The notes beneath the pieces were generated by a model, which searched no databases, had not been told where the DNA came from, and saw nothing but the letters and a program-made list of their open reading frames with translations. The position numbers were made by a program, and so were the translations under genes. A stretch of 44,410 nt of DNA from an uncultured Clostridia bacterium (GTDB lineage Bacteria > Bacillota > Clostridia > Oscillospirales > Ruminococcaceae), in assembly GCA_947624745.1 (NCBI GenBank), contig CANQLR010000023.1:1-44410 (forward strand), given 5' to 3'. Positions 1-44,410 of the stretch are shown here, piece after piece. Position 1 is the stretch's first letter; each line of letters begins with the position of its first letter.

Positions 1-628
1 GAGAGGGGGATAAGGTATTCGCTGCGCGAATGCTATCTTAAGCCCCCTCCCCTGCCCCTCCCCGGTGGGGAGGGGTGTGCTCTTCGCAGCTTTACTGATT
101 ATCCGGGCAAGCGGCTCTACCGTGCAGGCGAAGCCCCTGCGCAGAGCTTCGCTCCGCGCGGCCGGGAAGCAAGCTTCCCGGCCCACCGGCCACTCCGTGG
201 CCGGTGGGGGCTTCGCCCCCGGCCATGTGCGCAACCGTTTACCATAGATGAAGCTAAGGGCTTTTCTTTGCCTCGCTCATCGCTCGGCAAACGGGGAGAA
301 CCCTTACGAGAACGCAACGCCCAATCGACTTCTGACTCGTACCTTAGTGCCTGTTGCGCAGCGAACCCGCCGGAGCGGCGGCTTCGCCCGGGGCACCCCG
401 TCCTGCGCTTGCTAACGCATGGGTATTTCGCGACTGCGGTCGCGACGAGGGGCGCCGCCCTATGCACGCGGGGTTTTGTCTGCAAGACAACCGAGGCAAT
501 CGTTGCCGCCGAGGGCAGTCGAGCAGGAACAAAACCAGCTTGCATTTGACCCCGCGGCCTTTTGAGGAAAGGCCGGCGAAACCTTTTCGGTTTATCCCCC
601 CAAAAGTCTGCAAAACAAACTTCCCCAC
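1..628. repeat. Intergenic repeat region A (palindromic module mosaic)
   Basis: No credible gene lies here; the open frames only translate palindromic repeats. Modules in order are: a 'taaggtattcgc' module at 10-46, shared with 9476-9508 and, inverted, with 17618-17652; a three-arm cloverleaf at 127-217; a block at 227-291 shared inverted with 32048-32111; a structured module at 313-389 shared with 9571-9647; and a 34-nt segment at 554-587 that is an exact inverted copy of 31874-31907. The region lies on the 3' side of ppdK, beyond its terminator. The left edge is cut by the window. Confidence 0.85.
127..217. repeat. Three-arm cloverleaf repeat, copy 1
   Basis: The terminal inverted repeat is GGCGAAGCCCC (127-137) with GGGGCTTCGCC (207-217). 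It encloses three palindromes: 139-159 (GCGCAGAGC/GCTCCGCGC, centre TTC, one mismatch), 161-182 (GCCGGGAAGC/GCTTCCCGGC, centre AA) and 184-206 (CACCGGCCAC/GTGGCCGGTG, centre TCC). Only one or no base separates neighbouring arms. Arms 1 and 3 recur in copy 11 near 32200. The fold is inferred; the palindromes are read directly. Confidence 0.88.
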
Positions 629-658
629 AAAAAACAGGCGGAGTCTCCTCCGCCCGTT
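629..658 (-). terminator. Rho-independent terminator of ppdK
   Basis: On the minus strand an 11-bp stem (658-648 with 643-633, one G-U pair, 4-nt loop) is followed by a run of six U (634-629). It starts 19 nt past the ppdK stop codon. Confidence 0.85.
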
Positions 659-676
659 CTTTATTTATGCGCCGAA

Positions 677-3310
677 TTATTTCTTATCCTTAATTGCAGC
701 CTGCGCAGCGGCCAGTCTCGCGATCGGTACGCGGAACGGCGAGCAGGACACATAGTCGAGGCCGATCTTGTGGCAGAACTCGATGGAGCTCGGGTCGCCG
801 CCGTGCTCGCCGCAGATACCGCAGTGAAGCTCGGGTCTTACCTTCTTGCCCATGCTCACGGCCATATCCATCAGCTTGCCGACGCCGGTGGTGTCGAGCC
901 TTGCAAACGGGTCGCTCTCATAGATCTTGTTGGCATAGTATGCCGGCAGGAACTTACCTGCGTCGTCGCGGGAGAAGCCGAAGGTCATCTGGGTGAGGTC
1001 GTTCGTGCCGAAGCAGAAGAACTCAGCCTCCTTAGCGATGTCGTCGGCAGTCAGGGCGGCTCTCGGGATCTCGATCATGGTGCCGACCTCGTACTTAAGG
1101 TCGCTGCCGGCAGCCTTGATGACCTCGTCGGCGGTCTTGACAACGACATCCTTGACGAACTTGAGCTCCTTGACCTCGCCTACGAGCGGGATCATTATCT
1201 CGGGAACGATGTTCCAATCGGGATGCGCCTTCTTGACGTTGATGGCGGCCTTGATGACAGCCTTGGTCTGCATGACGGCGATCTCGGGGTAGGTTACGGT
1301 CAGACGGCAGCCGCGGTGGCCCATCATCGGGTTGAACTCGTGAAGGTCGTTGATGACCTGCTTGATATACGCGACCGACTTGCCCTGTGCCTTAGCCAAA
1401 GCCTCGATGTCGGCCTCGTCGGTGGGAACGAATTCGTGAAGCGGCGGATCGAGGAAGCGAATGGTGACGGGATATCCGCCCAAAGCCTCAAACAGACCCT
1501 CGAAGTCGGCCTGCTGCATGGGCTCGATCTTGGCAAGAGCAGCCTCGCGCTCCTCGACGGTCTCGGAGCAGATCATCTCTCTGAAAGCGCCGATTCTTGC
1601 GGGGTCGAAGAACATGTGCTCGGTGCGGCAAAGGCCGATGCCCTGCGCGCCGAAAGCGGCGGCCTGCTTGGCGTCGGCGGGAGTGTCCGCGTTGGTCCTT
1701 ACGCCCAGCTTCTTATACTTGTCGGCCATCTCCATGATCCTTCCGAAGTAGCCGGAATTCGGGTCGGCGGGAACGGTCGGGATAAGCTCGCCGTAGATGT
1801 TGCCGGTAGAGCCGTCGAGCGAAATGGCGTCGCCCTCATGATAGACCTTGCCGGCGAGGGTGAAGCACTTGTTCTCCTCGTCCATCTTGATGTCGCCGCA
1901 GCCGGAAACGCAACAGGTGCCCATGCCTCTCGCAACGACGGCCGCGTGCGAGGTCTGTCCGCCTCTTACGGTGAGGATACCCTGGGAATACTTCATGCCT
2001 TCGATGTCCTCGGGAGAGGTCTCGAGGCGAACGAGAACTACCTTCTCCTTGTTCTTGCCGTGCTTTACGGCGTCCTCGGCGGTGAACACGATGGTGCCGG
2101 CGGCGGCTCCCGGAGAAGCGGCAATGCCCTTGCCTACGGGAACGGCCTTCTTAAGGGCGTCTGCGTCGAAGGTCGGGTGCAGAAGCATGTCGAGCGACTT
2201 GGCGTCGATCTGCATAAGGGCTTCTCTCTCGGTGATCATGCCCTCGTCGATAAGGTCGCATGCGATCTTGATGGCGGCGGCGGCGGTGCGCTTGCCGTTA
2301 CGGGTCTGGAGCATATAGAGCTTTTCGTTCTCGACGGTGAACTCCATATCCTGCATGTCGCGGTAGTGGTTCTCAAGGATCTTGCAGACCTCCTGGAACT
2401 GCTCGTAGACCTTCGGGAATACCTCGGCCATCTTGGCGATGGGCATAGGAGTGCGGACGCCCGCGACGACGTCTTCGCCCTGAGCGTTTGTCAAAAATTC
2501 GCCCATGAGGCCCTTTTCGCCGGTGGCGGGGTTACGGGTGAAGGCAACGCCGGTGCCGCAGTTGTCGCCCATGTTGCCGAACGCCATCATCTGTACGTTG
2601 ACGGCGGTGCCCCAGCTGTAAGGAATGTCGTGGTCCATGCGGTAGATATTGGCTCTCGGGTTGTCCCAGGAGCGGAAAACGGCCTTGATAGCCTCAAACA
2701 GCTGCTCCTTCGGGTCGTCCGGGAAGTCCTTGCCGAGCTGGTTCTTATACTCGGCCTTGAACTGGTCGGCGAGCTTGTGAAGGTCGTCGGCGTTGAGCTC
2801 AACGTCCTGAGTAACGCCCTTTTCTTCCTTCATCTGGTCGATAAGCTTCTCGAAGTACTTCTTGCCGACCTCCATAACGACGTCGGAGAACATCTGGATA
2901 AATCTTCTGTAGCAGTCCCACGCCCAGCGGGGGTTGTTCGACTTCTTCGCGATGACGTTTACGACGTCCTCGTTAAGACCGAGGTTTAAAATGGTGTCCA
3001 TCATGCCGGGCATCGAAGCTCTCGCGCCGGAACGAACCGAAACGAGGAGCGGGTTCTCCTTGTCGCCGAACTTCTTGCCGGTGATATTTTCCATCTTCTC
3101 GATGTAGGTCATTATCTCGGCCATGATCTCGGGGTTGATCTGCCTGCCGTCCTCATAATACTGGGTGCAGGCCTCGGTGGAAATGGTAAAGCCCTGAGGA
3201 ACAGGAAGACCGATGTTGGTCATTTCCGCAAGGTTCGCGCCTTTACCGCCCAAAAGCTCACGCATCTGCGCGTTGCCTTCGGTGAAAAGGTAACAATACT
3301 TTTTGCTCAT
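677..3310 (-). CDS. ppdK: Pyruvate, phosphate dikinase
   Basis: Interconverts pyruvate + ATP + Pi and PEP + AMP + PPi in the cytoplasm, giving a reversible, PPi-linked step between PEP and pyruvate. The 877-aa protein has the usual PPDK length. It carries the N-terminal nucleotide-binding domain (GGKGANLAEM near residue 20), the central phosphohistidine domain (GGQTSHAAVVARGMG with the catalytic His) and the C-terminal PEP/pyruvate TIM barrel ending in ELHCGICGEHGGDP. I chose the ATG at 3310 because GGAGG lies about 10 nt upstream and the protein then begins MSKKYCYLF as in relatives; an in-frame ATG at 3349 lacks such a site. The gene is monocistronic between its own promoter and a strong terminator. 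A separate pyruvate kinase gene (19409-20821) means both PEP/pyruvate routes are encoded here. Confidence 0.97.
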   Translation of the reverse strand: MSKKYCYLFTEGNAQMRELLGGKGANLAEMTNIGLPVPQGFTISTEACTQYYEDGRQINPEIMAEIMTYIEKMENITGKKFGDKENPLLVSVRSGARASMPGMMDTILNLGLNEDVVNVIAKKSNNPRWAWDCYRRFIQMFSDVVMEVGKKYFEKLIDQMKEEKGVTQDVELNADDLHKLADQFKAEYKNQLGKDFPDDPKEQLFEAIKAVFRSWDNPRANIYRMDHDIPYSWGTAVNVQMMAFGNMGDNCGTGVAFTRNPATGEKGLMGEFLTNAQGEDVVAGVRTPMPIAKMAEVFPKVYEQFQEVCKILENHYRDMQDMEFTVENEKLYMLQTRNGKRTAAAAIKIACDLIDEGMITEREALMQIDAKSLDMLLHPTFDADALKKAVPVGKGIAASPGAAAGTIVFTAEDAVKHGKNKEKVVLVRLETSPEDIEGMKYSQGILTVRGGQTSHAAVVARGMGTCCVSGCGDIKMDEENKCFTLAGKVYHEGDAISLDGSTGNIYGELIPTVPADPNSGYFGRIMEMADKYKKLGVRTNADTPADAKQAAAFGAQGIGLCRTEHMFFDPARIGAFREMICSETVEEREAALAKIEPMQQADFEGLFEALGGYPVTIRFLDPPLHEFVPTDEADIEALAKAQGKSVAYIKQVINDLHEFNPMMGHRGCRLTVTYPEIAVMQTKAVIKAAINVKKAHPDWNIVPEIMIPLVGEVKELKFVKDVVVKTADEVIKAAGSDLKYEVGTMIEIPRAALTADDIAKEAEFFCFGTNDLTQMTFGFSRDDAGKFLPAYYANKIYESDPFARLDTTGVGKLMDMAVSMGKKVRPELHCGICGEHGGDPSSIEFCHKIGLDYVSCSPFRVPIARLAAAQAAIKDKK

Positions 3311-3341
3311 TTGGTTTTTTACCTCCATACATTTTTTCCGA

Positions 3342-3355
3342 CTGCCCATGGGCAG
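3342..3355. promoter_or_regulatory. Perfect 14-bp palindrome in the ppdK leader
   Basis: CTGCCCATGGGCAG is identical on both strands. It lies between the predicted transcription start (about 3366) and the ribosome binding site, roughly +11 to +24 of the ppdK transcript. It could be an operator; the palindrome is seen, the role is inferred. Confidence 0.4.
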
Positions 3356-3372
3356 ATTTCGGAGTTATAAAG

Positions 3373-3401
3373 ATTATACCATAAATCAGGATATATTTCC
3401 A
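3373..3401 (-). promoter_or_regulatory. Sigma-A promoter of ppdK
   Basis: On the minus strand: -35 TGGAAA (3401-3396), 17-nt spacer, -10 TATAAT (3378-3373) preceded by TGG, which fits a TGn extended -10. Confidence 0.7.
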
Positions 3402-3482
3402 TACTTTTTCGGCTAAAATTATTGCCAAAAAAGAAAGGCGATTATTGTGCAAATTTATGAAACTTTTAAGCCTCGGCGATAC

Positions 3483-3511
3483 TTGAAAAGAGCCGCAAAA
3501 AGTAGTATAAT
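3483..3511 (+). promoter_or_regulatory. Sigma-A promoter of glmU-pth-mfd
   Basis: -35 TTGAAA (3483-3488), 17-nt spacer, -10 TATAAT (3506-3511), about 66 nt before the glmU start. It diverges from the ppdK promoter. Confidence 0.75.
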
Positions 3512-3577
3512 AACTAAGAATATTCCCTCGGTCGGTCTAAGCCGCCCGGGCAAAATTTACGAAACGGAGAGGATAAA

Positions 3578-4993
3578 ATGTCCCAAAAAAGCATTTCCGC
3601 GGTCATTCTGGCCGGAGGTCAGGGCAAGCGCCTTCATTCCGACAAGCCGAAGACCCTCACAAAAATTCTCGGCAAGCCGATCATCGACTGGATAATCTCC
3701 GCCCTCGACGACGCGGGGATCAAAGACGTCTGCGTCGTCACCGGATATGCTCACGAATATCTTGATGAGCACCTTGCGGGGCGCTGCGAAACGGTCTTTC
3801 AGTCCGAGCGGCTCGGCACCGGCCACGCCGTCATGACCGCTTCGGAGTTCATAAAAAAGCACTCTGACGGCGACGTTTTGATCTATAACGGCGACGCCCC
3901 CTTCGCCGACCGCGAAACTCTCCTCGGCTCACTCGACCATCACCGCAAAAACGGCTGCGGCGTAACTGTCATTTCCGCCGAGGTCGACGACCCGCAGGGC
4001 TACGGGCGGATCATCCGCAGCGGCGACGGCATCTCCGCCATCCGCGAGCAAAAGGACTGCTCCGAGGAGGAAAAAGCTGTCCGCGAGATAAACTCCGGCT
4101 GCTTCTGGTTCAGCGCAGCCGAGCTTTTGAACACGCTGCCGAAGCTCACCCGCAACAATTCCCAGAACGAATACTACATCACCGACTGCGTCGAGATATT
4201 GCTTGCTTCCGGCCTTCGCGCCGACGCGTATATCGCGAAGGATCGGGACATCGTCCTTTCCGCGAACGACCGAAAGGGAATGCTTGATTTGAACAACATC
4301 GCCCGAAAAAGGGTCATCTTGGGGCTTTTGGAGAGCGGGGTCGAGATCACCTGCACCGACGGCCTGATCATCTCCCCCGACGTAAAAATCGCCCCCGGCG
4401 CCGAGATAAAGCCCGGATGCGAGCTTTCCGGCCGCACCGTGATCGGCAAAAACTGCGTCATCGGCCCCAACTGCCGGCTCAACGACACCGAGGTCGGCGA
4501 GGGATCAGTCTTAAATTCCGTCGTCGCGAACGGCGCGAAGCTCGGCAAGGGCTGCACGGTCGGCCCGTTCGTGCAGCTCCGCCCCGGCACGGTCCTCGGG
4601 GATCTTGTCCATGTCGGCGATTTCGTCGAGATCAAAAATTCCGAGATAGGCGCGGGCTCCGCGGTCGCCCACTTCAACTACGTCGGCGATTCCGATGTCG
4701 GCACAAACGTCAACTTCGGCTGCGGCGCGGTCACGGCAAACTACGACGGCACCAACAAATCCCGCTGCACCGTCGGAAACAACGCCTTCATCGGCTGCAA
4801 CACAAACCTCGTCGCCCCGGTGAAGATCGGCGAAGCGGCCTACACCGCCGCCGGCTCGACCGTCACCCGCGACGTTCCGGACGGCGCCCTCGTCATCGAG
4901 CGAGCCGACCAAAAAATCCGCGAAGGCTACTCCGAAAAGAAGCTCGCCCGCCACCTTGAAAAGGGCAAAAAATTTCAGGATACCGAAAAATAA
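3578..4993 (+). CDS. glmU: Bifunctional GlcNAc-1-P uridyltransferase / GlcN-1-P acetyltransferase
   Basis: Makes UDP-N-acetylglucosamine, the precursor of peptidoglycan and teichoic acids. The 471-aa length fits GlmU. The N-terminal nucleotidyltransferase domain starts with the LAGGQGKRL loop and has YNGDAPF and GYGRI. From about residue 250 the protein is a left-handed beta helix of hexapeptide repeats with RPGTVLGD, AHFNYVGD (putative catalytic His), NFGCGAVTANYDG and the late AAGSTVTRDV. The first gene of a glmU-pth-mfd cluster; many Firmicutes have prs between glmU and pth, which is absent here. The start has a GGAGAGG-type site just upstream and its own promoter. Confidence 0.96.
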   Translation: MSQKSISAVILAGGQGKRLHSDKPKTLTKILGKPIIDWIISALDDAGIKDVCVVTGYAHEYLDEHLAGRCETVFQSERLGTGHAVMTASEFIKKHSDGDVLIYNGDAPFADRETLLGSLDHHRKNGCGVTVISAEVDDPQGYGRIIRSGDGISAIREQKDCSEEEKAVREINSGCFWFSAAELLNTLPKLTRNNSQNEYYITDCVEILLASGLRADAYIAKDRDIVLSANDRKGMLDLNNIARKRVILGLLESGVEITCTDGLIISPDVKIAPGAEIKPGCELSGRTVIGKNCVIGPNCRLNDTEVGEGSVLNSVVANGAKLGKGCTVGPFVQLRPGTVLGDLVHVGDFVEIKNSEIGAGSAVAHFNYVGDSDVGTNVNFGCGAVTANYDGTNKSRCTVGNNAFIGCNTNLVAPVKIGEAAYTAAGSTVTRDVPDGALVIERADQKIREGYSEKKLARHLEKGKKFQDTEK

Positions 4994-5043
4994 ACGACGG
5001 CACTCCCCTGCCCACTGCTCGGGAGCGCTCTTGGGAGAAACAA

Positions 5044-5643
5044 ATGGGACTTTTTTCTAAATTCAAGACCTCGGCCTCGATAGACTGGCTCATCGTCGGC
5101 CTCGGGAACCCCGGGCCGAAATACGCCCGCACCCGCCACAACTGCGGCTGGCTGAGCATAGACAACCTCTCCGCAAAGTTAGGGGTCAGCCTCACCCGCA
5201 TAAAATTCAAGTCGATGTGCGCCCAGTGCGAAATTTCCGGCAAAAAATGCCTTTTAATGAAGCCCACCACGATGATGAACCTCTCCGGCGAGGCGGTGGT
5301 CGAGGCGATGAACTTCTACAAGGTGCCGATCGAGCGGGTCCTCGTCATCTGCGACGACATCAACCTTGACGTCGGAAGAATGCGTATCCGGCGAAAGGGC
5401 TCGGACGGCGGCCAGAAGGGGCTCCGCTCCATCGTGACCCTCACCGGCTCCGAGGATTTCCCGCGGATAAAAATAGGGGTCGGCTCGAAGCCCACCCCCG
5501 ACTATGACCTTGCGGCGTGGGTGACCTCGGAGTTTTCCGACAGCGAGAAAAAAACGGTTTTCGAGGCTTTCGCCCGCGCCTCCGAGGCGGTAAAGCTCAT
5601 CGTCGCGGGCGATTTAGACAAGGCCATGAACCTTTACAACTGA
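5044..5643 (+). CDS. pth: Peptidyl-tRNA hydrolase
   Basis: Releases peptides from prematurely dissociated peptidyl-tRNA so the tRNA can be recycled. The protein has 199 aa with the Pth signatures: IVGLGNPGPKYARTRHNCG including the catalytic His of RHNxG, KPTTMMNLSGEAV, and DDINLDVGRMRIRRKGSDGG. About 15 residues precede the usual start of the fold (WLIVGLGNPG), a modest N-terminal extension. GGGAGAAACAA precedes the ATG. It lies 50 nt after glmU and 7 nt before mfd, consistent with one transcript. Confidence 0.95.
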   Translation: MGLFSKFKTSASIDWLIVGLGNPGPKYARTRHNCGWLSIDNLSAKLGVSLTRIKFKSMCAQCEISGKKCLLMKPTTMMNLSGEAVVEAMNFYKVPIERVLVICDDINLDVGRMRIRRKGSDGGQKGLRSIVTLTGSEDFPRIKIGVGSKPTPDYDLAAWVTSEFSDSEKKTVFEAFARASEAVKLIVAGDLDKAMNLYN

Positions 5644-5650
5644 GGTGAAA

Positions 5651-8600
5651 ATGAGTTTTTTAATTAAAGAGGCCGAACGGCTCTCGCACATAAAGGAGCT
5701 CGGCGAGGCGATAGAAAAGAACCGATTCCCCGCCTCTCTGACCGGGCTCTCCGCCGTCCACAAGGCCCATGCGGCGGCTTGGCTCGCCCAAAAGGGCAAG
5801 GTCCTGCTCATCTGTCAGGACGAGGCGAACGCCACCCGCGCCGTTTCGGACATCAACGCCATCGCCGGCGAGGATATCGCGGTCCTCTACCCTGTAAAGG
5901 ACTTTACCTTTGCAAACATCGAGACCGCCTCGCCAGAATACGAACACAGACGAATTTCCGCGCTGTACCGCATAAACGCCGGTATATCGCGGGTCTTGGT
6001 GTGCTCTGTCGAGGCCGCGATGCAGTGCGCGATGCCGCCTGACAAGCTAAACGACTTTACAATTGACATAAGCGCCGGCGAGGAAATTGATCTTCACGAG
6101 GCAGCCGAGCTCCTCACCGAAATGGGCTATACCCGCTCGGTTTCAACCGAAGGGCGGGGTCAGTTTTCGATCCGCGGCGCGATTTTGGACGTCTTCCCCG
6201 TCTCGTCGGATTGCGCCTACCGTATAGAGCTCTGGGGCGACGAGGTCGACACCGTTTCTATCTTAGATGTCGACTCCCAGCGCCGGGTCGACACGGTAAG
6301 ATCAATAAAAATAACCCCCGCCCGCGAGATACTCTGCCCGAACGGGGAGCTTGAAAAGATAATCTCCGAGATGATAGCCGGGGTCTCGGGCAAGCGCGGC
6401 GAGGCGATAAAAAAGAACCTCTATTCCGACCTCGACGCGATAAAATCGGGCGTCGGCCTTTCGAGCTATGACAAATATTACCGAAAAATTTACCCCGACG
6501 GCGCGACCGTCTTCGACTATTTTGCGGGAGGCTTCTGCGTTATCTCGGAATACGCCGCCTGCTCCGAGCGCGCCAAGGGCTTTTCGGCGCAGCTCCAGGA
6601 GGACATGAAGCTTCTTTACGAGGACGGCATTTTATACAGCGGCACCGACGGGTTTTACATCGAATTTTCCGAGCTCGCGCGGCTTGCGATGAAGCTTCGC
6701 CTCATCTATTTCGACCTTTACCTTCGCGGCAGCGACGTCAGGCTGAAAAGCCTCATCGGCGCCGAAGCGTTTCAGTCCGCCGGGTGGAGCGGCGACAGCT
6801 CCGCCCTTTTCGAGGAGCTTTCGAGCTATCGCGAGCGCGGCTTCTGCGTTCTTTTGATGGCCGGCTCCGAAAAGGCCCGCGATATGCTCCTTTTGGACGT
6901 CGAACGGGAGGGGTTCGACTGCCAAATTCCCACCGACGACTCCCCCTTCGCCCCAGGGCTCACATATATTTCCTCGGGAAGCCTGACCGGCGGCTTTGAA
7001 TACCCCGGCGCGAAGCTCGCGCTAATCACCCGAAACGCCGTCTCCTCAAAGAGGAAAAAAGCCGCAAAGCGACCCGAAAACTCGAAGCGGATAAGCTCTG
7101 TGGCGGACATTTCGGTGGGAGATCTCGTCGTCCACACCCTCCACGGCATAGGCCGTTTCAGCGGCATCTCGAAGATCGAGACGAACGGCGTGATCAAGGA
7201 CTACATCACGATAAAATACGCCGGCGCGGACGTTCTGTACGTCCCTGTGACCCAGCTCGACACCGTGTCGAAGTATATCGCCCCCGGCGACGAGGACGCG
7301 GTGAAGCTCTCGAAGCTCGGCACGCAGGAGTGGGTGAAGACCCGCGCGCGTATCAAAAAAGCCTGCAAGGACATGGCGGACGAACTCATCGCGCTTTACG
7401 CGAAAAGGCAGGTCGCCAAGGGCTACGCCTTCTCCCCCGACAACGACTGGCAGGCAGAATTTGAGGAGCGTTTTGAATACGAGGAGACCGCCGACCAGCT
7501 CCGCTCCGTCGACGAAATAAAGGGCGATATGATGCGCTCGATCCCGATGGATAGGCTTCTTTGCGGCGACGTCGGCTTCGGAAAGACGGAGGTGGCGCTT
7601 CGCGCTGCGATGAAATGCGTTTTGGATTCAAAGCAGTGCGCGATAATGGTCCCGACCACCGTCCTCGCTTGGCAGCACTACCAGACCGCCCTGCGAAGAT
7701 TTTCCCATTTTCCCGTCGAGATCGAGCTTCTTTCGAGATTCCGCACCCCGAAGCAGCAAAAGGAGATAGTCAAAAAGCTCGAACGCGGCGAGATAGACAT
7801 AGTCATCGGCACTCACAGGCTCGTCCAGAACGACGTTAAATTCAAGGATCTCGGCCTGCTTATCATCGACGAGGAGCAGCGCTTCGGCGTAGCTCACAAG
7901 GAAAAGCTCAAGGAGCAGTACCCGTCGGTCGATATCCTGACCCTCTCCGCAACGCCTATCCCGAGGACCTTAAACATGGCGATGTCCGGCATTCGCGACA
8001 TGTCGGTCATCGAGGAGCCCCCGCAGGACCGCTACCCCGTTCAGACCTACGTTTTGGAGCACCAGCAGGGCATTATCATTCAGGCGATACAGAAGGAGCT
8101 GAGGCGCGGGGGTCAGGTCTATTATATCCACAACCGTATAGAAACGCTCGAAAACTGCGCCTACAGGCTCCAGCAGGCCCTCCCCGACGCCCGAATAGGT
8201 ATCGCCCACGGGCAGATGGACGAGGAGCGGCTCTCCGAGATCTGGCGCGAGCTTCTGGACTATGAGATCGACATTTTGGTCTGCACGACGATAATCGAGA
8301 CCGGCGTGGACGTGCCGAACGTGAATACCCTCATCATCGAGGATTCCGACCGCTTCGGCCTCTCGCAGCTCTACCAGCTTCGGGGGAGGGTCGGCCGCTC
8401 GAACCGCCGCGCATACGCGTATTTCACCTTCCGCAGAGGCAGAGTGCTCACCGAGGTCGCGGCTAAGCGCCTCGAGGCTATCCGCGAGCTCACCCAGTTC
8501 GGCTCCGGCTTCAAGATCGCCATGCGCGACCTCGAAATAAGGGGCGTGGGCTCGATCCTTTCGGCGAAGCAGCACGGGCATATGGAGGCTGTCGGCTATG

Positions 8601-9103
8601 ATATGTATCTAAGGCTTCTCACCGAGGCCATCGCCGAGCAAAAGGGCGAGGAGCCGCCCAAGGCCCCGGAGGACTGCCTCGTCGACGTGTCGATTAACGC
8701 CTATATCCCCGAAAATTACATCGAGGATCTGCCGCTTCGCATCGACGCCTACCGAAAAATCGCGCAGATTCACTCCCGCGAAGACGCCGAGGACGTCACC
8801 GACGAGCTGATAGATCGCTTCGGCGAGCCCCCGAAGTCGGTAATGGGGTTAATTGATGTGGCGCTTCTTCGCAACCTCGCCTCGAAAAACGGCGTCCGTG
8901 AGATCAGCCAAAAGGGTAATCTCATTAACTTTATTATCCGCGAGGAGGGCGCGAACCTCCCCGGCATAATGAGCGTTTCCCGAGCGTATAAGGGACGGGT
9001 CCGGGTCGACGGCTCGACCGGCGTTCTCACCGTCAGGACCCAGCCCGGTGAAAGCGCCGTGCAGCTCATGAAAGGCGTGCTCGAAACGATGGACGGGAAG
9101 TAA
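5651..9103 (+). CDS. mfd: Transcription-repair coupling factor
   Basis: ATP-driven DNA translocase that removes RNA polymerase stalled at lesions and recruits UvrA. The protein has 1150 aa. The N-terminal UvrB-homology region is followed by the polymerase-interaction (CarD-like) domain around residues 490-560 (VGDLVVHTLHGIGRFSGI). The RecG-type motor comes next, with Walker A GDVGFGKTEVALRAA, DEEQRFGV in place of a DExH box, LSATPIPRTL and QLRGRVGRS, then the C-terminal TRCF domain. I placed the start at the ATG at 5651 behind GAGGTG; a GTG at 5645 in the same frame overlaps that site and would add two residues. A terminator follows the stop. Confidence 0.96.
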   Translation: MSFLIKEAERLSHIKELGEAIEKNRFPASLTGLSAVHKAHAAAWLAQKGKVLLICQDEANATRAVSDINAIAGEDIAVLYPVKDFTFANIETASPEYEHRRISALYRINAGISRVLVCSVEAAMQCAMPPDKLNDFTIDISAGEEIDLHEAAELLTEMGYTRSVSTEGRGQFSIRGAILDVFPVSSDCAYRIELWGDEVDTVSILDVDSQRRVDTVRSIKITPAREILCPNGELEKIISEMIAGVSGKRGEAIKKNLYSDLDAIKSGVGLSSYDKYYRKIYPDGATVFDYFAGGFCVISEYAACSERAKGFSAQLQEDMKLLYEDGILYSGTDGFYIEFSELARLAMKLRLIYFDLYLRGSDVRLKSLIGAEAFQSAGWSGDSSALFEELSSYRERGFCVLLMAGSEKARDMLLLDVEREGFDCQIPTDDSPFAPGLTYISSGSLTGGFEYPGAKLALITRNAVSSKRKKAAKRPENSKRISSVADISVGDLVVHTLHGIGRFSGISKIETNGVIKDYITIKYAGADVLYVPVTQLDTVSKYIAPGDEDAVKLSKLGTQEWVKTRARIKKACKDMADELIALYAKRQVAKGYAFSPDNDWQAEFEERFEYEETADQLRSVDEIKGDMMRSIPMDRLLCGDVGFGKTEVALRAAMKCVLDSKQCAIMVPTTVLAWQHYQTALRRFSHFPVEIELLSRFRTPKQQKEIVKKLERGEIDIVIGTHRLVQNDVKFKDLGLLIIDEEQRFGVAHKEKLKEQYPSVDILTLSATPIPRTLNMAMSGIRDMSVIEEPPQDRYPVQTYVLEHQQGIIIQAIQKELRRGGQVYYIHNRIETLENCAYRLQQALPDARIGIAHGQMDEERLSEIWRELLDYEIDILVCTTIIETGVDVPNVNTLIIEDSDRFGLSQLYQLRGRVGRSNRRAYAYFTFRRGRVLTEVAAKRLEAIRELTQFGSGFKIAMRDLEIRGVGSILSAKQHGHMEAVGYDMYLRLLTEAIAEQKGEEPPKAPEDCLVDVSINAYIPENYIEDLPLRIDAYRKIAQIHSREDAEDVTDELIDRFGEPPKSVMGLIDVALLRNLASKNGVREISQKGNLINFIIREEGANLPGIMSVSRAYKGRVRVDGSTGVLTVRTQPGESAVQLMKGVLETMDGK

Positions 9104-9130
9104 ACGCTGAAAAAGAGGACAGAAAACAGA

Positions 9131-9155
9131 AAGCAGACCGGGGGTCTGCTTTTTT
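9131..9155 (+). terminator. Rho-independent terminator of glmU-pth-mfd
   Basis: Perfect 9-bp stem AAGCAGACC/GGTCTGCTT (9131-9139 with 9143-9151), GGG loop, and a T run through 9155; it starts 28 nt after the mfd stop. Confidence 0.92.
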
Positions 9156-9261
9156 GATGAAAGATAGCGCGCCGCAGGCTCCATATCCCTCGCGGCGCTT
9201 TCCTTAAAAACTAAGTGAAAGCGCCTCTCGCTCATTCCGCCTGCGGCTGGGGGTTGGGCGG

Positions 9262-9304
9262 GGCGAAGCCCCAACGCCCACGGAGTGGGCGTTGTCCGCC
9301 GCGA
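9262..9304 (-). repeat. Single-arm palindromic module S1
   Basis: On the minus strand: CGCGGCGGACA, then the arm AACGCCCAC/GTGGGCGTT, then GGGGCTTCGCC. The same order occurs at 11583-11624, 12073-12115 and 17818-17860 with different arm sequences. Confidence 0.75.
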
Positions 9305-9687
9305 GTAAAGATTTGTGGTATCATTTTAAAAGGCACTTAATTCGGGGTTTTGCGAAACTTAAAAATTTGTTACGCGGCGGGTAGCGCGTCTTCGACGCGC
9401 TAAGGGCTTCGCCTCCCACTCACTGCGTTTTACCAAATTTCGTTATAGCCCTGCATGAGTTGCCATAAGGTATTCGCTCGCAGGCGAGCGAATGCTATTT
9501 GAAGCCCCACCCCCTCCAAGGTTTGAGCGGACTTGCTGCTATGTGAAATCCCCCTCCTGATTGGGAGGAGCGCAACGCCTTATCGACTGCTGAATCGTAC
9601 CTTTGTGCCCGTTGCGCAGCGAACCCGCCGTAGCAGCGGGTTCGCCCATACCTCTGCCTCCCCGCACCAAAGTGCAGACTCCGCGTA

Positions 9688-9774
9688 GCGAAGCCCCTGT
9701 GAGCCTTCGGCTCACCTCCCCGGACCGCTCCGCGCTCCGGGGGCCGTCCACTTCGTGGCCGGCAGGTGCTTCGC
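9688..9774. repeat. Three-arm cloverleaf repeat, copy 2 (degenerate)
   Basis: Outer pair GCGAAGCCCC (9688-9697) with GGTGCTTCGCC ending near 9775, imperfect. Arms: GTGAGCC/GGCTCAC (9699-9715, perfect), a CCCCGGA-type arm at 9718-9742 with one mismatch, and GCCGTCCAC/GTGGCCGGC around 9744-9764 with one mismatch. It keeps the three-arm layout but has decayed. Confidence 0.65.
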
Positions 9775-9809
9775 CCCATGCTCCCAGCCCCTATCTGCAG
9801 ACCTCGCAT

Positions 9810-9903
9810 GGGGCGAATCCCCCGTGCGGACATGAAGTCCGCACGCCCGCCGCACTTCGTGCGCCGGGCCGCGTTCGCTCCGCGAACGCGGGGGCTTCGC
9901 CCC
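9810..9903. repeat. Three-arm cloverleaf repeat, copy 3
   Basis: Outer pair GGGGCGAATCCCCC (9810-9823) and GGGGGCTTCGCCCC (9890-9903), one mismatch. Arms: GTGCGGAC/GTCCGCAC (9824-9844), a GCCCG..CGCAC/GTGCG..CGGGC arm around 9845-9869 with one C-C mismatch, and CGCGTTCGC/GCGAACGCG (9870-9890). Confidence 0.78.
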
Positions 9904-9942
9904 CTCCCATGCCTCACCGCACCAACCCGCAGACCCCGCGCG

Positions 9943-10033
9943 GCGAAGCCCGGGCGGCAATGAAATTGCCGCCATGCCGGACGTGCAAGCACGTCCGGCG
10001 GGTGCGCGCTCCGCGCGCACCCCCGGGCTTCGC
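9943..10033. repeat. Three-arm cloverleaf repeat, copy 4
   Basis: Outer pair GCGAAGCCCGGG (9943-9954) and CCCGGGCTTCGC (10022-10033), perfect. Arms: GGCGGCAAT/ATTGCCGCC (9953-9973, centre GAA), GCCGGACGTGC/GCACGTCCGGC (9976-9999, centre AA) and GGTGCGCGC/GCGCGCACC (10001-10021, centre TCC). All three arms are perfect palindromes. Confidence 0.88.
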
Positions 10034-10090
10034 CCCTGTCCCCCATCTCATCTCCCCCCACTCATCCCCTGCCCATCCCCCACAGCTCCC

Positions 10091-10891
10091 CTACTCCCCC
10101 GCTCCCCTCTCTACCCCGATCTCCTCAAGCACCCTCGCCATCTCCTCGTCGAGCCGGTCGATGGCCTCCTGCTGCCCGTCGACCCGCGATTTCAGCTCCT
10201 TTACGCTGTCGCTGATGCTCTGCGCGCCGTAGGCCACGCTGCAAACGACAACCATGATGAGAGCGGTCATGACGATCATCGCGCGTCCGACATTCTCATC
10301 GCAAAAAAGCAGCTTTTCGTCGGTAAATCGCCTGTTTCCGGGGACCGACTGCCACGCCTTGAGTATCAGCGGGAGAAGCAGCGACAGGATAATTATGTCA
10401 ATAGGCAGCTGAATTATGTTCTTGATCGCCCTCGCGGGGAACATCGCCAAAAAGCCCTTTCCGGCCAAAGACGCCACCGCCCAGGTGGTCAGCCAGAGGT
10501 TGCAAATGGCGACTACAGCGGTCTTTGCGGCGATTATTCTCGGCACAAACCATTTATCATGTTTAGCATTATAGAGGAACACCCCGTAGATGAGCGCACC
10601 GAGCCCTTCGATCAGCGTGAACCGAATGTCGAACGCCCCCGACGGCTTCAGAATGAACCCCAAAAGGTCGGTTATGACCCCCGCCGCAAACCCCACCGAA
10701 GGCCCGTAAAGCATTGATATTGCGGACAATGCGACGAATGCGAAGGAGATGTGGAGGGTGTCGGAGGTGTGGACGTCAATTGTTAACTTGATTACGATGT
10801 CGAGGGCGATCAGCATCGCGACAGTTACCAGACATCTCATGTTTTTCAATTCTTTGGCTGAACGTTTAAAGAGTGCAAAAAAACCTTTCAT
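10091..10891 (-). CDS. folT: Folate-type ECF transporter S component (FolT-like)
   Basis: Integral membrane substrate-binding subunit of an energy-coupling-factor transporter; folate is inferred from family likeness and from the THF riboswitch in its leader. The 266-aa protein has about six hydrophobic segments and the FolT-like stretches LHISFAFVALSAISMLYGP and AGVITDLLGF, with FTLIEGLGALIYGVFLY further on. It is longer than typical S components because a charged coiled-coil-like tail (roughly the last 45 residues, ISDSVKELKSRVDGQQ onward) follows the last membrane segment. I chose the ATG at 10891 behind AAGGAGAA; an in-frame ATG at 10921 is upstream of that site. The shared EcfA/A'/T module is not in this window. 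Confidence 0.85.
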   Translation of the reverse strand: MKGFFALFKRSAKELKNMRCLVTVAMLIALDIVIKLTIDVHTSDTLHISFAFVALSAISMLYGPSVGFAAGVITDLLGFILKPSGAFDIRFTLIEGLGALIYGVFLYNAKHDKWFVPRIIAAKTAVVAICNLWLTTWAVASLAGKGFLAMFPARAIKNIIQLPIDIIILSLLLPLILKAWQSVPGNRRFTDEKLLFCDENVGRAMIVMTALIMVVVCSVAYGAQSISDSVKELKSRVDGQQEAIDRLDEEMARVLEEIGVERGAGE

Positions 10892-10962
10892 CGGCGGTTC
10901 TCCTTTCTTGATCCTGCTCAAGTTGCGGAAAAATGCCGGTAAAAGGCGGTTTTTTTAGTGCA

Positions 10963-11087
10963 AATCAAGCGGGATGCGGGCGTCAAACCGCTTAAGCAAA
11001 TTATATAGTATTTAACCTGCTTATATTCGTCCCGGCGGCAACTCCCCGTCCGCCGGACACTGAACGCTTGACGCTCTACTCTTAATT
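10963..11087 (-). promoter_or_regulatory. Tetrahydrofolate (THF) riboswitch
   Basis: Reading the minus strand, P1 AATTAAG/CTTGATT closes the domain (11087-11081 with 10969-10963, one G-U). It is followed by the diagnostic AGTAGA, P2 GCGTCAA/TTGACGC, a P3 hairpin built on CCGGCGG/CCGCCGG with a GGGGAGTT loop, a CGAA joint, and a 3' segment GCGGT...GCATCCCGC. This order matches the THF class known upstream of folT genes. It ends 72 nt before the folT start. I could not identify the expression platform with confidence. Confidence 0.85.
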
Positions 11088-11274
11088 TTTTTGTTAATTT
11101 GGTGATATATTCAAAAGTGCTGTTCACACTTTGGAAACAAAGTTCATAATTTTGAAATACAGATAGAAGGGGGTGAAAACATTTTGTTTACAGTTTTTTA
11201 ACAGAATTGTAACAGGGGTGAGGGTGGGGTGTGGAGGGGGGCGAGGGTGGGAGGGGTGAGGTGTGAGGGTGCGA

Positions 11275-11365
11275 GCGAAGCCCCGGGCGTTCGCGAAGCG
11301 AACGCCATGCCAAACCTGCTTGCGGGTTTGGCAAGGGCGCGCTTCGCGCGCCCGCGGGGCTTCGC
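11275..11365. repeat. Three-arm cloverleaf repeat, copy 5
   Basis: Outer pair GCGAAGCCCC (11275-11284) and GGGGCTTCGC (11356-11365). Arms: GGCGTTCGC/GCGAACGCC (11286-11306, centre GAA), GCCAAACCTGC/GCGGGTTTGGC (11309-11332, centre TT, one wobble) and GGGCGCGC/GCGCGCCC (11335-11353, centre TTC). First of three cloverleaves in a tandem array. Confidence 0.88.
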
Positions 11366-11582
11366 CCCCCGCTGTCCCGCAGCACTTACCTGCTTCAGAG
11401 CGCCAAAGTCAGGTTCTGCTCCAACAGGCCGTAGCGTTGTGCCAGAATTGCATAGAAACGGGTGGGAAGGCGCGAAGCCCTAATCGCGCCCGGAGGGCGT
11501 GATTCACGCCGCGATGCAGATTCTGGAATATTGCAAAATGCTTTGATTACTGCATTTTCGCTAAATTGAGCAATTCCCCTGG

Positions 11583-11624
11583 CGCGGCGGACAACGCCCG
11601 GGAACGGGCGTTGGGGCTTCGCAC
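11583..11624 (+). repeat. Single-arm palindromic module S2
   Basis: CGCGGCGGACA, arm AACGCCCG/CGGGCGTT, then GGGGCTTCGCACC. Nearly identical to 12073-12115 and related to 9262-9304 and 17818-17860. Confidence 0.75.
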
Positions 11625-11649
11625 CGGGGGTCTGCAGAAGGCTCGGGAG

Positions 11650-11740
11650 GCGAAGCCCCGGGCGTTCGCTCCGCGAACGCCTTGCCAAACCCGCAAGCGG
11701 GTTTGGCGCGGGCGCGCTTTGCGCGCCCACGGGGCTTCGC
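11650..11740. repeat. Three-arm cloverleaf repeat, copy 6
   Basis: Outer pair GCGAAGCCCC (11650-11659) and GGGGCTTCGC (11731-11740). Arms: GGCGTTCGC/GCGAACGCC (11661-11681, centre TCC), GCCAAACCCGC/GCGGGTTTGGC (11684-11707, centre AA) and GGGCGCGC/GCGCGCCC (11710-11728, centre TTT). The arms match copy 5, but the centres of arms 1 and 2 are in the opposite orientation. Confidence 0.88.
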
Positions 11741-11846
11741 CCCCGCTGTCATGCGCTTTTCTGCTTCATCGCGCCAAAGTCAGATTCTGCTCCTGCAAGC
11801 CAAGGCGCTGCGCTATGATTGCAGAGGGGCTGATGTGAGAGAAAAC

Positions 11847-11967
11847 GGGGTCCCCGCAAAGTCGTCAGACTTTGTGGGGCGAGGAGGAGCGACGGAGTGA
11901 ATGAGCGGCGGCATATTTCAGCTTTTACAATGCCGCTGCGAACGATACGCAGTCCGCGACGACGAAG
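11847..11967 (+). repeat. R2 element, copy 1 (about 117 bp)
   Basis: Close match to 15724-15844. It starts with a 12-bp hairpin (11852-11863 with 11868-11879), continues through 'gaggaggagcgacggagtga', an ATGCCG-type stem around 11908-11937 and 'cgatacg.agtccgcgacgac'. It sits inside the tandem array and accounts for the longer second period. Confidence 0.8.
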
Positions 11968-12072
11968 CCCTAATCGCGCCCGGAGGGCGTGATTCACGCC
12001 GCGCTACGGATTCTGGAATATTGCAAAATGCTTTGATTACTGCATTTTAGCTAAATCGAGCAATTCCCCTGC

Positions 12073-12115
12073 CGCGGCGGACAACGCCCGTGAACGGGCG
12101 TTGGGGCTTCGCACC
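12073..12115 (+). repeat. Single-arm palindromic module S3
   Basis: CGCGGCGGACA, arm AACGCCCG/CGGGCGTT, then GGGGCTTCGCACC; the counterpart of 11583-11624, one period later. Confidence 0.75.
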
Positions 12116-12140
12116 GGGGGGGCTGCACAAGGCTCGGGAG

Positions 12141-12232
12141 GCGAAGCCCCGAGGCGGCAGCTTCACTGCCGCCACGCCAAACCCGCTTGCGGGTTTGGCG
12201 TGGGCGCGCTCCGCGCGCCCGCGGGGCTTCGC
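12141..12232. repeat. Three-arm cloverleaf repeat, copy 7
   Basis: Outer pair GCGAAGCCCC (12141-12150) and GGGGCTTCGC (12223-12232). Arms: GGCGGCAG/CTGCCGCC (12153-12173), GCCAAACCCGC/GCGGGTTTGGC (12176-12199, centre TT) and GGGCGCGC/GCGCGCCC (12202-12220, centre TCC). Arms 2 and 3 match copies 5 and 6, but arm 1 is replaced by the arm found in copies 9 and 10. Confidence 0.88.
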
Positions 12233-12326
12233 CCCCGATGTCCCGTACTTCCCCGCTTTCTCTTGCCAAAACAAGCCGCAGCGTTATGCCCAAATCGCGG
12301 AGGAACAGCTTCGCCCCCACTAACAT

Positions 12327-12354
12327 TTCAGACACGCCCGAGGACGTGTCTGAA
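12327..12354 (-). terminator. Hairpin after pfkA, possible terminator
   Basis: Perfect 10-bp stem TTCAGACACG/CGTGTCTGAA with an 8-nt loop, 6 nt past the pfkA stop on the minus strand. There is no good U tract, so termination may be weak. Confidence 0.5.
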
Positions 12355-12360
12355 GAAAAC

Positions 12361-13329
12361 CTATATGGAAAGTATCCTCAGCACCGAGTGGAGCTTCTCG
12401 TCATAGCCCTTCTGCATTTTGAGCGCTTCCTCGATGTCATAGTCGACGAGCTTGTCGTTTTTCACGGCGACGATCCTGTTCGAGTAGCCGTTCGCCAGAA
12501 GCTCGACCGCGTAGTAGCCCATCTTGAGCGCCATCACCCTGTCATAGCAGGTCGGCGAGCCGCCGCGCTGAACATGTCCCAAAACAGTCGCGCGGGAGGT
12601 GACCCCTGTCTTGGCCTCTATGTATTTCGCGATGTCGTCGGAGGTGAATTCCTTGCTGACTACGCCCTCGGCGACGATGAGCTCGAAATGAGTCTTGCCG
12701 GCGTTTTTCTGCTCGATAATCTTGTCGCAGATCTCGTCAAGATCGTACGGCTTTTCGACGGTGAGGCAGTCTATGGCGCCGGTCGCCGCGGCAACCCGAA
12801 CGCCGATATGCCCGGCCTTTCTGCCCATAACCTCGACCACCGAGCAGCGGTTGTGCGACATCTCGGTGTCCTTTAATTTGTCGAGCATTTCAAGCGCGGT
12901 GTTCTGCGCCGTGTCGAATCCTATAGTATATTCTGTGCAGACTATGTCGTTGTCGATGGTCCCGGGAAGGCCGATGCAGCGAACGCCAAGCCTCGAAAGG
13001 TCCAACGCGCCGCGGTATGTGCCGTCGCCGCCGATGACGATGAGGCACTCAATTCCGGCGCGGTCAAGTATATCCTTCGCCTTTTTGACGCCGTCGGGAG
13101 TCGCGAATTCCTTGCTTCTTGCGGTGTAGAGCATTGTGCCGCCGCGGTGCAGGATATCCGAAACGTCGCGGGCGCCCAGCTCGTACATATCTCCTTCAAG
13201 AAGACCCTGATATCCCCTGCGGATACCTATGACCTTAAAACCTCTCGCTATCGCCGATCTCGTAACCGAACGTATCGCGGCATTCATGCCGGGGGCATCT
13301 CCTCCGCTTGTCAGTAAACCGATAGTCAT
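12361..13329 (-). CDS. pfkA: ATP-dependent 6-phosphofructokinase
   Basis: Phosphorylates fructose 6-phosphate to fructose 1,6-bisphosphate in glycolysis. The 322-aa length is typical of bacterial PfkA. Visible motifs are TSGGDAPGMNAAIR, VIGGDGTYRG, PGTIDNDIV (catalytic Asp), MGRKAGHI and GHVQRGGSP. The GGDGT form indicates ATP rather than PPi as donor (PPi enzymes usually read GGDDS). The ATG at 13329 has GGAGG about 10 nt upstream. It has its own promoter at 13437-13465; the leader of about 100 nt has no riboswitch I can recognise. No pyk is adjacent, unlike many Firmicutes; pyk is 6 kb away. Confidence 0.96.
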   Translation of the reverse strand: MTIGLLTSGGDAPGMNAAIRSVTRSAIARGFKVIGIRRGYQGLLEGDMYELGARDVSDILHRGGTMLYTARSKEFATPDGVKKAKDILDRAGIECLIVIGGDGTYRGALDLSRLGVRCIGLPGTIDNDIVCTEYTIGFDTAQNTALEMLDKLKDTEMSHNRCSVVEVMGRKAGHIGVRVAAATGAIDCLTVEKPYDLDEICDKIIEQKNAGKTHFELIVAEGVVSKEFTSDDIAKYIEAKTGVTSRATVLGHVQRGGSPTCYDRVMALKMGYYAVELLANGYSNRIVAVKNDKLVDYDIEEALKMQKGYDEKLHSVLRILSI

Positions 13330-13436
13330 GTCAGCTATTCCTCCATATCATAAGGATCAAGAAATCAGTGATCCGGCCCCGAAGTCACTTTATGCCCTTG
13401 CGGCCGCAGTATCCGCGGGACCTCATATACAAGAAT

Positions 13437-13465
13437 AGAATATCACAACTTTTTAACAAAGTCAA
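13437..13465 (-). promoter_or_regulatory. Sigma-A promoter of pfkA
   Basis: On the minus strand: -35 TTGACT (13465-13460), 17-nt spacer ending TGA, -10 TATTCT (13442-13437). Confidence 0.75.
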
Positions 13466-13472
13466 GAAGAAT

Positions 13473-13505
13473 AAAAAAAACGGGTGCCGAAAATCGACAC
13501 CGCGT
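13473..13505 (-). terminator. Terminator of the PASTA pseudokinase gene
   Basis: On the minus strand a stem of about 10 bp (13505-13495 with 13489-13480, one bulge and one G-U) is followed by a run of eight U. It lies about 60 nt after the stop and just upstream of the pfkA promoter. Confidence 0.8.
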
Positions 13506-13566
13506 TTTATATTTATATGTGCAGATTGGCGAATCAGACACAGTTTTTGACAGAAAGACAGACCGC

Positions 13567-15360
13567 TTATCCCATAAACCCGAGGTCGGGAGTGAACTCG
13601 GAAACGGTGACTATAAGGGTGTTGCCGTCGGCGACGTTGATGTCTCCGCCGACCTCGCCGCCCGTTTCGGAGCAGTAAACTCCAAGGACAAGGTCTGAAA
13701 GCTCCAAGCTCTGCTCGGTGCGGTATTCGTACTTGATGTTGAGCTTGTCGAGCTCGGCAGCGTACTCCTCCTTGGTCATTCGGGTGCCGTCCTCGCGCAT
13801 GAAATCGGGTATCTGAACTACCGCAAGCCCTTTAGAGACCTTCACTTTTACCTTTGTGAGGCCGGTGAGCTCGGTGCCCGACTCGATGTCCTGCTCGTAG
13901 ATGACGCCGTTTTCGTATTCCTCGGTGTAATCGTAGGTCGGCTCGAGTTCAAGCTTGCCCTGCCATACCGAATTTCCGATGACGCTGTCGTAGCGCTTGC
14001 CCAAAAGGTTAGGCATGGCAAATATCGGGCCGGAGGGCGCGGGCGCTAATGTCGTCACGTCGGGCTGAACGGAGGGCTCGGTATCCGGCGCGGTGGTTGC
14101 CGTCGGCTCGGTGCTTTGGGTGGTGGGGGCGGTGTTCACGACGGCGGGAGTGGTGGTCTGGGTGGTGATCCCGGGGATCGGGATATCGGGGGTAGAATCG
14201 GGGAGGAAGATCCTCGCCAGTATCATGAACGCGCCGACCACTATCGCGACCAAAATTATCGCGCCTAAGATCATGAAAACGTTCGCGACGGTCTGGGCGC
14301 GCTTGCGGCGGGCAGACCTGCTCTTTTTCCTGACCGGCTGCTGCTTCGGGACGGATATCGGTATCGTCTGGGTCGCGCCGTTCGGCAGCTTTTGCATATA
14401 GCTCGGCTGCTCGAAAAGCTTGGTGACGAAATCGGTCACAGTGCGGACGCGCTGGTCGCAGTTGAGGCGCATCGCCTGCATTATCACCTTCGAGACGTTC
14501 GCGGGGACGTTCGGGTTTATCTTCGCGGGCTCCAAAAGATCGTCGTTTCCGACCCTCGCCATGGGTTCCGTCGGCATACACCCCGTGAGGAGCCTATACA
14601 TAACCGCAGCGACGGCGTAAACGTCGGTCCAGGTGCCTATCCACTCGGAGGAGGAATACTGCTCTGGCGCGGAATAGCCGGTATAGAGCTCGGGCGCGAG
14701 GTCGGTATTGACGGTGCGGACCGCGGGTATCGAAAAGCCGGTCAGAAGAAGCTCGCCCCGCTCGGTCACCAAAATATTCTCAAGGCTGATACCGCGGTGC
14801 AGAAGCCCGGCGTTATGTATGCAGCCGAGAGTCGTAAGAAGCGGCGGGAAAAGCTTTTTGACCTGCTCCCAGGTGAGCTCGCCGGCGTTGTCGGCAAGAT
14901 ACTGCTTCAAAGTTATCGCGTCGATGTATTTTTCGATGACGTAGGCGGTGTTGTTCTGTGAGAACATATCGGTCGGCGCGGAGATGTGGGACATGGTGCG
15001 GAGGCGCTGGAGCTCCTTATTGAGCTCGATAAACTCGGACATATAGTTTTTGTACTGCACCAAAGCGCTCTGGCTGACCTTTATCTCCTGCGTTTCGCGG
15101 GTGCGGGTGCAAAGGGCGTCGGGCATATATTCTCTCACGAGCACCTTTTCGCCGGACTGGCGGTCGTAGCCCATGTATTCGGCGGATTCGCCGTTTTTAT
15201 GGATCAGCCTGCCGACGATATATCGGTTGTCAAGAACTGTCTTGGGCTGCAAATATCCGCTCGGAGCAGGCGTTTGGTCGTCGTATCCGCAATAGGGGCA
15301 TACGCCGGCCTGGTCAAGAGGCTCCATACAGCCCATGCACAGGGTCTTGTGTTCACTCAT
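13567..15360 (-). CDS. Membrane PASTA-domain protein with degenerate Ser/Thr kinase domain (predicted pseudokinase)
   Basis: The 597-aa protein has an N-terminal zinc ribbon (Cys 8, 11, 21, 24), a protein-kinase-like domain (about 45-318), a basic juxtamembrane stretch, one membrane segment (about 358-386), a Thr/Pro-rich linker and two PASTA-like repeats outside the cell. The kinase fold is recognisable (APE at 231-233, TDVYA with D246, N195), but the catalytic positions are replaced: the VAIK lysine is R76, HRD is HRG (188-190) and DFG aligns with GFS (208-210). The Gly-rich loop is also atypical. PASTA repeats in relatives bind muropeptides or lipid II, so a phosphotransfer-independent wall sensor is inferred. 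The ATG at 15360 has AAAGGAG upstream; an in-frame ATG at 15414 does not. No PP2C phosphatase gene is adjacent. Confidence 0.88.
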   Translation of the reverse strand: MSEHKTLCMGCMEPLDQAGVCPYCGYDDQTPAPSGYLQPKTVLDNRYIVGRLIHKNGESAEYMGYDRQSGEKVLVREYMPDALCTRTRETQEIKVSQSALVQYKNYMSEFIELNKELQRLRTMSHISAPTDMFSQNNTAYVIEKYIDAITLKQYLADNAGELTWEQVKKLFPPLLTTLGCIHNAGLLHRGISLENILVTERGELLLTGFSIPAVRTVNTDLAPELYTGYSAPEQYSSSEWIGTWTDVYAVAAVMYRLLTGCMPTEPMARVGNDDLLEPAKINPNVPANVSKVIMQAMRLNCDQRVRTVTDFVTKLFEQPSYMQKLPNGATQTIPISVPKQQPVRKKSRSARRKRAQTVANVFMILGAIILVAIVVGAFMILARIFLPDSTPDIPIPGITTQTTTPAVVNTAPTTQSTEPTATTAPDTEPSVQPDVTTLAPAPSGPIFAMPNLLGKRYDSVIGNSVWQGKLELEPTYDYTEEYENGVIYEQDIESGTELTGLTKVKVKVSKGLAVVQIPDFMREDGTRMTKEEYAAELDKLNIKYEYRTEQSLELSDLVLGVYCSETGGEVGGDINVADGNTLIVTVSEFTPDLGFMG

Positions 15361-15417
15361 CGGATTATTTCTCCTTTCCCGGGTGGGAATATCTGATAGC
15401 ATAAAATTACACAATAT

Positions 15418-15446
15418 ATTTTATATCCAAATTTAAAAAATGTCAA
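15418..15446 (-). promoter_or_regulatory. Sigma-A promoter of the pseudokinase gene
   Basis: On the minus strand: -35 TTGACA (15446-15441), 17-nt spacer, -10 TAAAAT (15423-15418), in an AT-rich leader just inside the repeat region. Confidence 0.75.
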
Positions 15447-15485
15447 CAGGTTGGGGGAAATCGTAATAATATTGTAACCATTTGG

Positions 15486-15577
15486 GCGAAGCACGGGCGC
15501 CTGCGGAGCAGGCGCAGAGCCTTTCCCGCTTGCGGGAAAGGCGGTCGGGCGCGTAACGCGCCCGACCCGGGCTTCGC
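15486..15577. repeat. Three-arm cloverleaf repeat, copy 8
   Basis: Outer pair GGCGAAGCACGGG and CCCGGGCTTCGCC, one mismatch. Arms: GCGCCTGC/GCAGGCGC (15497-15515, centre GGA), GCCTTTCCCGC/GCGGGAAAGGC (15519-15542, centre TT) and GGTCGGGCGCG/CGCGCCCGACC (15543-15567, centre TAA). All arms are perfect and none matches another copy's sequence. Confidence 0.86.
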
Positions 15578-15605
15578 CACGAGGGTGATGCGCAAGGCTC
15601 GGGAG

Positions 15606-15697
15606 GCGAAGCCCCGAGGCGGCAGCTTCGCTGCCGCCGTAAAGGCCGCGCTTCGCGCGGCCTTTGGCGCCCACTTCGTGGGCGCCCGGGGCTTCGC
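15606..15697. repeat. Three-arm cloverleaf repeat, copy 9
   Basis: Outer pair GCGAAGCCCC (15606-15615) and GGGGCTTCGC (15688-15697). Arms: GGCGGCAGC/GCTGCCGCC (centre TTC), AAAGGCCGCGC/GCGCGGCCTTT (centre TTC) and GGCGCCCAC/GTGGGCGCC (centre TTC). All are perfect palindromes. Confidence 0.88.
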
Positions 15698-15723
15698 CCC
15701 ACCCTCCCCCGCCCCAGCAAAAA

Positions 15724-15844
15724 GGGGTCCCCGCAAGGTCGTTAGACCTTGTGGGGAGAGGAGGAGCGACGGAGTGAATGAGCGACGGCATATTTCAGCT
15801 TTTAAAATGCCGCCGCGAACGATACGTAGTCCGCGACGACGACG
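15724..15844 (+). repeat. R2 element, copy 2
   Basis: Close match to 11847-11967. The 12-bp hairpin (15729-15740 with 15745-15756) carries a G-C pair (15737/15748) where copy 1 has A-T (11860/11871), a compensatory change. Confidence 0.8.
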
Positions 15845-15887
15845 AGGCACTACGCCTCTGTCCTCTGTCCTTCTCCCCATATCCTCC

Positions 15888-17414
15888 CTACATCAGCGGC
15901 GAGAACACCTTTAGCAGCGCCTGGAGCAGCGCATAGAGCGCGCCTTTTTTGCGGATATCGTCGATGGAAACCTCCTCGCACTTCTCGAGGGTCTCCTTGA
16001 AATCCCGCTCGACGGCCTCGACCGTTTTGGAATCATAAAACAGAATGCAGTTCTCAAAATGCAGGTAAAGGCTTCTGAAATCGAAGTTCGCGGTGCCGAC
16101 GACCGCCGCTTTCGAGTCCGCGCAGACGCTCTTCGCATGAATAAACCCCGGGGTGTACTCAAAGATCCTTACGCCGTTTAAAAGAAGCGTGCGGTAGTTC
16201 GACCACGTGACCGCCATCACCGTTTTTTTGTCGGGGATATGCGGGGTGATTATTTTGACGTCGACGCCGCTTTTGGCCGCATGACACAGAGCCGTCGTCA
16301 TCTCATTATCCAAAATTAGATAGGGGGTCGTGACGTAGAAATGGTCCACCGCGGAGTTTGCAAGGCCCATGAAGCAGAGCTCGGTTGTCTGGTCGTCGGT
16401 CGAAGGGCCGTCCGAAAAGGGCTGAACAAAGCCGTCGCTCTCGGCCTTTTCGGTGGAGGCATAGTCGCTGTAATCAATGGTGTTCTCGCCCTTCGAGAAG
16501 TGCCAGAGCTGCAAAAACGTCTCGGTGAGCTTCGTGACCGCCTCGCCGCGTATCATCACGCCGGTGTCCTTCCAGTGGCCGAAGCGCTCGACTTCGTTGA
16601 TATATTCGTCGGCGAGGTTTATCCCCCCGGTGAAGCCGACGTTTCCGTCCACAACGAGTATTTTTCTGTGGTCGCGATAGTTTAAAAATGCGTCGAGCGA
16701 GGGCTTCATTCGGTTGAATACCGAGACCTCGAACCCCAAAGACTCCAAAAACCTGTCGTAATGCTTAGGCAGCTTATTTATCGAACCGATGTCGTCGTAC
16801 ATTATCCTCACCCGAACGCCCTTGTCGCGCTTTTCCTTTAAAATGTCGAGGACGGAGTTGAGCATCCGCCCCTCCTCAAGAATAAAATACTCCAAAAAGA
16901 CGAATTTTTCGGCCTTTGCGACCTCCTCAAGAATGGCGGAGAAGAATTCCTCACCCGAAGAAAAATATTTTGAGGAGGTGTTGCGGTATACCGGCGCGTA
17001 GGCGGTATGCCGCACGTATCTCATGAGCTTTCCCATCTGCGGGTCGCGACTGTCTATCTCGTCGAGGGGGTCGTCGGGGTTCGGCAGAGTGTTTCTCATG
17101 AGCGTGCGGTAGTTTTTGAACCGCTTCGAGATCCGGCGGCTCTGCTTCGACTTCGCAAAAAGTATATACAGCGGCGCGCCGACGACCGGCACCGCCATCA
17201 CCAAAATCACCCACGGAAGCTTGAACGAGGGGTTCATCTTGTCGTTCGCGATGTCCATGATCACGAACACCGACGCCGCGAGGGTCAGCGCGTAGTAGAC
17301 CGAGAAATTCACCGCCAAAAGCCCCAGCAGAACGATCAAAAGAACGATCTGAAGGAGCATCAGCAGCGCCGTTATGAAAAATCTTGATTGTATAAATTTA
17401 GCAATTTTTTTCAT
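15888..17414 (-). CDS. cls: Cardiolipin synthase (phospholipase D family)
   Basis: Membrane enzyme that condenses two phosphatidylglycerol molecules into cardiolipin. The 508-aa length is typical. Two N-terminal membrane segments (about 13-33 and 37-70, with a PLDc_N-like stretch) precede two phospholipase D motifs: HRKILVVDGNVGFTGG and HAKSVCADSKAAVVGTANFD, each an HxKx4D. The C-terminus is short and hydrophobic (ALLQALLKVFSPLM). The ATG at 17414 has GGAGG four bases upstream, a close spacing. It stands alone, with repeat regions E and F on its two sides. Confidence 0.94.
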   Translation of the reverse strand: MKKIAKFIQSRFFITALLMLLQIVLLIVLLGLLAVNFSVYYALTLAASVFVIMDIANDKMNPSFKLPWVILVMAVPVVGAPLYILFAKSKQSRRISKRFKNYRTLMRNTLPNPDDPLDEIDSRDPQMGKLMRYVRHTAYAPVYRNTSSKYFSSGEEFFSAILEEVAKAEKFVFLEYFILEEGRMLNSVLDILKEKRDKGVRVRIMYDDIGSINKLPKHYDRFLESLGFEVSVFNRMKPSLDAFLNYRDHRKILVVDGNVGFTGGINLADEYINEVERFGHWKDTGVMIRGEAVTKLTETFLQLWHFSKGENTIDYSDYASTEKAESDGFVQPFSDGPSTDDQTTELCFMGLANSAVDHFYVTTPYLILDNEMTTALCHAAKSGVDVKIITPHIPDKKTVMAVTWSNYRTLLLNGVRIFEYTPGFIHAKSVCADSKAAVVGTANFDFRSLYLHFENCILFYDSKTVEAVERDFKETLEKCEEVSIDDIRKKGALYALLQALLKVFSPLM

Positions 17415-17817
17415 TTTCCTCCGCCTTTCGGGTCTTTAATTCTATTATACACCCGATGTCAAGGGGGAGGGGGATGGGGTGGAGGGTGATTGGGGAGGCG
17501 AGCGCACACACTTTACCTTGATAAAGCCGCAAAAGTTGGGCGGGAAAAGTGAACGCCCCCTTCCATCGGGAGGGGGCTGCTGCATAGGTGTGATACATCA
17601 CGTGGGACGGAGGGAATGGGGCTTAAAATAACATGAGCGAAGCGAATACCTTTTTGCAGCTTATGCAGGGTCAATAGCGAAATTAAGGAATACGCAGGGA
17701 GCAGGGGCGAAGCCCTAATCGCGCACGGAGTGCGCGATTCCCGCATCGCGACGGTTTATTAAAGTGCAATAAGAGTCATTATTTGCGCTATTTTATAGGT
17801 CAGAACAAACCCATACT

Positions 17818-17860
17818 CGCGGCGGACAATATTCGCTCCGCAAATGTTGGGGTTTCGCCC
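17818..17860 (+). repeat. Single-arm palindromic module S4 (diverged)
   Basis: CGCGGCGGACAAT, arm ATTCGC/GCAAAT (imperfect), then GTTGGGGTTTCGCCCC. The flanks match S1-S3 while the arm sequence is different. Confidence 0.65.
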
Positions 17861-17969
17861 CACGGCGGCTCTTCCGTTCTTTGCAAATAATTCCCGCCTT
17901 TGTGCCTCTACCTGTATGTACTGACCTACACTTTGCCGCGTTAAGTCAGCAAAGCAATGCGCCTGCGTG

Positions 17970-18060
17970 GCGAAGCCCCGGGCGTTCGCTCCGCGAACGC
18001 CGCCCGCGCACTTCGTGCGCGGGTACGGCGGCAGCTCCGCTGCCGCCCCGGGCCTTCACC
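17970..18060. repeat. Three-arm cloverleaf repeat, copy 10
   Basis: The left end is GCGAAGCCCC (17970-17979); the right end CGGGCCTTCACC is degenerate. Arms: GGCGTTCGC/GCGAACGCC (centre TCC), CCCGCGCAC/GTGCGCGGG (centre TTC) and GGCGGCAGC/GCTGCCGCC (centre TCC). Arm 1 is shared with copies 5 and 6; arm 3 is the arm that sits first in copies 7 and 9. Confidence 0.82.
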
Positions 18061-18067
18061 CATCCCC

Positions 18068-19021
18068 CTATCCCCTCGTAAACACCCCGCCGTGCCACAT
18101 ATCCTTTTGCAGCTCGGCCTCGAGCCTGAACCCGCGCGCCGCGACCTCGGCGTAAACCTCGTCCTCTCGGCCGTCGATGATCCCGCTCAAAACAAGCCTG
18201 CCGCCGCGCTTCGTGAGCCTCGGGAAGACGTCCTTCATCCCCAAAAGCACGTCGGCGACGATGTTCGCGATGACGATATCAAACGGGCCGCCTGCCATTT
18301 TACAGAGCTCATCGTCGGTCGAGACGTCGCCGCAGAGCAGCCTGAACCGCTCCTCGGAAATGCCGTTTTGAAGGGCGTTTTTTCGCGAGATCCTCATCGC
18401 GTCCTCCGAAATGTCAATGCCGACCGCCGTCTCCGCACCCAGCAAAAGCGCCGAGACAAAGAGTATCCCGCTGCCGCAGCCGAGGTCGCAGACGCTCATT
18501 CCGTGCGCGATCCGATCCTCCAAAAGCTCAAGCGCGATCTGGGTCGTGAAGTGCCGCCCGGTGCCGAAGCTCGACTCGGGGTCAAGCTCGACGACGGTGC
18601 GCCCGCTTTGCTCCACCATTTCCCAAGTCGGCTTTACCACTAGCTTTTTGCCGATATTTAACGGACGAAAATATTTTTTCCATTCGTTCGCCCAGTCCTC
18701 CTCGCGAACACTCCCCGAAGCTGTCCGGCACTCTATCCCCATGCCGCCGAGCCGCGAAAGCGCGTCCTGAACGCCCTCCAAAAGGCTCGCGCCGTCCTCG
18801 TCGTCCGAAATGTAGACGGTGACGAAGGGCTCCCCCGAAGCCGCTTCCTTCAAAAGGTCGTCGTCGATGTAATCCCAACTCGCCGACTTCTGCGCGGCAA
18901 ATTCCTTAATGTCCTCGGGATCGTTGATGACGAGCCCGGTGATCCCTGCCGCCAAAAGCGCCGCCGATAGGTCGTCCATGTGCTCGTGAGCGGTGTAAAT
19001 TTTCAGTTCTTTCCAGTCCAT
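18068..19021 (-). CDS. prmA: Ribosomal protein L11 methyltransferase
   Basis: SAM-dependent methyltransferase that trimethylates ribosomal protein L11. The 317-aa length and layout fit PrmA: an N-terminal alpha/beta domain with paired Trp-rich segments (EEDWANEWKKYFRPLNIG), the linker ELDPESSFGTGRHFTT, then the Rossmann domain with SAM motif I DLGCGSGIL and IVIANIVADVL near the active site. The ATG at 19021 has GGAGG nine bases upstream and its own promoter. In many Firmicutes prmA follows dnaJ and precedes an RsmE gene; neither is here. Confidence 0.95.
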   Translation of the reverse strand: MDWKELKIYTAHEHMDDLSAALLAAGITGLVINDPEDIKEFAAQKSASWDYIDDDLLKEAASGEPFVTVYISDDEDGASLLEGVQDALSRLGGMGIECRTASGSVREEDWANEWKKYFRPLNIGKKLVVKPTWEMVEQSGRTVVELDPESSFGTGRHFTTQIALELLEDRIAHGMSVCDLGCGSGILFVSALLLGAETAVGIDISEDAMRISRKNALQNGISEERFRLLCGDVSTDDELCKMAGGPFDIVIANIVADVLLGMKDVFPRLTKRGGRLVLSGIIDGREDEVYAEVAARGFRLEAELQKDMWHGGVFTRG

Positions 19022-19042
19022 ACCTCTGCCTCCTTTTTTGAT

Positions 19043-19071
19043 ATTGTAGCATATCGCGGCCGGGAATGCAA
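19043..19071 (-). promoter_or_regulatory. Sigma-A promoter of prmA
   Basis: On the minus strand: -35 TTGCAT (19071-19066), 17-nt spacer ending TGC, -10 TACAAT (19048-19043). Confidence 0.75.
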
Positions 19072-19408
19072 GAGGCTGACTGTGGTCAGAAGTAAGAGGT
19101 CAGAAGTCAGAGGACAGAAAACGGGAATGGTTCATGTATTGCCTTCGACATTCGACACGCCGCTCCCGCCTCTCGTCCTTTTCAAGAAAGCCAGTTAAAA
19201 CCATTTTATTGTTTCCCCCTAATCAAAGCATTTCCCACATTTCCCCTCTCCACGCTCCTCCATAAGCAATTACCCCGCTTTTGAACAAAGCGTGGCAAAA
19301 CCTTTTTATTTTTATACGTTAAACTGGCAAATCGAAGATCGGCAAACCCTTTTCGTTTTTCTCCAAGTTACACTCGGCTTAAATCCCCTGCCTTTATCCC
19401 CTCGCCCC
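19072..19408. other. Intergenic stretch without a recognised feature
   Basis: Between the prmA promoter and the pyk stop. It has short imperfect direct repeats of 'gtcagaagt'/'gaggacagaaaac' at about 19084-19122 and AT-rich sequence at 19200-19380. I see no gene, convincing terminator or cloverleaf repeat. Confidence 0.6.
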
Positions 19409-20821
19409 TCATATCCTATCGATCTTTATCAAATTCGTATTCCCCGACGTGCCGTTGGTCATGCCGCCGGTGGTGACAATGGTATCGCCCTTTTTGAGGC
19501 CGAAGGTCTCGCGGGCGTTTTGCTTCGCGGCGTAAAAAAGCACGTCGGTCGAGTCGAATTTCTCGCAGATCTTCGGGGTGACTCCCCAGCTGAGCGCGAG
19601 CTTGCGGCGGGTCTTTTCGCTCGTCGTGAGGCCGAGGATATCGACCGGCGCGCGGAACCTTGACACCATTCTGACCGTCATTCCCGACAGCGAGCAGACC
19701 GCCAGCGCCTTTGCCCCGACGTCAATCGCCATGCCGCAGGTCGCGTGGGAGATGGCGTCGACGGTGTTGTGTATCCTGAAATCGTATGTGCGGAAAAGCG
19801 ACGCGTAATCAATGCCGCGCTCGGTCTCCTCGGCAATTTTTGCCATCGTCTTAAGCGCGAGCACCGGGTACTGCCCCGCGGCGGTCTCGCCCGAGAGCAT
19901 TATCGCCGAGGTTCCGTCGTAAATGGCGTTCGCGACGTCCGACGTCTCGGCCCTCGTCGGGCGGGGATTGTGGATCATCGACTCGAGCATTTCGGTCGCG
20001 GTGATCACCCGCTTGCCCAAAAGCCGGCATTCGGTGATTATTTTTTTCTGGATCGCGGGCAGCTTCTCGAACGCGATCTCGACGCCCATGTCGCCTCGGC
20101 CGATCATGATGCCGTCGCACTGCTCGCAGATCTCGACGATGTTGTCGACGCCGGTCTGGTTCTCGATCTTCGCGATGATGTCGATGTCCTCGCCGCCGTT
20201 TTCGTTCAGGAAGCCGTGGATATCAAGAAGGTCCTGCTTGGTCGAGACGAAGGAGCAGGCGATGAAGTCGACGTCGTTGTCGATGCCGAACTTAATGTCC
20301 GACTTGTCCTGCTCGGAAAGGTAAATCTGCTTAAGCACTTTCCCCGGGAACGCCATTGATTTGTTGTTCGAGAGCTCGCCGCCGTCGCGCACCACGGTCT
20401 TTATCTCGCCGCCGGAGATCTCGGTTACCTCGAAGCTCAGCAGGCCGTTGTTTAAAAGAATCGTGTCGCCTATTTCGAGGTCGTCGGCAAGCCCCTTGTA
20501 GCTCACCGAGACGCGGTTTTCATCGCCCAGAACGTCCTCGGTCGTGAAGACAAAGACCTGCCCCGGCGTGAGGGAAACCTTGTCGTTTTTGAATTTTTTG
20601 ATACGGTACTCGGGGCCCTTCGTGTCGAGCATTATCGCAACCGGCAGGTCGAGCTCCTCGCGAAGTTTTTTAATTAAGTTGATCTTTTCGAGGTGATCCT
20701 CGTGCGTGCCGTGCGAAAAGTTCAGCCTCGCGACGTTCATCCCCGCGAGCATCATCTCCCGCAGCGTCTTTTCGTCCGAGCAGGCCGGCCCTATCGTGCA
20801 GATGATCTTTGTTTTTCTCAT
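19409..20821 (-). CDS. pyk: Pyruvate kinase
   Basis: Transfers phosphate from PEP to ADP in the last step of glycolysis. The 470-aa protein has the barrel motifs MLDTKGPEYRI, IDNDVDFIACSFVS, IIAKIENQTGVDN (catalytic Lys), GRGDMGVEI and ITATEMLESM followed by PRPTRAE, then the alpha/beta allosteric domain. It ends without the PEP-utiliser-like extension that makes Bacillus-type enzymes about 585 aa. The ATG at 20821 has AAGGAG about 8 nt upstream. The promoter is one half of an inverted pair shared with the divergent gene at 21191. Confidence 0.96.
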   Translation of the reverse strand: MRKTKIICTIGPACSDEKTLREMMLAGMNVARLNFSHGTHEDHLEKINLIKKLREELDLPVAIMLDTKGPEYRIKKFKNDKVSLTPGQVFVFTTEDVLGDENRVSVSYKGLADDLEIGDTILLNNGLLSFEVTEISGGEIKTVVRDGGELSNNKSMAFPGKVLKQIYLSEQDKSDIKFGIDNDVDFIACSFVSTKQDLLDIHGFLNENGGEDIDIIAKIENQTGVDNIVEICEQCDGIMIGRGDMGVEIAFEKLPAIQKKIITECRLLGKRVITATEMLESMIHNPRPTRAETSDVANAIYDGTSAIMLSGETAAGQYPVLALKTMAKIAEETERGIDYASLFRTYDFRIHNTVDAISHATCGMAIDVGAKALAVCSLSGMTVRMVSRFRAPVDILGLTTSEKTRRKLALSWGVTPKICEKFDSTDVLFYAAKQNARETFGLKKGDTIVTTGGMTNGTSGNTNLIKIDRI

Positions 20822-20932
20822 TTAAAAGTCTCCTTTCGGCGAAGTGCAGGCGGGCGGGTAAGGGAGGGGAAGGGGAGAGGAGGGGGAAGGTCGGAACCGA
20901 CCCGCCGGACCGCGTCACCGCCTGATGGGGAT

Positions 20933-20961
20933 ATTATAGCATAGTCGGGGAGAAAAATCAA
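20933..20961 (-). promoter_or_regulatory. Sigma-A promoter of pyk (twin of 21116-21144)
   Basis: On the minus strand: TTGATT (20961-20956), 17-nt spacer ending TGC, TATAAT (20938-20933). About 31 consecutive bases around it are identical to the plus-strand promoter at 21116-21144. Confidence 0.85.
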
Positions 20962-21004
20962 GGCAGAAGACGGATGGAGAGTGTCCATTTTGCCCGCATT
21001 GTTC

Positions 21005-21041
21005 ACAGTGTTTATTTTTGTCACGAAAGGTGACACACTGT
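21005..21041. promoter_or_regulatory. Nested inverted repeat between the twin promoters
   Basis: ACAGTGT (21005-21011) pairs with ACACTGT (21035-21041). Within it GTCAC (21020-21024) pairs with GTGAC (21030-21034) around GAAAG. Its place midway between two divergent promoters suggests an operator or a small structured RNA; the role is inferred. Confidence 0.45.
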
Positions 21042-21115
21042 AAATCTGCATTCTAACTTCTAACTTACGTTTTCTTGATTTGGGCGCTTTGGCCGTATCT
21101 ATATATCCCCCCACC

Positions 21116-21144
21116 TTGATTTTTCTCCCCGACTATGCTATAAT
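21116..21144 (+). promoter_or_regulatory. Sigma-A promoter of the desulfurase-thiI gene run
   Basis: TTGATT (21116-21121), 17-nt spacer ending TGC, TATAAT (21139-21144); an extended -10 promoter 46 nt before the start codon. Confidence 0.88.
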
Positions 21145-21190
21145 AAAAGTTCAACAGCCCGGGAGGCCGGGCGGCAAGTGAGGTAACGAT

Positions 21191-22321
21191 ATGATCTATC
21201 TTGACAACGCGGCTACGACGGAGGTCTGCGCTGCGGCGGCAGAGGCCGCGGTCTACGCTATGCGAAAGTGCTGGGGGAACCCCTCGGCGCTCTACCGCTT
21301 CGGGATCGACGCGGAGCTCCTTATAAATTCCGCAAGATCCGCTTTGGCGGAGGCTCTCGGGGCCGAGCCCGGGGAGATTTTCTTCACCTCCGGCGCGACC
21401 GAATCGAACAACACCGCCGTATTCGGCGCGGCGCAGATATACGGAAAGCGAAAAAAGCGGGTCGTCACGACGGCGGTCGAGCACCCGTCGGTCGCGGAGG
21501 CATTCAAGCGCCTCGGGCAGATGGGATACGACGTCGTCACGGTATCGCCCGAAAACGGCATGATCACTGCGGACGCCCTGTTTAACGCTGTCGATGAGAA
21601 CACCTGCCTCGTCAGCGCTATGCTCGTAAACAACGAGACGGGGCACATTTTGCCGGTCGGCGAGGCGTTTTCGCGGATAAAAAGGGTGTTTCCCGCCGTC
21701 ATCACCCACTGCGACGCGGTGCAGGGCTTTTTAAAGCTGCCGTTTTCACAAAAGACCCTTTCTGCCGACTTAATTTCGGTGAGCGGGCACAAGGTCCACG
21801 CCCCGAAGGGAATAGGCGCTCTGTACGTCAGAAAGGGCGTGAGGCTCGCTCCCCTGCTTTACGGCGGGGGTCAGCAGGGCGGGCTGCGCTCGGGGACCGA
21901 GGCCGTGCCGCTCATTCACGCGTTCGGCGAAACGGTCAGAGAGCTTTATCCAGGGGTTTCGGAAAGGCTCGAAAGGGCGGCGGAGCTTCGCAGATACGCC
22001 GAGGAAAAGCTCGCCGCGGCGGGGGCGAAGATAAACTCCCCCGAAAACGGAAGCCCCTATATTTTAAGCGTTTCGGTGGAGGGGCTGAAAAGTGAGACGA
22101 TGCTTCACTACCTCGAGGCGAGAGGGATATTCGTGTCGAGCGGGTCAGCCTGCTCGAAGGGCAAAAAAAGCGCGGTGCTGACGGCGTTCGGGTTCGGGCC
22201 GAAGACGGTCGATTCGACGCTTCGGATAAGCTTTTGCCGGGACACTCAGAAATCCGACATAGACGCGCTCTGCGAGGGGCTTATATCCGCCTCGCGCGAG
22301 CTTATTAAAACCGGGAGATGA
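21191..22321 (+). CDS. Cysteine desulfurase (NifS/IscS-type), likely sulfur donor to ThiI
   Basis: PLP enzyme that takes sulfur from cysteine as a protein persulfide. The 376-aa protein begins MIYLDNAATTEV and has FTSGATESNN, VSGHKVHAPKGIGALYV (PLP lysine) and FVSSGSACSKG (persulfide cysteine). Its stop is 4 nt before thiI, so tRNA 4-thiouridine or thiamine thiazole is the likely sulfur destination; no IscU or SufU is adjacent. The ATG at 21191 has GAGGT upstream. First gene of a twelve-gene co-directional run. Confidence 0.93.
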   Translation: MIYLDNAATTEVCAAAAEAAVYAMRKCWGNPSALYRFGIDAELLINSARSALAEALGAEPGEIFFTSGATESNNTAVFGAAQIYGKRKKRVVTTAVEHPSVAEAFKRLGQMGYDVVTVSPENGMITADALFNAVDENTCLVSAMLVNNETGHILPVGEAFSRIKRVFPAVITHCDAVQGFLKLPFSQKTLSADLISVSGHKVHAPKGIGALYVRKGVRLAPLLYGGGQQGGLRSGTEAVPLIHAFGETVRELYPGVSERLERAAELRRYAEEKLAAAGAKINSPENGSPYILSVSVEGLKSETMLHYLEARGIFVSSGSACSKGKKSAVLTAFGFGPKTVDSTLRISFCRDTQKSDIDALCEGLISASRELIKTGR

Positions 22322-22325
22322 CAAA

Positions 22326-23504
22326 ATGAAGGAAATTATTTTATGCAAATACGGGGAGATAGTCTTAAAGGGGCTGAACCGCGGAGGCTTTGAAAACGAG
22401 CTCATGCGGAACGTCCGCAGGAGGCTCAAACCGCTCGGAGAGTTCGACCTTCGCTCGGCGCAGTCGACACTTTACGTCACGCCGCTCGACGAAAACGCCG
22501 ACGTTGACGAGGCGTACTCGCGGCTCAAAAAGGTATACGGGATAGCGAAGCTCTGCAAGGCGGTCGGAACGGAAAAGACCCCCGAGGCGATCTTTGACGC
22601 GATATGCGAGCGCTCGGGAGAGGCCTTAAGGAGCGCCAAAAGCTTCAAGGTGGCCTGCAAGCGCTCTGACAAGAGCTTTTATCTCACCTCGCCGGAGCTG
22701 GCCGCGCAGCTCGGCGGAATGATACTCGAAAAATTCCCACACCTGACGGTGGACCTGTATGGGCCGGAGGTGACGGTCTTCTGCGAGATCAGAGACGGCG
22801 GGGCGTACATTCACGACACCGCCGAGGACGGCGCGGGCGGGATACCCGTCGGCACGTCGGGGCAGGCGCTGCTCCTTCTTTCGGGAGGGATAGACTCCCC
22901 CGTCGCGGGAGTTATGATGGCCAAGCGCGGGGTGAGTATCTCGGCGATACACTTCGAGGCGCCGCCCTATACCTCCGAAAGGGCGCTCATGAAGGTCGAG
23001 AGGCTCGCCGAAAAGATGAGCGAATACTGCGGCAGGATAAACTTTTACACCGTGCCGTTCACGAAGATCCAGGAGGAGATCAAGCGCAGCTGCCCCGAGG
23101 ATTACTTCACCCTTATAATGCGGAGGCTGATGATGGAGATTGCCCAGAGGATCGCGGAGAAAAACTCGCTCACGGCGCTCATCACCGGCGAGAGCCTCGG
23201 CCAGGTCGCCTCGCAGACGATGGCGGCAATGGTCACGACCGACGCGGTATGCAGAATGCCGGTGTTTCGGCCCTGCATAGGGCTCGACAAGAAGGAGATA
23301 ATCGACATTTCCTACAAAATCGGCACGTTTGAGATCTCCATCGAGCCCTACGAGGACTGCTGCACCGTCTTCACTCCCCGCCACCCGAAGACCCGCCCGA
23401 CCCTTTCCGAGGTCGAAAGGGCGCAGTCGAGATTCGACTTTGAGGAGCTAATCCGCGAGGCGGTAGACGGCACGAGAGTCAAGGAGATAAAGAGCCTTAA
23501 GTAA
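22326..23504 (+). CDS. thiI: tRNA 4-thiouridine synthase ThiI
   Basis: Adenylates uridine 8 of tRNA and inserts sulfur; also implicated in thiazole formation. The 392-aa protein has an N-terminal ferredoxin-like plus THUMP region (about 1-165), the PP-loop LLSGGIDSPVAGVMM, and EPYEDCCTVFTPRHPKTRP with the conserved C-terminal cysteine region of the AANH domain. It lacks the rhodanese domain of E. coli ThiI, as usual in Firmicutes, so sulfur would come directly from the adjacent desulfurase. Confidence 0.95.
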   Translation: MKEIILCKYGEIVLKGLNRGGFENELMRNVRRRLKPLGEFDLRSAQSTLYVTPLDENADVDEAYSRLKKVYGIAKLCKAVGTEKTPEAIFDAICERSGEALRSAKSFKVACKRSDKSFYLTSPELAAQLGGMILEKFPHLTVDLYGPEVTVFCEIRDGGAYIHDTAEDGAGGIPVGTSGQALLLLSGGIDSPVAGVMMAKRGVSISAIHFEAPPYTSERALMKVERLAEKMSEYCGRINFYTVPFTKIQEEIKRSCPEDYFTLIMRRLMMEIAQRIAEKNSLTALITGESLGQVASQTMAAMVTTDAVCRMPVFRPCIGLDKKEIIDISYKIGTFEISIEPYEDCCTVFTPRHPKTRPTLSEVERAQSRFDFEELIREAVDGTRVKEIKSLK

Positions 23505-23519
23505 AAAAGGAGCAAAAAA

Positions 23520-24038
23520 ATGAAGTTTGACCCTGCCGAAATTCAAGGATATATTGACAAAACCGCCTGTTTTGTGGTACAATGTATGATTGAGAAGAAT
23601 TTGAAGCTGTCGCTCGCGGAAAGCTGCACCGGCGGACTTGTCGCCTCGGCGGTGACCTCGGTGCCGGGCGCGTCGAAGATCTTCGAGTGCGGGATAGTCA
23701 GCTACTCCGAAAGAATAAAGGAGGAGCTTCTGGGCGTTCCCGCGGAAATTATCGAAAAGTACGGCGTCGTCAGCGCCGAGACCGCGCTTTCCATGGCGGA
23801 AAATTCGCGGAGGATATCGGGAAGCGACATCGCGGTCGGCATCACGGGGCTTGCGGGCCCCGGCGGCGACGGGGTTCTCCCCGAGGGGACGATATACGTT
23901 TCGGTCGTCTGCGGCGATGAAGCGCTGACCGAAAATTTAAGGCTTGAGCAATACGGCAGCCTCGGGCGGGAGCTTAACCGCCTTATAGCCGCCGCGGAGG
24001 TATTTAAAAGGATCGAGGGCATTTTATCTCGGAGGTAA
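23520..24038 (+). CDS. pncC: Nicotinamide-nucleotide amidase (CinA C-terminal type)
   Basis: Hydrolyses NMN to nicotinate mononucleotide, recycling pyridine nucleotides. The 172-aa protein is the stand-alone CinA C-terminal domain: LAESCTGGLVASAVTSVPGAS, GIVSYSERIKEELLGV, GVVSAETALSMAE and GITGLAGPGGDG. The N-terminal COG1058 domain of full CinA is absent. About 25 residues precede the domain. GGAGC lies 8 nt upstream of the ATG. Confidence 0.9.
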   Translation: MKFDPAEIQGYIDKTACFVVQCMIEKNLKLSLAESCTGGLVASAVTSVPGASKIFECGIVSYSERIKEELLGVPAEIIEKYGVVSAETALSMAENSRRISGSDIAVGITGLAGPGGDGVLPEGTIYVSVVCGDEALTENLRLEQYGSLGRELNRLIAAAEVFKRIEGILSRR

Positions 24039-24045
24039 TGAGCAT

Positions 24046-25167
24046 ATGTCAATGCTGAACGAGGCCAGAAGGGGCTCTCTCACCGATTCGAGAGACCGCT
24101 CATTCAAGGGCAGGATGCGTGAAATAATTCCTTGGAAGGGAGACAGCCTTGCGGAGGTCGCAAGAAAGCTGGTCTTTATAGTTGCCGTCGGCGTTCTTAT
24201 TTACAGCGCCTATACGACCTATGTCTATTTCTTCGGAAAAAGCTCGATGATAAACGACCAGAAGGAATTAGCGGACATCTTTCAGAGCGGCGTCGTGAAC
24301 GAGCAAAACGGCCAGCAGGGAAACGCTGCGGCTGACCCCGGTACGCAGCAGCAGACCCCCGGGGCGGTTGATCTTCCGAACAGCGACCCGTCGCAGCAAA
24401 CTCAGCCGCAGATGCTCGGGCGGTTCGAGGAGCTTTATAAGCTGAACCCCGACGTCGTCGGCTGGCTGATGATTGACGGCATAAACTTCGAGGATTCTGA
24501 CGAGCCGGCCATCAACTACCCCGTAGTTCAGGGGGACGACAACGACTATTACCTGACCCACGACTTCATGGGGAGCGAGGAGGACTACGGCGCGCTATTT
24601 GCCGACTACAGGGCGAACCTGACCGGGATCGGGCACTCCTCGAACGTGACAATATACGGGCACAACATGAAGACCGAGTTTTACTTCCACCATATAAGAG
24701 ACTATAACCGCACAAGCCCGACCTTCGTTTCGGAGCACAGGCTCATAAACTTCAGCACGCTCTATGAGGAAAGTCAGTATATAGTCATCGGATATTTCTT
24801 CGTCTCGACCCACGAGGAGGACGACAACCAGCCTCTGTTTTCCTACCACAACTGCGTGGAGTTCAGGACCATGGAGGACTTCGACTACTGGTACAAAAAC
24901 GTTATGTACCGAAACTATTACAAGACGGATATAGACTGCACCATCGACGACGAATACCTCACCCTTTCGACCTGCTCGTTCGAGATAACCGATTCGAGAT
25001 ACGTTTTGGTCGCAAGAAAATTAAGACCCGGCGAGGACCCGTCGCAGTATACCTATGAGACGAACGAGGACCGCCATATGCCGGTAAAGTGGCTCAAGGC
25101 CATGGGCCGCGAGGTCACCGAGGACGACGGCCCCGATTATGAATATTACGTCCCCGCAGATGAATAA
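24046..25167 (+). CDS. Class B sortase, membrane-anchored
   Basis: Cysteine transpeptidase predicted to attach proteins to the wall or assemble surface structures. The 373-aa protein has a cytoplasmic tail, one membrane segment (about 42-62), a Gln/Pro-rich linker (80-122) and a sortase domain. The catalytic set is visible: His206 in TIYGHNMKT, Cys310 in LTLSTC and Arg318 in DSRYVLVARK; TLSTC and the long helix before the cysteine fit class B. It starts 7 nt after pncC. No NPQTN- or LPXTG-type substrate is encoded in the window. Confidence 0.9.
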   Translation: MSMLNEARRGSLTDSRDRSFKGRMREIIPWKGDSLAEVARKLVFIVAVGVLIYSAYTTYVYFFGKSSMINDQKELADIFQSGVVNEQNGQQGNAAADPGTQQQTPGAVDLPNSDPSQQTQPQMLGRFEELYKLNPDVVGWLMIDGINFEDSDEPAINYPVVQGDDNDYYLTHDFMGSEEDYGALFADYRANLTGIGHSSNVTIYGHNMKTEFYFHHIRDYNRTSPTFVSEHRLINFSTLYEESQYIVIGYFFVSTHEEDDNQPLFSYHNCVEFRTMEDFDYWYKNVMYRNYYKTDIDCTIDDEYLTLSTCSFEITDSRYVLVARKLRPGEDPSQYTYETNEDRHMPVKWLKAMGREVTEDDGPDYEYYVPADE

Positions 25168-25189
25168 GCTTTAAGAAAGGACAGTATCT

Positions 25190-26077
25190 ATGAACAAGCT
25201 TCTTAAATTATTCGCCGTATCCGCGGCGCTCGCGGTCTTATGCACGTCGGTGAGCGGCTGCGGACAACATGAGATCGAGGAGCCGCCCGTGACTTCGGAC
25301 ATCACTGTTCCCGAGGCCCCGCCGATAACCACCCTGCCCGAGATAACCACCGAGGCCGCAACCACCACCGAGCCTGTGCCGGTCGAGCCCGACCCGCTCG
25401 AAAAGTATCAGGAATATTACGAGACCAACAACGACTTCGTCGGCTGGATAAGAATAGACGGCATCACCCACTCGAACGGCGACCCGTGGATAGATTACCC
25501 GGTCGTTCAGGGGGACGACAACGAATATTACATAGACAAGAACTTTGAAGGCAAGAGCTCGAAGAAGGGCTGCATCTACGCCGATTTCAAGGTGCCGATC
25601 ACCGGGCTCGACATGGCCGACAACGTCACCCTCTACGGTCACAGCAACAAGGACGGCTCGTTCTTCCGCCATGTTCTCGACTACATGAGCCTCGACACCG
25701 TCGAGGACGCCTACATAATCAACTTCGACACCCGCTGGGAGGAGGCGCAGTACGTCGTGGTCTCCTGCTTCCTCACCGGGATCTACGAGAGCCAGGACGA
25801 CATTCCCCTCTTTGAATACTTCAAGTGCAGAAACCTCGACACCATCGAAGACTACAACTACTTCTACGACAATATAATGCTCCGCAACTACTACACCACC
25901 GGGGTGGAGTGCGAGTTCGGCGACCAGTTCCTGACCCTTTCGACCTGCGCCTACGTCTTCAGCGATTCGCGGTTCGTGGTCGTCGCAAGAAAGCTCCGCG
26001 AGGGCGAGGACCCCGCGCAGTACGCCGGGACATACGCCAAAAACCCCGACAGGCACATGCCGAAAAAGGCAAGATAA
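25190..26077 (+). CDS. Class B sortase with a lipoprotein signal
   Basis: Second sortase, 295 aa, 22 nt after the first. It begins with a lipoprotein signal (hydrophobic 4-20, lipobox VSGC with Cys24) followed by a Thr/Pro/Glu-rich linker (30-68). The sortase domain has His151 in TLYGHSNKDG, Cys253 in LTLSTC and Arg261 in DSRFVVVARK. Sortases are normally held by a transmembrane helix, so lipid anchoring is unusual. The two paralogues share the order of motifs and many residues (YPVVQGDDN, ADF/ADY, RNYY), which suggests tandem duplication. Confidence 0.88.
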   Translation: MNKLLKLFAVSAALAVLCTSVSGCGQHEIEEPPVTSDITVPEAPPITTLPEITTEAATTTEPVPVEPDPLEKYQEYYETNNDFVGWIRIDGITHSNGDPWIDYPVVQGDDNEYYIDKNFEGKSSKKGCIYADFKVPITGLDMADNVTLYGHSNKDGSFFRHVLDYMSLDTVEDAYIINFDTRWEEAQYVVVSCFLTGIYESQDDIPLFEYFKCRNLDTIEDYNYFYDNIMLRNYYTTGVECEFGDQFLTLSTCAYVFSDSRFVVVARKLREGEDPAQYAGTYAKNPDRHMPKKAR

Positions 26078-26149
26078 CGGTCTGAACGAATAATTTTCCC
26101 GTAATTTGGCAATTCTTACTTCCAAGGACAATGAAAGGAAAGCTGCGAT

Positions 26150-27784
26150 TTGAAAAAAATTTTTGATCCCAAGCGTGCGGTGATGATACTCGGCACTGCG
26201 GCGATATGCGCCTGCGGGTTCGTCTTCGTGAAGATATGCGCGGACACCTCCTCGGCCGTAAAGACCGACGCCGAGCCCTCGGACGAATACCTTGTGACCG
26301 AGCCCGCCGAGGATATCCTCGCGGGAGTCGAGGCGGATATCTCCCTCGATGTCACCGAGGAGGAAATGCCGGAGGTCATCGAGCCCGTGACCGAGCCGCC
26401 GCAGGTGACTTCTGTTCCGGAAACGGAGGAAACCCTTCCGACCGAGAGCTCCGACCCCGAGCAGATGGTCGACAAGATCGAGGCCGGGCGGGGGCTGATG
26501 AGGCTTCTGGCCGCGACAAGGGTGCCGGACATAGTTTCCGGCGAGGAAATAGAGAGCGCGACCGTGACAAAGGCCCCCGAGGCCGAGGAGACGAAGTCTT
26601 CCTCCGCAAAAAAATCGGAGGCGGCGACTAAAGCTACAGAAAAGCCCTCGACAAAGGCTTCGGCGAGCGAGACCGAGCCCCCCGAAACGGAGAAGATCAC
26701 CCCGAAAAAGAGCGACGAAACCTCCGAGACCGAAAAGGTCGACAATGCGCCCGAAAAGGCTGACACCGAGAATGTCGACGAGTCGAACTCGGCCGTGAGG
26801 GAGGACATCGAGAACGAGAGCGAAGAGCCCGAGCCGGACGAGTCGGTGGACGTTTACGACCCGCCGGAGGACAGCGGCTTCGTGCCGATGACCGACGAGG
26901 AGATGATGGAGCTTCTTTCGCGCCTCGGTGTTTCGGAGCAGAGCAACGTCCCGCCCGCGTCGGGGAACGTGGTCTCGTCGGGGAGCTATAAAAACCAGAC
27001 GGTCACCATCTATGACACGACATACGGCGCTTTAAGGACCGGCAACGCGTTCGACATCGTCGCGGAGGTCGTAAACATCGAGGTCGGCGACAGCTTCGAG
27101 CTTGAGGCGATAAAGGCGCAGGCCGTCGCGGCGTACACCTATATAAAATACTACGAGCAGAAGGGCGAATACGCCGAGCTCGGCACCAAGGCGAACCCCT
27201 CGGACAAGGTCTTAAGGGCGGTCGAGGCGGTCGACGGACTTGCGCTTTACTATGACGGACAGTATATCATGACCCCGTTCTCGGCCTCGCAGGGCGGCTA
27301 TTCGGCCTCCTCGAAAAACGTCTGGGGAGGAGACCTGCCCTACCTGCAATCGGTGCGAAACGACTTCGACTACCTCGACACCAAGTATTACGGCAAGGTC
27401 ACGACCTATACCGTCGAGGAGCTTCGGAGCATTATCCAGCAAAAGACCGGGCTTATTCTCTCGGAGAATTACGCCGACTGGGTGAGAGTGCTCTCGAACA
27501 ACGATATGATCTATGTCGGGAACATGGCCATCGACGGGCACACCAGCGTTTACGTCAACGGCCGCGAGAGGACCCTTACAGGCCACATTTTCCGCACATA
27601 TATCCTGCCGCTCAAGTCGGCGGCGTTCACGGTGAGCTATGCGAACGGAGTGTTCACCTTCACGACCTACGGCTACGGCCACGGGGTCGGGCTGTCGCAG
27701 ATCGGCGCGAACCTTTACGCCAAAAACGGCTGGACGTTCGATAAGATTTTGCTTCACTACTTCACCGGAGTGACCCTGAAATGA
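26150..27784 (+). CDS. SpoIID/LytB-domain protein with long acidic linker
   Basis: The 544-aa exported protein has an N-terminal membrane or signal segment (about 11-30), a roughly 220-residue low-complexity linker rich in Glu, Thr, Ser, Pro and Lys, and a C-terminal SpoIID/LytB domain (about 290-544). The domain has EVVNIEVGDSFELEAIKAQA, SASQGGYSASS and GYGHGVGLSQIGANLYA. SpoIID-type domains are lytic transglycosylases acting on peptidoglycan lacking peptide stems; that activity is inferred here. The start is TTG at 26150 with AAAGGAAA upstream, since no ATG gives the signal segment. Its position after two sortases and before a transglutaminase-like protein suggests envelope work rather than sporulation alone. 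Confidence 0.85.
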   Translation: MKKIFDPKRAVMILGTAAICACGFVFVKICADTSSAVKTDAEPSDEYLVTEPAEDILAGVEADISLDVTEEEMPEVIEPVTEPPQVTSVPETEETLPTESSDPEQMVDKIEAGRGLMRLLAATRVPDIVSGEEIESATVTKAPEAEETKSSSAKKSEAATKATEKPSTKASASETEPPETEKITPKKSDETSETEKVDNAPEKADTENVDESNSAVREDIENESEEPEPDESVDVYDPPEDSGFVPMTDEEMMELLSRLGVSEQSNVPPASGNVVSSGSYKNQTVTIYDTTYGALRTGNAFDIVAEVVNIEVGDSFELEAIKAQAVAAYTYIKYYEQKGEYAELGTKANPSDKVLRAVEAVDGLALYYDGQYIMTPFSASQGGYSASSKNVWGGDLPYLQSVRNDFDYLDTKYYGKVTTYTVEELRSIIQQKTGLILSENYADWVRVLSNNDMIYVGNMAIDGHTSVYVNGRERTLTGHIFRTYILPLKSAAFTVSYANGVFTFTTYGYGHGVGLSQIGANLYAKNGWTFDKILLHYFTGVTLK

Positions 27785-28740
27785 AAAAGCTCCCGATAAT
27801 TTTAGCGGCGGTGATGTTGCTTTCGTCCTGCGGCGCGGCTCCCCTGCCGCCTGTTGATTATTCTGAAACGGGGACGGCGCAGGCGGAGGTAACCTCTCCC
27901 GAAAGCACCGACGAAGCCCCCGCAAGCAGCGCCGACGGGACTGCGCCCGAAATCACCGAGCCCGACAACCCCGAGGGGCTGACCCCGATATACGACCTTT
28001 CCGCGATAAACGCGGCATACGCCTCGGGGGACAGAAGCGGGCTCTCGAAGAAGGACAGCGATATTCTTGAAGCCGCCGAAAGGGCGGTTTCGGAATTTTA
28101 CCGGGAGGGAATGAGCGAGCGCGAGACGGTCTTTGCCGCCCACGACTGGCTGGTCGAAAACGTCACCTACGACGAAAAAATGCTTCTTGCGATACCGAAG
28201 CAGACCCCCGACTCGGAAAACCCCTACGGCGCGCTCTGCCTCGGACAGGCCATCTGCATGGGCTATACGACCTCGTTTCAGCTGTTTATGGACATGCTCG
28301 GGATCAAGTGCTCGATAGTTCGCGGCGAGGGCTTCGGCGAAGACGTCTGGGAGGAGCACGCCTGGAACCTCGTCGAGGTCGGCGGGAATTATTACCACGT
28401 CGACGTAACCTGGGACGATTTCGTTCCCGACGAGGCGGGGCGGATACCCTTTCACATCTATACCATGGTCGACGATACTGCCATGGAGGAGCTTCACAGC
28501 TGGGATCACGAAAAATACCCCGCAGCGACAGTCTTTGACCCGAGCTATTACACCGAAAACGGCTTTTACGCCGAGACTGCGGAGGAGGTCAGAGAGATAC
28601 AGCGCCGGGCGTCCGAAAGCGGCCTGAAATGGTGCGAGGTAATGACCCCGGGCGATCTGACCGCGTTTTCCTCCTGCGTTGAATACTACTGGCCGTCGTC
28701 GGTGGGAGATTATTCCGTCACCGTCTACTGGCTCCGTTAA
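27781..28740 (+). CDS. Transglutaminase-like domain lipoprotein
   Basis: 319 aa with a lipoprotein signal (lipobox LSSC, Cys17), a Thr/Pro/Glu-rich linker and a transglutaminase-like fold with the expected Cys-His-Asp order: Cys159 in GQAICMGYT, His193 in EEHAWNLV and Asp208 in VDVTWDD. Such proteins in Clostridia are extracellular with uncertain substrates; protease, crosslinking or binding roles are possible. The start codon overlaps the previous stop (ATGA), indicating translational coupling with the SpoIID-like gene. Confidence 0.85.
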   Translation: MKKLPIILAAVMLLSSCGAAPLPPVDYSETGTAQAEVTSPESTDEAPASSADGTAPEITEPDNPEGLTPIYDLSAINAAYASGDRSGLSKKDSDILEAAERAVSEFYREGMSERETVFAAHDWLVENVTYDEKMLLAIPKQTPDSENPYGALCLGQAICMGYTTSFQLFMDMLGIKCSIVRGEGFGEDVWEEHAWNLVEVGGNYYHVDVTWDDFVPDEAGRIPFHIYTMVDDTAMEELHSWDHEKYPAATVFDPSYYTENGFYAETAEEVREIQRRASESGLKWCEVMTPGDLTAFSSCVEYYWPSSVGDYSVTVYWLR

Positions 28741-28752
28741 AGGGGTGATCAA

Positions 28753-29472
28753 ATGCTCTGCGTTGTTACGGGCGGCTCGCGTGGGATAGGCCGCGCGGTC
28801 TCCGTAAAAATGGCAAAATGCGGCTATACCGTGCTTTTTTGCTACAAAAATAACTCCCCCGAGGCCGAAAAAACGCTCTCTCTCATATCCGAAGCGGGAG
28901 GCAGGGCGGAGGCGCTTCGTTCCGACGTCAGCCGCGAGGAGGACGTGATCAGGCTCTTTGAGGAGGCGGACAGGCTCGGCGGGCTGAAGACACTTGTCAA
29001 CTGCGCCGGGATAAGCAAGATCGGGCTTTTACAGGACATGAGCGGCGAGGAGATACGCTCGCTTATAGATACGGACCTCACCGGGACGGTATATTGCTGC
29101 CGCGAGGCCGCAAAGAGGCTCGTCAGGACCGGCGGCGCGATAGTAAATTTTTCGTCGGTCTGGGGAGAGGCGGGTGCGTCCTGCGAGGCGCTTTATTCCG
29201 CCTGCAAGGCGGGGGTCATCGGCCTCACGAAGGCGCTCGCCAAGGAGCTCGGCCCTGCGGGGGTGCGGGTGAACTGCGTTTCCCCGGGGCTCATCGACAC
29301 CGACATGAACCGAGAGCTTGACAAAGAAGCTATTGATGGGTTCATCTCGGACACTCCCCTTTTACGGATAGGCACGCCGGAGGACGTCGCGGAAGCGGTC
29401 GCCTTTTTGGCGGAGGAAAAAAGCTCGTTCATCACCGGGCAGGTGCTCGGCGTGAACGGCGGATACATCTGA
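28753..29472 (+). CDS. Short-chain dehydrogenase/reductase (FabG-like)
   Basis: 239-aa NAD(P)H-dependent oxidoreductase with the classical SDR layout: TGGSRGIG cofactor loop, NCAGIS (NNAG position), FSSVWGEAG with the catalytic Ser, YSACKAG with the Tyr-xxx-Lys pair, and SPGLIDTDM. It resembles 3-oxoacyl-ACP reductases, and acpS lies two genes on, but no fatty-acid synthesis genes are adjacent, so the substrate is open. Confidence 0.85.
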   Translation: MLCVVTGGSRGIGRAVSVKMAKCGYTVLFCYKNNSPEAEKTLSLISEAGGRAEALRSDVSREEDVIRLFEEADRLGGLKTLVNCAGISKIGLLQDMSGEEIRSLIDTDLTGTVYCCREAAKRLVRTGGAIVNFSSVWGEAGASCEALYSACKAGVIGLTKALAKELGPAGVRVNCVSPGLIDTDMNRELDKEAIDGFISDTPLLRIGTPEDVAEAVAFLAEEKSSFITGQVLGVNGGYI

Positions 29473-29484
29473 AAGGAAATTGAC

Positions 29485-29976
29485 ATGGAAGGCATAAGAG
29501 AACAGCTTGTTTCCCGCCCCCGCCTGCCCGAGGACGGCATTAAAAAGGTGATAATCATGGCCGCCGGGGTCACCCTCGGGGTGCTCGTGCTGCTGCTTCT
29601 GAACGCGTTCGGCGGGGCCTTGGGGACGATGTTCGGGGTTCTCATCGCGATAGGCATTATCTGGGGCGCGTGGTATCTTATGGGAAATCTTAACGTCGAG
29701 TACGAATACATCATCGCCGACGGGGAGATGACGGTCGACAAGATAACCAACAAGCGCTCGCGGAAAACCCTCTGCAGCCTTAAGCTGCGCTCCGCCGAGG
29801 CGTTCAGGCTCGGGGAGATACGCGACGACAACGCCTCGGTGATCGACGTCTGCGGCGACGGCGACAGGTACAGCATTTTATATAACGACGATAAATTCGG
29901 CCGCGCGGTGCTTCTTTTCACCCCCGACGGGCGCACTCTTGAGGCCGTGAAGCCCTATCTTCCGAGGCTGTCATGA
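29485..29976 (+). CDS. Small membrane protein of unknown function (possibly DUF6106)
   Basis: 163 aa. A short N-terminal segment is followed by two adjacent hydrophobic segments (about 20-42 and 46-68) and a soluble C-terminal domain (YEYIIADGEMTVDKI onward) resembling small clostridial proteins I associate with DUF6106, from memory only. The end overlaps acpS by four bases, so it is co-translated with it. Confidence 0.75.
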   Translation: MEGIREQLVSRPRLPEDGIKKVIIMAAGVTLGVLVLLLLNAFGGALGTMFGVLIAIGIIWGAWYLMGNLNVEYEYIIADGEMTVDKITNKRSRKTLCSLKLRSAEAFRLGEIRDDNASVIDVCGDGDRYSILYNDDKFGRAVLLFTPDGRTLEAVKPYLPRLS

Positions 29977-30320
29977 GGGTCGGGATAGATTCGGTCGAGA
30001 TTTCGCGGGTCGAAAAAAGCATTCGGTCTCCCTCATTTTTGGAAAAGGTTTACTCCAAGAAGGAGCGTGAGCAGCTGAACGGCCGCCGGGCAGAGTCCTA
30101 CGCCGGGAATTTTGCCGCCAAGGAGGCTTTTTCCAAGGCGCTCGGCACGGGTATCCGCGGGATAAAGCTGAGCGACATCTCGGTTTTGAGAGACGGTCTC
30201 GGCGCTCCGTATTTGGAGCTTTCCGGCACGGCGAAGGAGGCTGCAAAGGGGCTTAGCTTTACAGTCAGCATCACGCACACGCGGGAGCTGGCAACGGCGG
30301 TGGTGATAGCGTATGAGTAG
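29973..30320 (+). CDS. acpS: Holo-[acyl-carrier-protein] synthase
   Basis: Transfers 4'-phosphopantetheine from CoA to acyl carrier protein. The 115-aa length fits the AcpS trimer family. Motifs: GIDSVEISRVE with the metal-binding Asp, FAAKEAFSKALGTGIRGI with the conserved Glu and Lys, and SITHTRELATAVVIAY near the C-terminus. It overlaps both neighbours; acpS next to nnrD is a common arrangement. Confidence 0.94.
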   Translation: MRVGIDSVEISRVEKSIRSPSFLEKVYSKKEREQLNGRRAESYAGNFAAKEAFSKALGTGIRGIKLSDISVLRDGLGAPYLELSGTAKEAAKGLSFTVSITHTRELATAVVIAYE

Positions 30321-31287
30321 ATTCATTTCCGAAGAAAACTTCATAAATGCCGAAAAACTGGCCTTTTCCGAGGATATTCCGATGAAAAAGGCCCTTTTGC
30401 GTTACGCGGAAAAAGAGGGCGAGATCGAGATAGTAGACCCGTGTAAAGCCGTAAAGCTTGTCGGGCATAGGCGGATAAACTCGCACAAGGGCGACTTCGG
30501 AAGGCTGCTTCTCATCGTCGGCTCGGACAGATTTCCGGGCGCGGCGGCCATCTGCGCCCACGCGGCGCTAAGAACCGGCGCCGGGATAGTCACCATCATG
30601 AGTACCGAGCGCGCGGCCTATTCCCTCGCGGCGCATCTTCCCGAGGCGACCCTTTGTCCCCTGCCCGCAGACGGCGACGGGTTCATGCTCCCCCGAAAAA
30701 CCGACGAAATTGCGGCGCAGATACGGTCGGCGAGCGCCATAGTAATGGGCTGCGGGGTCGGAGTGTCGGACGGGATCGCCGAAATGTTGGAAATTTTACT
30801 TTCCGAGGCAAACTGCCCCGTAATTTTGGACGCCGACGGAATAAACACCGCCGCGCGGCGCATAGAATGTCTTAGAAAAGCCAAGGCGCTCGTCCTGACT
30901 CCCCACGTCGGGGAGCTCGCACGCCTCGCCCAAAAAGACATCTCCGCCGTAAATGCAAACCGCTTTACATACGCCCGCAGGGTCCGCGTGGCTACGGGGG
31001 CGGCGGTGTGCGCAAAGTCCTCGTCTACGCTTGTTTTGGGGGATCGCGCGCGGGTCGTCGCCGCCGGAAACACCGGCCTTTCGCGAGGCGGAAGCGGAGA
31101 TATGCTCGCCGGGGTGATCGGCTCGCTCGCCGCCCAAGGTGTAAAGCCGGAAGACGCAGCGGTCATCGGCCCTGCGATAACGGGGCTCGCGTGCGAGATG
31201 ATCACGAAAAAAGCGTCCGAAAGGGGCGTTTTGGCGAGCGACGTAATTTCGGCGCTGCCGAGGCTTTTCAAGAAATTTGGAGTGTGA
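30313..31287 (+). CDS. nnrD: ADP-dependent NAD(P)H-hydrate dehydratase
   Basis: Repairs hydrated NAD(P)H. The 324-aa protein carries the YjeF C-terminal ribokinase-like domain: INSHKGDFGRLLLIVGSDRF, RTGAGIVTI, MGCGVG, LDADGINT, LTPHVGEL and the catalytic GNTGLSRGGSGDMLAG. The N-terminal NnrE epimerase domain of the bifunctional form is absent; about 45 leader residues (SEENFINAEKLAFSEDIP onward) precede the kinase fold and I do not recognise them. It overlaps acpS by eight bases. Confidence 0.93.
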   Translation: MSRFISEENFINAEKLAFSEDIPMKKALLRYAEKEGEIEIVDPCKAVKLVGHRRINSHKGDFGRLLLIVGSDRFPGAAAICAHAALRTGAGIVTIMSTERAAYSLAAHLPEATLCPLPADGDGFMLPRKTDEIAAQIRSASAIVMGCGVGVSDGIAEMLEILLSEANCPVILDADGINTAARRIECLRKAKALVLTPHVGELARLAQKDISAVNANRFTYARRVRVATGAAVCAKSSSTLVLGDRARVVAAGNTGLSRGGSGDMLAGVIGSLAAQGVKPEDAAVIGPAITGLACEMITKKASERGVLASDVISALPRLFKKFGV

Positions 31288-31292
31288 TCTTC

Positions 31293-31796
31293 TTGAAAAA
31301 AATTTTAGCGCTTTTGCTCGCTGTCGTGATGCTGAGCGGCTGCGCGCCCACACCCACCTCGACCGTTGAGCTGCCGAAAAGCTTCATCGCGGAGACGGAT
31401 ATCACCGTCTCGGAGACGACCTACAAGGTCGGGCTGACACGCTACGGCGACGGCTGCTGGCACGCCGAGGTTCTGGAGCCGCTCGCGGTGCGCGGGCTGA
31501 CGTTCGACTACGACGGCGGCAGCGTAACCCCCGGCTACAAGGGGCTGAGCTTTACGTTCGACAAGAGCAGATTTCCCGCCGGCGCGGTCGTTTCGACGGT
31601 TGTTGACTCGCTCGACCGGCTAATCCCCTACCCTGTCGACGTGATCGTCGGCGACGAGGGGCTTCTTGCTTCTGGCGAGGTCGGGGGCGAGAGCTTTGCG
31701 ATGAGCCTCACCAAGGCGGGCATCCCCGAGCGGATAGAGATCGGGGAGATGAAGGTAGAGTTTAGCACATTAAATATTTTGGAGGAGGAGCAGTAA
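31293..31796 (+). CDS. Putative lipoprotein of unknown function
   Basis: 167 aa with a clear lipoprotein signal (KKILALLLAVVMLSGC, Cys16). The mature part is predicted beta-rich, with no family I recognise. I chose the TTG at 31293 because GGAG lies 10 nt upstream; a GTG at 31284 overlaps the nnrD stop (GTGA) and is the alternative, adding three residues. Last gene of the run before a strong terminator. Confidence 0.75.
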   Translation: MKKILALLLAVVMLSGCAPTPTSTVELPKSFIAETDITVSETTYKVGLTRYGDGCWHAEVLEPLAVRGLTFDYDGGSVTPGYKGLSFTFDKSRFPAGAVVSTVVDSLDRLIPYPVDVIVGDEGLLASGEVGGESFAMSLTKAGIPERIEIGEMKVEFSTLNILEEEQ

Positions 31797-31800
31797 CCGA

Positions 31801-31825
31801 CGCAGGCACGGCCTGCGCCTTTTTT
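31801..31825 (+). terminator. Terminator of the 21191-31796 gene run
   Basis: Perfect 7-bp stem CGCAGGC/GCCTGCG, loop ACG, then CC and a run of six T, directly after the lipoprotein stop. Confidence 0.92.
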
Positions 31826-32480
31826 GTGGGGGATTTTCCGGACTTTTACCCGGCTAAAGCGGAGACAATGCTAAAAAGGTTTCGCCGGCCTTTCCTCAAA
31901 AGGCCGCAGGATTCCAAAGGGCAGAGCCCTTTGGTCGCCCGTCGCAACGGGCGAAATTCCCCTTTTCAAAATATCGCAGGAGGGTAGGCCAAACAGTCCG
32001 GTGGACTGTTTGGCCGTAGGGGACCCTCGACGGGGGTCCCCTCCTTATTTGCCGAGCGACGAGCGAGGCAAAGGAAAGGCGGGACTACATCAGCAGTAAA
32101 CGGTTGCGCACAGAGCCGTGGGAGCGATGAGCGGGCAAGCTCTGCTCAATGGTGGGATAGCTGAAAATCGGAGGGCACGCTGGCGGGGGCGAAGCCCCCA
32201 CCGGCCACGGAGTGGCCGGTGGGCCGTGGACCGCAGGTCCGCGGCCGCGCGGAGCGAAGCTCCGCGCAGGGGCTTCGCCACGCAAGGCCTGCGCCTTGCT
32301 GCGGTAAGGCAGCGAGTACAGGGGAGCAGCCCAAGGCCCGCGTAGCACGGAAGGGGGCTCGGGGAAACCGCGCAGCGGTGTCCCCCCCTAATTTGCCGAG
32401 CGAAGCGAGGCAAACAAAAAAGCCTTATCTAAGCAGCAAAAAACCTGTCGCGCTGACAGGAAGAAGTTACATCAGGCGCA
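31826..32480. repeat. Intergenic repeat region D (composite hairpin chain)
   Basis: No gene supported. The order is: 31874-31907 (exact inverted copy of 554-587), a chain of hairpins including CCAAAGGGC/GCCCTTTGG near 31914, CGCCCGT/ACGGGCG near 31936 and a perfect 13-bp stem at about 31987-32015, a TTTGCC...GGCAAA hairpin at 32048, the segment to 32111 shared with 227-291, a three-arm cloverleaf at 32189-32278 and another TTTGCC...GGCAAA hairpin at about 32392-32414. The block has the same order as region A, inverted. Confidence 0.82.
32189..32278. repeat. Three-arm cloverleaf repeat, copy 11
   Basis: Outer pair GCGAAGCCCC (32189-32198) and GGGGCTTCGC (32269-32278). Arms: CCACCGGCCAC/GTGGCCGGTGG (centre GGA), GCCGTGGACC/GGTCCGCGGC (centre GCA, one wobble) and GCGCGGAGC/GCTCCGCGC (centre GAA). 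Arms 1 and 3 are those of copy 1, at the other end of the window; the middle arm differs. Confidence 0.86.
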
Positions 32481-32548
32481 GCGTCTGCCTTTTCCTTTCC
32501 CACACTCCCCTACCCTTTAATTTTTTCAAAAAAATATTCCCCCACCCC

Positions 32549-32577
32549 TTGACAACTCCCTACCTTTGTGCTATACT
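32549..32577 (+). promoter_or_regulatory. Sigma-A promoter of the arsR-type/P-ATPase operon
   Basis: TTGACA (32549-32554), 17-nt spacer ending TGC, TATACT (32572-32577); the best promoter match in the window. Confidence 0.9.
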
Positions 32578-32583
32578 CAACAC

Positions 32584-32599
32584 ATGAACAATTATTCAT
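32584..32599. promoter_or_regulatory. ArsR/SmtB-type operator
   Basis: ATGAACAATTATTCAT is a 16-bp palindrome with one mismatch per half. TGAACA-N2-TATTCA matches the 6-2-6 half-site form known for SmtB/CadC-type repressors. It covers the predicted transcription start just downstream of the -10 box. Confidence 0.7.
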
Positions 32600-32621
32600 A
32601 TATTGAAAGGAGAGCTTTTTC

Positions 32622-33062
32622 ATGCCTGAGAACACTTCCGCAAATACCATCGCAAATGCCCCTGCAACCGCTTCCACCCCCGCTCCCTCTGCCCTTCCCC
32701 ACTCCTGCGGGGAGTGCCCCCACCACGTCGAGTGCGGCGGGAAGAACATCGAGCTGGTCAACAGGCTCGCGGAAAAAATGATAACCGAGGAGGAGGCGTA
32801 CTTCGTCAGCGAGCTGTTCAAGGCGCTCTCCGACATGACCCGCGTGCGGATCCTGTTTGCGCTAATCGGCGGCGAGATGTGCGTCTGCGACATTCAGGAG
32901 CTCTGCGGGGTGAGTCAGTCGGCCGTGAGCCACCAGCTTCGCACGCTTAAGCAGGCCGGGCTGGTGAAGTACCGCCGCGAGGGCAAATCGCTATACTACT
33001 CGATAGCCGACGGGCATGTCAAAACCATGCTCGCGACCGGGCTCGAGCATATTTCTGAATAA
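32622..33062 (+). CDS. ArsR/SmtB-family metal-sensing repressor (CadC-like)
   Basis: Winged-helix repressor predicted to leave its operator when metal binds. 146 aa: a low-complexity N-terminus, a Cys cluster (Cys 29, 32, 38), then the fold with ALSDMTRVRILFAL, MCVCDIQELCGVSQSAVSHQL (recognition helix) and a C-terminal dimer helix. Both known metal sites look complete: CVC (Cys 87, 89) with N-terminal cysteines as in CadC, and D130-x-H132 ... H143-x2-E146, with the SmtB alpha-5 spacing. Cd/Pb/Zn is inferred. It autoregulates, judging by the operator upstream, and is followed 14 nt later by the exporter. Confidence 0.92.
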   Translation: MPENTSANTIANAPATASTPAPSALPHSCGECPHHVECGGKNIELVNRLAEKMITEEEAYFVSELFKALSDMTRVRILFALIGGEMCVCDIQELCGVSQSAVSHQLRTLKQAGLVKYRREGKSLYYSIADGHVKTMLATGLEHISE

Positions 33063-33076
33063 TTTGGAGGGATATT

Positions 33077-34942
33077 ATGGAAAACGTTAATGAGCTTTCG
33101 CTCGAAAAAGCCGCTGTCGAGGCGGAGGAACGCGAGGAGCACGAGGAGGAAGGCTCCACCGTCGCGGAGATCGTGAAAATTGTGCTGGCAGGCGGGCTTT
33201 TCGCCGCGTCATTCTTTACTCGCGGGGCGGTGAACACCCTGCTTCTGGTGATAGCTTATCTCATCGTCGGCGGCGAGGTAATAATCAGCGCCGTAAAGGA
33301 GCTTTTCACCGAATTTTCTATCGATGAGGAATTTCTGATGTCGATCGCGACCGTCGGCGCTTGGGCGATAGGCGAGGGCACCGAGGCCGTCGCGGTAATG
33401 CTGTTTTACGCGGTCGGCGAGCTTTTGGAGGACATCGCCTGCGACCGCTCGCGAAAATCGGTCACGGCGCTCTTGGCGCTTCGGCCTGACACCGTCGCGA
33501 TCAGGCGAAACGGCGCTGTCGAAACGGTGCCTCTTGAGGATGTCCGCGAGGGCGACGTCGCGCTTTTCTCCCCCGGCGAGAGGATCGCGCTCGACGGAAT
33601 TATCATCTCGGGCGAGACGATGGTCGACAACTCTGCGCTGACCGGCGAATCCGTCCCCGAGGCGAAAAAGCCGGGCGACACGGTCTTCGGCGGGGGGATA
33701 AACAGCCTCGGCGCGATCGAGGTCAGGATCACGAAGCCCTACGCCGAATCGAGCACCAAGCGCATACTCGATCTTGTCGAGAACGCTCGGGACAAAAAGG
33801 CCAAGACCGAGCGCTTTATCACAAAATTTGCAAAAAAATACACCATTGCGGTGGTGCTGCTCGCGGCGATCATCGCGTTCGTCTGCCCCGCGTTCACGGG
33901 CTACAGAGAGACGTTTTCGGGCTGGTTCTACCGCGGGCTGACGCTTTTGGTGGTCTCCTGCCCCTGCGCGTTCGTGATCTCGGTCCCGCTCGCGTTCTTT
34001 GCTGGGATCGGCTGCGCCTCGCGAAACGGCATACTCATAAAGGGCGCGGCCTCGATGGAGCAGCTGGCGAAGCTTAACGCCGCGGCCCTCGACAAGACCG
34101 GCACCGTCACGAAGGGCGAGCTTTCGGTCTCGGGGATAAGCGGCAGCCCCGACACGCTGTCACTTGCGGCGGCTGCGGAGGCGCGCTCGACCCACCCCAT
34201 CGCCAAGGCGATAATCTCGGCCTACGGCGGCACTCCCCCCGAGGCGGAGAGCATCTCGGAGGAGGCCGGAAAGGGCGTTACAGCGATTGTTTCGGGGGAT
34301 AGGATCACCGTCGGGCGGGGAAGCTCGAAGGGCTCGGCGCTCTGTGTTGAGGTGAGGAAAAACGGCGAGCCGGTGGGCGAGATCACCCTCAAGGACGACC
34401 TTAAGCCGGACAGCCGCGAGGCAATCTTGGGCCTCAAAAACGCCGGAGTGAGCCGCGTTGTTATGCTCTCGGGAGATCGGGCGGAGAGCGCCGGGGAGAT
34501 AGCTCGCTCCGCCGGGATAGACGACGTTCGGGCAGAGCTCACCCCCGAGGGGAAGTGCTCGGAACTCGAAAAAATACAGGCGGAGTGCGGCGTGACCTGC
34601 TTTGTCGGCGACGGGATAAACGACGCGCCGGTGCTCGGTCAGGCGGATATAGGCGTCGCGATGGGCGGGCTCGGCTCGGACGCCGCGATAGAGACTGCGG
34701 ACGTCGTGATCTTAGACGACAAGCTAACAAAGCTTCCCGCGGCGGTGAAGATCTCCCGAAAGACCATGCGGATAGCCTATCAGTGCGTGTGGTTCGCGCT
34801 TCTGACGAAGGCGGCGGTAATCGTCCTCGAGATCGCAGGTATAGGCGGAATGTGGCCGGCGGTGTTCGCCGACGTCGGAGTCACGCTGATATGTATTCTG
34901 AACTCGCTTCGGGCGCTAGCGTATAAGCCTCTCAAAAAATAG
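33077..34942 (+). CDS. P1B-type heavy-metal-exporting ATPase (CadA/ZntA-like)
   Basis: 621-aa membrane pump predicted to export Zn/Cd/Pb. Features: TGES actuator loop (189-192), CPC in a membrane helix (295-297), phosphorylation site DKTGT (Asp339), the HP motif in ARSTHPIAKAI, GDGINDAPVL, and Asp in the last helices (VFADVGVTL) typical of the P1B-2 group. The usual N-terminal HMA domain with CxxC is missing; instead there is an acidic stretch (EAEEREEHEEE, about 15-25) with one His. Co-transcribed with the sensor. Confidence 0.93.
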   Translation: MENVNELSLEKAAVEAEEREEHEEEGSTVAEIVKIVLAGGLFAASFFTRGAVNTLLLVIAYLIVGGEVIISAVKELFTEFSIDEEFLMSIATVGAWAIGEGTEAVAVMLFYAVGELLEDIACDRSRKSVTALLALRPDTVAIRRNGAVETVPLEDVREGDVALFSPGERIALDGIIISGETMVDNSALTGESVPEAKKPGDTVFGGGINSLGAIEVRITKPYAESSTKRILDLVENARDKKAKTERFITKFAKKYTIAVVLLAAIIAFVCPAFTGYRETFSGWFYRGLTLLVVSCPCAFVISVPLAFFAGIGCASRNGILIKGAASMEQLAKLNAAALDKTGTVTKGELSVSGISGSPDTLSLAAAAEARSTHPIAKAIISAYGGTPPEAESISEEAGKGVTAIVSGDRITVGRGSSKGSALCVEVRKNGEPVGEITLKDDLKPDSREAILGLKNAGVSRVVMLSGDRAESAGEIARSAGIDDVRAELTPEGKCSELEKIQAECGVTCFVGDGINDAPVLGQADIGVAMGGLGSDAAIETADVVILDDKLTKLPAAVKISRKTMRIAYQCVWFALLTKAAVIVLEIAGIGGMWPAVFADVGVTLICILNSLRALAYKPLKK

Positions 34943-35034
34943 TCGGCGCCGAGCGGATTTTGCAACCGAAATCAAGACGATTCTTTTCCCGCGCTGTATA
35001 ATAGTCATAGTGCGATCGAAAGAGGTGCCGAAAA

Positions 35035-36003
35035 ATGAGCGAATGGTACGGATTGGTACAGACTATTGTGGAAGAGGTCGATAAGTGCATTGCAAAGCGC
35101 GACGACGAAGCGCTTACGCTTTCCAAGCTTTCCCGAAAGCTCGGATATTCCGAATTTTACATCTCCCGCAAATTCAAGGAGATATCGGGAATGAATTTTC
35201 GGGATTACCTGCGCGGCCGAACCCTTGCCTTTGCGCTGAAGGAGGTCCGCGATACCTCGAAGGGGCTGTTGGAGATTGCCCTGGATCACGGCTTTTCGAG
35301 CCACGAGGCGTTTTCGCGCTCCTTTAAGGAGGCCTACGGCGTAACGCCGAGCGAATACCGCCTAAGCCCCGTTCCGGTTGTCCTTCGCACGATGATCAAG
35401 CCGCTCGATCGCTACTTGATAAGCACAGGAGGAATAGGTACGGCGGACACCGAAAAGGACGTAAAGGTATATTTTGTGACAATCCCTGCGCACAAGTATC
35501 TTCACATCAGAAATTATGAGAGCAACGGTTATTGGGATTTCTGGGAGAAGCAGAGCCGTATCCCGGGGCAGGACTGCGCGACGGTCTGCGGGCTGCTCGA
35601 CAGCGTCAAGGGGAAGCTTGACGACATGGGCGGCGCCGACGCCAACGGCGGCAGCGGGCAGATAATGGCCTATATAAACGAGCCCAATGGCAGGATATGC
35701 GGCTGGGGCATTCCCCTCGCAGAGAGCTACGGCGTTCGGCTCCCGGCGGACTACAGCGGCGAGATACCGGAGCAAATGCAGATCATGGACGTGCCGGAGG
35801 GCGAGTATATCGTGTTCGAGCACGGGCCGTTCGACTATCATGCGCAGAATTGTAATGTTGAGCAGAAAATCGAAGAGGCGATGAAAAATTTCGATTATGC
35901 CGCCTCCGGCTGCTGCGTCGACACCACGCCGGGCAGAGTGTTCTATTTTTACCACGACCCCGAGCGGTTCTGGAAATATGTCAGGCCGGTCAGAAAGCTG
36001 TAA
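35035..36003 (+). CDS. AraC-family regulator with GyrI-like effector domain
   Basis: 322 aa. The AraC-type double helix-turn-helix is N-terminal (about 25-112: LTLSKLSRKLGYSEFYISRK, ALDHGFSSHEAFSRSFKEAYG), followed by a GyrI-like/effector-binding domain (about 135-322) as in the Rob/BmrR group, where it binds hydrophobic or cationic compounds. A -10 TATAAT at 34997-35002 has only a poor -35, which may mean activator dependence. The nearest candidate targets are the divergent metal pump or its own gene; no drug exporter is adjacent. Confidence 0.88.
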   Translation: MSEWYGLVQTIVEEVDKCIAKRDDEALTLSKLSRKLGYSEFYISRKFKEISGMNFRDYLRGRTLAFALKEVRDTSKGLLEIALDHGFSSHEAFSRSFKEAYGVTPSEYRLSPVPVVLRTMIKPLDRYLISTGGIGTADTEKDVKVYFVTIPAHKYLHIRNYESNGYWDFWEKQSRIPGQDCATVCGLLDSVKGKLDDMGGADANGGSGQIMAYINEPNGRICGWGIPLAESYGVRLPADYSGEIPEQMQIMDVPEGEYIVFEHGPFDYHAQNCNVEQKIEEAMKNFDYAASGCCVDTTPGRVFYFYHDPERFWKYVRPVRKL

Positions 36004-36015
36004 AGTCTCATATAC

Positions 36016-36051
36016 GCAAAAAGCAGACGAAATAACGCCTGCTTTTGCTTT
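36016..36051. terminator. Likely bidirectional terminator between convergent genes
   Basis: AAAAGCAG (36019-36026) pairs with CTGCTTTT (36039-36046), extended by two inner CG pairs past a mismatch. The A- and T-rich stem base could serve the AraC-type gene (+) and the ECF gene (-). Confidence 0.65.
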
Positions 36052-36100
36052 GTTCGGGTTACGTGAAGCCGTCCCCTTATTGAAACAGAGAGTAAGTAAA

Positions 36101-36763
36101 CTACTTGTTAAGCGTGTTGAACACGACCGCCGCGCCGAGTATCGCGAGGAACACAACGACGATTATAACGTAGAGATACCACTTTTCGCTCGGCTTGTTG
36201 CGCTGACCGACCAGCTCGCAGAAAATCGTCATCCTAAGCGGCTTCTGGAGCGCGAAGTAGAGCGGCACCGACACGACCACCGCGATGACCGCGTTTACCG
36301 ACGACGTCAGAAGGTTCGTCGCGGCGGCGGTGAAGGCCGTGCCGACCTCGTAGCCGAGTATTCTCTGGGAAATATAGGTCTTTCCGACGTACAAAACGAT
36401 GTACGCGAGCTGGCCTATGACGGCGGAGGTCACAATGTGCGCGGTCTCGTTTTTGAGGCGCTTTTCGCTCTTTGCGAGATACCCCGCCAGAAAGCCCATG
36501 GCAAACTTTGTAAGAAATGTCACTGGGCTCGAAACGATGTAGACGGGGTCCAAGAGGTCGTAGAGCCCCGCGCCGATGCCCGAGGCAAGCCCTCCCGCGA
36601 CGCCGCCGAACAGAAGTCCCGCAAGCAGGCAGAGCGCGTTTCCGAAGTGGATACGGGTTATCAGCACGCCGTTCGGTATCTTTATCTGTAAATAATTTCC
36701 GACGAAGCAGAGCGCCGCCATCAGGCCGACCGCAACTACCGTCGCAAGCTTTTTGTCCTTCAT
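36101..36763 (-). CDS. ECF transporter S component, substrate unknown
   Basis: 220-aa membrane protein with about six hydrophobic segments, resembling the ECF-type riboflavin-transporter S family: VGLMAALCFVGNYLQIKIPN, RIHFGNALCLLAGLLFGG and GLASGIGAGLYDLLDP. It would bind a vitamin or precursor and use the shared EcfA/A'/T module, which is elsewhere. The roughly 44-nt leader is too short for a riboswitch, so there is no clue to the ligand. Confidence 0.82.
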   Translation of the reverse strand: MKDKKLATVVAVGLMAALCFVGNYLQIKIPNGVLITRIHFGNALCLLAGLLFGGVAGGLASGIGAGLYDLLDPVYIVSSPVTFLTKFAMGFLAGYLAKSEKRLKNETAHIVTSAVIGQLAYIVLYVGKTYISQRILGYEVGTAFTAAATNLLTSSVNAVIAVVVSVPLYFALQKPLRMTIFCELVGQRNKPSEKWYLYVIIVVVFLAILGAAVVFNTLNK

Positions 36764-36807
36764 AGAAATGCCTTCTTTAAATAAATTCAGCCCGGGGTTG
36801 TGAGATC

Positions 36808-36836
36808 ATTATATCTCCCCGAGCCGAAAAGAGCAA
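36808..36836 (-). promoter_or_regulatory. Sigma-A promoter of the ECF S-component gene
   Basis: On the minus strand: TTGCTC (36836-36831), 17-nt spacer, TATAAT (36813-36808). Confidence 0.72.
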
Positions 36837-36949
36837 GTTTTGAAAATTGCGATGTTAAATTTTGGCTTTTGTGTGTTTTGAACAGTTTTCAAGAGGCGAT
36901 GAGCTGGGAAATCATGAAAAAGATACAAACAATTCGGGGCAGCATATTT

Positions 36950-37000
36950 AATCAAATTAAAGGCAGCGTCGAAGCTCACAAACATAAGCTCGGCGCCGCC
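36950..37000 (-). terminator. Probable terminator of the YebC gene
   Basis: On the minus strand a long imperfect stem (37000-36986 with 36977-36962, one mismatch and one bulge) is followed by TTTAATTTGATT. It starts 24 nt after the stop. Confidence 0.65.
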
Positions 37001-37023
37001 GAAATTTCTGTGCAATAGGTAGA

Positions 37024-37767
37024 TTATTCGTCGTCCTCGGTCTCGGGCATCTCCCAGTTGTGATAGACCTCCTGAACGTCGTCGTTGTCGTCGAGGGTGT
37101 CCAAAAGAAGGTTCATCAGGCGGATATGCTCGGGGTCGGTGAGGGTGGTGTAGGTCGAGGGGACCATGGCGTCCTCGGCGGAGGAAACCTCATAGCCAAG
37201 GGCTTTGAGCGCCTCGGCGGCCTTGTAGACGTCGTTCGGCTCGGTCGTGACCTCGACGATGTCGTCCTCGATATTGAAGTCGGAAGCGCCCGCCTCGAAG
37301 CAGTCCTCCATCAGCTTGTCCTCGTCGCAGCCGTTATTATCCATTGTGATAACGCCCTTTCGGGTGAACATGAACGAAACGCAGCCGGTGGTGCCCATAT
37401 TTCCGCCGAACTTGTCGAAATAGTGCCGGACGTCGCCCGCGGTGCGGTTTTTGTTGTCGGTCAGGCACTCGACGATGACCGCGACTCCCCCGGGGCCGTA
37501 GCCCTCGTAGACCATGGTCTCGTAGCTGTTCTTGTCGCCGTCGCCCGCAGCCTTCTTGATAACGCGGTCGATGTTGTCGTTCGGGACGTTGTTGGCCTTG
37601 GCCTTTGCGATGAGGTCGCGAAGCTTCGAGTTGGAGGCGGGGTCGGGTCCGCCCTCCTTGACGCAGACGGTTATCTCGCGGCCGATCCGGGTGAAGATCT
37701 TGGCCTTCGCGCCGTCGGCGGCCTCCTTTTTGCGCTTGATGTTGTTCCATTTTGAATGTCCTGACAT
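37024..37767 (-). CDS. YebC/PmpR-family regulatory protein
   Basis: 247-aa cytoplasmic protein of the YebC/PmpR family, linked to transcriptional regulation and, more recently, to translation of difficult peptide stretches. It starts with the family hallmark MSGHSKWNNIKRKKEAADG and has IFTRIGREI, YEGYGPGGVAVIVE, LTDNKNRTAGDVRHYF, GNMGTTGCVSFMF and an acidic C-terminus (NWEMPETEDDE). The ATG at 37767 has AAGGAG upstream. It has its own promoter, and no ruvC/ruvA neighbours as in many genomes. Confidence 0.95.
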   Translation of the reverse strand: MSGHSKWNNIKRKKEAADGAKAKIFTRIGREITVCVKEGGPDPASNSKLRDLIAKAKANNVPNDNIDRVIKKAAGDGDKNSYETMVYEGYGPGGVAVIVECLTDNKNRTAGDVRHYFDKFGGNMGTTGCVSFMFTRKGVITMDNNGCDEDKLMEDCFEAGASDFNIEDDIVEVTTEPNDVYKAAEALKALGYEVSSAEDAMVPSTYTTLTDPEHIRLMNLLLDTLDDNDDVQEVYHNWEMPETEDDE

Positions 37768-37818
37768 AAAAAAGCTCCTTTTATCAAATCAGCAGGGCTG
37801 AAATAGTTTATTGCAAAT

Positions 37819-37847
37819 ATTGTAGCACAAAGGGAGGAAAAAGTCAA
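37819..37847 (-). promoter_or_regulatory. Sigma-A promoter of the YebC gene
   Basis: On the minus strand: TTGACT (37847-37842), 17-nt spacer ending TGC, TACAAT (37824-37819). Confidence 0.8.
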
Positions 37848-37867
37848 CATCTAAAAGCCTCCCTGCC

Positions 37868-37900
37868 AAAATAAAACAGGGCTTTGCCTCAAAAAGCCCC
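37868..37900 (-). terminator. Terminator of the 37904-38800 gene
   Basis: On the minus strand GGGCTTT/AAAGCCC (37899-37893 with 37885-37879) is followed by TGTTTTATTTT; it lies immediately after the stop codon. Confidence 0.82.
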
Positions 37901-37903
37901 GGT

Positions 37904-38800
37904 TTAATTATCCTCATTATGTAATTTTTTGAGCTCCGCGTTTGCGTGAAGGATCATGTAAATCGCCATTATGATGACTGCGAGGCACACGCCGCCACCG
38001 ACAGAGGCGGTCATGATCTCCTTGAAAAGCGGGTCATCGTTCTCGCCGAAGCGGTCAAGCATCGCGGTCGTCAGCGAGAGTATCGACACGAGCGCCGCCG
38101 CAAGATCCACCGCCTTCGCCGCCGAAAGAATAGGGCTTTGGTGCCTGCGTGCCTTGAAAATGTTCACGGCCGCGGTTATGACGGCATAGAACGAGTAGGC
38201 GGCCATCGCATAAATTAAATAACCGGGATAATTAAAGTGCCTCCCCTCGGCAACCATAAACCCGACTATCCCGGCGAGCGCCGCGTTCGTCAAAAGAAGC
38301 AGAATCCCGCAGGAGCGATACCGCCGAAAGCCCTCTGCAAGGCCGTTTGCGGGGCGTATCAGCCGAATCCGCATGGCGGCGAGAAGGGCATAGAAAACAG
38401 CTAATGAGATAAACCAAGTTGAGCGGTAAATTATCCCCGAGACGAGCTTTATCGCGATGTAGGCGAGGTTCACCGCGAGGCTGAAGGCAAGCGAGACCGT
38501 GTTGCGAAAATGTAAGTCGTTAAAGTATTTTTGGCCGAACCGGGTGGAGCGCAGCCTCCCCGTCGGCGGGTGCTTTTTCAAAAATCTCACGACCGCCGCG
38601 ACGGAAATTATCAGCGCGTAGGCCGAGAGCAGGTATGAGCCGTAGCGCAGGGTGGGCTCACGCACCCCAAGCGCGAGCACCGCCGCCACCGAGCCGAGCC
38701 CCAAGACCGCGATGACAACTGTCAGGGCAGCCGGGGGAAATATAACTTTGTTAATTGCTTTTTTGAGCCGAGCGGCCAAGCTTTCTTTTTCGCCGAGCAT
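37904..38800 (-). CDS. Multi-spanning membrane protein of unknown function
   Basis: 298 aa with about eight hydrophobic segments and a short charged N-terminus. It resembles hypothetical clostridial integral membrane proteins but I can assign no family. A motif-like loop RFGQKYFNDLHFRNTVSL (about 86-103) sits between the second and third membrane segments. It is monocistronic, with its own promoter and terminator. The ATG at 38800 has a weak GGTGAT site. Confidence 0.8.
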   Translation of the reverse strand: MLGEKESLAARLKKAINKVIFPPAALTVVIAVLGLGSVAAVLALGVREPTLRYGSYLLSAYALIISVAAVVRFLKKHPPTGRLRSTRFGQKYFNDLHFRNTVSLAFSLAVNLAYIAIKLVSGIIYRSTWFISLAVFYALLAAMRIRLIRPANGLAEGFRRYRSCGILLLLTNAALAGIVGFMVAEGRHFNYPGYLIYAMAAYSFYAVITAAVNIFKARRHQSPILSAAKAVDLAAALVSILSLTTAMLDRFGENDDPLFKEIMTASVGGGVCLAVIIMAIYMILHANAELKKLHNEDN

Positions 38801-38829
38801 AGGATCACCGTGATTTTAAGGATACGCTA

Positions 38830-38858
38830 AGTATAGCACAAAATCGGGGGAATGTAAA
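38830..38858 (-). promoter_or_regulatory. Sigma-A promoter of the 37904-38800 gene
   Basis: On the minus strand: TTTACA (38858-38853), 17-nt spacer ending TGC, TATACT (38835-38830). Confidence 0.78.
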
Positions 38859-38881
38859 GGGGGCGGGAGGATCTACTCCAT

Positions 38882-38911
38882 ATAAAAACCCCCGCTCCTC
38901 TCGAAGCGGGG
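38882..38911 (-). terminator. Terminator of the ABC-DUF1854 operon
   Basis: On the minus strand CCCCGCT/AGCGGGG (38911-38905 with 38896-38890), 8-nt loop, then GGTTTTTAT; it lies 9 nt after the stop of the last gene. Confidence 0.88.
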
Positions 38912-38920
38912 TCATTACTT

Positions 38921-41131
38921 TTAATGCACATAATTCGGGTTTCCCGTTGCCTCGCGCATTTTGGTGGTCTTGCGCTGCGCCATGACGAGCTGGTAATAAA
39001 CGCCCTTCTTGCGCATGAGCTCCTCGTGGGGGCCGGTCTCGACGAGCCTGCCCTTGTCGAGCACGATAAGGCTGTCGGCGTTCGAGAGGGTCGAGAGGCG
39101 GTGGGCGATTGCGATGGTCGTGCGGCCGCGGCAGAGCTCCGCAAGGCCCTCCTGGATCTGCCGCTCCGTCTCGGTGTCGAGCGAAGCGGTCGCCTCGTCA
39201 AGAATAATAATCTTCGGGTTGTGAAGTATAGCCCTCGCAATGGCGATCCTCTGCCTTTCGCCGCCCGAGAGGGTGTGGCCCTTGTTGCCGACGCGGGTGT
39301 TATAGCCGTCGGGGAGCTTCGTGATGAACTCGTGGCAGTGGGCGATCTTCGCGGCGGATACTACCTCCTCGAAGGTCGCGTTCGGTTTCGCGTAGGTGAG
39401 GTTTTCAAGCACGGTGCCCTCGAACAGATAGGTCTCCTGCAAGACTACGCCGACCTGCGAGCGAAGGCTCTCCTGCGAGATCTTTCTTATATCCACGCCG
39501 TCTATCGTGACCGAGCCCTGGGTGACGTCGTATAGCCTCAGCACAAGGTTTATCATTGTCGATTTGCCGGCGCCCGAATGCCCGACGATGCCGTACATCT
39601 TTCCCTTTTCGAGGTTGATGCTCACGTCCTTTAAGACGGGGTTATATACCTTATATCCGAAGTAAACGCCGTTGAACGCGATGTTTCCCTGAATGTCGAG
39701 GTCGACCGAGTCGGCGGCGTCGCGGACGTCGGTGTTTTCCTCCAAGATCTCAAACACCTTCGAGGCTGAGATGGAAACGTCGGCGAGCTGCCTCGGGAGC
39801 TGCATGAGCCAGCGAAGCGGCGTATAGAGCATTCCGACGTAGGAGGTGAAGCGGGTGAGCTCGCCGAGGGTCATGACCCCGAAGCCGGGTATCTTCTGAA
39901 GTATCATCATCGCGCCGAAGTAGAGGACGAAGTAGTTGCCTATCGTGAGCAGAAAATCGCACGCAGGCCAGATGAAGTACCATACCACCTCCGCCTTCGA
40001 GGACGCCTTCGCGGCGTTGTATGAGGCCTTGGTGTACTTTTCGATCTCTATGTCCTCGGTGCCGCAGGTCTTGACTACCCGAATGCCGTCCAGAGCGTCG
40101 TGGAGAAGCTTCGAGTGGGCGTTCGAGAAGCGCCAGCTCCTGCCGTAGTACATCTGAATGGTGTTGTAGGCGCGCTTAATGATTACGACGACGAGCGGTA
40201 TCGGCACAATCGCCAAAAGCGCAAGCTTCCAGTTCATCACGAACATTATCACCGTGACGATGATGAGCGAAAGTATCCTTACGATGGCGTTCTTTCCGTT
40301 ATCGGTAAGAAAGCTCTGGAGCTTGTTGGCGTCGTTCGAGACGCGGCTGATGAGGTCGCCGGCGGTCTTTTTCGATATCGACGACATCGAAAGATCCAGC
40401 GTTTTGTTGAAAACGTCCTGCCTAAGGTCCTGACCGAGGTTCAGCGAGACGTAAAAGCTTGCCTTCATGTTCGCCCAGTCAAGGAAGGTGTTTATAATGA
40501 GTATCAGGAACATCGACGCGCAGAGCACCGCGAACCCGATCCAGTTCGACGTGTTCTTCGGCCAGACGTAGTCGTCTATGAGCCGCTGGTTTATGTAAGG
40601 CGTGACGACGTTTAAAAGCTCGCTCATGACGGTGCACATTATCGCCGCCGAGAACGCCCATTTATACTTGCCTATCCTCGCAAAGAGCTTGCGGAAGGTC
40701 TTTACCTTCGAGGCGCAGTAGGGGCATTCGGTGAAGCTGTCGAGCGGCAGCCCGCACTTCGGGCACTTCGGCTCGTCGATGTCGGAATGCTCGACAAGCT
40801 GCCCCGTCGTGAGGTAGTGGTTGATTATCTTGCAGAGCTCGGCAAAGGCTATGAAGTTGTCCTGCGTGAAGGCGCAGATACATTTTTCCGCCCTGTCGTT
40901 GTGCTTGCCGACCATCATCGAGCAGCCTATGAGCTGTTCGCAGGAATATTCGTCGAATTCGTTGAAATCGTACCGCTCGACCTCGTCGCCGTCGATATAG
41001 ACTATCAGCTGCGAGTGGGTGACCGCAAGCGTTCCGTCGACCTTTTTTGCCTTGCCGTAGAGGTTAAAGGGCAATGAGAACAGATATTCCGACAGCTCAT
41101 GCCCCTTTGGGGCTTTTAAAAGCAGTTCCAA
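38921..41131 (-). CDS. ABC exporter half-transporter with N-terminal domain and zinc ribbon
   Basis: 736 aa: an N-terminal soluble domain (1-115), a zinc ribbon (Cys 123, 126, 136, 139), a six-helix exporter membrane domain (about 150-460) and an ATPase domain with Walker A GIVGHSGAGKSTM, signature LSGGERQRIAIARA and Walker B IIILDEATASLD. It probably pairs with the homologue at 41736-44327 as a heterodimer. The start is TTG at 41131 with GGGGAG 8 nt upstream; the nearby ATG is in another frame. Last gene of the operon. Substrate unknown; DUF1854 neighbours have been labelled cyanophycin-associated in other bacteria. Confidence 0.9.
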   Translation of the reverse strand: MELLLKAPKGHELSEYLFSLPFNLYGKAKKVDGTLAVTHSQLIVYIDGDEVERYDFNEFDEYSCEQLIGCSMMVGKHNDRAEKCICAFTQDNFIAFAELCKIINHYLTTGQLVEHSDIDEPKCPKCGLPLDSFTECPYCASKVKTFRKLFARIGKYKWAFSAAIMCTVMSELLNVVTPYINQRLIDDYVWPKNTSNWIGFAVLCASMFLILIINTFLDWANMKASFYVSLNLGQDLRQDVFNKTLDLSMSSISKKTAGDLISRVSNDANKLQSFLTDNGKNAIVRILSLIIVTVIMFVMNWKLALLAIVPIPLVVVIIKRAYNTIQMYYGRSWRFSNAHSKLLHDALDGIRVVKTCGTEDIEIEKYTKASYNAAKASSKAEVVWYFIWPACDFLLTIGNYFVLYFGAMMILQKIPGFGVMTLGELTRFTSYVGMLYTPLRWLMQLPRQLADVSISASKVFEILEENTDVRDAADSVDLDIQGNIAFNGVYFGYKVYNPVLKDVSINLEKGKMYGIVGHSGAGKSTMINLVLRLYDVTQGSVTIDGVDIRKISQESLRSQVGVVLQETYLFEGTVLENLTYAKPNATFEEVVSAAKIAHCHEFITKLPDGYNTRVGNKGHTLSGGERQRIAIARAILHNPKIIILDEATASLDTETERQIQEGLAELCRGRTTIAIAHRLSTLSNADSLIVLDKGRLVETGPHEELMRKKGVYYQLVMAQRKTTKMREATGNPNYVH

Positions 41132-41168
41132 GGCATTACTCCCCTTTCATTGGTAGTTCCAAAAGAAG

Positions 41169-41720
41169 TTAAACGAAGATCTCTAAGATAGCGAGGCTCT
41201 TTTTGTCGAGCTTGTCGATGTCGGGGCAGGAATACTTGTTTCCGTCGACGTCGACCGCATATAAAAGGCTCTCGGTGAGCATGCGGAAGTTCGAGTACCA
41301 GTCGCGTATGCAGATGGTCTTTCTCCCGCTCGTGGTGTCGAGGTCAACGAAGATGAATCCGCGGTTGTTGTCCTTGATGGAGTAGATCTTCGTTATCTCG
41401 GGCATGTAGTATTTGTATTCGAGGTACTCGTCTAAAAGCTTATACTGCTCCGGCTCCAGCTCGGCCATGTCCTTTATAACGCCGATCTCGACGAATTCGT
41501 TCTCCTTGTTGTCGTAAGCCACGCTGATATAGGTGGTCTTCGAGAAGAACGGCACAAGGCGGGTGAGCCGGACGTTGAAGTAATCCTCGTCCTTATATTT
41601 AAGGCTGATGAAGTTAGAGGGGTCCTTATAGAACTTAAGGGCCTTGGGGTCAAGTATCTCGAGACGGTCTATTTCAAACTTTTCCTCAAGATCCATGACT
41701 TTGCGGTTTGTGTTTTCCAA
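41169..41720 (-). CDS. DUF1854 family protein
   Basis: 183-aa soluble protein. The C-terminal half has the DUF1854 pattern: EPEQYKLLDEYLEYKYYMPE, ITKIYSIKDNNRGFIFVDL, then a YSCPDIDKLDKKSLAILEIF end. Its biochemical role is unknown. It is placed between two ABC half-transporters (15 and 37 nt gaps), so a regulatory or accessory role in that transporter is inferred. The start is TTG at 41720 behind GGAGG with 8-nt spacing; no ATG fits. Confidence 0.85.
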   Translation of the reverse strand: MENTNRKVMDLEEKFEIDRLEILDPKALKFYKDPSNFISLKYKDEDYFNVRLTRLVPFFSKTTYISVAYDNKENEFVEIGVIKDMAELEPEQYKLLDEYLEYKYYMPEITKIYSIKDNNRGFIFVDLDTTSGRKTICIRDWYSNFRMLTESLLYAVDVDGNKYSCPDIDKLDKKSLAILEIFV

Positions 41721-41735
41721 TTCGGTTGCCTCCTT

Positions 41736-44327
41736 TTAATCCTCCTCGATGAATTTGAGCGCGTCGGCCTGTAAGATATAGAGCTCGAAATACTTGCCCT
41801 CGAGCGCCATGAGCTCGTCGTGGGTGCCGATCTCCTTAAGCTCGCCGTTTTCGATTACGCAGAGCATATCAGCGTCTCTTAGCGTCGAGAGCCTGTGGGC
41901 GATGGCGATTATCGTTCTGCCCTCCTTAAGGCCGTCGATGGCGACCTGGATCTTTCTCTCGGTCCTCGTATCCATCGAAGCGGTGGCCTCGTCAAGAATA
42001 AGTATGTTCGGGTCCTGAATGATCGCCCTCGCTATGGATATCCTCTGGCGCTCGCCTCCCGAAAGGCTGTGTCCGCCGCGGCCTATCTTGGTGTTATAGC
42101 CGTCGGGGAGCTTGGTGATGAACTCGTGGGCGTTTGCGCTCTTCGCGGCCTCGATGACCTCTTCAATCGTCGCGTCAGGCCGCGCATAGCGGATATTGTC
42201 CGCGACGGTGCCCATGAACAGGTATGTCTCCTGCGAGACTATGCCGATATTCCTCCGAAGGTCCTTGGTGGGTATCTTCTTGATCGGCACGCCGTCGATG
42301 GTTATCTCTCCGCCGGTGACGTCGTAAAGCCTCGCGATGAGGTTTATGATGGTGGACTTTCCGGCGCCGGTCTTTCCGACGATTCCGAACATCTGCCCGC
42401 CCTTGACGTCAAAGCTTAAGTTCTTGAGTATAGGTCTTCCGGCCTCGTACTCGAAGCTGACGTTATTGAACTTGATGTCGCCCTTCATGTTCTCGATGTG
42501 TACGGGGTCCTCCGGCTCGGCGACGGTAGGCCGCGCGTCAAGTATCTCGAACATTCTTGAGGCGGCGTCGATGCACCTTGCCCAGCGGTCTCCGAACCAC
42601 ATGAAGAAGTCCATGGGCTCGTAGATCATGTCGGTGTAGCTCAAAAGCGCCATGATGGTGCCGTACTCGAACTTGCCGATTATAACAAGGTAGCAGCCGA
42701 AGACGAAGAGTCCCCTTGAAATTACCGAGTAGAAGCTCCACATAAACGGCCTCGTCGAGGTTATCTTGTTGTTTATCCTCGTGTTGACCTCGTATGCGGT
42801 CTCGTTCTTCTTTTTGTATCTCTTGCGCTCCTTGTCCTCCTTGGCGAAGCTCTTTACGACCCTCTGGCCGTTCATGACGTCCGAAAGGACCGAGTTTAGG
42901 CTTCTCATCGCGACGTCAAGCTTGCGGTAAAGCTTTCTCTGCGAGCGGTAGAGGTACTGGTCGGTCGCAAGGACCACCGTCACGATGACGATTATCGCCA
43001 ACGAGATCACGGGGCTCAGCCAGAACATGACCGATGCCACGCCGACCAGCTTTATGATGTTCGCGATGCCGTAGGGAACGATATCCACAAAGAAGTTATA
43101 TACGTTCTGACTGTCGCGGTCGACCCTCGACATCAGAGAGCCCGTCTGCTTCGACGTGAAGAAGGAAAGCGAGAGGTTCGACATGGTCGAATATATCCTC
43201 GTTCTCAATTTGTGGGTGACTATCGGGACGACCTTCGCCGTAATTACGCCCGAGACAACGCCGGTAAGCCTTCCGAGCAGGTTCACGAATACCATGAGGA
43301 GTATCACGAACATAACTCTCCCGTAATACTTGCCCCCCTCCCGTAAAACGTCGTCGTAGAGCATCTTCGAGCCGAACCACGGGCTTATTACCGCGAACAC
43401 GTTCGACAGGATGATGGTCAGGAAGATGAGGCTTATCTCGACCTTGAAGTCCTTGAACATCCCGATGAGCCTGTCGAACAGCGAGCGGCGGTCGAGGCAC
43501 CTCGGGCAGACCGGCCTGTTGGGGTCGGGGTAGGGCTGGTGGCATATCGGGCAGTTGAGCTGCACCTGATCCAGAAGGGTATCGTCGTTCGGGATCCCCT
43601 TGTGGAAGTTATTGAGGCGCTCGCAGAATTTTTCAAACTTTTCTGCATAGCCGAGCGAGAACCTCGCGACGACGATATTCGGGCGGTTCTTGTCATAGCT
43701 CGAGCCGAAGCCGCCCCTGAAGTGTCCGCCGTGGCCGGGCATATGAAACGCGTTGTCCGAAACCGGCGGAGGCGCCATCTGCTCCATACCCGGGCCGCCC
43801 GCGCCCTCTCCCGCGCCGCCGCGTCCGTGCGCGTGGGAATAACTGCCGCCCGACACCTCGGGATAGTTCATCGGCGGCGGAGGGACGCTCTTGGGGGTGA
43901 ATTTCTTATACTCCGCCGGGTCGGGAAGCACCTCGACCTCGCCGTCGTTCATAAGCCCCAAAACCAGCCTCGCCGAGTTCTGGTTGCGGTCGACATACGC
44001 TGTCTTGATGTCCTTGATTGGATATTCCTTGAAGTCCTCGACGGTATAGGTCAGAAGCTCAGGGACGTAAAAGCCCTTGAAGAAGCCCCTGACGACCGGC
44101 ACGCTCCTCATTTTTTCGCGTAAGCGTTCCTCGCGGCTCATCTCGGCGTATTCCTCGCAGCCCGAAATTATGTAAAGGGTGTCCTTCGAGATAACGCAGT
44201 AGACGTCGTAGTATCTGCCTTCGCCGTCAAGGTCGGCCTTGACGCAGTACTGCAGCTCCGAAACGTCCACTCCCCTTTCAATCAGGCGGTTCGACACCGC
44301 GCCGGGAAGCACGTCAAAATATTTCAT
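41736..44327 (-). CDS. ABC exporter half-transporter with extended N-terminal domain and zinc ribbon
   Basis: 863 aa. The N-terminal region (1-145) resembles that of its partner, then comes a Pro-, Gly- and His-rich linker (about 148-212, several His), a second soluble segment, a zinc ribbon (Cys 259, 262, 274, 277), the exporter membrane domain, and an ATPase with GIVGKTGAGKST, LSGGERQRISIARA and ILILDEATASMD. First gene of a three-gene operon with DUF1854 and the second half-transporter. The ATG at 44327 has GAGGAGAG 8 nt upstream; an in-frame upstream ATG (44387) lacks a site. The promoter region runs to the window edge and I call none. Confidence 0.9.
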   Translation of the reverse strand: MKYFDVLPGAVSNRLIERGVDVSELQYCVKADLDGEGRYYDVYCVISKDTLYIISGCEEYAEMSREERLREKMRSVPVVRGFFKGFYVPELLTYTVEDFKEYPIKDIKTAYVDRNQNSARLVLGLMNDGEVEVLPDPAEYKKFTPKSVPPPPMNYPEVSGGSYSHAHGRGGAGEGAGGPGMEQMAPPPVSDNAFHMPGHGGHFRGGFGSSYDKNRPNIVVARFSLGYAEKFEKFCERLNNFHKGIPNDDTLLDQVQLNCPICHQPYPDPNRPVCPRCLDRRSLFDRLIGMFKDFKVEISLIFLTIILSNVFAVISPWFGSKMLYDDVLREGGKYYGRVMFVILLMVFVNLLGRLTGVVSGVITAKVVPIVTHKLRTRIYSTMSNLSLSFFTSKQTGSLMSRVDRDSQNVYNFFVDIVPYGIANIIKLVGVASVMFWLSPVISLAIIVIVTVVLATDQYLYRSQRKLYRKLDVAMRSLNSVLSDVMNGQRVVKSFAKEDKERKRYKKKNETAYEVNTRINNKITSTRPFMWSFYSVISRGLFVFGCYLVIIGKFEYGTIMALLSYTDMIYEPMDFFMWFGDRWARCIDAASRMFEILDARPTVAEPEDPVHIENMKGDIKFNNVSFEYEAGRPILKNLSFDVKGGQMFGIVGKTGAGKSTIINLIARLYDVTGGEITIDGVPIKKIPTKDLRRNIGIVSQETYLFMGTVADNIRYARPDATIEEVIEAAKSANAHEFITKLPDGYNTKIGRGGHSLSGGERQRISIARAIIQDPNILILDEATASMDTRTERKIQVAIDGLKEGRTIIAIAHRLSTLRDADMLCVIENGELKEIGTHDELMALEGKYFELYILQADALKFIEED

Positions 44328-44410
44328 CTTATCTCTCCTCGTATAATAAGATTTGCAGAAAGTTTTAAGTGCATCTGCATAGCACACTTGGATTTAGGTC
44401 AACAGGTTTT

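Follow-up and report, generated by a model that had tools for sequence, protein, structure and literature searches.

The integron site attC is a single imperfect hairpin that is tied to gene cassettes and to the IntI integrase, the copies of MITEs are alike inside and are usually flanked by target duplications, and the double-hairpin or hairpin-forming elements of mitochondria are dispersed hairpins with fewer arms than the elements described here. REPs are described as repeats of 20-40 bp, most of which contain a GTAG or CGTC motif (PMC3733652), and REPINs have been described as well (PMC3116915). The repeats considered here, termed cloverleafs, share with REP/BIME sequences and with RAYT-associated REPINs a short palindromic intergenic character, a high copy number and an occurrence in clusters; they differ in that they are 90 or 150 nt long with three arms in one closing stem, their arms are not conserved, and no intact Y1 transposase was found in G000, the 2.57-Mb genome of the gut bacterium that carries the DNA analysed. 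Within 8 nt outside the cloverleaf ends, the REP motif GTAG occurs at 3 of 148 ends and CGTC at 0 of 148. Like attC sites the cloverleafs have short conserved ends and a variable palindromic interior, but they are three-armed. Like MITEs, among them the enterobacterial RU/ERIC and the bcr-type elements, they are non-coding and dispersed and have terminal inverted repeats; unlike MITEs, their interiors differ wholesale, and direct repeats or target site duplications around 74 elements (k = 2-9; offsets 0, 2 and 4) are not above shuffled flanks beyond noise. The mitochondrial elements are alike in being dispersed hairpins and unlike in their organelle host and lower arm number. Features that were tested set the family apart from REP, MITE and terminators, each of which fails on some of them. 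No three-arm or cloverleaf palindromic repeats of such design were found in a limited literature search, most subscription journals lying outside it, and there is a real chance that these non-coding intergenic palindromic repeats are a kind of their own.

Cloverleafs in the window, the genome and its relatives

The window, i.e. the whole 44,410-nt stretch of DNA that was analysed, contains eleven short cloverleafs (S elements). Seven are on the plus strand, at 128-216, 9688-9774, 9813-9900, 9943-10033, 11650-11740, 15606-15697 and 17970-18059, and three on the minus strand, at 11275-11365, 15486-15577 and 32189-32278, the strand being the one with TYC loop tips; these are placed both by their fold and by a sequence-blind detector that looks for three adjacent hairpins within an inverted pair. 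The element at 12141-12232, outside the detector set, is placed by its three-arm fold and is given no strand. Leader scoring adds a leader flank to the elements at 9688 (9643-9687, plus), 9943 (9898-9942, plus) and 32189 (32279-32323, minus), and the element at 9813-9900 is oriented from its tips alone. All eleven lie where the initial annotation had placed them, and each folds as an outer stem with three arms, the closing stem at 17970 being weak; the detector recovers ten of the eleven, and the one missed, 12141-12232, still folds three-armed. The lengths first assigned were nine copies of 90-92 nt plus one of 87 and one of 94; measured by their ends the copies are, in order, 89, 87, 88, 91, 91, 91, 92, 92, 92, 90 and 90 nt, a range of 87-92 nt, and the copy called 9810 runs from 9813 to 9900 by its ends and from 9810 to 9903 with a longer stem. 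The proposed conserved terminal inverted repeat holds for most copies and breaks down at 9813, where the left end has decayed to GCGAATCCCC, at 15486 (GCGAAGCACG) and at the decayed right end of 17970 (GGCCTTCAC). The intergenic location also stands, a simple gene caller finding gene overlap in 0 of 86 short and 0 of 35 long end-pairs. What the initial annotation missed is a one-sided leader and four longer elements with the same ends (L elements), at 9263-9412 (plus), recognized by S-type ends, two palindromic outer arms and a middle arm with a ~70-nt loop, and at 11472-11622, 11962-12112 and 17707-17858 (all minus), placed by their end-pairs and a long-class model.

The family is genome-wide and extends well beyond the eleven copies in the window. 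Its ends form a conserved inverted pair, GCGAAGCCC / GGGCTTCGC, that closes three abutting hairpins, and the exact pattern GCGAAGCCCC-N50-80-GGGGCTTCGC has 97 matches in G000 compared to 0 for the reversed pattern. The sequence-blind detector finds 74 cloverleafs in 433,792 bases (the window and 20 further G000 stretches), a density that is biased because the stretches outside the window were picked around exact matches; in a single realisation of an order-3 Markov control for this sequence it finds 0. Both ends are within two mismatches of GCGAAGCCC in 73 of the 74, and the last one retains 6 of 9 letters at one end. When end-pairs are chosen blind to structure (60-110 nt apart, at most one mismatch per end), 80 of 86 display three hairpin loops and 6 display two by RNA energies; unpaired ends also occur in the 434 kb searched. 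The leader, ~42 nt on one flank, orients 35 of the 74 elements, and a leader-level score is reached by ~1-2% of 4,020 random intergenic 60-mers. Rfam covariance models at the gathering score have a THF riboswitch as their sole match in the window (10965-11085, minus strand, upstream of an ECF transporter S-component gene at 10091-10921) and are silent on the cloverleafs. The genome count, the Rfam result and the covariation described below support the claim of a new three-arm family with interchangeable palindromic arms, for which the limited literature search likewise gave no named match.

The S elements at 128-216 of the window, G000:C2:121-212, G000:C2:149430-149519 and G000:C49:154-243 lie less than ~250 nt from contig ends, which suggests that the assembly breaks in the repeats and that the copy number is underestimated. 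A third dispersed repeat (GGGGTCCCCGCAAAGTCG..GACTTTGTGGGG) is present at 11842-11965 and 15719-15842 of the window and at L036:5731-5920 and L041:10694-11063; it seems to be located inside the arm tip of an S element (L036) and inside the loop of an L element (L041), as though it had inserted preferentially into hairpin tips. A strict pattern for this repeat matches only 11849-11879 of the window.

The distribution is that of one group of genomes. A covariance model of the S class, which was trained on G000 arms and for which the best 150 candidates per genome were taken, has matches in 8 of 16 genomes of the genus, at least 150 in G000 and 5-28 in each of the other seven. All eight are 66-100% identical in one conserved protein, the single protein by which the element-carrying subclade is defined; the other eight, at ~45% identity in the same protein, have 0 matches, as do all 9 genomes scored from other genera. 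Exact-pattern matches occur in G016, G017, G018 and G020 of the same genus and S-model matches in G022, and under stricter filters, with the best 21 candidates taken, 4 of 197 genomes of the bacterial family have matches, one of them outside the genus. The arms of relatives are mostly different, but some are shared, among them those of one matching site (set A, below) and, in G010, the GGCCGCGGACC arm. In a rumen genome the same ends enclose AT-rich arms.

The exact end pattern is found in many phyla, at no fewer than 77 sites in at least 73 loci. Of the 35 sites designated 'Lapin' (32) or RUG14213 (3), the strict detector accepts 26, and by our own reading the minimum-energy fold of every one of the 35 shows three hairpin loops. 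A spread of cloverleafs across phyla was rejected, as 0 of the 42 other sites listed pass the strict detector and the same ends there enclose something else; two viral contigs also matched, neither of them containing a cloverleaf. In Bacteroidota (Dysgonamonadaceae, Tannerella and Prevotellaceae; loci L056, L058, L066, L068, L099, L100 and L112) the exact ends GCGAAGCCCC/GGGGCTTCGC delimit elements of 76-81 nt with AT-rich interiors, which are not cloverleafs and look like a separate MITE-like family.

Loop tips and strand polarity

Loops of 3 nt close 178 of the 222 arms in G000, and these triloops follow a tip rule, C(GNA)G: 153 of the 178 are GNA or its complement TNC, and 167 have a C..G closing pair. 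The rule is obeyed by 63 of 83 triloops of relatives (39 elements with mostly other arms), a set that was hand-picked from Clostridia loci and five stretches and in which at least 2 of the 39 elements share G000 arms. GNA loops on G-C stems are described as giving DNA mini-hairpins of exceptional stability, with a melting temperature of 78 C for GCGAAGC (PMC4686876; GNA mini-hairpin papers are cited in PMC6479982), and the conserved end GCGAAGC of the cloverleafs is that very mini-hairpin; GCGGAGC ends, also GNA, are present in some elements of G003 and G004.

The tips are polar. With the leader placed on the left, 81 of 105 arms have TYC-type tips (C(GRA)G on the complementary strand), 10 have GRA-type tips and 14 are unscorable. 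Within elements the tip polarity is consistent in 56 of 73 and mixed in 17, and the tip majority matches the leader in 30 of 32. Loop flipping as a rule, i.e. TTC/GAA and TCC/GGA as random inversions, was therefore discarded; given the polarity seen after leader orientation, loop flips are only occasional, and one was found between species. The GNA strand has no more than a slight advantage in folding energy (40 of 70), and orientation relative to the direction of replication stands at 11 of 25.

Arm change in long elements and at matching sites

The L class has the same ends spaced 147-153 nt apart, yielding three-armed elements of ~150 nt, and its middle arm consists of a short stem with a ~70-nt non-palindromic loop that can be aligned between copies. 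The L-class covariance model has 114 matches in G000 at E <=0.001, a number that includes a weak tail and a few loci counted on both strands; by our own count 99 separate loci, 130-201 nt long, are left at E <1e-11. Of 24 other genomes, five have one or two matches each, and these span 73-135 nt and are therefore not long elements. Among the 34 long end-pairs with an S element in the same stretch, the nearest one is 105-120 nt away in seven and 26-36 nt away in another seven. A 491-base query containing one composite matches G000 58 times, in several cases over almost its full length, and a search of plasmid and phage records with one composite element found nothing. A module (AAGGTATTCGCT..GCTCATGCTATTTTAAGCCCC) adjoins long elements (L029:15078-15180); G004 has 54 matches to the composite query, all within this module among the matches listed, and is without a match to the L model.

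The L loop serves as a clock for change in the arms around it. The long-class alignment retains 29 of the 35 end-pairs; one near-copy and five that were divergent or misparsed had been dropped by hand. Within it, 23 pairs have a loop identity of at least 0.8. Between these loop-similar pairs arm 1 shows 36 two-sided and 6 one-sided changes in 161 stem positions and arm 3 shows 37 and 11 in 207, i.e. 73 two-sided versus 17 one-sided changes for the outer arms combined; the corresponding values are 3 and 15 of 161 for the middle stem and 0 and 10 of 207 for the closing stem and ends. In arm 1, 0-1 pairs are different in 14 comparisons and 3-5 pairs in 9.

Covariation, which had been suggested as a check on the family, exceeds both controls in the short class: 0.503 compared to 0.123 in shuffles (reached in 0 of 500) and at most 0.139 in slid versions. 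In the long class it is 0.296 versus 0.134 shuffled, and the number of pair types, 24 versus 27.4, is below that of every shuffle, as is expected if few arm types are shared, which counts against free point-by-point covariation. In the arms of the short-class alignment 189 cells are double transversions, against 55 that are double transitions and 22 with a G.T wobble, the counts being of cells and not of events. This alignment holds 45 of 54 S elements of 88-92 nt, and the hand omission of the other nine (decayed ends, near-copies) biases it toward pairing; the transversion excess is accordingly not independent evidence, since the aligned arms may be non-homologous and 9 of 54 were removed by hand.

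The arms come from a limited stock. In 70 oriented S elements there are 27, 23 and 19 distinct 6-bp cores at arm positions 1, 2 and 3, and of 12 cores that occur at several positions 10 are confined to 1 and 3. Positions 1-2 have 8 allele pairs with a four-gamete set and positions 2-3 have 11, whereas positions 1-3 have 0 of 351. Of 92 S pairs with one arm different, 26 differ at a single core position, and the S and L classes have 4 identical 15-mer arm cores in common (of 120 and 35). The initial view of the arms as widely different yet self-complementary therefore holds for the pairing, which is kept, and not for a free sequence, the repertoire being limited and subject to the tip rule; 'hypervariable' arms are better described as drawn from a pool.

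The flanks of 100 G000 elements within the stretches were compared with those of 115 elements from other loci, and in four sets the sequences on either side of the element are homologous. In set A (G000, G018 and Lapin-012 bin74; flanks of G000 and bin74 identical at 185 of 200 positions) all arms are in common; between G000 and bin74 arm 1 has the same stem with loop TTC in one and GAA in the other, an exact loop inversion, and arm 3 has the tips TCA, CTTTA and TTC. In set B, formed by G017 and G010, arm 1 differs by a C-G pair turned into T-A on both sides, arm 3 has one pair changed on both sides and a changed tip, and the middle arm is internally rewritten, pairing being kept throughout the arms. 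In set C (G003 and G005) arm 1 has a single pair changed on both sides, the middle arm is shortened, and arm 3 has a transversion that is likewise two-sided. The changes in sets B and C are in part single transition-type pairs, such as ordinary compensation via G.T gives too. In set D the flanks of G020 and G004 are identical at 361 of 466 aligned positions (250 nt per side), but none of the three arms is the same, and one element could have been replaced by another. No empty sites were seen among the matching-site comparisons, and some elements, being at matching sites across species, are old there.

Two candidate site pairs, F and G, failed as matching sites, as did the site upstream of an arsR-like gene (window 32189), whose flanks align too poorly; an element is also present upstream of this gene in G004 and one further upstream in G003, and five of eight loci have none. 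The element at L039:7952-8038 has a further cluster of three hairpins beside it, at L039:8046-8200, one end of which is decayed, and it is the cluster, not the element, that aligns with the set B elements of G017 and G010.

Possible origins of the arms

On balance we lean toward the view that the cloverleafs are DNA cruciform repeats, non-coding and strand-polar, in which template switching by fold-back rewrites the arms and copies trade arms with one another, both the template-switch mechanism and the exchange being proposals for this family. Counting against this view are the lack of four-gamete sets at positions 1-3, the S pairs that differ at a single core position, the low number of pair types in the long class, the elements of mixed tip polarity, the slight energy advantage of the GNA strand and the other readings given above for sets B, C and D. 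Template switching is described as able to make or repair a hairpin in one event, with multi-base compensatory change and possible loop inversion (PMC8794818). Arms would extrude while the DNA is single-stranded in replication or repair, and at the highly stable C(GNA)G tips the nascent strand could turn back and serve as its own template, making or repairing perfect arms and sometimes inverting a loop in the same event. Whole arms would in addition pass between copies, the two outer slots drawing on one pool and the middle slot mostly on its own, while selection or a binding protein may retain just the ends, the three arms and the tips. Fold-back at a very stable tip would account for the conserved tips and closing pairs and for the near-perfect arms, and exchange between copies for the shared arm pool. 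It is conceivable, if less than likely, that what is heritable in such an element is its fold (the closing stem, three hairpins and GNA tips kept across species, in some cases at the same site), the individual hairpins being replaceable through rewriting, inversion or whole exchange, and that an enzyme may read it as folded single-stranded DNA.

A rather unlikely account takes the cloverleafs for non-autonomous mobile elements of attC- or REPIN-like kind, recognized in trans by an enzyme as folded single-stranded DNA, with only the fold, ends and tips being read and the arm sequence left free. Short conserved ends around a free palindromic interior, the polarity common to tips and leader, the many copies in G000 and few in relatives and the absent target duplication all fit this account, and attC sites are described as recognized by structure, not sequence (PMC2727003). 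However, no transposase or nuclease that tracks the family, as had been sought, was found among the three enzyme families tested, Y1, IS110 and reverse transcriptase. Mobilisation by IS200/RAYT was rejected: the sole Y1 locus found in G000 (L118) is a broken IS200-like relic of overlapping Y1_Tnp pieces with in-frame stops, Y1 was not found in the element-bearing G003, G005, G007 and G010, and six Y1 loci have no cloverleafs beside them, only scattered heptamers; IS110 and reverse transcriptase domains were not found in G000 and do not track the family. The lack of empty sites and the age of some elements also speak against mobility, which by itself leaves the two-sided arm change unexplained and is made less probable by it.

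A role at the RNA level, as bidirectional terminators, mRNA stabilisers or structured RNAs selected for RNA pairing, would agree with very stable RNA folds, intergenic placement and covariation, but we consider it improbable: stem mismatches are 13 G.T and 13 A.C, so that there is no strand asymmetry and no wobble excess on either strand, orientation relative to genes is even (18/18/16/14), 18 of 73 elements lie between divergent genes, T-runs (at least 6 T in 10) follow 0 of 148 ends, and the tips obey a DNA rule. The wobble symmetry, the lack of gene-orientation bias and the lack of T-runs point to a structure formed by DNA more than to an RNA or a terminator. Little credence is likewise given to neutral debris, i.e. 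palindromes made perfect by mutation bias alone with neither function nor dedicated spread. No function was found, and template switching alone is described as able to restore palindromes (PMC8794818), but genomes that are 66-72% identical in one protein retain the three arms and the shared ends (or GCGGAGCCC), and mutation bias fixes neither the ends, nor the number of arms, nor their dispersal.

How long perfect palindromes originate and are kept up is an open question for which the family is a natural test case, since some hundred three-armed copies, a loop clock and matching sites across species make whole-palindrome change measurable, not merely inferred. The tip rule links a natural genome to the exceptional stability of GNA mini-hairpins as DNA. 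If it is true that an enzyme reads the fold, the cloverleafs would be a further shape-recognized DNA system besides attC and IS200-like ends.
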